64,000 nucleotides of DNA. Origin: Deuterostichococcus epilithicus (lineage: Eukaryota; Chlorophyta; Trebouxiophyceae; Prasiolales; Stichococcaceae). A model generated the notes under the pieces. The model saw only the letters and a program-made list of their open reading frames with translations. It did no database searches and was not told the origin of the DNA. The stretch spans positions 744,001 to 808,000 of the forward strand of contig JAVTLE010000001.1 in assembly GCA_033439295.1 (NCBI GenBank), given 5' to 3'. Made by a program: the position numbers and the translations under genes. This document shows positions 1 through 64,000 of the stretch, one piece after another (within the stretch, counting starts at the first letter, position 1; each line of letters opens with the position of its first letter).

Positions 1-3803
<3,803 letters not shown>

Positions 3804-4767
3804 GGCTGTGGAAGGCGGGTGCCTGGCGGAACGCATGGTTTCCTTGCTTCACTTCATGTTCAGCAATGCCACGTGTACAGGTTGAGCAAACACTGGTGCT
3901 GTCGCTGCAGCGGCGCCTGACGAGGCGGTGATGTGTGACTCAGCAGACACAGCAATACTAGATCTTGCATCGACTCGGAAAGTTTAAAGCCTTGGTGCTG
4001 CTAGGTTCGAACAGCGGCACGTGCATCTGTGCAGCACCAGGATCCAAGGATCGTGCGGCGGTACCGTAGCCGGCCGCGGTTCCGTAGGCGGCCGTATCGC
4101 CAGTTCTTGCAATTTACAGATCCGACACTGTCCCTGACGGCAATTGATGCCGACATCTGCTATTCCGACTGAGAGCAGTTGCAGCCCGATAGTGTCAAGG
4201 CCGACTTACAAGCGGTGTGGCGAAGGTGCGCTACCGAACGAGGCCAGAACAATTCATCAACCCACTTCCCTATCTCCCACATGTAATGCATTACGGACGG
4301 CACCTCAAAACCAATAACATGCTGCCACAACCTGACAAATTTGTAGCAGTCCAATTTTGATGCCGCTGCGGCCAAGCATTGTGGCCCGCCGCTTCAGGCA
4401 GGCGCATGTGCTCGCCAGTGACAGCCCGGTCTAGTCGAATGACGCATGCTGCGCCATCTTCCCGCTGTCCGACAAAACCAAAATTCAGGTATCTAGGCCC
4501 ACGGCAAGCAGCATAGGCATGCCCGCATCATGCCCAGCATGCACTATCCCGGCTGTAAACACTATGCCATACAAGTTGAACAGCGTCTCAAATCTTCCAA
4601 GGCCTCACGGAGCATGCGCCGGGCAGGTACGCCGTTGCCGGCTGGCTATACTTCAGGCAGACCCGAAACACACATATAAGCTGATCCAAACGCTGACTTG
4701 GTCCTGCATATACAGTTGCCGCAGGTGCGTGGCCGGCCAGCGCCCTACGCGCCGGCAGCAGCCGCGC
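3804..4767. other. Intergenic: upstream of the RING gene, downstream of the bZIP gene
   Basis: No coding exon with convincing motifs was found here. It holds the 5' flank of the RING gene and the 3' flank of the bZIP gene. A short imperfect 20-bp tandem repeat (cggtnccgtagncggccg type) lies at about 4060-4095. No clear TATA box was seen. Confidence 0.5.
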
Positions 4768-7700
4768 TCACTGCTGCTGCCCATTCGGCAAACCCTGGCG
4801 CTCGCTGAGCAGCATCTTGAGCAGGCGATTCTCCTCCTGCAGGGGGTGCAGCAATTGAGTGCATGTCAGGGCCAAGCAGTCACAGCCTTGCAGGAGAGCC
4901 AGATGTGTGAGGCTGCAAATGATGCCGGAGCAGTGGCAGGGCAGCCGAGATGTAGAGGCTGTGTAGCTGCCAGACTGAACACATGAGTGATCCAACCTAG
5001 ATGCAGAGGCAGGGACAGAGACAGGGCACCGTGAAGCTGCTGACAAACCAAATGTGTACAGCAGGCTGCCGTAAGCCACCCATGCGACTCACTGATACCC
5101 AATACTACTCGCTTGCTTCAGCAGCGATCTCAGACCACATTGCAGCGATAAGCCTTTGAAAAGGCGCACAAAGCAGCACATAAGCGCTGCCAGCTTTCCC
5201 GAGGACGAGTGACCAGACCCCCCAGGGCGCTGAGCCATAGGCGCACGCACGAGCAGCGCTGCTGCAATTTGCAGATGGAACTGTGTGACAGAGATCGCGG
5301 CCCTTGCCTGGAGCACAAATATCTGCTTGGCCTGTGCCTCCACATCGGTCTGCAGCGCCCGCACGCTCTCGCGCAGGTCGCCAATCAGCGTCTTCTGCCG
5401 CTCCCGGAAGCGGCGCTGCGCCTGCACGGCCAGGCACAAAGGACAATCACGGTCTTGCGGATCAACTCAAGGTCTGCGCAAAGAATGGTACGCGAGGCAT
5501 GTCGTTAGATGCTTGATGCTAGCCACATAGTGCTGCAACAACCTCATCACACGGACAGAGCGCGACGATCGGCGCGCCAGCGGTACCCGAATTGCAAAGC
5601 TGGGAAAACAAAACATGGGGTGTAGCGCCAGGGCATGCTGCTGACCTGGCGGTTCTTCTCCTTGGAGCACTTCGCGCTGCCAGCGCCAGCAGGCGTTGCC
5701 GGCTCCTCGCCTCGCTCGGAGGTATCCGACGCCAGCACCGGCGGCGGCTCCTCACCCGACCTGCTTCCACAAAACATAAGCGCCCCAGGGATCAGCATTG
5801 ACGATCACCAGATTGAAACCCGTGCAACATGTTGAAGGCTGCCCAAGCCCTGAGCTGGTTCGAATCAAATGCCAGAAGATCGACATGATCAGCCAGACAA
5901 TGCGCGGAAGCTCGGACATCTGTCACGAGATGCTTCTCAGCCAGCAGTGGGAGTGCATGCCGCAGGAGCCCAGAGCTGCCAGCCAATGCGGCAGCAGATC
6001 GTGCAGCAGAGGCCGCACCGCATGCGGACGAGCGCCATCTCGGGGCCTTCATCAAAGTACTCATCTTCGTCATCGACAGCGGCCGCAGCGGGCGGCGCGC
6101 GGTTCAGATCGGGCCTCTTCTTGAAGGGCAGCGCCTCGGACGCCAGCGTGTCACGCGCGCTGCGCTTGCCGGTGCGCTTCCCCGTTGCGATGGGGCCTGC
6201 ATTTGAGTGCATGTACTTTGACAGCAGGGACTCTGTCGGAACCTGCAGTGCTTTTGTGCAGTCGTCTGCACGGCGTGCGGCCGTGCAGCTGCGATGTGTA
6301 GCAGGCCCAGGTTTGTGCTGGGTAAGCGTACAAGTTGACAAGAATTGGTCGCGTACACACTGCACACCTGGCGTCGGCCGAGCGCCGTTGCTTACAAAGC
6401 CACTGCTGCCGCGGCGCAGGCTGTCGCTGCTCTGGCGCGGCATGCCGCCCGCCAGAGGCGTGCTGCCTTGGGGACCCGCTGCCGCAGCTGCTGCCTCACT
6501 TGCCGCCGCAGCTGCCCACAGCGCGGTAGCGCCAGCGTTTGGCAGGCTAAATGCCGAGGGGCCTGGGGCGCTGGCGGGCGCCGCCGCCATTGGCGACTGC
6601 CGCCTCAGCGCCGCAGCCAGGTCGCTGAGGGGTGTGGAGGTGGACGGATCATGGGATGGCCGCAATGGTTTGGGCGCTGACAGGCCGCCAACGCCCGCGC
6701 CAGCCGAGGCAGCTGTCGCGGCCGCCTGCGAGCCGAGCACCTGAAGTAGCTGCGCGTGTGCCGTCGCCACGTCGACGCCGGAACCTGCCAGACTGGGCGC
6801 CGCTGCTGCACTCGGCTGCTCCCCCGGATGCCCTCCCAGCTGTAGCTGCCGCAGGTACGCTGGCCTGCGCAACACCAGTGAGACACAGTCAAAATCCAAG
6901 CACTGAATCAGCCGCAGATCTCCGTGTGTGGGCGCGTCGGGTGCAGTTCGCTGCTTCTGCACATTGGCTTCGCGATGAGATGCCGCTGAATCTCGCAGGC
7001 GGACTGTGTACGGATCACACCTTGGACGCCCTGTACGTCTATTGGGACTGCTGATTGCCAAGCGCAGAAATGAACAGAGCTCATGAACGAAACGGAAAGA
7101 GTCGAGGGCCCGGTGGCGAGCTTGGCATGCGCCCCGCCCCGCCTAGGTCTGTATTGCTTGCCAAGGTACTACCCAGTCCCATGCGATCAGGAGCCTCGCC
7201 GACGCTGCGCGGCTCCGAGCACCCGAACGCAGTCAACCGCATCCAGACTGATGCATCGTACAGCCCGCCACGCAGCGCCGCATGAAGGAGCCGTGAACAG
7301 TCAGCCTGACACCGCCAGAAGGGCTCTGCGAAACCCTGATCGCAAGGGAGAGCGTGCACCAAGTGCGAACACAGATCCGTTCGAGGAGCAGGGGCCCAGC
7401 AGCAGCAGCGCGATCCCGCCGAAGCGCTCGGCACCGCGGCAGGGACGCCTGCTCGAGTGTGTACCAGCCTCACGGCAGTCCTTAGTAAAGCCGCACGGCA
7501 TGCCCATCACAGCATGGCCCCAACGCGCAAGCCAGCATAGCACAGTGGCCCACCAGAATGCAACGGGCCGCCAATACAAGTCTGTTGACAGGGTTATCAG
7601 AAGCCGCTGCATTGCAGGCAGCTTCTCCCCGCCGCGTAACGACCAGGCCCGACTGTCGCGTCCCCTCCTGGGCGCGAATCTCAGCCTGAGAGCTGAACCG

Positions 7701-8175
7701 CAGCGGCACGGGCTCCTCACAGGCAACAGGAGCAGGCAGGAGAGCTGCAGCCTACACTAGGGGCGCGAGGGAAGGAGGGGATTCGTCTCGGAGCGCAGGG
7801 CAGACAATTATACACGAACGCGTCAGCGAATTTGTGGGCCGCGCAACCCGGGTCGTATGGTTGGCCAGCTTGTGGTCGTGACAAAGATGTCTGCGCCATC
7901 TTGCGCCGCCCGGGCCCGCACCGAACTCCTGTGACTAAGCAGGCTGCCCAACTTCACACGGCGAGTCTCCTGGTGACCAAAAGGCAGGCTGAAACCGCTC
8001 ACCAATATACGTTGAGGTCCTCCGGCCGCGCCGGCGGCTGCGGCTTGGCGGGCTGGTGGCCCGTGGTGATCTGCCAGGCGTTGTCCCGCGTCACGCGCCC
8101 GCCCTCGGCCAGCAGAGCAGCAGCCAAACCAGTTAGTGACTGCTGATGCGGCTCCGCTCCGCTGCCGCCGTCCAT
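4768..8175 (-). CDS. bZIP transcription factor (387 aa)
   Basis: Six exons, fully in phase: 8175-8003, 6864-6396, 6242-6019, 5760-5646, 5421-5308, 4836-4768 (1164 nt). The stop is TGA at 4768. The N-terminal two thirds is low-complexity Ala/Ser/Pro sequence with an acidic DDEDEYFDEG patch near the middle, possibly an activation region. The basic region is split by an intron between KNRQ and AQRRFRERQK; joined, it gives the bZIP hallmark N-x7-R (N325, R333). The zipper follows with heptad positions L343, L350, Q357, L364 and L371. The protein ends 16 residues later (last residues LPNGQQQ). It is therefore a sequence-specific DNA-binding dimer in the nucleus; target and subfamily cannot be told. 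Intron 1 is long for this window (1138 bp), and intron 5 (5307-4837) has a GC donor. Confidence 0.92.
4837..5307 (-). other. GC-AG intron in the bZIP gene
   Basis: The donor reads CTCCAG|gcaagg and the acceptor ccctgcag|GAGGAG. Splicing here joins IFVLQ to EENRLL in phase 0 and continues the zipper coiled coil. No GT donor nearby gives the frame. Confidence 0.8.
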
Positions 8176-8724
8176 GAGTCGTCGCCCGCTGCGAGGGCGC
8201 CGTTGTTATGCTGTAATGTGCTGGCTCCTGCCGCTGAGAACCCTGATGTGATGACCAGCACAGAATGGGATCAGCGTGTGAGATCAGTCACGCGAATCGT
8301 GTCACGCTGAAAACATTTGGGCGGATCCAGGTGACTCAGCAAGACTAATTTCCAGCTCAGCTTAGTAGCGTACGCCTTGTCAGCTTCATTTGCAGCCAGA
8401 TCGGCAATCAATCATCGTTGTGAGGGCCTCTTGACTGCCGAGGTGCACATCGGGCAGATGGCGCGCGGGTGCACGTTTGGACAGCGGCATGTTGTCTTCG
8501 AGTGAAAAGTCAGGCTGGTTGATGTGGCCCTCTCGCGGCATGTAGCCGAAGGAAATGGCATCAGGAGCTGTTTTGGGCAGATACAGGCAGTTGTACGCGC
8601 GGGCGGACAGGGCGCTTCAGCTGTGGGACGTCCCGCATGTGAGATCGGCACTCCAGCATTTTTATGCAGTGCGGCGAGATCAACGCGCTTCAGGGCCTGA
8701 ACAGCTGTGGACGACACCAAACGC
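8176..8724. promoter_or_regulatory. Divergent intergenic region between bZIP and coiled-coil genes
   Basis: The 549 bp separate two divergent start codons (8175 minus, 8725 plus), so the region probably carries both promoters and 5' UTRs. No TATA box or recognisable operator was seen. The call rests on position only. Confidence 0.45.
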
Positions 8725-10072
8725 ATGACGCAAGTCCCCCTGCCGCAGGCAGCGGCGGTGAGCGCAGCGTCCACATGCATCAACATCATCCTGCGCCTGC
8801 CGGTGCGGTTTCTGCTGGCCGAGCACAGCCCTGCAGACTCACCACTCCAGACTCGTGCTCGACGTCCCTTTTGGACTACCCCACACCCCAGATATGCGTG
8901 TTCATGTTGTACAACATCGGTAACACACAGCCGCTTGGCTGGTGCAGGCGCTGCAGGACGCGGGTAGCTATGGCGGCTCGGCAGTGCTGCTGGCGGCGCA
9001 GCAGGAGCTGCTCGCCAAGCAGATGCAGTCCTTTGAGCGCCAAATGGCCCGTCTGCGCAAGCTCATGTGCGCCTCCTTGCTTGCTCGCAAGCAGCTTGCA
9101 CCTTGTGGCGGCTGGGACGCTGCCCAACAGTCTGCTGACAGCCCGCTGGCGCCCCTTCTGCATGCGCACGACCCGTCGCGCTGCGTTCCTTGCGCCAGCT
9201 GCCCGTCTGCAGCCACCTTGTTTCCGTGGACGGCGGGGGTGTCGTCGCTGGGTGCAACACCTCCGCAGCCGGGTGCCAACATAGACTGACACGCATGGCA
9301 TCCTTTTGCACCTTGATCAATGGCTGCAATAACAGATGCACGCTTGCATCGTGATAACCATCGCTGATGCGTTGCGGCACACCGCTGTCTGATGTGCGGA
9401 GGTGTTCTGGAGCAGGGCGGAGATGGCGGACATCTCGGCGGCTGTCGGGAAGCTGGCGGCGGATGGCGCGCGGACGCTGAGGGAGCTGCGCGTGGCGCCA
9501 GACTCGGACATCGCGCGGCGGCAGATCGGCGCGTCACCCAGCTTGGCGGACTGTGTCGACGGGCTGCAGGCCCTCAGGTGTGCTTGGCGCTTAATGGGCG
9601 ATCCCCGCAGTTGACGACAAGCATTCCTGCCCCCTGGCTGCAGATCCTGCTTGGAGCTCCTTGTGGACGGCAAGTGGATCGAACAATTTGCACTAGTGCT
9701 GAGGGCAGACCGCCGCCGCGCAGGCAGATGCTGGCGCACGAGTGCCGGCTCCATGGCGCGCTGCTTGCGGAGCTGAGGCCGGATGCGGACGCGGCGGACC
9801 TGGCCGCCGTGCAACAGCTGCTGACGGGTATGCTGACACCCACTGCAATGCGACATGCAGCAGATGTCTTGACTATGTGCCCTCGCAGTGCAGGTGGCTC
9901 TGCATTGTCTGAACAGAGCCGAGCGCTCAGGAGCATGTACCATGTCTGCGTCCTGGTCCTGGATGCTGAGCTGATCAGCCGGTGTTTTGCGTGCGCAGAT
10001 CAGCCCAATCTGATCCACAGCGATTGGCGGGATATCCTTCTGCTGGTGTCGCTGACGGGGCAGCAGGATTGA
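8725..10072 (+). CDS. Small coiled-coil protein of unknown function (163 aa)
   Basis: Five exons in phase: 8725-8757, 8948-9066, 9416-9577, 9724-9827, 9999-10072 (492 nt, stop TGA). It starts MTQVPLPQAAA. A heptad-like helical region follows (ELLAKQMQSFERQMARLRKL), then a second helical part with ARRQIGASPSLADCVDGLQAL, ECRLHGALLAEL and QQLLTDQPNLI. No signal peptide or membrane segment is present. The conserved-looking Cys and Leu pattern and clean splicing argue that it is real. I do not recognise the family; size and helical character would fit a small subunit of a cytoskeletal or trafficking complex, but that is a guess. It converges with the minus-strand gene ending at 10422. Confidence 0.72.
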
Positions 10073-10421
10073 CGGGGTTCTTGCTAGACGCACAGATCGC
10101 GGACCAAATGCAGGCATTAATTCAGGTAGACGAGTCGATCAGGCGTTTGTGGTTTGAGCATGAGATACTGCGGCATTCTAGGCGTTGTTGCAAGTCTGTC
10201 GTCACATTCCGCTGTGCGCATGGATCCTTGGCGCAGATCATTTATACGACTGCGCACACCTTGCTGTTATGCGTCGACCTCAAAACCCAAAGCAGCAAAG
10301 CAGCAAACCAGCCACTAGAAGAGATACTCAGCTAGCTGCTCTCATCTTGTCATGCTGCACAGGCCAATGCAGGCAACACGGAAAACTAGCCGTGTTTGCT
10401 GCAGCAATTGCGCACGACAGG
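10073..10421. other. Convergent intergenic region
   Basis: The 349 bp lie between two stop codons of convergent genes. They presumably hold both 3' UTRs. No coding, RNA or repeat feature was recognised. Confidence 0.5.
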
Positions 10422-13400
10422 TCAAGGCGACACGCCCTGTGCAGTGTCCAGGATGTACTGGACTTGCTTCGCCGCCCGATCTCGCGTGTGCAGCGCCGCC
10501 TCCACCGCAACCGCCTCTTCCCTGGTGAACACCCTGCGGTGCAAGCAGCCCGATGCAACAACTCACTTCGAGGTCGGAACATGACGGCATGAAATGCAAT
10601 TGGGACCCAGCCCAGCTGAAGCTCATGAGGGGCTGCGTCCGTCGGAGCAAAGAACATGTGGTGTGGGCTGCCGGGACTGCCTTGATGGACCCACTCGGGA
10701 TGCAACCTCCTCATGCAGCACGAACACCAGCTGGGACGCGGGCGAGCTTCCAGGACGTCCTTCAGCCGTGAACGAAGAAGGCGAGTTTCTTCTAAATTAA
10801 ATCAAACGCAACCCACCCCGAGCGCAACCGCGCCTCCAGCGTCCGGTTGGCCGCCACATTGTCCGCCAGCAGCGCCTTCGTCTCCGCCAGAAAGTCACGC
10901 CTGAACACAGGTTTTGAAGCAAGGTAGAAGATGGTTTCGTGCTTCCGTGGTAGTTGCACATACTTGCTGCACCCTGCCAAAGCATGGAGATGCACCTCGT
11001 CCCCTCCGAACAGGGGGTTCTCTGCGCAGACCCGCTTTGCGGCACTCACTTCGACACGAACTCCACGAAGGGGGTGGCGGCAGCGCCCTCCTCGCCGCGC
11101 GACAGCGCCTCCGCGACGGCAAATACGTCGATGGGCTGGGTGTCCGCCGGCGTGAAGGCGGCCCGCAGGCGCCCCTCCACGTCCTGGGGACATGCAAAGG
11201 ACCAGGTTCAGACAAGTGCCTGCAAATGCTCGCCGCCCCACCAGGAGGATCCGGAGGCGGCCCCTACACGTCCCGGGGACACGTGAAAGGACCAGGTTCA
11301 GCGTGTCGTTTGCAAAGTGGTCGCCGCGCAGCAGAGAAGACCCGGAGGAGCCCAGCTTGGGCACGCCCGCTCGTCCGCCCTGAGAGCTGCCTGCATGCGT
11401 CCTGCTGGACAGCCTGCGCGGTGCCTACTCTTATGCCAGCCGACGGGTTTGCATGTCAGATGTTGCGCAGCGACTGCAGCGCGGCGCCAGGCAAGCGAGC
11501 CACCGGCCCTGGGTGCAGCTGCCCGTCACCGGCGTTCCAGCCCGAGAAATCCCCAGCGACCAAGGCGCGCTCCCACACAGGCTGGCGGCATGTGGTGCAG
11601 GTGCACAGAAACTCCGGAGGCAGCCTCCTCAGGGTTGGTCATTTATCACGAGGGGAGTGGCCGCGCCCGCTGCCGACGGGCATCGTCGGAGCCGGGCGCC
11701 TCCAGCAGCTGCAGCGCATCATCCAGCAGCCGCTCCGAGGGCAACGCGCGGAGCCGCTCCGCCTCCGCACGCAATCGCCGCCACAGGGTGGCCAGGGCCT
11801 CTAGCGCCTCCTCCGGTTCCCCGTACCTGAACAGGCAAAGCGGTGCGGACCCTCTGTGGGTTTGTGGTTGCAGCGGTAATTGGAAAAGTAGCTTGGTGAG
11901 AAACAGGAGGGTTGCAGCTCAGCGGAGCGTGTTCGGAGAGCCGCTGCCATCACGGGGTGGTCGGCGCCTCCTCGGGGATCCCCGTATCTGCGGGCCACAA
12001 AGATGCGTAAATAATATGATCTGTAGCGGAAGGCCCTACGAGATCTAGCAGATGACGCAGCTCAAGGGGCCGCGCCCTGCTACAGAGTAAATGATTGCGT
12101 GTCCAGTCCTCTTCGGACTGGACACGCTGCTCGGCACATCGCACCAGACGCCGCCGCCCCTTGATCGCTCGGCACATCGCGCAAGCCAGCGTCTCGACAC
12201 TGAGCAGAGCCGCGCCAGCATTTGTTGAGCGCCATGACAGCGAATCGCGCGTACGGCCTCCACACCGGCCAGGCAACGCTCTTTGGAGTCGAGTTGCGGA
12301 TGCTGGATGCCAGCACCAGGCGGCCTCGATGCGGCTGAGGAGCTTACCCAGCAGCTCATCGTCGATATCCTCAGCGTCGGACGTCATCATGGCAGCGCAA
12401 GCGCCAACCTACAGCGCGTCTCAAGTAAGTGTGTGTTGGAGGTTGGGGGGCTGTCCCACCGCCAGGCGGCCTCGACGCAGCAGCTGCATAGCATGGCCGG
12501 CAGCGCCCCGCCGGTGTCCTCGCAGCGGCGCAGGCGCCGACGCACAGGGAGCCTGACTTTCTGAGGAAGGATATGGGGCGTTCTCACTGCGAGGCGGCCT
12601 CGATGCGGCTGAACAGCATGGCCAGCAGCTCCTCGTCGATGTCGTCGCGGTGCGCATCGATGACCGCCTCCAGGTCCCGGCCCGCGTCTATCATTTCCAT
12701 CAACAACTTCCCCCGCCGCAGCTCCTGTGGGTCGTCCTGAGTGCACCAAATGAGGTTCCTACACACGTGCTGCTGTGCCCTGCGCTTGGACCTTTTCCCC
12801 CCCGCCCACCTCCTGGTGCGCCCATCAGCAGCTGCAGGGCGGGGGCCCGGCGCCGTTGCTCCCGCCAGACTGGCCAGATCCCGGAGCCGCGCCATGGGCA
12901 GGCAGCAACCCACAGCCGGCGCAGGCTCGACTACAGGCAAAGTGCGTGACAGAAAAACCAGAATGAGACAGCCAGGCTTTGTCCCGACAGAGCTCATCCA
13001 TTCCAGCATCGGGCGGACTGATCAGATGACTTTTGCATCGGGGTAATACGATCTACACCTGCTCGTCTGTTTGTGGCGGCTGCTCGCGCAGCTCGGAGAC
13101 GCCCGCCGCCGACTCGGCGGTTTCCGGCAATCCGGTGGCGCTCGACGGCTCGGCGGCGTCCGCTGGATCGCCGCGCACGCTGGCAAAATCCGCAGGAAAC
13201 TCTGCTGGCGACGCTGCCAGGGGGGCTGCTGGGAAGTCTGCGGGAAGCGTCGCTGGGAAGTCTACGGAGGGGCCCGCCGGGAAGTCGGAAGCGGCCGGAA
13301 ACTGGGCTGCAGGCGCCGCTGCTTCCGGCTCGGGGCGGTCCCAGAACTCCGCCATCTGCACCATTGGCCGCTGAGCTTCCTCTTCTTCCTCTTCTTCCTC

Positions 13401-14227
13401 TTCTTCCTCTTCTTCCTCTTCCTCGTCCTGCTCCACATCCCCGCCCTGCACAGCCGCGAGCGCATAATTATCTACGTAGGCAAAGGCTATGCCGACTGGC
13501 TGCTCCGTGTGGGCTGCACGATTGCAGACACGCCCTGCCATCTGCACCACCGAATTGCCGCAGCCATCCTGCTTGCAGCTGGCCAGTGCCAATCACGGCA
13601 CACGCAACATGGTGTGTTCCCAGCAGTGCATCAACTTACGCCTTCCGCCTGCAGTAGATATCTGCCCCTGCAAGCCTCCCGCTGCACTGCGTGACGCTTA
13701 GTCTCTCTGCCTGCCACACGCGCAGGGCTCCTCAGAGTTCGCACCTCGCGTACTACAGGGCTGGTCAGGTCAGTATCCTGCATGAAGTGCTCCCACCGCT
13801 GCCGGTATGCTGCCCGCTCCTCCTCAGTGCCCCGGATCTCCGGCATGGGCCCGCCATAAGCGGCGTTCAGCTCCGACTCTCGAGCGGCCGCTGCATCAGC
13901 AGCTGCAGCAGCAGCCCCTCTCGACTGTGACGCTGTACTGAGTGCTGCTGCTGTGTCCGCTGGCGCTATAGCGCCGCCCGCCGCCATGCGTTCGCCATCT
14001 GCCTCTGCCTCTTCCGCCTCGAGGGCCTCCAGCCACAGGTCTGATGACGAAAGATCCTGCTGCGTCTGTTCATCAGGCCGCTCCGGCGGCGCCCGCGGCC
14101 GCTGCTGCACCGTCTGCCGCCGCCGCCGCGCACCGCTGCGTTCCGACTTGCCCTGCAGCCGCCTCGCGTCCGGCTGTTGCGCCTGGCAGCGAGTCGCGAT
14201 GGAGCGGGAGCCAGCCGCAGCGAACAT
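10422..14227 (-). CDS. Probable plastid-targeted helical protein, family not firmly recognised (539 aa)
   Basis: Eight exons in phase: 14227-13745, 13445-13059, 12736-12588, 11826-11650, 11386-11293, 11183-11050, 10900-10817, 10533-10422 (1620 nt, stop TGA). The start MFAAAGSRSIATRCQAQQ, followed by a basic Ser/Arg/Gln stretch, looks like a chloroplast transit peptide. The middle is disordered with a run of about 16 Glu at the start of exon 2. The C-terminal 240 residues are helical and charged, with DDIDEELLAMLFSRIEAA, YGEPEEALEALATLWRRL and EEAVAVEAALHTRDRAAKQ. There is a loose resemblance to the plant chloroplast family annotated 'endoribonuclease E-like' (Arabidopsis At4g37920), recalled only from pattern. 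Introns between exons 3-4 and 5-6 contain duplicated splice-junction sequence (separate entries). The 5' end abuts or overlaps the divergent TPR gene. Confidence 0.7.
11183..11310 (-). repeat. 89-bp tandem duplication over an exon-intron-exon junction
   Basis: The block ctgaacctggtccttt...gtcccc(a/g)ggacgtg(g/t)aggggc occurs twice, offset by 89 bp (functional exon start 11183, copy 11272). The upstream copy supplies the used donor (CTG|gtcctt at 11293) and the downstream copy the used acceptor (ccccag|GACGTG). In the upstream copy the acceptor is changed to ccccgg. Almost the whole 109-bp intron is made of duplicated sequence. Confidence 0.85.
11827..12650 (-). repeat. Intron containing decayed copies of both flanking exon ends
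   Basis: The intron between 12588 and 11826 holds two diverged copies of the 3' end of the preceding exon (ELLAMLFSRIEAA), anchored on ggcggcctcga at about 12473 and 12317, against 12591 for the functional copy. It also holds one copy of the start of the following exon (cgcag|atacgggg at about 11987). Copy offsets are about 118, 156 and 161 bp. The third copy still reads DIDDELLGKLLSRIEAA, but using it breaks the frame of the best model. Confidence 0.78.
13374..13428 (-). repeat. GAA/GAG run encoding poly-glutamate
   Basis: A purine-only tract on the minus strand (ttcctcttc repeats on plus) codes for about 16 consecutive Glu in exon 2 of the probable plastid protein. It is in frame and an obvious site for length polymorphism. 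Confidence 0.9.
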
Positions 14228-17200
14228 GCTGGGCGACGACGTGCTCGCAGATTTGCTTCCGCAGTTGGAGCACCGCAGTGTGTGTTATGGGGCACAATAG
14301 GTGGAACAGCTTGAGACCCAAGATGAGATCGCAGCAGCAACACGCAATCCGGAGGTCGCGACAAATCTGATGCGAAGCGTATCACAAAGCGCAATGCAGG
14401 CTGCGCATCAAGGTGTCGCGTCTCGGAGTTGTTCGCAACCTCGTCCCACAATGTGCATGTCCCTTCTCCCAAGCTCGGCGCTGCTGCCGGACGGATTCAG
14501 ACAGCAGGATTGCATTTGATACGCACTGAAACAACCTGCACGGCGTGCTTGACGACTGGTCGCTGGCGCGGTTCATTTGAAAAAGACCGAGATCATTTCC
14601 TACCTCGGCATGTCCTCCAACGTTCTGTCGCAACCATGATCTCGAGGAGTAACATAGCACAAGGTCCATATGTTTGATGCATTCCGTGGGAGTCGCTCAG
14701 CGCACGGCGATGGGCGCAATGCGGCTGGCTCGCTGCAGTCACGAATTGCGGCGCTGCCATCTGACATGCGGCAGCGCATCCTCGATGTCGCGGTGGGCCC
14801 GAAAGACCTGTACGTACCCTGTGCTGCTTCGACATTGTGGGACGGCTGGTTGCGGATGCATAGCTGTCGCAATCATCTAGACGCAGTATCCGGCACATGC
14901 ACAGGACGTCACCAGTGACAGGGCGGCAGCGGCGGCGCCGCACAGCGCGCCGCGTACAGAATGGGGCTTTGTGCTTGACTTGCCTAGCGCATCTGATCTT
15001 GCTGCGGAGGCAGCCGCGAGAGTGGCGGCACGATTGGCCGCTCATCCGGGGACCGCCATCTCGTCAGGCGGGGACTCAGCTGCACCGCCGCCTCTGCCGC
15101 CACCGGCAGAGCCTCTGCAGGGCGGCCAGTCCGCCAGCCAGCCGTTGTTCCTCGGGCACCTCGAGGCCAGCCGGCTGTTCCACTGCCCCGACGCTGTTGA
15201 CGCCATGGCCGAGGCGTACGGCGCCACGGCCGCATTTGAGGGGTTGCAGGTCAGTTTTCCAGTTACCTGCACCTTGATCCGGACAAAGTCTCTGCATTGC
15301 ACATGGCGCTGCAGCTGTTCCACATGGCCGGCGCCTCTAGTGAGGAAGTCACCAGCATGATGCGAGGAGCAGCATCCGCAACATGAGCCGTGACGTGCTG
15401 CTGCATGATACACTACCATCAGCCAGATCGACACCGCGAAGCAGCCTGATCGGTCATCAAATGCTTCGAAAAGGGTCCAGAATTGCATGTGCAAGGAGAA
15501 GGTGCTGCCACGACCGTCTTGGAGCAGAAGTCCGTTTCTGCTGACCGCCACCAATCCCCTGCGCGGCCGCAGGGCTCGGCGGTGATGCCGCCGCGGCGGG
15601 CGTCGCAGGCGGTGGCGCTGGCGGATATGCGCGGCGGGCTGCGCGGCGCGCTGCGGGNGCCNGGTCGCGCGAGGCCGTGCGGCGCGGCATCGGCGCTGCG
15701 CGCGGGGGCGACTACGCGGCCGCTTTGAAGTGCTACCAACAGGTGGTCCTACTGGAGCTCATTTCGCGGGCGTGCTGCCAGTTTTGTGAACCAGGGCTAG
15801 GGTCACCAGGGAGGGACTGCAATAAACCAAGACACCTGGAATGGCTGAGACCAGCGTCCTGCATGTTCCCAGACGAATCACTGTTTTAGTGTTTCTGTGG
15901 CAGGCCCTCGAGCTGGATCGGCGCAATGTGGACGCGCATGTGGCGCGCGGCGCGGCGCTGGCCAACCAAAAGCAGTGGCCGCAGGCGATCGCCGCCCTGG
16001 AGACGGCCCTTGGTGCGCTGCTCTGCGAGTTCAGATTTTGGCTTGGATTGACCCCGCAGATACAGAGCCAGCAGCCTCCGGCAACACTAGAGAGCTCGAG
16101 GCTTGATCCACTGTAAAGCATAGCATCCAACTCCTCAGACTGTGTTGGATGGCGCGAACAGTATGGCTGTTGCCTGCAGAGATCGAGCCCGCGGACGAGA
16201 ATGCTGCCAAATACCTGGCGGCCATCCGGCAGCGGGTGCCAGCGGCGCTGCTGCCGCCGCCAGGTCGGTCCCCGGCCAGCGCCGCAGGCGTCAACTGGCC
16301 TGGCTCTACTCGCAGCCCCGGCAGGGCAGCCTCCAATGGGCCGAGGCCGGGGGCCGCTTCTCTTGGCTGGCCTGCCGCTCGTGGCGACGGCGCGGCTGCG
16401 GTGCGGCTGCAGGATGGCCTGCCAGCGATGCCGCGGCCTGCGTCGGCAGCGGTGGCGCCGGCTCAGGATAGAGCGGCCGCCGCAGCCGAGGCAGGTGCCT
16501 TCCTGGCTGGTCTGGAAGCCAAAGCCGGCGGCAGCAGGAGCGCAGCGCCTATAAGTGGCGCACCCCATGACGGTGCCGGTGCGGTCGTCTTTCTGGACCC
16601 GCTGCCCAGTGTTGCCATTATGTGCCGCACAGTTGGCGTGCCTCCCTGGCCCCTGCCTAGGGCCACCATATGACGGGGCCTCCGGGTCACGAAGCTTCCT
16701 TTTCTGCCAACCAGCTGATGGTGACATGCTCCCGTCGCACAGGCGTGCCCGTGTCTCCGAGCAGTAGCTCCGGCACGAGCGGCGATGCCGAAAGGCGGGC
16801 GACCGGCATGGACATGCAGCGGGCGCTGGCGTTGGTGTCCGACCACTATCGTTCCAGGAATGTGTTTGCCCTGCACAGCCGCCTACTGCTCGGGATGCCC
16901 TGGACTTCCTTGAACTGGCTCTGCTGGCGCGGCCGGCGCAGCTTTGGTGAAGCCGGCATACTGCCAGCTTGACGACATGTGCAAATGCTGTGAGTGTGAC
17001 CGCTTGCGGCATGATTCCGCCTGGGACCGGCAGCATTGGAATGTGTCGCGCAGGACGAAGACGGGCAAAAGGAAGAAGTTGAAGAAGAAAAAGCGGTGAG
17101 TGGCATCAGCATGCAGAGTGTCTGTCATGCAGCAAGCTTCAAAGCGGTTCCCTATCCACAGACCACCAATATATACATGCATGCCATGCAGGGACGAGCA

Positions 17201-17231
17201 GTCGGGCAAGAAACGCAAGCGCAGGACATGA
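14199..17231 (+). CDS. TPR-repeat protein, TTC14-like
   Basis: Supported exons: 14199-14279, 14739-14809, 14946-15249, 15609-15742, 15904-16012, from 16180 (end uncertain, up to about 16560), an exon around 16770-16860, 17054-17095 and 17192-17231 (stop TGA). The TPR core reads RGIGAARGGDYAAALKCYQQ, ALELDRRNVDAHVARG, ANQKQWPQAIAALETAL and EIEPADENAAKYL, close to the TPR pair of TTC14. The tail is low-complexity Ala/Ser/Pro and ends in a strongly basic Lys/Arg region (KRKKLKKKKR, then GKKRKRRT) resembling a nuclear signal, also seen in TTC14 proteins. I see no S1 RNA-binding domain, which animal TTC14 has. Two Ns and a frame conflict lie in exon 4. Role is unknown; RNA-related nuclear function is inferred from the family. 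Confidence 0.68.
15658..15662. other. Ambiguous bases with local frame conflict
   Basis: Ns at 15658 and 15662 fall in exon 4 of the TPR gene. The frame set by the acceptor at 15609 is not the frame that encodes the TPR after the Ns, so one or two bases are probably miscounted in the assembly here. Confidence 0.75.
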
Positions 17232-17729
17232 CCTCTGTTTCGGCGCCCCTTCCAGCCGTCAGCAATGAGGTTATGTTGCTGCGGGTCGCAGCGCGCAGCC
17301 GCTCCCGTTGCCCATGTGTAATTGAGGTCGATGTGTGCTCGTCCGCGCTTTCTGTCCAACGCTTGATCTGATATCGAGGTCTCCCGACGTTAAAGGCTTC
17401 GTTCGTTCATTGGGAGCTTGAATCCCTCTGGAATTTTTGCAAAGCTCCTTGCAAAGCTCCCCTCAAGGCACCTAAAATTAGGATCCCCCTAGTTGCATAA
17501 CGATATGTGGCCTCGGCTGCCTAGTCACTTATAGTCATGTGCGCCCAAGCTGGCGCAGACGATCGACAAAGCTGTGTCTGATCCGCTGGGCTCGGTTCTG
17601 GCCACATTTCAGCCTCGCCGCCGCACAAAGCATGCGTCTGGCGGGTCCGGACGGCACGCATTAGGTTGTTCAGCGCGTTTACCTTGTGCAGCAAACAGCG
17701 ACCTCAAAAAGCGCGCACACACTTAAATC
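17232..17729. other. Intergenic between TPR gene and PDR transporter
   Basis: The 498 bp hold the 3' flank of the TPR gene and the 5' flank of the transporter. A TGTAA (polyadenylation motif of chlorophyte algae) occurs near 17319, about 90 bp after the TPR stop. A short direct repeat (tgcaaagctcc) lies near 17440-17460. No gene was seen. Confidence 0.45.
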
Positions 17730-20700
17730 ATGGCGACCCAGGCGCCCGCAGACCCTGAGGCGGCCCGCGCAATTCCACCTGCGCCGGGAGCGACGATCGA
17801 TCAGACGGTTACCGGCAACGATGGCAAGCCCGCCACGAAGGAGGCTGCCGCCAAGGCAAAGCTCGAAAACGTTAAAAAAATCACCCTGCAGGCGATGGCC
17901 ACACAGGATGCCGACAACGCGAAGCTTCTGCAGCGTATTCGGGAACGCTTCGACAGGTGCGAACGCTCTCTCGCCGCCCGGGGCGGGCCGCGCGCTGTAG
18001 TAGCCAGCTGGCATGTGTTGGCTCCTGCACTTGGTGCAGCTGTGCTCTGCAGGTCGCCAGCCTGCGCAGGTGGTTAAAGTGCAGCAGATCGCAGTCACAG
18101 CAGCGCGTGGTGCCCCGCTCGGCACCTAAGACTATGTCATGCCTTGCCTAGGGCGGGGGTGCCAATGGCAACGACGGAGGTGCGGTTTGAGGACCTCAAC
18201 ATCGCCACCACGGTGTCCGTGGGCAGCCGCGCCCTGCCCTCGCTCACCAACGACATCATCAACATGGCGCTGGTGAGCACTTAAACCTCGAGTTTCATCA
18301 TGGCAGCCGGCGCCGGCTCGTTTCAAACGCCACGGACTGCATGCTGCTCAATTCATGCGGGTGCCCTTGTCTGATGGACTGACACGCTGCAACTTAATGA
18401 AAAGGAATTTCGGTCCGTTCCATTGTTCATCAAAGCCTCGTTGATCACTGTCATGGTTCGGCGCCATCATGACCACAGGCGCCGATCGCTGCGCTGGGCG
18501 TGAACCTGGCTAACAGGCGGCCATTCCAGATCCTCAAGGACATGAGCGGCGTGATCAAACCGGCAAGCGCCCATTGATTTCTGTTGCTCGAATCTGTCGA
18601 ACTCGTCTCTGGTTTTCGTATCGTGCATTCGGGTCGCCCTGGACATAGCAAAGCCCCTGCATGCCGAGTCGTCAAGCCCTGCACTGAACATTGCAGCTGA
18701 CGCTGTGCACCTGCTGCTGCTTGCCGCAGGGGCGCATGACTCTGCTGCTGGGGCCGCCCAGCTCGGGCAAGAGCACGCTGCTCAAGGCGCTGTCCGGGCG
18801 CCTGCACACCTCCGGCCTCAAGTACTCTGGCAAGGTGAGCTCCTCCCTCAACACTCAAGAACCAGCTGCCCTCCCTTTCACACCCGTCCTCAGTGCGCCA
18901 GGCGGATGACAGCCTCGCCTGTGCCCTCCTGCACGCTCGTGGCTTCCGGTGGTGAGTGCTGTCGACTGAAGCACCCGGCACATGACTGCCCAAGGTTTCC
19001 CATTCATGCAGGTGACCTACAACGGGCGGACCTTTGACGACTTCGTGGTGCAGCGCGCCTCCACATACATCGAACAAACAGATGAACACATCGCCGAACT
19101 CACGTAAGCGCCTCGCTTGACCCGCTTTTGCCAGACGTCGCCGCCATGTCTGCCCTCTTGACCAAGCATGTTGTAGGAACCACTGGGTTGTCCTATCCAT
19201 TCGCACCCAAGAATGGTTGTGGAAGACACAGACAATCCTCCTGCCAGCAGCTGCACCCTCCCTCAGGTAGCTAACGTCGTCGCTCCAGACACTGTTAGAC
19301 CGCAGCACACCGCCCGTGCCGCAGGGTGCGCGAGACGGTGGACTTCGCGGCGCGGGTGCAGGGCGTCGGCGTCAAGCCCGCTGAGCTGCAGGCGCTTATT
19401 GCCAAGGGCGGCGAGCCAGCAGAGCCCACCGAGGCCGAGATCCACGCATTCCTCGAGGTGAGACACTGCAGGCATTCATCAGATGCGGCAATCGGCAGTG
19501 ACGGAAACGACAGCGAGCAGCTGCACCCTCTGGCGTATTGCTTGGTAGCTTCCTCAGTCACAACCCTTTGCGCGAGCGCAGTCAGAGTGTAGCACACCTC
19601 TGATGCGCCTTGTCACAGATCTTCAGTTCGGCGGGCGCTGGCCACAGTGCAGCCCCCTCTAGTGCAGCCCCTCACGACACTCCTCTCGTGGCGGGCGGGG
19701 GCGGATGCGCATCGCGCACTGGCATCATCACGCTTACAAAAGGCTTGGCATGTGCTGATCCGGAACCGCAACACGTTGGCGGATGTTCCTGCAGTGATCG
19801 AGCTCCTCGATGCGCACAGGGCGAGGCGCTGCCAGGCAAGCGGTACAGCGTGGTGTCGGAGTACGTGCTTCGTGTGCTGGGCCTGGACTACATAGACGGC
19901 ACCTTTGTGGGAGGTGCGCTACAAATTGTTTTCGGAAAAATTTTAGAAGTATAAGAGAACTAGAAAAATAAGAATTCACCTGACTGCCTTGTGCTGTGTG
20001 CCTTGTACTGTGTGAATGACGTTGTTGGATATTTCCGCTGCATGCTGGGGCGGACTGCTCCAGCAGCATTGTTGCAGCCAGTGCGACACCGCAATTTCGA
20101 CGACACCTAGTGTCGTCATCCTATTCTGCCCAGCTGCATCGACGACACCTTTTCTGGTGCACCGCTGTAGCAGCCGCGCATGGTGTGCGCCGCTTGCCTG
20201 TCATTACCTCGGCTGTCGATTGATCACCTCTTGTGATCTTCTGACATGACAAGCGCAGGCCCCATGCTGCGCGGCGTGAGTGGCGGCCAGAAGAAGCGGC
20301 TGACAACGGCGGAGATGTTGGCGGGGCCCAGCAAGGTCATTTTCGCCGACGAGATTTCCACGGGCCTGGACTCCAGCACCACCTTCCAGATCGTGCAGTC
20401 CTTCCGCAACTTCGCACACACGCGCCAGGTGCTAGCAGCTGCCGGCCGGCTTCCCAGCTATCCCCCGGGGGCATCCCAGTTCCAGATGGCTGTGACTGGA
20501 CAGCTGCCTGGACCCGTGCGCAGCCTGGATGGCGCACCTTGTCCATGATGAGCCCAAGGGCAAGACTATGCCCAGCAACCCCGTGTCACGAGGCCCTTGC
20601 TGTTCACTTCAACTATCAAGCTGCTCAATCAAGGGCGGCGTCAGAGCGCCAGTCTCCTGTAATCACGCCCCATGCTGTCGAACACCGCTGTCTCCTCTCC

Positions 20701-23700
20701 CTCTGCAGGCGACCATCCTGGTGGCGCTGCTGCAGCCCGCCCCAGAGGTGTACAACCTGTTCGACGACATCATGCTGCTGGCGGAGGGCCACATCGTGTT
20801 CCACGGCCCCCGCGAGGAGGTCATGCCCTTCTTCAACTCCGTCGGCTTCCAGCTGCCCGAGCGGAAGGTGCGTCCTTGCTGACAACCCTTGGACCCCTTT
20901 GCCAGCGGCCAGCGGTGAGGTATAGATGCGCTCGCTGTTTGGGAGGTCTTGCCTTCTTCCAGACGGCAGTGTGCGGGCACACATCCGATCCTTGCCATGC
21001 ACCACAGCGGTGGTATCCGATGCTGTGTTCGCTGGGAGCCCCCCTTCTGCCAGCCCGCAGTCACACGACCGCCACTACTGCGGCGCGAGCTGACGGCCTT
21101 TGAGTGGGGATGCCGCTGCGTACCCGTGACTTAAGCCCTGTGTCTAGTTTCGACCTGTATCTGACTTGGTGCCGTGCTCGGTGGCGCGCAGGGCATTGCC
21201 GACTTCCTGCAGGAGGTCACCTCTCCCAAGGACCAGGCGCAGTACTGGTGAGGGCTCTATACTGAGGGTTGCAGGCGCCCGCATCGCTGCCCTCCGGGCC
21301 AGCGAGTGCCATCACAGTGGAGCACTGCGCGTCATGCTGTGTAGCAGGCACACACGCATGTTTACACGCCTGACTCGCGAGGCTGGTGCGCTGCGCCGAA
21401 TACACGAGGTCCCAACCTTGTGGCGTTCATATTGCCCAGAACAGCAAATGCACCTGCCGCTGAGGTGCCCCATGCCACCCCGCTGTATGCAGGGCTGACA
21501 CCGACCGCAAGTACAAGTTCGTGCCGGTGGCCAATTTCATCGAGGCCTTCAAGCATTCGCCGGCCGCGCAGCGCACGGCGGCCGCGCTCGCGACACCGCC
21601 CGAGATTCACCCCGAGGCTCCCGACCCCCTGGTGCGCCGCAACACCTGCTGCGCTGCAAATTTTACGCAATTCTGTGGTCATGTGTTGATGCAGGAGCAC
21701 GCCACATGACGCATGAGCTAGGGAGCCAGGCTTGCATTCGTGAGTCGCCTGGGCGAATTGGAACACCTGCAAGCGCAGATCTGCCTCGTGCACTGTTGCT
21801 GTCACGATGAACAACGTTTGTCAGAGGCTGGGCTATTGCGCTCAGCAGAAGCTGCCGAAGTGCAGATCAAGGACAAGTGGGGCAACTCGCAGCGCAAGCT
21901 GCTCAAGGCCAGCCTGCGGCGCGAGGGCACGCTCATCGAGCGCAACTACTTCATCTACATCTTCCGCGCGTCCCAGGTAGCTAACTACTTTAGTTAACAA
22001 CTGATGGCCGTGCTTCCTGCGCAGCTCGGCACCCATTCTCTGACTACCCCTGTGGCTGCCGCTCACTCGTCACACGTCCATGCTGCTGCTGTTCCACCAC
22101 GATGCGCTGCTCACATTGCCCCAGTCGATCGAAGCTCAAGGGCAGGGTCTCCCAGTCGTCTTCATGCACGGATGCAACGCCTGCAACATGCAGGTGGCGT
22201 TCAACGCCATCGTGGCGGGCACGCTGTTCCTGCGCACGCGGCTGCACCCCACCAACCTGGACGACGCCAACCTGTACCTGGCCGTCCTCTTCTTCTCCCT
22301 CACCTCCATGCTCTTCAACAACTGGGTGCGGTTTTATTGCAGCCTGCCTGGAATGCTCAGTGTGATCTTCTGCTGGCGCCCGCCGCAGCCGCGTGCTGCC
22401 CCTCTGAGCAGCACTTTGCCATGCTGCCTCCTGAGCAGGACGTCAGCCGAACTTCGTCTTGGTCAGCGCCAGTCAAGAATCTCTCGTTCTGGGAGAAGAC
22501 CCGCCGGCAGATCATAAACCTTTGTGACCCCCCAATGCTGCTTGCCTGCAGGCCGAGTTCGCCATCATCGGCGAGCGGCTGTCCCTGTTCTACAAACAGG
22601 TCCGAGCTCCGTCCCTGCAACAAGAAACCAGGGTCTTGCTCAGTGTCGATGTCTGCGCTGTTTTCTCAATACTGATATCTGCGACCTCGCCGCCCTCGCA
22701 CATCGCAACTGCTGCAAACGTACACCTTTCACCAGCGACTGTGCTGTCCGCCTGCTGACGTCCTTCCATCATCATGCAGCGCGACAACCTCTTCTATCCA
22801 TCCTGGGCGTTCGCTCTCCCAAACATCGTGCTGCTCCAGCTGCCGCAAGCCACGCTGGAGAGCCTCATCTGGAGCGTCATCACCTAGTGCGTCCCTTGTC
22901 AAACCTGGGAACCGAGATTTCACAGCGCCAGCCATTGGCGTCCCGCCATGCTGCACGACACAGCCACAGGCCGCGGCAGCAATCCCCTGCGTTGTATGTG
23001 CATCCGCCTCCAGCGGGATCCTGCGGCGCCTGTCGGGCACTTATCCACTCTGCTCCATTCTGCCGGCAGCTGGGTGGTGGGGCTGGCGCCGGAGGCCGGC
23101 CGCTTCTTCTTCTTCTGGTTGATGACCTGGTGCTTCCACGCCATGAGCGTGTCCATCTTCAGGTGCAAAACGCAACTGTCCCTCTCTGTTGTTCACATCG
23201 TGATGCGCATCGTGATCGCTCCAGGTGAGCTTGCCGGACGCCAGCAAAAGTGTGGAACCTTCTTGTGCTGCCGCCACGACGCCGCCTTGCCCTGCAGCAT
23301 GGCAGGCTTGAAAGTTCGTGTGTCCACAGACATGGTATGTGCACGAAAATATGACACGAATTTGCATGCCCTCCCGCAGGCTGTGCGGCGCGGCGCTGCG
23401 ACCGGCGACGCTGTCAGTCTCCGGCGCTGTGTTCTCCACCTGCATCCTGATGACTTTCGGCGCGTTCATCATGCCGAAGAAGACGGTGCCCGGCTGGTGG
23501 ATCTGGGTGAGTCCAGGATTTAGGGCTTCGCTTCATATCTCTGGGCTCTCATAGCAACGATGTCCTTTTTGCTGCCTTACACATACTCTCTTTCATGCAG
23601 CGCCTCTAATTCGCTGACGCTTTCAGGCGCCTAGCCTGCTATGGGTTCACAGGTCTCTACACGAATTGCAACGAGATCGAGAAGTGCATCCCCTTGTGCC

Positions 23701-26700
23701 TGCAGGCTTACTGGATTGACCCTATGGCATGGGCACAGCAGGCGCTCGCCATTAACGAGTTCACGTGCGTCTCAGCATTGCATCACCTCGGCAAATGTGT
23801 TTTGATGCGGCCAGAAAACTTGCAAACCGAGCTTCAAACTTGGTCTCACTGCTGCCTCGTCTGCCATGCTCAAGCCACCATGACTGCGGGGCCTTGGACA
23901 CCAAGGACCAAGGAAACCAATCACTGTCAGCGAGATATTGTCCGTCTGGCGCCGGTCCTGCGGCTACCATGCAACCCAGACGCCTGCATGTGAACACACC
24001 TCCTGACCGCCACGCGCCTGCCCCTAAGCAGGGCGCGGTGGCGGATTTAGGCAACTAATGCCGCATAGGGCGGCCCGACTGCAGTCGGACATATCACATA
24101 TCTCCTTGACGCTAAGCATCCTACACGCACAGGGCGTCGCGCTGGCAGATCCCGAACCCCAACGGCGTGCCCGGCGGGCCCACGCTGGGCCAGCAGCTGA
24201 TGCTGGATCACTCCTACAAGATGACCAACGCCTACAAGTGGGGCGGCGTCGGCGTTGTCGTCTTCACCACCATCCTCTTCAACGTGCTCATCTGGCTGGC
24301 GCTGGCCGTCCTCAAGGGTGCGTGTTGTTTCTGTGCATCTTCTGCCCCATCATAGAGGGAAGCCCATTTCTGTGATGCGGCACGTCAGCTCCAGCAGGTC
24401 GCTGCCGTTGCGCTCTGCTGTGTGGTCTCGTTTCTGGGCAAGCGGGGTGCCCTTCTGGCGCGCTGCCCTGCCGGCTTGAGTGTGAGGTTGCATGCGCACG
24501 GCAGCAGCGAGTGTTGGAACCACTTCATCGGCAGGCTTTGGGGCAGCAAGCTGCCCCAAAGTCGAAACTCACACGATCGAAGGCTGCTGCGTGCTCCCTG
24601 AAACAGACCTGAAGAAGCCGTCGGGCACCATGTCGGAGGAGGCGCTTGCCGAGAAGGAGGCCGCCGTGGCCGGCACCGGCGCCGACGCCGTTGCCGCCCG
24701 CGCGCACAGCTCCGCCCGCGACGTCGTCGCCTCCGGTCGCTCGCTGGCGGGCCCCGGCAGCCGCACCTCCCTCGAGGGCGGCGTCGCCGGCTCCGGTCGC
24801 TCGCTGGCCGGCGCGGTTGGCCGCAAGTCGGTCGATGCGCGGTCGGTCGCAACGTCGGCGCACTCGCTGGCGGGCGCCGTGCCGTCACGCCACTCGATGG
24901 ACGTCTCGCCCGCCTCCAAGCGCGACCTGGCGACCGTCTCCAGCAGCGACGACGACTCCGCCGAGAAGGTGCGCCCCACCTCTGATGAGCCTGGCCCAAA
25001 TGCCTCTCGAGTCATCGAGCAGCGTGGTGCCAAAACGGCGCCGATGTCCACGCTGTTATGTGATGGAACCCCATCTGCGTGGTGCAGCTTCAGCTCTAGC
25101 TGGTCGACAGGCTGCAGACAACAGTTGCTGGCCCTTTTTGTAATCTGCTGCATGCCGTCTGGTCCGTCTGGTCACTTGCGCCAGGCAGCAGCCCGGTCGC
25201 AGAGGAACGAACACATCGGCTCTCTCAACACGCAGATGGACAAGCCGGCGCACGACTCGGCCATCGACATCGTGAAGCTGAACAGCAACGGCAAGGTTGG
25301 CGCCGCCGACGGCGGTGCCAGCGCCAGCGCGCTGCCCTTCGAGCAGCTGTACATGGTGTGCCTTTGCCCGTCTTCTGTGCCATCGGTCCTCTGGTTGTCC
25401 ACTGGTCATGTTCAAAGTTCGATGGTTCGTTGTTCAATGGCTCACTGTTCCAGTGGGAACATGACAGCCACTGGCCTTACAGCAGACGCTGCTTGTCCAG
25501 ACCTTCCGTGCACTTACCCATAGCTCTGCCCGGTCGCTGATGGTGTGCTTTCTTTGTTTGTGGTGCAGACCTTCAACCACGGTACGATTCGCGGGAATTC
25601 CTGTCGCAATTCCAGGCCCGACGCCTGGTGGCACGAAATCCCTGCAGCTGCACGATGCCCTGCCAGCCTGCATCTCGCACATTACCCAGCACCTCCTGTA
25701 GTGCGCCACACGCGGCGCATCGCTTGCTGGCACACGCCAGCGCAGCCTCTCCTGCGCGCGCCGGCTATCTGCTCATCACCGCTCTATCAAGAGGTTGCAT
25801 TGAATGGCTGTGATGATGGCTCCATCTGGCCATATGCTCGCCCTGCTGTGCCGCAGTGTATTACAGCGTCGACCTTCCAGCGGGCATGGAGGAGCCCAAG
25901 GGGCAGCGCCCCGAGGACGCTGGCCGCCTGTCCATTCTCAATGTGCGCTCCCGGGATCGACAAACCTGGTCCTGACTGCAAAATGCAACACGTCACGACT
26001 GTAGCGCTTCTGAGTGTGTGTTGTAGCCGTCTGCCTCCTGTCCTGCCAGCCACACGCTCAATGCCTGCATAGCGTGCCCCAATAGTGGTGCCCTGATTCT
26101 TGAGCGCAGGACGTCAGCGGCGCCTTCCGGCCCAACATTCTGACCGCCTTCATGGGCGAGACCGGCGCTGGCAAGGTGGGCTGCTGTTAACCAGCAGCTG
26201 ATGGCCAGTGATGCCCGCTTTGCCTTACAATTTGCCTTACACAGCCTTCCGACTCGCACTGCCACTGCCAGCCATTCCTGAGGGGGAAGAAGAAGCAGCG
26301 TTTGCAATTGCCTCTTCATCCGGTCAACCATGAATATCTCAAGGGTTACATGGGTTATCATAACACCCTCAAACCCCGGCACCGCTGCAACCCACGAGAC
26401 CCAGCAGCAGTGCAGCCATTCCGTCGTCCAGGCACAAGTCGTTCTGAAAACTCTTGGCTGTCCCCCTGCAGACAACGCTGCTGGATGTGCTGGCAGACCG
26501 CAAGACCGGCGGCAAGATCGAGGGTGACATCCGAGTGAACGTGCGCCACCCCTCCTCAAACTGTAAACTCGTTGGTCTGACTGGCATACAATTGGTCAGA
26601 TGGACGTAGAACTGATCAGGCAGGGTCTGCAAATCATCCATATACAGTATGTGCCTGAGCCTGACGTTGGTATCTGGACTTGCACCGCAGGGCCACACCA

Positions 26701-29700
26701 AGGTCGCAGAGACGTTTGCGCGGATTTCGGGCTACGTCGAGCAGGTGCGCATGCTGAGCTGTGCAAGACTTCGCACCAGCAGCATTCGTGACCGAGGCGC
26801 ACGCCAGCCTCTTCCTGGGGCAGCTCCCGCATGCCTGCCACGCTGCAGCTGTGAGCCACGGCAGCGGCAGCACCGGAGCCCCTGCAGTCCCGGTGCCGGC
26901 AGCGCCTGGTGCGCCCTGCGTTGCCTGCCGGTCCAACGCCCCGCCGAGGCCGGCAACGCGTTCATCAGTGTGTCGCCTCCTCCGCAGACGGACATCCACA
27001 GCCCGCAGACGACGGTGCACGAGGCCCTGCTGTACAGCGCCTTCCTGCGGCTGCCGGGTGCAGTCGCCAGCAACGTGAAGACCGCCTTCGTGGAGGAGAT
27101 CATGGAGGTCGTGGAGCTGACGCCCATCCGCAACGCCATCGTCGGCCTGCCAGGTGCCCCGCTAAACCCTTCGGACTGACTGGCTGCTTCTGGGGCCCCT
27201 CGGCGCGCCGCCGTGTGCAGGCTCCCACGACGGCACTCGAGGGACATGCAGACGGGGCTGCTCTCGTGCCAGCAGCCTTGGCAGCGCATCCCCTGTGTCT
27301 CAATTGCGCGCTGAAACAGACAAGTTTGGGCACTTCTCTTCTGGCTGCCGCCCCCGAATGCTGCTGCTCCCTGGCTGACGAACTGAAGTGCCAAGCCCAC
27401 GTAATGCTGCAGGCCAGTACGGGCTGTCTGTGGAGCAGCGCAAGCGGCTGACCATCGCGGTGGAGCTGGTGGCCAACCCCTCCATCGTCTTCATGGACGA
27501 GCCCACCTCCGGTGTGGCCTTGTCCACTCCTTCCCGCCTCTCCCTCTCTGCAAAGGCAAAGGAACATGTGGGGCACATATGGGTGGCGGCGGACCGACAT
27601 GGGCGACCTGGAACATGAGAAATCTCGGTCCCGCATCGGGCATCAACACGCTTCAAAGCGCAGCTTGGACACCTCGCTGACCCGGAGCGAACTCGCTGCA
27701 GGGCTGGACGCGCGGGCGGCAGCCATCGTCATGCGCACGGTGCGCAACACTGTTGACACCGGCCGCACGGTGGTGTGCACCATCCACCAGCCCTCCATCG
27801 ACATCTTCGAGGTGCGAAACACAGCCCTGTTGCCTGCAGGCTCCTTACACCTGCGTGCCAGTCTGGTGTTTGGTGTGAAGCTCCCACGCGCGAGGTCATG
27901 CATGGTCAGGACGCTGTGTTTCGGTGGCGCACTTGCGTTCTTTCTGTGCTTTCCTGCATCGTCGTGCTCTTCTGGGCGCCCTGCAAATGTTGTACCATCC
28001 GTGCAGGCATTCGACGAGCTGCTGCTGATGAAGCGCGGCGGCCGCATCATCTTCTTTGGCGAGACGGGGTACCGCTCGCAGAACCTCATCGACTACTTCC
28101 AGGTGAATGCAGGCCGCAACACGCCGCAGCTGTCATCCCTGAGAAGCTGCTAATATGGTTCCACCTATTAAAGCGTGTGCAATCGCATGCACAGAGTCCC
28201 CGAAACCTCTGGGAGCGGAACTCTCTGGGAGCGGCAAACAACCCTTGGACTTTGACATGTTCCCGCACATGTTCTTGCAACTATGCACGTGACTCGCCTT
28301 ACGAATCTGTCCCGCAGGCCATTGAGGGCGTGCCGCCGGTCGAAGCGGACTACAACCCGGCGACCTGGATGCTGGAGGTGGCCAACAACTCGGTGGAGAA
28401 CCGCACCGGGCAGGACTTTGCAGCGCTGTATGCCAACAGCGACATGAACACGTGCGCGCCCGCTCCCCTCGGCCCCGGAGCGCCACAGGGAAAGACGCAC
28501 CCGACGTGTTCTCGCCTCCTTCGGCGCACAGAGCTGCTGCTTGCATGCAGGCTCTCGGGCTGTGCACGACATGAGAGCTGTGCGCACATGCAGCCGCAGC
28601 AGCCCGCCGCGGCAGCGTCTGGTCGAGATGCGCAGGCGCCCTGCAGGGCCGAGCGCTGACCATTGCACCCGCTCCGACGGCAACAACGACACGACCTTGA
28701 AAACTCCTGCCCGCAGGCGCGCCAACAAGATGATCGAGGAGCTGGCGGTGCCGGCGCCCGGCACCGAGCCGCTGAACTTCCCCAACAAGTTTGCCGTCAG
28801 CCGCTGGTCCCAGCTGAGCACCATCCTGTGGAAGAACAATCAAGTGTACTGGCGCTACTCGGGTGCGTACACCAGCCTGAGTCTGTGGCTGCGCTTCCTG
28901 CTTCTTGCTTCCGTGCGGCAGCAAGGCCTCGTCATACGATGCAGCGGCAGCGTTGCCAGCTGCATTCTCGCCTGTTGACACCAAACAATCTGACTCTGCG
29001 CCTGCTGCAACGACCTGGACGTCCCAGGAGCTGAACCTGACACAAAGACGCTCTCCTCTGGGTGCAGAGTACAATACGCTGCGCATCATCTTCATCTTCT
29101 TTATGGTGAGCTGCGACGCCCTGCACTGCCTCCGCGGCCGGCCGGCCCCCAGTCAAGGATGTTTACGACTGATCGGAGGACTGCAGTCCGCTGGCTGTGC
29201 CCTGACTGCTGCCTCGCCACCTTGCAGGCGCTGTTCTTCGGCACGGCCTTCTGGCAGATGGGCGAGCGACGGGAAACCCGCACAGACATCCTGACCGTCA
29301 TGGTGAGGCCTCAAAACCCGGCACAGGACTCGAGTCGCTTGCCCTCTGTGGCATCCCACTTAGTGCTCAGTGATTCAGGCGAAGCCTTGTGCGCCCCTGT
29401 CTGCGAGCTGCCTGCCTCGCTCGTCAGCAGCCAGCCTGTTGCAAGTTGTGCGGCCGCACGCGTTGGGGCCTGACACGATGAGCTCGCGCGTGACCTGCAG
29501 GGCGCGATGTTCATCGCCACCATGTTCCTTGGCTGCCTCAACGCATGCCTCGTACAGCCGGTCATCTCGGTCGAGCGGTCGGTCTTCTACCGCGAGCGTG
29601 CAGCGGGTGAGCTGTCGAGCTGACCTGTTGCTGGGCAGGGTTGCAGGCTGAGAGCTTGCACGGCGACTTGAGTCCATCCCCTTGGCCAAGGCATCGTGAC

Positions 29701-31286
29701 AAGCGTGCACAAGCCTCTGGCCTCGTGCGCAGGTGTTGCCAGAGCATCTGCAGGGCGACCGCGGGGATGCTGCACAGTGACTTGTTGCCCAGGGCTGCGT
29801 GTTCCAGCTCTGCATAAGCCAGCAGGCCCTGATGGCAATTCTCGTCCCACAACCGCAGGTTACTACGCATGCCTGCCCTACTCAATCGCGCAAATGCTCA
29901 TCGAGGTCCCCTACCTGCTGGGCATCTCCGTCATGTTCGTCGCAATTGTATACTCGATGATTGGCTTCGAGTGGGACGCCGGCAAGTTCTTCTGGTACGC
30001 CTCAGGTCGCCAAGACCGCATACTCTCTGTGTTGCTTGGTTGGTGCGTTCCTGCACATCGTGCATTTCCAGACACTTGCGTTTAACGTCTCTCCTCGTCA
30101 CAAGGCATCCGCCCCGCATTCGCCTCCCGTTTGGCCTCGTCCAAAGCGGCTGCGCCCAGGGCCGTCCAGTGAGGCCGTGCACGCGCTGCCGGCTCGCGCG
30201 GCGGCGGCCTCCGCCGCTGAGACCGCAACCCCTGCTCTTTGCTGCTCTGCAGGTTCCTGTTCTTCGAATACCTGAGCCTCTCCATTTTCGTGTACTTCGG
30301 CATCTTCTCCATCTGCATTACGCCCAACATGCCGGTTGCCTACATGATCAGCGGCACGGTGCGTCGCCGCCCTCGCTCCCTTTCATGAACCCCCATTCCT
30401 CATCCTGAGTACCCGAAACGACCGTTGATGTCCAGCCCCGTGCATCAGAGTTCAGGAACAAGAATGTCCGAAGTTGCAAGGGGCGCCCTGCTCACCTGAG
30501 ACCAGTTTTCGTGCAGGTGTACTTCATGTTCTCGCTGCACTGCGGGTTCGTGATTCCCGGGCCGGACTTCCCCGGCTGGTGGATCTGGCTGTACTGGCTC
30601 AACCCCATCTCATGGGTGCTCCTTGGCTTCGTCACGTCGCAGCTGGGCAATGTGACGTCGACCTTCGTAACGGTGTGCTCCCTGCAACCTCTGTTCTAGC
30701 CGGCGCAACACCACTGTCTACTGTGCCTTGAATACTCGCATTGGAAACACCCTTGAACTGCCATGTCCTCAGGCCTGATTTTTACCTTCGAACCATCAAC
30801 AGCGGCAGGCCTGCACGTTTACGCTGCAGGTCAGCACAACTTGACATCTTGTGAATGCGCACCGCAGGAGACGGGTGGCGTCACCACCGTCAAAGATTAC
30901 CTGAGCGACCACTTCGGCTACCGCACCCAACTGCTGGGCCCGGCGGTCGCCGTCTTGATTGGGTACATCCTCGCATTCGGGTGCGCGTCCTAACCCCTAG
31001 GCGGAGCCCTGCTGAAAAGTTTGCGCCGTGCAGATCGACCCTGCATCTCCAGAGCTTTCAATGCAAACGGATATCTTTCTGTTCGGGCCTGCTCGTGTGA
31101 ATACCGGTAGCTCCTCCCTGCATGATGTGTTGTAGAAGCATAGTGGCATGTGGGTGCAGTGGCTTCCGAACAGGGTCTTTGCGGTGGCGCCTACATGAGG
31201 TGCAACCCCTCCTGAGTTGACATCCGTGTGCTCATAGGCTGGCGTCGGCGCTGGCGCTCAAAAGGATCAACTTCCAGAAGCGCTGA
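17730..31286 (+). CDS. Full-size PDR-type ABC transporter (ABCG subfamily), 40 exons, 1524 aa
   Basis: Exons 17730-17956, 18152-18272, 18479-18562, 18730-18834, 19012-19103, 19325-19457 and so on to 30868-30980 and 31238-31286 sum to 4575 nt, in phase at all 39 junctions. Order is NBD1-TMD1-NBD2-TMD2, the reverse (PDR) layout. NBD1: Walker A GPPSSGKS (152-159), signature VSGGQ (292-296), Walker B ending FADE (D316, E317). TMD1 is followed by a Ser/Ala-rich linker (about 748-919) with three SLAG repeats. NBD2: Walker A GETGAGKT (968-975), signature LSVEQRKR (1075-1082), Walker B FMDEPTSG and H-loop [11 protein letters not shown]2 carries [10 protein letters not shown]-type and NPISW motifs, and the end [11 protein letters not shown] is typical of the family. 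By family it is an ATP-driven exporter of hydrophobic compounds in the plasma or another membrane; the substrate cannot be read. A 13-nt microexon and one GC-AG intron are listed separately. Confidence 0.95.
18563..18729 (+). other. GC-AG intron in the PDR transporter
   Basis: The donor is AAACCG|gcaagc and the acceptor ttgccgcag|GGGCGC. It joins GVIKP to [10 protein letters not shown], the invariant lead into Walker A, in phase 0. Confidence 0.85.
24728..24880 (+). repeat. SLAG-type repeats in the linker between transporter halves
   Basis: Three related segments encode [16 protein letters not shown] and TSAHSLAG, with nearly identical DNA (tcggtcgctcgctggcgggc type) in the first two. They lie in exon 20 in the cytosolic linker and are rich in Ser and Arg, so they are possible phosphorylation targets. 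Confidence 0.7.
25569..25581 (+). other. 13-nt microexon of the PDR transporter
   Basis: ggtgcag|ACCTTCAACCACG|gtacg encodes TFNH plus one base. Joined to the exon at 25857 it gives [15 protein letters not shown], matching the conserved PDR motif before NBD2 (F-x-x-V-x-Y-x-V-D-x-P). Skipping it breaks the frame. Confidence 0.8.
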
Positions 31287-31775
31287 TGAGGGTGTGCACG
31301 GGTTTATCATGGAAATGTATGCCTATGGGACCATTTAGCTTCTGGACATATGAGTCGGCAACGTCTCGAAAGGCTCCAACGCGGTCAGCAGCAGTTTCCG
31401 ATGTTTGTCATTGCGGCGGGCGCTTAACCTTGTGGCGCCTCGAATGCCAGTGCACTTGATCAGCCAGATAGTAGAGGAGTTGTGGAACTTTTTCAGCAAT
31501 TTTACATCGATCAATTCCTTAGAGAAATGATTTTATGCGCTGTTGCCTTGCTGCGAAGCAATCTGAATGAGTACGAGTTCGCAAGAGCTCCTTTCTTGTT
31601 GAAACCTTGAACCTGAGTCAACGATCCTTGCTTCGACCATTGCCACGCTTTCATCAAAATATCTTATTTCCTCATAATATCTCACGCACCACCTTCCTGT
31701 CGGCTCTTTTCAGCGCAAGTCCTAGCGGTGATCAGGCTTCTCTTCTATCTGCCTACCCGCCCGCCGCTGCCCCAT
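31287..31775. other. Convergent intergenic region
   Basis: The 489 bp between the transporter stop and the ALKBH6-like stop are AT-richer than the surroundings (31480-31720). A minus-strand TGTAA lies near 31502-31506. No gene was seen. Confidence 0.5.
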
Positions 31776-32746
31776 CTATTGTAGCCGCAGTGCCTTGATC
31801 ACTCGCTCCACCCGCCGCAACGTCATTGACACGCGGCCATCGTGTCGCGCCAGGCTGCCTCCCGGCTGCAAACCTGCTTCCGCCGCGTTTCCCACATAAC
31901 CGTCCACTGGATCCTCATGTACCTGCAGACGTCCCTGCAGACTCGTCGAATATTGCTCCTGAGACTCAATGTTGTTGCGATCTCCTCTTCTATTTCAACG
32001 CGAGGAAAGGGAGCATAGCTCTTATTTTTTTTGCAATTTATAGCGATGCGCCCTTTCCCCTCCAGGTCAATCGATCTGCTCAGCCAATACTGCACCCCCT
32101 GCTGTATCACCGTCGCCAAACAGCATGTCAGCCACAGGGCTCTCACCGTGTCAATGCCGTGCAGGCAGTGGGTGTAGGCCTCGTCCCTGAAGACCAGCAG
32201 GCTGCGTGGCATCAGCGCTACCGACAGCGCCGGCTGTGTGGCACCGTCTGCGCGAGGCGCAGCACAAAAGGCTGTCGCATCCCAGCTCAATCTAGATGGA
32301 TGCTGAGGTCCCCTGACATCGCCGTGCATGGCTGAGGCTGGGGCTGGCACCATGAGTAACATCAGCAGCCTGAGGAGGCTCGCCGCGCGCTGCAAAGATG
32401 GCTGTCTCACACTCACCTTCAGTCTTCCAAAGGAAGCGTATGACGGCGGGGCCGCCCAGGGACAGGATGCAGACGCCGGGAAAGTAGGCGGGGCCATCCT
32501 CGTGGGCCTACGTCACATGCACCTGCCGTGCTCCCGTCGATGCATCGTGGGCGAGCGGCGCTGACGCGCAGCATGCTGTTGCAGCATTCCTCGACGCAAC
32601 TGAAACTGGGATTGTGCAGGGGTGTTATCCCTGTGTCTTGAGCCATGCTCGACTGAAGCGGGTCCCAGAGTACAATCGTTCATCACGCACCATGATGCCT
32701 TCTCCGGACTGATACTCGTTCACGAGCACATGGTTCGGCAGCCGGG

Positions 32747-32785
<39 letters not shown>

Positions 32786-33263
32786 CGGCGCCGTCGGCGT
32801 CAACACCAAACACGCCCGTGTCGTCCGCCAGGCGGGCGCCGAGCGACTGCAGGCATGCCGGCAGCTTCGTGGCAAGCAGCCCCCTCGGCGTCACTGAGCC
32901 GCCATAGTTTTGCAGCCGGCGCCCAGAGACCTGCGTGTAGGGCAGCGCCGTGTTGCTGGCGGAGCACACCCTGTCCCGCTGATATTTCCCAGGGTGCGAC
33001 AGATGCCGTTCATCCTGCAAGATTCTGTGATACTGATACCTCATCTATGTGAATCGTTGTGTGTGATCAATGTACATTTGCTGCGCCATGCGTTCGTGCC
33101 ACATCCACGTGCGCACCTGCGTCCAGCGGGCCTGGCCGCTGCGGATCTCCTTCAGCAAGAAACTCTCCTCGCCTTCCGACACGTACTCCTGCACGCAGTA
33201 GACGGTGGGCAGGTCGCCGACCCGGAAGCGGTCAAGGGTATCGGACGTCACGATGGTTGTCAT
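31776..33263 (-). CDS. ALKBH6: ALKBH6-like 2-oxoglutarate/Fe(II)-dependent dioxygenase (222 aa)
   Basis: Five exons in phase: 33263-33117, 32930-32691, 32507-32417, 32247-32147, 31865-31776 (669 nt, stop TAG). Family landmarks in order: WTQVSGRRLQNYGG, PNHVLVNEYQSGEGIM, the iron-binding HxD (H131, D133) in AHEDGPAYFP, PRSLLVFRDEAYTHCLHGI with the distal His (H189), and GRVSMTLRRV with the probable 2OG-binding Arg (R204). Length is close to the roughly 240 aa of ALKBH6. AlkB enzymes oxidatively demethylate nucleic acids or proteins; ALKBH6's substrate is not settled. Odd point: twelve consecutive Ser (99-110) are inserted before PNHVLVN, coded by a triplet repeat. It is divergent from Rubisco activase with 314 bp between starts. 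Confidence 0.9.
32748..32784 (-). repeat. (GCT)n microsatellite encoding 12 serines
   Basis: A gctgctgct run of about 12 triplets lies inside exon 2 of the ALKBH6-like gene, read as AGC codons on the minus strand. It is likely to vary in length. Confidence 0.95.
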
Positions 33264-33577
33264 TCACTCGTACAATCTCAAAATCGCGAGCGTCACAAGT
33301 GCTCCGGGACCAGCGCCGCGCTCACGTCGATGGATGCGACACGGATTAGCTCCTTCGTTGGGTGCAGCAAAGGCGGATTCCAGAATTTTCTTCGAGCCGG
33401 TGAAATGCAGTAACAAATGATGATGAGGCAACCTCGTCGCCCCCTCTCTTACCCGTTCCAGACCACAAGCTTTCGGGACCCTGCTTCGAGAGCCCTGCAC
33501 TTTCTGCAGCGCGCCGTACATCCGCCGCATTCAGTCACTAGCCATCCGTCACTACCTCAACCAGCACAGCAACCGCG
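33264..33577. promoter_or_regulatory. Shared 5' region of ALKBH6-like and Rubisco activase genes
   Basis: Only 314 bp separate the two divergent start codons, so both promoters must lie here or in the transcribed ends. No TATA box was seen. A light-regulated element would be expected for Rubisco activase, but I cannot point to one. Confidence 0.5.
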
Positions 33578-36500
33578 ATGAGCACCATGCAGTGCAAGGT
33601 GCGGGCGGAGCTGCTGCTGTCGTCAGCGGCGGTTCTGTGTGTGTGCGCGGTGTGTGTGAGGCGCCCATCGCGAGGTTGCCGGGACGCGTCGATCATGTGC
33701 AAGCTCGCAACTGACAACTGTCTCGTGCATGCAGGCTCCCGTCTGCCGCCCCGGGTGCGCCTGCACGGCGAACTCCACTAGCGATAACGATCTCGCCATT
33801 CGGTTGCCTGCCGGTCCTGCGTCTCCGCCTGCCTGCCCTGCCTGAAAGTTCTGACATTCCGATCCTGACATTTGCGCATGTTCACACAGGGTCGTCAGCC
33901 GCCAGGCCCTGAAGCCCAACTTTGCCGGCCAGCAGCTGAGGACCCAGGTGGGACTCCTTCACCGGGCCTCCTTAGCTTGTGTGCGTCTAGAGATTTCGCA
34001 GCCCTTGCCATTCATCCATGTTCGCGTTGTTTGCCACCCATTATCCGCCAGGTCTGGCACATGGCGGCGGGCGCTGCTGGACAAGGCGGCCGCAAGGGTT
34101 GGCAGCGGTGAGACCAGTCACCACCGCTGCCTGCAGGTCTGCAATGGCTCCAAGGTTCAGATGATGGCCTCCAAGAGCCAGCGGCCGCAGAAGGGCCGCT
34201 GGGCCGCCATGGACGCCGGCAACGACCAGTCCGATGACCAGGTTTGCGACTTGCGCACTTGAGTTGACGAGCGTCGGATGTGCCTGGCCGTCTGCTCGCC
34301 TCGAAGCATATGAGCGCTGCGAGCCTGTGCGCCACGGACACGAGCCTCAACCCTGCGAGTGCTACTTGCCAAGGCATGCCAGCAACACCCGCGGCGTATG
34401 TTTGCTCGCCCAGCCTCCCGCACACACCTCGAGACCTGCGCAGCAGTGTCTGCCTCAAACCACCACCTAACGTCCCGTTCCTTGCTACCCCCGCGCAGCA
34501 AGACATCGCCCGCGGCCGCGGCATGATCGACTCCCTGTTCCAGGGCGGCCAGGGCCAGGGCGGCACCCAGAACGCCATCCTGTCGTCTGAGGAGTACCTC
34601 AGCCAGGCGCAGCGCGTGCTCAACAACATCGAGGTGCGCCGCAGGTTCTCATTCTTGAGCCGGCACTGGATGCGAGAATATTCGGCAGTCTTGCCCGCGT
34701 GCATGCTGCTCGCGCTGGCACGCCGGCCTCAGCAGACAGCGACGCATTACCGCCGCCGCCCGCGCGAAGCCGCCCCGCGCCCGGCCTGCAGCGGCGACGC
34801 CGCCGGCGCGGCGCTCCCAGGGCGCGGAGTTGCTTGCGGCTTGCGGCTGCGCGGCTGCATCACGAGCGCGCTCATGCGAGGCCACTGCAACCCCTCCTCT
34901 GCCGTGCCATTGATATATCGTGGCCACCCTTTTGCCTTGTCAAACACCGCGCAGGAGGGCTACTACATCAGCCCGTCGTTCCTGGACAAGCTCTCCATCC
35001 ACGTCGCCAAGAACTTCATGGACCTGCCCAAGATCAAGGTCCCGCTCATCCTGGGCATCTGGGGTGGCAAGGGCCAGGGCAAGACCTTCCAGGTGTGCAC
35101 TGCTCACTCATTTCCAGCCTTCGAACCTCCTGCTGTCGGTCCCCTCGCATCATGTAGCTGCCGAGATTGCCCGCCAGTGGAGTCCATCAAATTAGACCAA
35201 ACATCTGCCCTGGTGTCAGACGCAGCCGAACTCTCCTATCCCCCAAATCGCCCAACCTCCGCCTGACCACTGCTGTTCCCCACGCCCTGCAGTGCACGCT
35301 GGCGTACAAGAAGCTGGGCATCAACCCCATCGTCATGTCGGCCGGTGAGCTGGAGTCCGGCAACGCCGGCGAGCCCGCCAAGCTGGTGCGCCAGCGGTAC
35401 CGCGAGGCGTCCGACGTCATCAAGAAGGGCAAGCTCTGCTCCCTGTTCATCAACGACTTGGACGCAGGTGGGGCTCTCTCTTACCAAACCCCTCCCCAAT
35501 CCTTCTCCCACAGCCACCTCTCCCTTCCCAAACCCCTCCGTGGATCCTTCTTCTACAGCCTACCTGTGCAGCTTGCGCCGAGGATGCTGTGGCAAGACAC
35601 ATGAAAATGCATTGGCTGTTCTGAGCGCCTCTGGGCGCTGACTGGTCGCGTGCTGCGGCACCACAGGTGCTGGCCGCATGGGCGACGGCACGCAGTACAC
35701 GGTGAACAACCAGATGGTGAACGCCACGCTCATGAACATTGCCGACGCGCCCACCAACGTGCAGCTGCCCGGCGTGTACAAGACCGAGCAGGTGCGCTGC
35801 TGTCCCTTCGTGGCCGTGCCACCCCTGCCGGCATCTGCTGCGTGACCGCACAGCAGCTTGGCACAGCTGGAAGTTCGCGATGATGATCTAATCAGGCCAT
35901 CTGTCCGAGCTCGTGCTCACAAGTCGACAGTGTCTCGGATGTGAGCTGCACTGGGCCTGCGGAAGCGCGCTCGGAGCAGTGCGTCGCTGCCGTCCTTGTT
36001 GCCAGACGCTGCAGCAATTCCAATGTGTGCCACCCCGCTCATGCGCAGATCCCCCGCGTGCCAATCGTGTGCACGGGCAACGATTTCTCCACCCTGTACG
36101 CGCCGCTCATCCGTGATGGCCGCATGGAGAAGTTTTACTGGAACCCGACGCGCGAGGACCGCGTCGGTGCGTGGTTTCTCAAATTTGCAAACCTACCATC
36201 TTACAGGCATGGTGGCACCTTGCCTTCGTATCATGCCACACCTTCCGCACAGTGCTGGCAGCAGGAGGCCGCAGTAGTGCTGGTGCTGACTGTCATGCCG
36301 CCCTACGACCCCGCAGGCGTGTGCATGGGCATCTTCCAGCACGACGGCGTCAACCGCGGCGAGGTGGAGACGATCGTGGACAGCTTCCCCAGCCAGTCCA
36401 TCGATTTCTTCGGCGCGATGAGGGCACGGGTCTACGACGACAAGGTGCGGCTGCGCCATGACTCCAATCGGCATCGTCATCGCATCCTGGCATGGCTTCT

Positions 36501-37249
36501 CCCGGCGGGGAGGGCGGGGGCACGATCCTGGGAATTTTAAACCCCAAACCTGTACTCACTTTTCCAAAGGTTGCCAGAACAACTCCCATGCAGTGGATGT
36601 GGCCAGCGTAGTGACCTGGCACGGCATGCAGGCTGTGCTGTGATTGTGGCCTAGATGTGGGAGTCATCAGTGCCAGCGTCTGGCTCTGTCATGTCAGGCG
36701 CAGTGCACGCCCCCGCGCTGTGCAACCCAACATCATGCAACATTTCTGACTAGACTGCAATCTTGACCACAGGTGCGTGAGTGGGTGGAGGCCACCGGGC
36801 TGGAGAACCTGGGCAAGCGCCTGGTGAACAGCCGCGAGGGCAAGATCGAGTTCGAGAAGCCCAAGATGAGCGTCGACATCCTGCTCAAGTGCGGCTCCTG
36901 GGCGCCTGCTTTCGTGGCTGAGACTCGGCAGAAGCGGCGAGGCCGACCCTGTTCAACACTGCCTGAACCTTGCGGCCCCTTCGGCTGCTGCAGCCTGTAG
37001 CGTGCGCTGCAGGGAATCGCACCTCAACGCCTCGTTTGGGCTCGTCACCTGAATCCCCATGCACTGACTGACCTTCACCTGCCCAACTGCCGCAGGTACG
37101 GCAACCTGCTGGTCGACGAGCAGGAGAACGTCAAGCGGGTGCAGCTGGCGACAGAGTACCTGGACGGCTCCGCCTCCCTGGCCGGCGGCCGCAAGTCTCC
37201 GGATGTGAAGGAGGCCATGGAGGCGCTCAACAAGGTGAAGGTTCAATGA
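33578..37249 (+). CDS. RCA: Rubisco activase, chloroplast precursor (430 aa)
   Basis: Twelve exons in phase: 33578-33598, 33735-33754, 33890-33947, 34137-34241, 34499-34633, 34955-35092, 35293-35467, 35667-35791, 36049-36166, 36317-36444, 36773-36888, 37096-37249 (1293 nt, TGA). The first 55 or so residues are basic and Ser/Ala-rich, as in a transit peptide. The mature part carries [25 protein letters not shown], Walker A GGKGQGKT (150-157), Walker B FINDLD (D214), [37 protein letters not shown] and [16 protein letters not shown], all diagnostic. It is the AAA+ ATPase that removes inhibitory sugar phosphates from Rubisco in the stroma. The C-terminus ends shortly after the core and lacks the redox Cys extension of plant alpha forms. 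Its last codons (VKVQ) arise from a 41-bp tandem duplication. Confidence 0.97.
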
Positions 37250-37277
37250 AGGAGGCCATGGAGGCGCTCAAGAAGTA
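37207..37277 (+). repeat. 41-bp tandem duplication at the end of Rubisco activase
   Basis: gaaggaggccatggaggcgctcaa(c/g)aag occurs at 37207 and again at 37248. The first copy is coding (KEAMEALNK). The second overlaps the present stop and would read KEAMEALKK followed by a stop. Because 41 is not a multiple of three, the duplication shifts frame and creates the ending VKVQ. Confidence 0.9.
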
Positions 37278-38139
37278 GACATGCCCCTGTGGCTTGTGTT
37301 TCATGTCGAGAGCGTGCCGCGCATCACGGCGGTGCGCTGACGAGGAGTGTTATTGTGGCGCAGCCCGCGGGTGTGCAGGGCGGCAACAACACACAGGGCG
37401 GCAACAACACACAGGGCGCCGACAACACAAAGAGCGCCGACAGCATAGAGAGCACCAAGGGTTTCTGGTGAATGGCGACTGGCATTCGAGGGGTGGAGGC
37501 TGGCGCGGCCGCCTGTGTTGGGAGACGCGCCAACGGCGCAGCGGAGCCGGACGTGCAACATTTTGTGACCTGCATTTGACGAGAATATCAACCGTTTTTG
37601 CAAACGCGTCACTTTTGATATTCGTTGGGTTTTGCCACGTCTTGTTTACTGCTGATTGCGCGCAGTCGCGCGTGTGTCCGCACCGCTGAACGTTGGAATT
37701 GCCACGATTTTGAGTTTTAGGTACCTAGCGATGTCTCCACACAGATCTCTGGGCCTGAGTCTGACACTGCATGCAGCAGCAGCCGCGAGCATTGTGCAGT
37801 TGCTGGTGTTGTACACTGGTGCACTGCAGCAGAGCGAGGAGCTAAATCCCGCACACACCTCGATAGTCCCCTAATCAGGAGCACATGTTCTTCGCACATG
37901 GTGAGCCTGAGCCGCAGTACGCAGATTTCTTCTTGTGCTCCTGTGTGCAAAGCCAAACCCGATCTGCCGTGCGGCCGCTGCAAGCTTCGTTGCGCGAAAG
38001 ATTCGCCGCACCTGCAGTACCAGTGCGTTTGCTGGCGGCCTTCGGCGCGCTTTGGGCCGAGCTGCGGGTTCCGTCAGTCGCAGCAGATCTTTCCATGCTA
38101 AAAGCCGCTATGGCGTGAGGCGGGACACCCGGAGACGCC
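37250..38139. other. Intergenic between Rubisco activase and ankyrin-kinase
   Basis: The 890 bp contain the second copy of the 41-bp duplication, the 18-bp minisatellite, and otherwise no recognisable gene. The right half is the 5' flank of the kinase gene. Confidence 0.5.
37379..37450 (+). repeat. 18-bp minisatellite in the 3' flank of Rubisco activase
   Basis: The unit ggcggcaacaacacacag is present twice perfectly, then decays into ggcgccgacaacacaaag and agcgccgacagcatagag. It probably lies in the 3' UTR. Confidence 0.85.
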
Positions 38140-41100
38140 ATGAAACCTGTGCTGGACGAAAACAAGCCCATCGCTGTCGGCGACGGAGGCGAGAACGGAC
38201 TCGGTCGTCGTGGATCGGCGAACTTTCACAGCGACTCCGATGGCGAGCCGAGCACCTCGCTGCATCATGTCGGCATCAGTCTGCACGGCGACACGGTGAG
38301 CTATTGCGGGCCCTCTGCAGCTGTCGACCTAGGGGCTGCACCTCGCTCATACGACCCGTCCCGTGTGCGGCCTGAACGGCGCCGGTTGCTGTGCCGGTTC
38401 TTCAGAATGCTTCACATGCAGCTTGATTCTGGTGACGTGTCTCAGGCTTGGCGTTCTTGGAAGCCAAACCGGAGCGGTGCCGGATGTCTTGCTGGATGTT
38501 TGACTGTGAAAATCACATACTCACACTCCTGCCTTGCTCGACGGCTGCCGGCGTATGGTCGCTGTGCTGCGGGCTTTGACTGTGTGCGGCACCATGCCAA
38601 CGACGTAAGAAGGGGGCGGCAGCTCCGAACACTTGCCAGGTCATCGGCCTTGTTGCAGGCCCGACCTGCGGCCTGCCAGCCAGAGCAATGCTGGAATGAC
38701 CTTGATGTTGGCTTGCACATGTTTTGTGCAGGCGGCGCGGAGGCGAGCCGTCACAGAGCTGCTGTTCTTTGCCAGCGTGGGCGATCTGCGGCGGTGTCAG
38801 CGCATTGTGCGCCTGTGGAACTTGAAGGTCCGGTCGCGCCCCATACGTACTGCTATGACCCTTGTCTGCACCGTGATCGGGCCTCGCTGTTCTCTGGCAA
38901 GGTCTCATTAGCCGCTGTGCTCCGGTGACACGCGGCATGTGTTGTGTCTTTTGCAGGTTGCGGACCCCACCTGCTGCGACTACGACAGGCGGACACCACT
39001 GTGAGTTCCTCTGAACCTGTGAACACCGGCTAGTACCGTGCAACGTTTCCGCACGCATGCTCGTATCGCACTCCGCACACTCTGGATGCGCGCCAAGTCT
39101 CGACCTGCCCCCTTCATGCAGCCATCTGGCAACCAGCGAGGGCTCGTGGAGCGTGGCGGAATGGCTTCTAGCGAACGGCGCGGACATCAACGCGCTGGAC
39201 CGCTTCAAGCGGACGCCGCTCGAGGTGCGACCTGCAGCTGGCACTGTGGCCGGTCTCGTGGACTCTGTTTTTGCGCTCAGCGCCGCGGGCGCCTCGATGC
39301 TGTGCTCGCTCTGCACACCTCGTGAGGCTGTCGAGCAGCGGTCTTGCCGTGTGGAGAACCGCAGGACACTGGGGCCCGCTGCGGTAGACTGGCGGAATGT
39401 TGCCGGCACGCGGAAGGGCGGGGCTCGGCGACGAAAGTCCCCGGCAACTGGCGCCCAGGCACAGGGAGGTGTGGGTGCCCAGGAGCCCACATGGGCGCTG
39501 TGTCCGGAACAAAGGTACAAGATTGAACTTGTCTGCTGCAGGACGCGGTGAGGGGGGACTTCAACGATCTTGCGAAGCTGCTGATCGACCACGGTGCGCA
39601 GATATGGGCCGACGGCAAGGTGCGCCGCGGCATTGGCAGTCGTAGTGCCTGCAGCTGAGGTTGCTTCCGCCTGATCGCGGCAGCGCGAAAGTGGCAGATG
39701 CACACCCCCTGGGCGCCCAGCTGCTCCGAGCTGTGCATTCTGCACTGTGCAGTCTGCAGGTAGAGGGCTGTGCGCTGCCCGCAAGAAGCTCAGTGATTGT
39801 CGCAGTGGTCTGAAGATGCAACATGAGCCAATGAGGCCTGAGCGCCCTGCACCTGCCGCCAGCCGGTCGGGACACCATCCCCTAGTCTGTGTAGCAGGTC
39901 TGATGAAAGGCTTGCCGCTGGGAGGGAGGTCTGTGATAGCCATGGTTGCAGGCGCTCCCTGCCAGAGGGCTTGCCGTCAGAGAGCGTTTCGTTGTGTCCC
40001 ATGCAGCTGGTGCCGCTGGAGAAGTCGCCGCTGGCGGGAGCGGGCATGAACATCCCGGCGCGGCCCTTTGAGCTGGACCCGGACTGGGAGATTGACCCGG
40101 AGGCGCTCCACATCGGGGAGAAGATCGGTGCGCTGCCGCGGTGTCGCCTGCCCTGTCGCGGGCCTCGTGAGGTGCTGGCCGCCGCCATGCGCTGCTACGG
40201 CGCTGCCTGGGAGTGGAGCCCCACACCTGCGGAGGCTGTGCCCCCCTGCCTCAGAAGGCGTCCATGTCGGTCGCTGCGGGCGCGTGCACACCTGCGCAGC
40301 TGCAGGACAACACCTCTCAGCTTTCTGGAGTGGCCCCAGGCACTCGGCCCCAGGAACCCATGGGCCCGCCACCTGCAGGTGAGGGCGAGTTTGGCGTGGT
40401 GCACAAGGCCACCTGGTACGGCACTGTGGTCGCAGCCAAGATCCTCAAAAACACCTCGGAGATCGCGTTGGGCGACTTCCGTGCGGAGATCGAGGTCCTC
40501 CGGAAGGTGAGAGCCGCATCTTCGTCGGAGCCGCACCTTCGTTTGGGCTGGCGTTTGGGATCCGAACGCCGCTTGGTGGCAGCGCACGAATCGCAAGCTG
40601 CACCAGCCCAATGCCGGTGGCGCCACCTGCCGTCGCCTGGAGCTTGCAGCTTGCAGCTCCCCCAAGTGCTTGCAGCTCGAGTGTTTGCTGCTGAAGTGCA
40701 TCCAGGCTCGCTGGCACATGGGTGTGTGCCCTGCATGCCCTGCCGGCTTGTGTGGGTAGCCACTGTGCACTGCATACGCTACAGCATGCTCATGTGCCAG
40801 GGAACCGAAGGCAAATTGCCCTGCCGCCAGGCGCACCATCCGATTCCCTTCGCGATGTTTCCAAACAGGTGCACCACCCAAATGCGGTGCAGTTCCTGGG
40901 CGCCTGCACCAAGCAGGAGCCGTACATCCTCATCACGGAGCTCATGAGTGGCGGCTCCATGGCTGACAGCTTCCGCATGATGAAGGTGCGTCGTCCAGGC
41001 TGGCTTCCGTGATACGCGGTTCTGCATGAGCTGCGCAACGGCCGACGCAGGGAGGGTGCACAAGTGGCAGGGAGGTTCGTGTACAGAAGCTATGCGTTGC

Positions 41101-43098
41101 CAAAGGAGCATGTCAGGGCTCGCCTGGTCAAGGGTTGAGGGCCGGCGGCCGCTGGGCACGGCTGGTGATTTTCCGACACGGGGCCTGAAGTCTACTGCCT
41201 CTGGGCGCTGCGGCATCTGCGCAGGCGGCAAACGGCGGCTGGGAGGGCATTTTTCCGGCGCCAGGGTATCTTGGGGGCCCTGAGCAGCGCGATGGGCCGC
41301 AGGTGTTCCGCCGTTCCCCGATAGAGAAGCGCCGCCCCCGCTGGCTGCGGAGCCTGCCCTCGTCGTGCAGCCGTGCTAGATTGGTGCAGTGCGGAGAAAT
41401 AACGGCAGCTGCCATAACAGCAGCACGCTGGGATCGTCCCGAGCACAGCACCATGCGCCTGTGCCCGCAGGGCACCGGGGGCCACACTCGGGACTGCCGC
41501 ATCTGTGCGCCCGGCCCACGCCTGCGCACCGTTCATCCATCAGCCGTCCCACCAGCCACCGAGCCATGGCGAACTCCACCGGCCTGGAAGCTGGTGTGAT
41601 TGTTTTTAGCATTGCGGGCACAGGTGATGAGCCTGCGGCGGGCGGTGGAGCTTGCGCTCGACGCGGCGCGCGGCCTGGCTTACATGCACAACCGCAAGCC
41701 GGCGCCCATCGTGCACCGCGACCTGAAGCCGGCCAACCTCATGATCTCGGGCGCCATGACGCAGGTGGGCCTGCCAGCCTGTACACTGCCGGCAGGCGCC
41801 AGGTAGTGTGTGAGGCGCAACCAGGCAGGGCACCATCTAGTTGATGCCCTGCACATACCCGCCGCAGCCACATCCAGGACAGTGACTCGCTGGTGCGCCA
41901 GACGGGAGGCTGTCGGACTCAGTCTCTCCAACTCGCCGCTGCCCATGTGCACAGACCTTGAGCTCGTGCTCCGGCGCTGTGCTGCACAGCAAGGGGAATA
42001 AAGGCCTTGACTTCCCTTGATGCGCAGGACCGGGACTCGCTGGTATACCAGACGGGGACCATGAAGCTGGCTGACTTCGGGCTGTCCAAGTCGCTGCCCA
42101 TGAACAAGCACGCGGGTTTCGACCTGGAGTCCAAGTTCAAGCTGACGGGCGAAACGGGGAGCTACCGCTACATGGCCCCCGAGGTCTTTCGCCACGAGCC
42201 CTATAACTTTAAGGTGCGCCGCTGCACCCGCCACAGCCGCCGCTGCGCGCCTACGGCCCGGAGCGGGGCCCCTGCCGCGCTTAGCGCAAGAGCTGCATCA
42301 CCGGCCTCCCTCGGGCCGGTCGTGGAGCCGCTGCCGAAATTGCCCCGCACGGACACCCGGCTGAGCTGGGGCGCCTTGCCCATGTGCCGCCTCGCGTGCG
42401 CCTGAACCCTCTCACACCCCGCGAACGTGTGTTGATGCTTCTGTTCCGCCCGTGCAGGTGGACGTCTACAGCTTCAGCATGATCCTGTACCAGCTGTTCG
42501 AGCACCAGCCGCCGTTCGCGGGCACGGACCCGGTGGAGGCGGCTCGACAGGCTGCGCTCTATGAGTACCGCCCGCCCCTCAGCCAGCTCAAGGGCCGCAT
42601 GGAGCCATTCCCGGTGCGGCCGCCCTCAGCACATGCTGCTGCCCGCCCCAGCTCGCAGCGTCAGGACGCAGAGCGAGGTCGGCTGAATTTAGTGTGCGCG
42701 CCGCTCGGCCGGCTACTTGGCAGCTCGCAACCGCCGGATGTTGTTTGGCGGCCGCGTCTCACTGCCTCCTCCAGTTCCTGCCAGGGCTGTCACTACCTGC
42801 ATGGCACACCCCTGTGGGGCCTCCCCTGACGCCCGCGCTCCATGCCGCCGTGCAGACGCTCAAGACCCTCATCGAAAATTGCTGGCACCCCAACCCGGAG
42901 AAGCGGCCCAACTTCGTGGTCATCGTGGACGAGCTGACGAAGCTGCTGGGCACGATGCCGCGGAAGGGCAAGGCGGGGCCCACCGGACCCTCCGCAAAGA
43001 CCATCGGCGCCGGTGCGGGCGTCCCGCGCAGCGGCGGCGACGACGATGGCGATGTCGGGCGTGGCGGCGGTGGCGGCGGCTGCTGCAGCATCTCGTGA
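38140..43098 (+). CDS. Ankyrin-repeat protein kinase, ILK/Raf-like (TKL group), 522 aa
   Basis: Twelve exons in phase: 38140-38295, 38732-38827, 38957-39000, 39122-39224, 39542-39619, 40007-40127, 40379-40506, 40869-40985, 41624-41764, 42028-42213, 42458-42613, 42856-43098 (1569 nt). Ankyrin repeats occupy about 55-160 (DRRTPLHLATSEG, ANGADINALDRFKRTPLE, LAKLLIDHGAQIW). Kinase motifs follow: glycine loop GEGEFG (200-205), VAAKILK with K220, HRDLKPANLM (H312-D314), DFGLSK (D344), GSYRYMAPEV, DVYSFSMILYQL and the ENCWHPNPEKRPNF ending. All catalytic residues are present, so it should be active on Ser/Thr. Plant relatives (ILK/VIK kinases) act in stress and hormone signalling. The C-terminus is Gly-rich and ends CCSIS, a CaaX-like box with a neighbouring Cys. 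Intron 9 contains a decayed copy of the start of exon 10. Confidence 0.94.
41878..42065 (+). repeat. 150-bp tandem duplication of the DFG-exon start, ankyrin-kinase
   Basis: ccag|gacagtgactcgctggtgcgccagacgggagg at 41878 matches gcag|gaccgggactcgctggtataccagacgggga at 42028, the functional exon start. Similarity continues through tctccaactcgccgctgcccatg against tgtccaagtcgctgcccatg. The upstream copy keeps an AG but not the reading frame, and lies entirely in the intron. Confidence 0.82.
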
Positions 43099-44648
43099 GG
43101 CGTGGCCTGGCGAACCTGGGGCGCCGGCGCAAGGAGTTGCATCGGGGCTGAGCGGCTGACCTCGGCCCACTGCCGGCGGCACCGGATATGACGATATCCC
43201 ATGCCGAGGCCGGATCAGCCGTCCATCTGCTGCTGGGCCCTGAGACCCAGCGGCAGAAACATTCTGGCAACTGCGGGCGGCAGCAATGCACTTGATTGCT
43301 GTCAGGTCTGTACATATCGCTACAAGGGTCATCAACAGCGAGCACATATCAGGCGTGTCGAAAACAGGGGTTTGGGAGTCGAGATGGCTGACTGCATATC
43401 GAAGTATCTACGAGAGTTTTTCCGTGAATCTACTGTGCATAGGCGTGCCAGATGCTGAGGTGGGCGGCGATGCAAAGCCAATGCATAAGTTATCTAGTGT
43501 ACAGGTAGATGATCCAGTGTGAGCGTTTTTCTGGAGCTGGGGGTGAGTTGCTGCATTATTGGCTTGCTGTGGGCGTGTTTCAAGGGCCAGGTGTCTGGCC
43601 TGCAGTAGAAATCACGTCAGGAAGCATGCCACTTCACAGTGCGCAATGCGCAGGTGCGCGCACAGCAGAAACAGACATCTACAGCTGATCAGCAGCATGC
43701 GCCCTGGGAAAGAGCCTGGCCAAAATCTTCCCGGTGGACGCCCTGCACAGTCATGCACGCTAACATTGTCACCGAATTCTGTTGCAGGGCCGTGTCAAGG
43801 CTGCCCTGATGAAGGAGACTGCAGAGCTCTTTGCTGATCCAATATTCTAGGCAGCCGAGCTACTGCGACCAGGTTGCAAGAGTGTCCGCCAGTGATGCCG
43901 CTGTGGCTTCCTGGCTATCTTACATTGGAGCGAGGCCGCCGTCAAAGCGTGAAGCGGGCAGCACTGGAAGCTGCGGCGGCTTCGGCGAAGCCACTGCTGC
44001 TGGCGCGCGCTTCCCTGACCCACCGAACTGCGACCCCGGCCGCAGCGCTGGGGCCTTGGACCAGGCCCAGATGGCAACGCGCCGTGCCTGCGCCCACACC
44101 TTGCACAGCAGCACCTGCGTCCAGCCCGGCAGAGTGTCAAAAGCTGAACTTTGATACGAAGCATCAACGGTGGATGCATAACTGGCATTAAGCAGGTGCA
44201 GGTGCGCCATGCTGGACACTGCGGTCCCCATTTCCGTGTGCTTCCAAGTGCTGCGACCCCAACACAGGCTACCGGCCCTTGCCCCGATGATGCACACCGG
44301 CTGCCCGAAACCCCCCACCTTGGGATTCAGCGGCTGCAGCGTCGGCAGCAGCCGCCGCGACACCGTGGCGAGCCGGCTCTGCGTAACTGAGTGCACAACG
44401 GCTCGCTGCAGCGCCACGCTACGTTGCCGCATGAGCGCGATGTGCGCCGGGGCGCCCTTGCCGCCGCGCGAGGCGCCGCTGGCAGCGCTGTTGTCGTGCT
44501 GCCCCCACATGTGCAGCCGCGGCATCGGCGGCAGCGACGGCAGGTGCGGCGCCGGCAGTCGCACATGCGCCACCGCCGCGCCACCGCGCTTCACCCCTCC
44601 CCACGCTGAGGCAGCCCACCGCCTGTCGCAAGCCAACTCATTGTTCGC
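43099..44648. other. Convergent intergenic region, about 1.5 kb
   Basis: Lies between the stop of the ankyrin-kinase and the proposed stop of the Sec14-like gene. A GC-rich minus-strand open stretch at 44419-44636 could be a further 3' exon of the Sec14-like gene, but I cannot support it with motifs. Nothing else was recognised. Confidence 0.4.
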
Positions 44649-47600
44649 TCACAAACAACTCGAATCTGACATGAGCGGGAAGCTAAGAGCTGTGCAGCAC
44701 TGCCGATAGGCACCCTGCATGTTGCGACAGCACAGCAGGCGTGTGAGGGGACCACCGAGCGGATGCCGCTTTGCCCGTCGTCCATCAGGAAGCTTGACCG
44801 TGCGAGGGTACGAGGCGCACCCAGTGGCGTTGCGGGCGGCTGTGAGGCGGCCCTCGTCCGCCGGCGCCGGCCGCTGAGTCAGGCTGCGCCGCCGTGAACT
44901 CTGTCGCTCCGCGCCGCCAGCGAGCCGCGCCGCCACTGCTGCCGCCGCCGGCACCAGCTCCGCCTGCCCGCCATACTGCCGCGGCAGCACCTGCAGGTTT
45001 TTGGGGGCCCAGACATTCAAATGGGTGGAATACTGCTTCCACGCCTCGTTCGCCTGTCATGGACTGGTAGCTGCAAAAACAGCTCGGTTGCAGCAGAAAC
45101 AGGCACATAGGCGACCGGCGGAGGCTTGCAGGGATGACAAGACCGCTGCTGTGCTCAGATGCAAGACGGCACTGCCGGAAGGCACAGGCGACACAGCAAA
45201 CCTGACCCACACCAGCGGATTCTGAAAGGAGGCTCGAAGCTCGTACCTCGGGCGGGATGGCGGCGGCCAGCCGCGCCGCCCGCTCAGCGCCACTGAGGAA
45301 AACGATCTTGTCGCGCGTGGCGGGCTCGATGAAGGGCGACACGATGCGCCACAGGCCCCAGAAGATGAAGGGGGCGTTCAGGAACCACAGCTGCGACAGG
45401 CGCTCCGGGAAATGGCCCTGTGGCGCAGCAGGTATGGGTTTGAAGCACAAAGCATGCCTGCTTTGGACGATGAGCCCCAGGCCCAGGGCGCTGGATCACT
45501 TGCGGTTCCGGGTGTTGGGAAAGCAGGACGGCAGCACGCACCAGCAGCCCTCAGGCGCACAGCCACTGGGCTGCGGCCCAGCCACTGGGCTGCGGCCAGT
45601 ATCTGGCGCCGCTTGCATCATGCACCGTGTCATGATGTGTTCGACAGACGTGGTTGGCATCAGAGGCGGCAGGCGGCAGTCTCGGGGAGGATGTCACTCT
45701 TGACACATCGCCGAGGATTGCTCACGGTCTTTGACCCACCTGCAGCAGCTCGAAGATGCCGCGCAGTGCCTTCACGTCCAGGTTGTTCATCCGCAGCCCT
45801 GCCAAAGGACGCAAGCACGAGGGTTCAGACACGATGCTGTGCCACTGTTTCTGTCCAGAGTCTGCGACATGCTGTTGCCACTGTTTCTTCCCAGAGTCTG
45901 CGACACGCTGCAACATGAACAACATGGCCTATGCGCCTGACATAGAGTGTACAGTGCCCAGTGACGGCCGGCGGCGAGCACTGAATGCATGCCGCACACA
46001 CGGCCTGTGACAGGCAGAGGCCCTGCTCGACAGGTGCTGGCGTGGTTGTAACGGCAGCACAGTGCCGCGCAGGGTGGCAAATCCTCCCGTTGCACAACGA
46101 CACCTGCGGCACGGTGGTTGCGATCGTGTGATCAGCGCACCCGAAAGGTCGAACAGGCACAGGAATTTGCCGAGCGGATTGCGGGCGGCGTCGCACGCCA
46201 TCGCCGCCGCGTTGTCGAGCGCATACACGATCAAGCGGTTGGTTTCTTCCAATCGCCGCGCGCCCATGTCGTGCCGCGCCGCCATCACGATCATCACTGG
46301 CCGCCCCTGCAGCATCAAATGTGGTGCAGGAAGTGTCAAAGGCGGGCGCAGATGTCACGATCAGCGCAGGCGCATGGTGCAGGGGCCTGACGGCAGTCGC
46401 CCCGTTGGGCATTAAGGTGGCTGTGCGACAGGGCGCTGTGGCTTCACGCCATCGGAAACATGTCCTACGAAGATACGGTGCAGCACGCTTGTGATCCGGT
46501 CCAGTGCCTTGCGCCTTTGCTTGCGGGCAGCGGCCAGCGTCCGCGTAGGCATATGCATTCGCTTTGTGCATTTGGGGCCCCCGGCTGCCCGGAGCGGACG
46601 CGAAGCATCGCCCAGATGCAAGCGACGATGGTCACAAGAGGGGCCCAAAGCTGCCTGCACAAGACAGCTGCTCAGGCTTTCTGCACACCTCGTTGTCGCA
46701 GCCCTGCAGGAAGACCTTGTTCACCGCCAGTTCGTTGGCAATCTCGTCCTGCGGACGAACCAGCAAACGTGTCGGCGCCCTGGTCAGGGATGCTTGGCGC
46801 ATGCGGGCCCCCTGCATGATGCGAAGACGGCGATTGGAGGCAGGCGAGTTCGATTTCAGGACGCTAACCTCGTTGATGCGACCGTTCGGGATGTAGTTGT
46901 AGCGCCATCGGGCATGCTCGCGCAGCCCTGCCTCAGCCTCGTCCACGTCATGGTTGCGCGCGGCCAGCCACCTGCGGCCACATGGTGGGGCACGAGTCAA
47001 GCAGGTGGCAGCCAGCGTCTGCAGCAGACGAGCCTGCGGTCCTGTCGTGCATCGGCACTCGAGGTGCTGGCTTGCCTGCAGCAGACACTACCACTTCGAC
47101 AGCAGGTCACTCGTGTGAAGTCAAGAAACCCCCACCTGAGCAGACAGGCCTCGTCCATTTCCTCGCCGCTCTGCTGCAGGAGGTCCTCGACAGCCAGGCC
47201 GGCTGCTGAGCTGTCGGCGGCTGGGGCAACGAGGGCCGAGCCGTCAAGGCTGCTGCCATCCTCCAAGCGGCATGCGGCGCCGCCATTCTCAGGCTCCCGC
47301 AGCCGCTGCCGCAGCGTCGCCACCGTCTGGTCCACCGTGCCGAGCGATGCGGCGTCCGAAGGCGCTCGGCTGATTCCGCCGGAGCCGGAGCCGGCGCTGC
47401 TGCTGAGGGAGGTTCGGCGCCGCCGGCGCGCCGCGGCGCTTGAGCGGAAGCTGCCGCCTGCAGGTCCGCCAGGGCACGTGTTTTGCAATGCCACTAGTGT
47501 CAGGTGGATTGAATGGATTGAAGACCACTTGTGAGGTTCTGGCGCTGTGTTGTGTGCAGCACTGTGAGCACAGTATGCATCAGAAACTGGGTTGTGACAC

Positions 47601-48019
47601 GGAGTGCAAGAGCGCCCACCATCTCTGCCGCCGACGAGCTGGAGCGTCGGCAGCTCCACCTTCAGCTTCACGCCCAGGAGCTGCGCCGTCAGCGAGACGT
47701 GCACCCCGCCAACTGCCAGCGGCTGCACTGCCGCCCGGATGCCAGGCCTGACAACAACATGCAATGAGCTTCAGCCACGGCCAGGGGCAGGTCAATCATT
47801 AGAAGGTGGAACGAATGTAGTGTGGAGGGCCGAAGGGCCTCGGCGGCATCTATACAAGGCCAGCAGCTTGGGTGGGGTGTCCCCCAGTGCTGACGTGCAG
47901 TCCTGACAGCAGGCGGACGAGAACGCAGCATGCGAAAACAGCGCATTTGCGGTCAAAGCCACGCACCTGCATAACGGGGTGACGCTGACGGAATGCCTGC
48001 CCTCTCCGTCGATGTTCAT
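44649..48019 (-). CDS. Sec14/CRAL-TRIO lipid-binding protein (about 467 aa)
   Basis: Exons in phase: 48019-47967, 47747-47620, 47457-47136, 46971-46869, 46748-46689, 46306-46141, 45798-45740, 45417-45247, 44990-44649 (end of last exon uncertain). CRAL-TRIO N region: MDEACLLRWLAARNHDVDEAE and AGLREHARWRY. Lipid-binding core: GCDNEGRPVMIVMAARHDM, KFLCLFDLSGLRMNN, FPERLSQLWFLNAPFIFWGLW, IVSPFIEPATRDKIVFL and the hallmark LPRQYGGQAELV. Such proteins exchange phosphatidylinositol and other lipids between membranes and signal through phosphoinositides. About 55 residues with a beta-like pattern (VHVSLTAQLLGVKLKVELP) and a Ser/Arg-rich linker precede the domain; I do not recognise them, and a further 5' exon is possible. 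The protein after LAGGAERQSS is low complexity. Two introns hold short tandem repeats. Confidence 0.85.
45560..45599. repeat. 19-20 bp tandem repeat in a Sec14-gene intron
   Basis: cagccactgggctgcggcc occurs twice head-to-tail inside the intron between 45417 and 45740. Confidence 0.85.
45831..45911. repeat. 36-bp tandem repeat in a Sec14-gene intron
   Basis: Two and a quarter copies of a unit containing ccactgtttct..ccagagtctgcgaca. It is intronic, just upstream of the exon starting at 45798 on the minus strand, so it sits in the region of the 3' splice site. Confidence 0.85.
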
Positions 48020-49035
48020 TTCAGGTGGAGCATGCAGCAGAAATCAGTCCCGGTTGGTCTGCACCGGCAGCTCGCCCCGGTGTGTCCCCCAGCCGTGCGA
48101 GCGAGGACGTTAGTGCAGATCACTTCTGGAGGTTTGTGTCGATCTCGCTAAGCGCTACCGGAAGTCGTTGCCAGCTAGTTGTTCTATCCAGACCCAGCCA
48201 GATGCCGACCCCGAACTTGCGAATGCAGAGCGTACTCGGGGCTGCGCCCTTCGCCAATGGCTCAAGTGTGCAAACTATATGACATGCGCATGATTAGAAC
48301 GTGACATAGGAAGGGACTTACGGCCCACGCCTCACGGCTCACGGCAATGAAATCTGAGGTTCCCAGGAGTCCCTGCCACGTCGGAATTTTTGTTGGGGAT
48401 GCACGATAAAATCTACATGTGAGGGAAAGGGGGTAAGTTGTACATACTCTGGGTATGTCTGACAAGATGTCTAATGATGTTCCATGGCATGAAGAAGCTC
48501 TAATCCCAGCAGCCTTGGAAAGTGCACCAAAGCGCTGGCGGGCAGGGTATACTCAAGCGGGAATGGCATGAAGCTCAGACGAACTCACATGCTGACAGCA
48601 CCGCAACATATGGACAGGGAGTGCTGGCTGGTTTAGAAGCGTTGTACAGGCCGCTGTATTGCGGCAAAATAACGGGGGTGCTGCAAAGCTAGAGAGCGGG
48701 GTGAAAGATGGCGTGGTTATGCGCCCACGCATGAAAAGGACGCATGACAAGGAAATGCTCGCAACGCAGTTGGTGATCGCGCCACCAAAGAGGGTCGCTC
48801 GGCATGAGGTTTGTCGCATCACCATCAATTCAGTTTGGCGCCAGAGTGCCAGAAAAACTGTCTTCTCATCCGCCTGCCCGGCGAAAAGGCAGCCAGGCGC
48901 CGTCGCCTGCGTCCTGCGCCCACTCTGGCATGGAGGCGGCCTCTGCTTGTCCCAGGAGGGTGTCATCCGCCCAGCAGAAGAGGCTATTGGGCGTTGCCGC
49001 CTGCGAAGGCGCTCGGCAGACGCGACCACGACCGC
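48020..49035. other. Intergenic between Sec14-like and SnRK2 genes
   Basis: The 1016 bp hold the 5' flank of the Sec14-like gene and the 3' flank of the SnRK2 gene, both on the minus strand. No supported gene was seen; an extra 5' exon for the Sec14-like gene cannot be excluded. Confidence 0.45.
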
Positions 49036-50137
49036 TCACACCAGAGCTGCGTGCGGCCGCTGCTTGTCCATCTCCTCGTTGCACAGGTTGACCATGTCCA
49101 AGATTTCTTGTGTCGACTGCTCGCACGGCCCGCCGCTGCGTGCCGACAGTCCAGCTGGGTCAGCGTGGCAGTCGGGGAGTCGGATTGATGCCATGTGCAC
49201 GGGAACAGCAACGCTTTCAAGACGAGTGGGCACACCAGTGCGAGGTGGCTCCCACATGGACGACACGTTTGGCCAAGCCTCCTGAGCTGGACCGCCCAGG
49301 CTCTGTCCCTCTTTCGAGTGGGCGGAAGGCTCCAAGCCCTGACACGATGTGGAGCTGGCGCAACGCCAGTGCGGACTACGGCAGCGACCGGTGCAGGGAA
49401 TCACAGTTGCGACCCAGACGCCCACCTGACGTTGTCGGTGGCCTGCAGCCGTGCGTTCATCTCGTGCGTGCCGGCCGGCAGGTCCTTCAGAAACCAGGGG
49501 TGGTTCATGATGCCGGCGATGGAGATGCGCTTAGACGGCTCCGCCGTCAGCATCTGCTTCAGCAGGTCCCGACAGGCGACAGACACCTGCGGCATGTGCG
49601 CTGGCAGCTCAGATTGTGCGCAGCGGAATACATCGTCTGTGTCGTGTCCACCATTCGTGCTCCTTCAGCGCTTCCGCGCTGCCGGACTCCCCAGCCGCCA
49701 AGCCACACTGCAGCAAACGGGCGGCCTGTGGCCCGATGCCAACCAATGTGCACCAGCCTCGAGGGGATCTCATGCAAGACCAGACAGAGAAGCTTATCGA
49801 CAAGGAAAAATCCAATAACAAGCCAGAGAACGGTGTAAGACTTGGATTCACCCAGCCTTAGGTGCCACAGTCCATACCGCGGCCATCAGGCTCATAAGCA
49901 CTATCATCCGGTCCCCACCGGCCTACGAGAACTGTGTATTCACGTTTGCTGTTCGACTGTTCGTTGTGTCTCGAATCTCGGGACCAGTCCATGCAAAAAG
50001 CTCGTCGGTGAACATTGATAGTCAGCGAAGGGGGCTTTGACGAGGAAACGTCTGGCAAGTAGCCAGAGCACGGTGTCAGACTTGATGTTTACCTAGCCTT
50101 TGGTGGCCAGGGCAAGACTCGTGGGAGTGGCTGGAGG

Positions 50138-50172
<35 letters not shown>

Positions 50173-52452
50173 GCGGCAGCAGCGGCAGCGCTGCGCAAGC
50201 GGGATGCTAGAGGGGAAGCCCCGCACAGGGAGGGTCAGGCGAGACGGCGGCGCACCCGCGGCGGCAGGATGAAGTCGGCGCTGATGATGCGGCCGAACAT
50301 GAGCTGCATGCGGCGGACGCCCTTGACCTTTTCGTCCTCCGGCCGCCGGAAGGGGAAGCTGCCGACCAGCATGACGTACAGCATGACGCCGCATGACCAG
50401 ATGTCCGCGCACTTGCCGTCGTACACCTCCGTCGTCAGCACCTGTGTCCGGGGGGCAACGGCACGGGGCGCTCAGTCGTGCTGTGCCGGGCACGCCTCGG
50501 GGCGGAACCGGCTTACGGCCTCCTGTCTGGGACCGCTTGGACCCCGCCCGCCTCGAGTGCACCGTGGCTTCGGGAGTCGGCCCCGGCGGCATGCCCGCCA
50601 CCCAAGGGGGCCACCCTGCCGCGAGACGCAGCTGGCGCCGCCGCCGCACGCCAGAGGCGCGGGGCAGACGTACGGCCGGCAGTGCAGGGTGCCCCAGCAG
50701 CCAGGGACGGCCGCGGGCGCCTGCGCGGCGCTTTGTGTGACGACCCACAACGGGGTCCGACAGAGGCGGGCGCAACTCGACCTAGGGTCCAGGGTTTGAG
50801 GATTTAGGGTTCAAGGGAACCGCACCTCCGGCGCCATGTACTCCGGCGTGCCGCAGGCGGTCTTGCACAGGGAGCCTGCCACCTCGTCCTTGGAGTACCC
50901 AAAGTCGCACATCTTGATGATGGGCAGCGGCTGGCTGCCGTCCAGCAGCACGTTGTCCAGCTGCGGCACACCAGGAGCCGGCTCAGCAACATCGCCCGAG
51001 CGGTTCCCGGGGGGCTCGATCAACAAACGGTGCCATGCTCCTCCGCCCTCCAGCAGCACATTGTCCAGCCGCGAGACACCGAACCCCAGCTCGGTGGGTC
51101 GCTCGGGTCGTTTGACAGGCTCTTCTCGACAGGCTGTCTGCAGCGATCTGCCAGCCGGCAGCACAGCGTCCATGTGCAGGGGCGCCGCAGCCGGCTCAAA
51201 AGAGGCCCAGGTTTCCTGCACAGGTCTCTGCAACCAAGCCTTTCCGCAGCAAAGCCCTTCTACAACATAGCTTTTCTATGCCGCATGGCGCTGCAAGCTC
51301 CCAGCAATGCTGGGCATGCGCTGCCGTCGTGTTTTGGTCCTGCAGATGTGACGGAAAAGGCGTGTGTGGCACCTTGATGTCGCGGTTGGCGATGCCTAGC
51401 CGGTGGCAGTAGTCCACTGCGATGATGAACTGCTGGAAGAACCATCTCGCGTCCGTCTCCGGCACGCCTCCGAGCTGCGACAGAATGCAAACCCGTCTGA
51501 GGGCTGCAGCTTCACAGCGCTGCGTACCGATGCACGCAATGCGTCAGCCTCAACTGAAGTCTTGAACAGCAAAGAGCTGGCAGCAGCCTATGCCCTGTAG
51601 CTGGCAGCAACAAGGATTCGATGCGGCTAGCGTCCAGTGTGGCACAGAGGGTACAGGTGCACACCCCAGCGCGCTTGCAGGCGTCCACGTATTCCGACAG
51701 GTCGCCGCCCGGCGCATACTCCATGGCAATGGCCAAGTGCTGCGGCGTCATGAACACCTCCTGCGCGCGGCGCAAGACAAGGCCTTTCAGGCGGCTGGCA
51801 GGCGGGACCTGGCGAGCGCAGCGCGGGCTCCGCGCATGCCTGTGCAGGTGCAACCGGAAGCAATGCCAACAGGCTGCATCACAGGCGGCAGGCAGGGCGC
51901 GGGGTGGCAGCGCTGCGGTCACCTTGAGCTGCACGATGTGGGGGTGCATGGCACACTCCCGGTGGTTCAGCAGCTCCCTCGCTATGATGCGCTGGCTGGT
52001 GCGGCCGCCGCGCTCGATGAACTTGATGGCCACCTGCTCGTCCGTCTCAGTGTCCAGCGCCAGCTGCACGAAGCCGGAGGCGCCGCTGCAGAAGCAGTGA
52101 AACAGTGACAACAGCGTCAGCAGCAACTGCGCCCTGGCATTGCGTCATTGCAAAGCTGTTGAAGCTTCGAGGCGCCCATGGCTGATGCGTGGGACGCCTC
52201 GATCGGCGGTCAGCTGATCAAATACTGCCAGAAGCGCCCCCCCTCCTCATACCGCCGGGGAGTGCGCTCATGTTGACCTCCTGTCCTTAAGGGACTTTTG
52301 TAGTGGCATGATAAGCCAGAGCTTGTAATTCTGCGACACCTGTTGAGATGTCGCAACTTCACGTAGCGGGGGTGGCCATCCAGCGGGACTGCGGTCTCGT
52401 CCATCGGCTTCGTGGAGGACGGCCCCTCGCCGTGGCCCTGCACCCCATTCAT
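49036..52452 (-). CDS. SnRK2-type Ser/Thr protein kinase (344 aa)
   Basis: Eight exons in phase: 52452-52340, 52085-51923, 51760-51665, 51474-51373, 50960-50826, 50441-50256, 49586-49431, 49119-49036 (1035 nt, TGA). Motifs: [19 protein letters not shown] glycine loop, VAIKFIERG (K59), [30 protein letters not shown] (catalytic D156), CDFGYSK (D177), [38 protein letters not shown]-type [18 protein letters not shown], then a short C-terminal helix [18 protein letters not shown] as in SnRK2s. The order and 'DFGYSK' are SnRK2 hallmarks. In plants SnRK2s act in ABA and osmotic signalling; in Chlamydomonas, SnRK2s govern sulfur stress. The catalytic-loop His is Asn here (NRD). Several in-frame ATGs near the start make the exact N-terminus uncertain by about 16 residues. 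Confidence 0.93.
50141..50188. repeat. (CAG)n microsatellite in a SnRK2 intron
   Basis: About ten perfect cag triplets followed by interrupted cgg/cag triplets, in the intron between 50256 and 49586. Confidence 0.95.
50942..51080 (-). repeat. 108-bp tandem duplication of the exon-5 start, SnRK2 gene
   Basis: ctggacaa(c/t)gtgctgctgga follows the functional acceptor (gtgccgcag, exon start 50960) and occurs again 108 bp upstream in the intron after gtgtctcgcgg, where the AG has become GG. Weaker similarity extends into the flanks (gacacc, cagctcgg), with hints of a third copy. Confidence 0.8.
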
Positions 52453-53247
52453 CCTGGCGGGCCTTCCTCAAGCCCGCCAGAAGTTGTGGGAGCGGCCAAG
52501 CCTGCTCCGGCCCGCCCGAACCTCAAGCACTGTCCGGCTCTGACGACACCTGGCTCGGGTCTGCAAAGTATACGCGCCAGCTGCTCGGCTGCAGCCCGTG
52601 AGGCGCTGTCTGCTGGTTATCAGTTTCCGCTGTCGTCCCGCGGTCGCCAGTTGCTTTGTCAACGTTCAAAGAGCCACTACACGCTGCAGGCGTGGTGGTG
52701 GAAGGAGCCTGAGGTACGGTACTCGCAGCAGCAGCTTGCAAAGGTCGCACGTGCAGTTGAATGTTGGTGCAGTGGATCGACAGCACCGCTCAATTGCGAT
52801 CAGTGAGAGCGGAACTGCCAACAGCGGGAGGCCGAGGCCTGGAGTAATGTGAACTTCAATATTTCGCGGGAAGAGACGCAATGGCTGTTAAAGCGTAAAC
52901 CCTGCAGAAAGTGCTTCCCGGGAGCCTGATGCCAATCGCAGGGTGGATCAGCCGTGTTTCACCCAGGTGCTGCGGTAAGATAGCTTGTGATTGAGAATAC
53001 CCTGTGCTGGCTGCCTGGGCGTGGCTGCGCCTGTCAAGCGTGGCCGGGCGCCGAAACCCAACCCATAAATTTTCGAGCGTCTACCGGGCTTCGCAGCACC
53101 GGGACATAGAGTTCCTTCTCTGCAACAGCCGTAGGCCTCCGGAGTTGAGCACCCACGATTATCCAGCCAGACAGACATCGGTCGCGATATCAGCCGGCGA
53201 CTGCCTGCTGCGCTGAACCGGCTGGGAAGGTCAACTCGGTCGACGCA
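52453..53247. promoter_or_regulatory. Divergent intergenic region between SnRK2 and TKL kinase genes
   Basis: The 795 bp separate two divergent start codons. The inverted-repeat-like pair cttgaggaa/ggcttgacct was not convincing. No TATA box or other element could be assigned, so the call rests on position. Confidence 0.45.
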
Positions 53248-56200
53248 ATGGGCTGCGCCACGTCCAAGGTGCGCCATGCTCGCAGATCGTTGCAGGCGAG
53301 TACGCTACTCAAGCCAGCATTGCTGATGTTGCCTCTGGCGTGCGCTGGCCACCATCGTGTTGCCGACGTGCACCCCAATCACGCACACATCTGTACCGGC
53401 TTCAGTAGGTGTTCCATTCTCTCATTGCGATGCCGTCACAGCAAGTTATGGCACATACTCCATGCAAGCCTGAGCAGCGCGCGCTTCGGCCTCATGGCAA
53501 TGGCGAGGCACTTGGCATTCATGCAGCAGCTGCCTGGCTTACACCCGACTGCTACACGACTGTGATTTTTTCCCGGCCGTCCTGCCACACTCAGTCGATG
53601 CCCCCAAGGTCATCTGACAGCGAACCCATTGGACGACGGTGACACCGTCCGCTGCAGGAGCAGCATGCTGCGCCGGCACCTACATTGCCCGGCGGCGGCG
53701 CAGCGCAGCACCCTGGCGGCGCGCCCCCTGGCAAGGCCTCCTCGGGCGGCGAGTTCCCCGGCTCGACTCTGCGATTTGACACCGCCAAGGGCAGTCCGAC
53801 AGAGGCGCCTCTCCCCGCGGCTGCGGAGGCGCCGCCGCCCGTGAGCGCGGGCCCCATGGAGGCCAGCGGCACCTCTTTCTCCACCGCCAGCCCGCACACC
53901 CCGCCGCCGCAAGACGCGGTCGCCACCGCTAGGCCGGCGGTGGCCAAGCCACCCCGCAGCCGCCATGGCAGCCGGGAGTATGTTGCACTCGGGCTGCTGC
54001 GGGAAACTGGCGGCGGCCCGGGCCCGCCGTCTGCGCCGCCGCTGCTGGAGCACGTGTCTGACAGCGCCGACAGCCTGCGGCTGCGAAACAGGCAGTTCCT
54101 GCGAGCCAATGGGGCGGCGCCGTCGGCGGCCGCGCTGGCTGCGGCCGCAGAGGCGCCACCGCCGCCCCCAGAGCTGGGCCATGTGCTTTCGCTGCTCAGC
54201 CGTCTCATCAGCGCGACGGCGGTGGTGGTGGACCTTCACGATCCGCCGGTAACCTACATCAGGTATACTGTGTGCCTTGCTGAACCTGAACAGCACGGCA
54301 CAGCGGCCTGGCTTCCGTTGGAGACAGGTTGACAGCAGACCTGGAGGACACGTTTGTTGTCTAGGGTAGGCGTCACCCCTTTCCCCCAGTGCTGCTCAGC
54401 AGCAACCATGGGCCGTGCAGCTCCCTGCTGCGCGGCTGACGCCAGCCACGGTGTGAGTGATGCGGCCGCAGCGGGCAGCGCCGTCGGCTGCAGCGGCATC
54501 GTCACCCAGTGGGTGTAAACCCTCAGCCCGCTGCTGCAGGGACAGCGTGGAGCTGCGCGTGGGTGACGCGGCGGAGGTGCGGGCCATGGACGGGTTCCAG
54601 GAGGTGGCGCTGGTGGGCCGCGGGGGGCGGCTGCTGGGCCTGCTCGGGGCCGCGACGCCCGGCGCCGGCTCCATGCCCAACCCCATGCTGTTGCAGGTGA
54701 AGCGCTGAGGCCCGTTCCTTGGACTGAGCGGCTCGGGTTGGGTGGCTTGAATGCCGAACCAGCTTGAGGCAATGGCGCCGGGCGCTCTATGTCACGCCCA
54801 ACCCATACTGCGTCCCAGTCGGGCTCGGGCGTCTCAGCTGCACATCGGCCAGTGTTCCTTCCTTGAGGAGGGTGACTTACACCCGAGTTATGCAGAGTTG
54901 AGGACTGCCGAAAGGGACTGCAGCACGCTGGTGTGCCCAGCACAATGGGCGGTGGTCTTTCAACATGCCCCTTGGCTGCTGCACACAGCTTGCCCTGAGA
55001 GGATCAAAGCTGCACTTGGTAGTGCCACAGCCTCACGAGCTGACTTGCGCTCGCACTGGACATTGGCTCCTCATCCTGTTACCAGCATCATTGTCAGATG
55101 GCCGCGTGCGCTGACAGCGAGGTCACCGCACGGCCGCAGGTGGCCGGTGTGGTGGCGCAGCAGGTGGAGGTGATGCAGTCGGCAGCAGCCCCTGAGGACA
55201 CCCCGCCAGACTTATTTCAGTCGAAGGCTGTTTTCAATATTCGCACATGCACCCCCACAGTTCGATATTCGCAACTGCACCCCCACAGATGGCCAGCGTG
55301 GTGGTGCGGGAGGTGGAGACGATGCAGTCGGCAGCCAGCCTGAAGGAGCCGGCGCTCAGCGGCGAGCTGCAGGATGGGCCTGGCGCCGGCGGCGAGTGGT
55401 CGCCGGCGCCCATACCCGCGGGCGCGCTCGTAGACGCACGGGATCCCGCCTGGCCCGCTCTCGTGGCCGAGGACAGCATCGAGGCGGTGCGCTGCCCTGC
55501 CACCCCGCAGCAACCCCTGCCTCGACCCGGCGCGGCAGCACGGCGCCCTGCGACTCGCATTGTGGGCTCGGCTGCCGGGTCACTTGTGGCATCACGCAAA
55601 CCCATGTCAGGTGTTGGCGGCAGACACACAAGCTGGCGTGCACACGTGGTTCTGACAATGTTTTCTTGCTCAATGCAGGTGACGGGTGTCTCGGCGGACA
55701 GCTGGAAGGGCGCCTCGCTGTGGGACCTGCTGCTGGCGCCTTTTGCAGCGCACAGCGCCGCCTGGAATGCCGTCAACGAGGTGACGGCGGCGGCCGGCGA
55801 CCTCATCGTCACCGGTGTCGGCTGCCGCACGGAACCCTCCCGGGGACCCTTCGTCCTGCGCTGCTCGTGCGCACCCTCCCCCCACTGATCCGGCACTGAA
55901 ACTGATCAGAACAGGTGGAAGCCTCGGCTGCAGCGGACGGCGAGCTGCGCATGCACTGTAGGACATGCTGCGCCGTGCGGCTGCAGACTCCGTTCGGGTG
56001 CCAGCTGCTGAGGCTTGAGACGTAGTGGTAGGGCTATGGCAGACTGCTCATCCTTTCTAAACCAGGGCGCATTACAGCTCAGCTGCGGAACACCCGCTCC
56101 TCTGCCTGCAGGCCGGCCAATCCGGCGCTGCTGGCGGCCCAGGCCCGCCCCGCGGACTGGGTGGACCTTGTGGCCACCCTGCAGCAGGACGGCGACTCTG

Positions 56201-59200
56201 CACTTCGCAGAACCTCTGCCGCAGAGGCCGACGCCGGCCGGACCGCCGCCGCTGCCGAGGCATTTGCGGCCGGCAAGGGCGCTGCGGCCGTCAACCGGCA
56301 GCGCCTGCCGCAGCCGTACCTTGTGATGGTGGCAAAGGAGGCGCCGTCAGCGGTGCCGCGCGCGGCGACGGCGGAGTCGCGCTTTGCAAGCGGCGGCTCC
56401 TTCGGCCGCGGCAGCGGCGGCCCCATTGGCGAGGAGGTGCCGCCTCGTGTCCCCCCTTCTCCCCCCTTCTCCATGCGCAATTGCCGCAGTCCTTTCGAGA
56501 GCCTTTCTGCGAATCTTCTGCAACGGCTGGCGCAAGCCTATCGACTTGCAGGCGGTTCTTGAGACCGAAAGCTTTCTCAGACCAGCATTCTCAGACCAGC
56601 ACTTCCGACTGCATTTTAAATGCCATGAACAGTGGCCCTGCGCGCTCCTCGTGCTCCCTCTGCCGCATGGTGGTGCTGGCCGCGCAGCAGCGCCGCTGCA
56701 GAATCCGGTCAGGGTTTTGTCGCACACGGTCAGCTGCACCGAGGTCGTCCTTGTCGCGCGTTACTGTGTCCCTGCGGGGGCCGCGCAGTCGTGGAGGCCG
56801 CTGCTCTTTCCGGCTCATGCAACTGTGGCCGCTGGTGGCACACAGGACAGCCCGCCACTGGAGCGGCACCCCTGTCTGGGGCCGCTACTTGGAGTCCTGC
56901 TGCTCATTTCGGGCCTCGGAATGGTTCCGCAGACGCCATCTCAGCCGGTCCCCTGTGCGCCTGCACCGCAGGCCAGGCAGGGCGGGGCGCCGATAGAGGG
57001 CGTGCAGCTGGGGCCGCTGCTTGGAAAGGGCTCCTTTGGCCGCGTGTACCACGGCCATTGGCACGGCAGCGAGGTTGCCATCAAGGTGCGTATTTTGTCC
57101 TCTCCTGCACGGCTGCAGGAGCAAGGCCGCTTCCAAGGATCGCCATGCCGTGCTTGTTCGCACGCAAGACCAGTGAAAAAGGTCCCTCTGGCGTGCAATA
57201 GCTCCAGGGCCTGGCGCCTGTTCGACTGCTGATGCGGCAGCAACATCTCACCGCTTGCACAGCACGATCTTGTGCTACGAACCAGGCTCCAGCTGCCGCT
57301 GCTGCAACCGAGCCGGGCGCCGCCTCACTCTCGGCATGTCGCTTCCTTGAACCCCAATCCGTTAACCCTGAATGTGCGCAGGTGTGTAATCAGGGCATCG
57401 CGCGCAGTGGCGACCGCACCGTCAAGCCCTGGGCGGGCGTCGAGGCGGTCGGCTCCCTGGGGCTGCACCACCGCCACGTGATGCGCACGCTGAACCACAC
57501 CACGGTGGTCGTCCCGGCGCCGCCGGCGCGCAGCTCCGTGCGGCACGCCTCCTTCGGCATCCCGGAGCTGGGCGCGCTGCCCACGTGAACCTCTTTCCGA
57601 GCCCCTCCAGAGCCTTCCAGAATCCCATTGATGAATGATGACTCGCATTGATCCAAGTCCGCTGTACATGCTGTACATGCTGCAAATGTGCCCAGGGTGC
57701 CACCAGCACGAGTGTGTGGAAACCGGCGGCGCACGCTCCTGTATGACTGAAGCTACACTCCCATTGGATGGAGCGAATCTGAGCGGAGGGCCTCTGCCGC
57801 CAGCCGCCCAGCATACGGCGCCACAGAGGGAACCTTCCGGCTGCCTGGCTGACCTTCCGAGCGCCCTGCAGCACGGGCATTGGGCCCCTTGCACCCTTTA
57901 CGTGACCGTGTGCTGTGCCTGTGTCCGCCAGGGCGCGTGGGCCGAGTCTGGACTTTGCAGCAGCGCGGCCGCCACCGCCCATGGTCCGCTCGGCGTCTTC
58001 CGACCTGGACTCCAGTATCAACGCTTCCCACGGCACCCAGGTGCAAAACCAATGTGTCAGCTGCGCTGAGACTGCGGGGGCGCTGCGCCCTAGCGCCAGT
58101 CCAGTGTTGGTTGATGATCGCAGACCACCCAAGTGCAGCCTGCTCGTGTTGCGACACACCCGACGCACTTTCCTGCCGCCTGTCACCCGACGCACTTTCC
58201 TCCCGCCTGTCAGGCCTGCCGTGCGTTGGTCATTGGTATGGATTCCATTCCTTGTTCGGTGCTGCGTGTTCGTGTCCGCGCACCTGTGGCTGCGGCGTCG
58301 CGAGGCAGCGTGCGCGGCGGCGCACCCGATCATTGGGCAGTCCTGCGTGCCGCGGGTTATGGCGGCGCACAAGTCGCGGCTCTGGTGGAGCTGTGCCAGT
58401 TGTCCCGAGCGCTGTGCGTGTGCGTGTCTGCAGCCGGGGCGGCCGCTGGCTGGGAGCCTCTGGCATGCGGGCAACACCGTGGCGGATGGCGGCGACGGCC
58501 GCGCGGCGGTGGCCGGTCCCAAGGACGGCTCCGCGGGCGCCGCGGAGGCCGCGTCGCCATTTGCAGCAGCCACATCGGCAGCATCCCAGACCGGAGCGCC
58601 CTTGTTCTCGCCCTTTGCAGGTGCCGCCCTCCCCCTCACCTCCCAGGATGCCAGCCTTCTCGGCAGGCTTCCTGCCTTCTCGCTCCCTGGCCGCCTCATC
58701 TGTGGAATTCGCGGCTCGCCTGCGGGCGCCGGTCGGTCCAATGTCGCTGTGACTTCAGTGGAAGCAACAGAGACCAACCACCGGGGCGCGGCCCTGGCCG
58801 CCGGCCGCTGCCTCCATCCGTCCTGCTGCTTCACTGTCTGACGAGCACGCGGCTTGTGCCGCAGACTTGCTGCGGTGCCAGGCGCCAGCGAAGGACGCCG
58901 GAGGTGCCGGCGGCAGCACCTCCGGCAGCGGCAGCGCCGGCAACACGCCGCCAGGCGCCGTCCTGGTGGCGGCCCGCCCCAACCACCTGCGGGGCACCTC
59001 CCTTGGCGGCGGCGGATCCCCCGGCCAACTCGGCGGCGGCTCTGGCAGCCAGGCCGGCAGCACGCGCCGCGGCGGCGGCGGCGGCGACCAGGCCGCGGAG
59101 GTGGACACCTGGGTCGTCATGGAGTTCTGCAACCGCGGCACGCTGCAGGTGCGACTCAGGGTTCAGGACGATCAACTGTTTCTGCGGGTCTGCAGCTGCT

Positions 59201-61032
59201 GGTGGGTTGCGGCTCAACGCTCCCAGCTCCATGCTGACGCTGGATGCGAGTGTGAAGCCAGCGACGGCGTTCCTCGAGCGGCTGTGCCGGACGCGGCCCG
59301 CGGCCCTGTTAGGCCAGGGGCGTTGCAGCCGCTTCGTCAGCAAGCGCCCTGCCAGCCGGGCAGGTGCTGCATCCCTGTTGAAGGTCGGGCCTGTTTCAGC
59401 AAACAACACTTGCGGCCTGCCCTGAAACCCTAAAACCCCTGTCTGCAGCGGGCCCTGGAGGACGGCTCCTTCTCGGTCGAGGGCCCCGACGGGGGGCGGC
59501 ACCCCGACATGCGGGCGGTGCTCACGGCGGGCCGCCAGCTGGCGGAGGCGATGGCGTACATGCACGCGCGCGGCGTCATCCACGGCGACCTGTCGCGCGC
59601 CAACATCCTGCTGATGGACAATAAGGAGGCGCCGTGCGGCTTTGACGTCAAGGTGCCTACCCAGGGTTGTTTGGCGGCTCACTGCCAGCAGTGGTTGGTC
59701 GTCGAGCCCTCTTGGCTGTGCCGTCGAGCGGCAAGCGGTGCAGCCCCCGCGGAACAACAGAACCAAGGATGTCAAGGAATGTCAACGCTGCACCCTGCGG
59801 ACGCTCACCAGGAGCCGCTCCGCCGCGCAGGTGGCGATCCCCGGCGTGGCGCGCCGTTAGCACCTTGCTCTCAATAGCCCCTGAAAGGCTTGCTCCTTGA
59901 GCCCTATACGAAGGTTCCTCGTACTCCTTGAGTATGCTCCCTGAACCCTCCTGCTGCCGCGCACAGGTGGCAGATTTCGGCATGGCGCGGCAGCTGGACG
60001 CGCAGAGCCGCATCGACACCCCCAAATACCCTGCTCCTCGAAACACTCAACCCTAAACCCTTCTGCCGCACAGGTGGCGGACTTTGGCATGGCGCGGCAG
60101 CTGGACGCGGCAAGCCGCATCGACACCTTCAGCTGCGGCACCATCACGCACACTGCACCCGAGCTCATGGACGAGGGCCACCTGTCGCGCGCCGCAGACG
60201 TCTTCGCCGGCGGCGTGCTGCTGTGGGAGCTGCTCGCCGGCTGCGGCGCATGGTCCGGCATGAATCAGGTGCCCTGCAAACCCTGAAAGCCTGAAAGCCC
60301 TCCTCGCTCCCGCGGGTCCCCCGCTTCGCTCCCCTGCGGGGGGCGACCTCTAGAGACGCGTGCGGGGCAGCACCCGCAGAAGCGGCTGCGGGGCAGCAGG
60401 CCCTGCACGTCTGCACCGGCTGTGCGGGGACTGCAGCTGACGACATGCGTGCCAGAGGGCGCATGGCTTCTGATGGCGGCATGCTGCTGGGAGCAGCAAC
60501 TCCCCTGACACACTCTCGCCGTCTGTGGATCCCGCCCTTCTGTTGTGCCCTCCGCCAGCCAGGCCGCACCTCGTCATCGGTTGAGAGTGCTGCACGCCGT
60601 CAAGTGCGTCGCATTGACGGAGCTGGCACCTCGCCGCCGGGCTGAGCCCCTGTCCCGGCTGCACTGCGCAGGCCCAGATCATCAGCGCGGTGCTCATCCA
60701 CAACAGGCGGCCAGTGTTCCCAGCAGACGCGCCGCCCGCATATGCGGTGCGAGCCCAAGCAAACACGCCTCATTGAGCCTGCTGCCATGCTCTGGATCGG
60801 CCACTGTCACCATAACAGCATGGTCGATGCTGCTCAGCACCGGGCGGGCACTCGCTCTCGACTGCCTCCGAGCGTGACGCCGTGGCGCATGGTGACATCG
60901 TCGCAGGCGCTGGCAGAGCAGTGCATGGCGACCAACCCAAAGGAGCGGCCGACATTTGCGGAGGTCGAGCGCCGCATCACGGCGATGCTGCGCGAACTGG
61001 ATGCGGGCCCGGCCGCCCCTGCCTCAGCCTGA
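53248..61032 (+). CDS. Large TKL protein kinase with N-terminal lipidation motif (about 980 aa)
   Basis: Sixteen exons in phase: 53248-53268, 53658-54262, 54540-54696, 55289-55486, 55679-55807, 55915-55997, 56112-56436, 56972-57085, 57382-57584, 57932-58040, 58621-58735, 58865-59148, 59449-59652, 60074-60268, 60672-60746, 60907-61032 (2943 nt); exon 11 and the ends of exons 5-6 are less certain. The start MGCATSK fits N-myristoylation plus palmitoylation. The first 500 residues are low complexity around a region that may be a GAF- or PAS-like sensor fold. Kinase: GKGSFGRVY (524-532), VAIK (K544), long Gly/Ser insert, VVMEFCNRGTL hinge, HGDLSRANILL (D828), ADFGMAR (D852), HTAPEL, ADVFAGGVLLWEL, NPKERPTF. 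Arg of HRD is Gly, as in many algal TKL kinases. Likely a membrane-tethered signalling kinase; ligand and targets unknown. Two introns hold decayed exon-start copies. Confidence 0.87.
55140..55345 (+). repeat. 149-bp tandem duplication of the exon-4 start, TKL kinase gene
   Basis: cag|gtggccggtgtggtgg..gtgatgcagtcggcagca at 55140 pairs with cag|atggccagcgtggtgg..acgatgcagtcggcagcc at 55289. The first copy (VAGVVAQQVEVMQSAA) keeps an AG but runs into no usable donor, so it appears intronic. A second short duplication (attcgca..tgcacccccacag) repeats the acceptor itself at 55235-55288. Confidence 0.85.
58157..58210. repeat. 27-bp tandem repeat in a TKL-kinase intron
   Basis: cacccgacgcactttcct(g/c)ccgcctgt is present twice head-to-tail with one mismatch, in the intron between 58040 and 58621. 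Confidence 0.9.
59967..60140 (+). repeat. 107-bp tandem duplication of the DFG exon start, TKL kinase gene
   Basis: cacag|gtggc(a/g)ga(t/c)tt(c/t)ggcatggcgcgg continues through ccgcatcgacacc in two copies, at 59967 and 60074. Both encode VADFGMARQLDA, and both have an intact acceptor. The first runs into a stop within about 35 codons without a donor, so the second is the functional exon. Confidence 0.9.
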
Positions 61033-62121
61033 GGAGTCTGCATGTTGCACCAGCGATGGGGTCCGCACTGCTCCGCCGCGGCCGCAGCGGCGGCGCCGTT
61101 GTCGCGGCGCCGCCATCTCAAACATGTGCCAATTACTGAAGAAATTCCTGGCTTTGCGCCCAGTGCAGCCTTGACTGCAATTGCATTAACGTAGACGACT
61201 CGCTGTTGCACGTATGCTTGCTCTGGGGCTCTCTACTGTGTGGACAGTCGAAATATGATTGGGTCCGTGCTTCTCTTGGGGTGCAGACTTGGGCTGCCCG
61301 TCCACTGTCACTTTCTCCACTGATCCAGCATTTCTAGTGAGAAAGATTCAACCTGGGTTTTGAGATAAGCAGTGTTAGGAACGAGTGTGCCAGGGTCTCG
61401 TGCATTGGGCACGAGTCATATTTGATTTGAGCTTACCTACGGGCCTACCTTATTGGTGACGCCAAGCGAAGCATTACCAAAACGCTGCATGAGAGTGCCT
61501 GTCAAACCAATCAGGGACAGAGCCACCTTCCCACTCTTTCACTGCAAACACCTGAGCCGGCACAGGTAGCAAATTGCTGCTGCTGGAGCCAACCAGATGT
61601 CATTCAGGAGTTTATGGGGCATCTCAGTGTTGCTGCAAAATCGCCACTACCTGGCAGTTGTCCCGTCCTCCCTGTGGACGGACTGGATGTGAGCGTGCAG
61701 CGCCGGTTTCCGCCCGCGCCTCAGCCAGCAAGCGGGCGCCAGTGACCCCGGCTGCCAGCCCGGGCCCTCTGGTGAGGATACCTTGTGTCATGCGGCGGCA
61801 ACCATTCACTGATGCTAGGCGCCTCTTCGATTCGGCCCAGCTTCTGCCACGGCCTCTGCGTCACGGCTACCTTGTGTTCAGGGGCGGCCGCGCTGCTGGG
61901 CGCGCTCGGCACGCCGTGCAGCCAGCTCGGCCGCCGCCTCCAGATGGGCGCGCAGGTAGCTGGGCTGCGGCTGGCCGTCGGCTGCGGCGGCAGCGCTGCG
62001 GGGGTGCGTGCCACCGCGGCCGCCGCCGCCGGCGGGGCGCATACTGCGGCGAGGGGCTGCCGCCCTCGCCTGCGCCGGCGGCAGCGTCGCGGGCGACCGC
62101 CAGCGGCCGCAGCGCCGGCGG
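61033..62121. other. Convergent intergenic region, about 1.1 kb
   Basis: Lies between the TKL kinase stop and the stop of the membrane-protein gene. The left half is AT-richer. No supported gene, RNA or transposon was seen. Confidence 0.5.
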
Positions 62122-64000
62122 CTACGGCGCGGCGCGCCCGTCGCCCTGCGCCGCTGAACCGGCCTCGGTAGCGTCGCCATTGTCTGGAATCACCTCCTCG
62201 AAGCGCACCTGCAGTGCAGACTTTTTTGGTGATTTTCTGCGTTGAGAAGGGTGGTGATATTGAGTCGTCAGTGTGGCGGTCTCGCATTGAGACGAGATAG
62301 CCGCCATGCGTTTCAGTCAAGCGCCACCAGTCTGCTGAGGGGGGCGGGACAGCGCTGGCATTGCACAGAGACCGCCACACCACCACACTGGCACTGCACA
62401 GGAATAATTCAACGATCAATGGCAGCTGGGCAGCAGGCGAGCGGCGAGTGTTTTCAGAAATATCTGTAGCGAGTGTTTTTAGAAATATCTATAATGAGCA
62501 GCACCTGGCGTGGGCGGAAAGGCGAGGCGTTGGGTGAAGCGCCCCGCGAGACGTCAGGGTATGCCGCCGGCCGCGACGGCGGCGGGTCGCCGCCTGCCGG
62601 CAGCCGTCGCTCCCCGCCGTCGCCGGTGTAGGACCCAAAGGCCACAGGGTGGGNGGCGGGGCGGGCCCCGCGCGGCGGTGAGGCGGCAGCGGCGCCCTGC
62701 TGCCGCCGCTGCGCCGCCGCAGCCGCGCCCCACGGGCTCATGTCCGCCACGCTGTCGTAGGCAGTGTTGCGCCGCCAGCCCGGCGGGCTGTCGCCGCCGT
62801 CATGCGGCGAGCCCTCGCCGCCGCCGTGCCAGCCGGCGTCCAGCGCCCCTGGAACGTTACTGCTGCTGCTCCTGCCGCCTCTGCCGTGCGGCAGCATCGG
62901 CGCCGACGGCGTGCCGTCGGACGCGCCCCCGGGCGTGCTGGTCGGCGAGAAGCCTCCCCCGCCGGGCTGCACAAACCCCTGTCGCAGCGGGCTGTCGAAT
63001 CCGCCGCCGCTGCGGCCGCCGCCGCCGCAGCCGCCGCTGCGCGGGGAATCGGCGCCGTAGCCGAGGGTGGTCCCCTGCCGGCTCNGCCTGCTGCCCGCNG
63101 AGCCGGCGGGCGGCGGGCACCCGGCGCGCACCGAGATGTTGGCGGAAGGAGATGCGGGCGCGGACGCGGCGGCCGCGGCGAGCGCCGGCGGCAGCGCGTA
63201 GACGTGCTGCAGCTGCGCTGCGAAGTTGGCGCTGCAGGTTGGCGGCGCCTGCATTGGATCACATCTCGGTCAGCTGCCATGTCAACCGGCGGGTATTGCA
63301 ATGCAGTCTCAATTGCTCCACATGCCCTGTGGTAAGACCGCTGCTCGAGCGGCACAGCTGAGCAGCTCCGCAGAGCGGGCAGCGCCTGGAAGTGCAGGCT
63401 GGCTTGCTGGCTTCCTGAATGCAATTATGCCCACCTGCGGGGCGTAGTGCTGCACCGGACCGCCGCCTCCGGTGGCAGCCAGGGCGTGCTGGATGTGTAC
63501 ACCACTGCCGTCGCCGCCAGTGCTGGCGCCAATCCCTTCTCGCGCGCCGAAGCCGCTGCGTGCCCACCGCATGAGCGCTGCCGCCGTGAACAGGCCCCAG
63601 CAGGCGGCGCCGGCCCAGAAGGCGGGCGTCGCCGTCGAGAAGCCGTCCAGGAAGGCGAGCCACATCAGCAGCAGCTGCGCCGCCGGCAGCGCGTGCAGCA
63701 GCGCCGCCGCCGCGGCGCCGCCAACCAGGAGCGGCGCGTCCGGCGGCGGCGCCCGACGCAGCGCCTCCACCTGATCGGCCACGTACTGCAGCGCCAGGCC
63801 TGCATGCTATCCGGGAGCCTCTGAGACCTTAGACTGTGATTTTCAGAACCCTCCCGCGAGGATCACCTGTGCCTTCGAGCAGGCAACCGTCTGCAGCGGT
63901 CGAGGCATCATGCCAATTTGCATGATCCCGCTCCTCGCATCTAAGTCTCGGAGTGCAGCTTCTATCAGTACATGCGCTGGCTCGTCGCGGCGCTCATCAG
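62122..64000 (-). CDS. Membrane protein with long disordered tail, family unrecognised, N-terminus off the right edge
   Basis: Supported exons: about 63785-63435, 63248-62505, 62208-62122, in phase to a TAG at 62122; a short piece may lie at 63990-64000. The first supported exon has VADQVEALRRAPPPD, then two or three hydrophobic segments (LLVGGAAAAALLHALPAA, LLLMWLAFLDGF, FWAGAACWGLFTAAALM) followed by RWARS, so it is a multi-pass membrane protein with a cytosolic tail. The tail is about 250 residues of Gly/Ser/Pro-rich sequence with many SP and RS sites. The final exon is VRFEEVIPDNGDATEAG. Ns at 62654, 63085 and 63099 sit in the tail exon. I do not recognise the family. Confidence 0.6.
62444..62493. 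repeat. 25-bp tandem repeat next to a 5' splice site
   Basis: gcgagtgtttt(c/t)agaaatatct(g/a)ta occurs twice head-to-tail, in the intron just after the tail exon of the membrane-protein gene (donor at 62504). Confidence 0.9.

Follow-up and report, generated by a model that had tools for sequence, protein, structure and literature searches.

Decaying copies of splice junctions suggest intron growth by short tandem duplication in the green alga Deuterostichococcus epilithicus

Introduction

How did introns in several genes of a single 64-kb stretch of Deuterostichococcus epilithicus DNA (G000:C1:744001-808000; hereafter the window, meaning the whole stretch analysed at this locus) come to contain diverged copies of their own splice junctions, and do such copies record the birth of introns or their growth? 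Introns lose their history fast, so the origin of intron sequence is usually hard to tell. A copy that crosses a junction has a slowly changing exon as its reference, and old events therefore stay visible; intron growth becomes countable from one genome, and growth becomes separable from birth. According to PMC4974935, tandem-duplication routes of intron gain are credited to Rogers 1989, Gao and Lynch 2009 and Hellsten 2011. A first-pass annotation of the window had named six intron copies, linked them to the Rogers hypothesis of intron birth, and suggested that the process is frequent in this genome.

Sequence sample, gene models and comparisons

The sample comprised the window and 29 sampled 10-kb stretches, 354 kb in total. 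The source genome measures 46.8 Mb in 21 contigs, with a G+C content of ~62% and intron-rich genes. A gene finder self-trained on the window and the 29 stretches, from sequence only and without RNA, predicted 75 genes with 649 introns. The splice signals that it learned were sharp (donors AG/GTGCG, acceptors GCAG/G, the slash marking the splice site), and the 5th percentile of intron size was 121 bp. The gene finder fused neighbouring genes at least once, probably at 33578-43098 (RuBisCO activase and ankyrin kinase), and wrongly annotated at least two copies as exons (12317-12387 and 55140-55169).

Pfam searches confirmed kinase domains and ankyrin repeats in the window, where a RuBisCO activase domain is also present, and gave no match to the 'plastid' protein; the names TKL, SnRK2 and plastid come from the first-pass annotation. 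Two conserved hosts of copies were compared with solved homologues. CK2 alpha aligned without gaps across its copy-bearing junction, as did V-ATPase subunit A across two such junctions, which indicates correct exon boundaries in conserved hosts. Residues 91-144 of the CK2 alpha model, which are unrelated to the copy junction, were unaligned and are probably a false exon.

For the junction test, the exon edge together with 30 intron bases, on either side, was matched against the intron, and own intron–exon pairs were set against shuffled pairs. The window cases were judged by gapped score against the largest score among 500 shuffles. The event set contains matches scoring at least 18, with low-complexity pairs and pairs with fewer than 15 exon bases dropped.

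Exon edges recur in their own introns

At a score of at least 20, 38 of 1298 junctions (649 introns) matched their own intron, against 1.0 expected from shuffled pairs, and at a score of at least 14 the count was 86 against 19.2; the introns in the shuffled controls were at most as long as the real one, and many were shorter, a bias toward an excess. The excess of intron-to-own-junction similarity also appeared with the window excluded (33 of 1030 junctions at a score of at least 20; 0.6 expected). Two further controls are free of the intron-length bias. In the exon-only comparison at a score of at least 20, 31 matches were direct and one was inverted; matches to adjacent exons numbered 31 of 1298, and those to other exons of the same gene one of 1252. 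Annotation-free direct repeats, filtered for low complexity and scoring at least 18, numbered 204 at offsets of 20-1000 and seven at 3000-3980.

The filtered event set holds 42 events, which lie in as many of the 649 introns and in 24 of 74 genes, and 20 of the 29 sampled stretches contain at least one. V-ATPase A and CK2 alpha are among the host genes, and one gene (L022) carries seven events (P 0.015). Acceptor-side offsets range over 85-215 (25 events) and donor-side offsets over 34-252 (17 events, three below 80). In several introns the copies number two or three and are spaced about evenly, for example at -107/-243, -108/-213, -110/-226 and -156/-302.

Against their own random placement on the annotation, 151 direct-repeat events showed no clear junction excess (EI-I, 31 observed and 24.5 expected; E-I, 20 and 24.8), while pure-intron pairs were fewer than predicted (20 versus 40.3). 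This result fits a process that acts genome-wide and is seen through exons; it disfavours a mechanism aimed at splice sites.

Copies in the window

All six copies named in the first-pass annotation are present, each scoring above the largest of its 500 shuffles (given second in the brackets that follow). In a TKL-like kinase gene on the plus strand, identified by gene model and kinase domain, the original segment, at 60067-60127, covers the 3′ splice site and the first part of the DFG-motif exon (60074-60268), and a copy 90% identical lies in the intron at 59960-60020, offset by 107 (score 56.5; 17). The annotation had described some copies as useless because of their frame or a stop; this copy has no GT before the next junction, and its reading frame soon meets a stop. 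An older third copy at 59819-59853, offset by 243, is weaker (20.5; 18). In the same gene, the 3′ splice site and exon start at 55274-55335 (exon 55289-55486, plus strand) likewise have a copy, 81% identical and offset by 149, at 55125-55186 (40.5; 18.5), and the exon call at 55140-55169 inside it is probably wrong. At 55233-55288 on the same strand, the 3′ splice site itself is duplicated in tandem over 28 bp.

In the SnRK2-like kinase gene (minus strand), the 3′ splice site and exon start at 50937-50972 (exon 50826-50960) are copied at 51045-51080, offset by 108 (26; 18.5), and again in an older copy at 51148-51198, offset by 213 (21.5; 15), whose alignment includes flanking intron sequence. 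The ankyrin kinase gene (plus strand) has its original at 42025-42056 (exon 42028-42213) and a copy at 41875-41906, offset by 150 (27; 15.5). In the 'plastid' gene (minus strand), an exon end at 12592-12646, near a GTGAGA donor placed by eye, has a copy 85% identical and offset by 274 at 12318-12372 (40.5; 16), which the gene finder called an exon, splitting the gene there. A middle copy lies at 12440-12523, at an offset of 125-128 (42; 20). One case beyond those annotated is an exon start at 1168-1191 in the first minus-strand gene, with a copy offset by 100 at 1268-1291 (score 18).

The annotated change of acceptor AG to GG in some copies is borne out by the SnRK2-like copy at 51045-51080 (GCAG to GCGG) and by site 11260 (CCCAG to CCCGG). 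The annotated offset range of 89-161 bp was too narrow at its upper limit, given the 274 bp in the 'plastid' gene, and more than one copy (two or three) occurs in several introns.

Probable tandem duplication and the shape of the matches

The copies are, as annotated, diverged direct copies of exon edges with their splice sites, and tandem duplication fits them best. Short tandem duplications across existing splice junctions probably made the introns grow, with neutral decay of the copies thereafter. The duplicated units, mostly ~85-160 bp, would have spanned existing exon–intron junctions, an acceptor-side unit comprising the intron end and exon start and a donor-side unit the exon end and intron start. 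The junction beside the intact exon would still be spliced, so that the extra copy would become intron; the intron would lengthen by about one unit and the protein would stay unchanged. The copy would then drift neutrally, while the selected exon would retain the ancestral sequence. As the exon is held by selection, an exon copy would still be recognisable, whereas intron–intron similarity would be lost about twice as fast. We infer that splicing skips the copies, as we infer the repair mechanism of their origin and their age.

The matches end near the junction: 34 of 35 events (97%; score of at least 20, offset 40-300) include no more than 13 intron bases. The intron flank beyond the junction is clearly alike in three of the 30 events tested and not in the other 27 (mean 6.3 versus 5.6 in controls), and contiguous duplication is directly visible in few cases, namely the TKL gene, intron 11184-11292 and the third SnRK2 copy. 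Contiguous tandem duplication was simulated with exon originals under selection and all other sequence drifting. When each branch carried 0.22-0.28 substitutions per site, with 0.35 indels per substitution, 88-93% of simulated events had no more than 13 intron bases, and match length and identity came close to those observed; the share of pure-intron pairs was 0.14-0.29 in simulation and 7 of 42 in the data. Only two of nine settings reproduced the shape. The other seven gave 45-81% of events with no more than 13 intron bases, and an earlier, milder simulation with uniform ages gave 37-58%; these over-predict intron sequence in matches, and the fit of the tandem model is thus tuned and conditional.

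From the flanks, copying of exon sequence alone, with boundaries at the splice site, had looked likely, but a neutral model with older copies and many indels produces almost the same shape. A related account, in which exon pieces were inserted into nearby introns by an error-prone event, for example templated insertion during break repair, is very unlikely. It would suit the 27 of 30 events whose intron flanks are not clearly alike, the single pair among 70 with at least 92.5% identity, and third codon positions that are barely more different than the others (0.246 versus 0.20), as would be expected of exons that have stayed almost unchanged since then. It sits badly with the even spacing of multiple copies, with the three loci where flanks are alike, with the fit of the tuned tandem model and with the 31 direct matches against one inverted; inverted copies, considered as a sign of templated insertion, were rejected on the same count.

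A single candidate for intron birth

In the model of Rogers 1989, an intron reportedly runs from the GT of one tandem unit to the AG of the next. Donor and acceptor flanks were compared within each of 645 introns, and at a score of at least 18 this geometry was found in one (0.0 expected); at a score of at least 14 it was found in three (0.9 expected), two of them of low complexity by eye. The one intron is that predicted at 11184-11292 in the 'plastid' gene (minus strand), the only candidate of this type. Its 109 bp amount to one 90-bp tandem unit plus ~19 bp, with units 89-90 bp apart (score 41; best of 500 shuffles, 19), the donor coming from one 90-bp unit and the acceptor from the next. 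The donor is weak (7th percentile). The within-unit stretch between the exon edges is only ~20 bp, shorter than the usual intron, which makes it plausible that duplication created this intron; the candidate birth nevertheless remains unproven.

The more general suggestion, that AG/GT-bearing coding segments were duplicated in tandem and that the copies are remnants of intron birth, is not supported as the rule. Beyond 11184-11292, which has the geometry it predicts, the copies lie ~85-160 bp from one junction, inside introns that are generally much longer than the offset, and the reading is very unlikely for the set as a whole. Elsewhere existing introns probably grew.

Decay of the copies

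Exon and copy differ at 117, 113 and 141 sites at codon positions 1, 2 and 3, and 86 of 367 changes are synonymous (0.234; 0.264 expected without selection), so codon positions and synonymous share give no sign of coding constraint on both copies. Event offsets ignore frame (11, 13 and 18 in the three classes modulo 3). Among coding–coding repeats, by comparison, 17 of 18 offsets are multiples of three, several sharing one array, and the sole other repeat is the mis-split gene at 12318. The splice dinucleotide is kept in 18 of 34 copies (acceptor AG in 12 of 20, donor GT in six of 14). The copies decay neutrally.

These patterns argue against the copies being alternative or mutually exclusive exons, made by tandem exon duplication and under selection, a reading that is highly improbable. 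The copies do resemble coding exon edges, two in the window were called exons by the gene finder, and in-frame stops show a mild deficit (one versus 6.1 expected by permutation; P 0.02). But differences are spread nearly evenly over codon positions with no enrichment of synonymous changes, splice dinucleotides are lost in 16 of 34 copies, frame is ignored, the copies are mostly partial exons (median match 46 bp), and the TKL copy at 59960-60020 shows no GT ahead of the next junction and then meets a stop. Dispersed elements, whether introners or other transposons, are a most remote explanation, for which no support was found: each copy matches its own adjacent exon, and three DNA queries of the whole genome returned their own locus only, although two also missed a known diverged nearby partner, which limits the sensitivity of this search.

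Probable intron growth and age

Growth of existing introns by tandem duplication accords with their lengths. The 35 introns with an event at a score of at least 20 have a median of 396 bp, against 235 bp for the others (P 8e-10), and subtracting one offset brings the median to 262 bp (P 0.14 versus others); a copy is more easily accommodated in a long intron, so this result is inflated and is taken as supportive only.

The annotation had suggested that the process is frequent, and the identity of the repeat pairs does not support this for the present. Among 70 annotation-free repeat pairs (score of at least 20, offset 60-350, excluding the L010 array), one is at least 92.5% identical, a 217-bp pair in L013 with 97% identity. 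Simulations at a constant rate predicted 26% and 37% of pairs at that identity, and a constant duplication rate was rejected. Either the process was more active formerly or the copies were divergent from birth; it looks older rather than currently frequent.

Simulated detection of junction-crossing events ranged from 138 of 1498 to 320 of 1457. Together with the 35 events, these rates imply ~0.4-0.9 duplications for each intron, or between about a sixth and two fifths of intron length, on the assumption that breakpoints are uniform and that all events are of one age. A large part of all intron DNA in the lineage might thus derive from a past wave of short tandem duplications, a possibility that we hold only tentatively and consider somewhat doubtful. 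If it were true, exon edges would be fossils that make a duplication wave countable.

Comparison with known systems

As far as the literature search shows, the number of events in one genome and the evidence for growth rather than birth are new. The search returned no description in Chlorella-like algae; it did not cover the Chlorella variabilis NC64A genome paper, where an earlier account is possible.

The closest published parallel found is the potato RdRp gene, in which, according to PMC4974935, a tandem duplication over an intron–exon boundary produced a new intron that has a cryptic donor and whose origin was dated from related species. There, as here, an intron end and exon start were duplicated and an upstream exonic piece became intron. 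The potato case is a new intron, whereas here many genes carry old copies in introns that already existed and probably grew. The Rogers 1989 model shares tandem duplication beside AG/GT, but its geometry is confined here to intron 11184-11292. Internal gene duplication with intron multiplication (Gao and Lynch 2009) also reportedly involves short duplications within genes; whole introns were multiplied there, and only a junction with its flanks here. Mutually exclusive tandem exons, reportedly described in PMC9013439, are likewise tandem exon copies, but those are whole and used, whereas these are partial and decay neutrally. Fill-in at staggered breaks, according to PMC8355091, yields short tandem duplications in direct orientation independently of repeats, seen at induced breaks with overhangs from 43 bp; any link to the algal duplications would be by analogy.

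Exon copies within introns

Among the copies in the 42 exon-copy pairs, that is, introns holding a diverged direct copy of an adjacent exon edge with a score of at least 18, a single in-frame stop was observed where 6.1 were expected (P 0.02), a deficit. Seven of these 42 events fall in one gene, at 25–8795 of L022, one of the 29 10-kb stretches sampled from the same genome outside the window (P 0.015).

Repeats in coding exons and tandem arrays

Repeats within coding exons, exemplified by 964–1250 of sampled stretch L013 and 3447–3619 of L003, number 18, and in 17 of them the offset between copies is divisible by 3; several of the repeats belong to shared arrays. The only young duplication in the sample, a tandem one at L013 2197–2531, spans both intron and exon sequence, with an offset of 217 bp and 97% identity. 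An intergenic tandem array occupies 5212–6244 of a further stretch, L010, with a period of ~86 bp and 89–98% identity between its strongest repeat pairs. Within the window, introns carry short tandem repeats at 45834–45910 (period 36 bp) and 58157–58212 (period 27 bp).

A composite gene model

RuBisCO activase domains and an ankyrin-repeat kinase share a single predicted gene at window 33578–43098; more likely, the gene finder has fused two genes.
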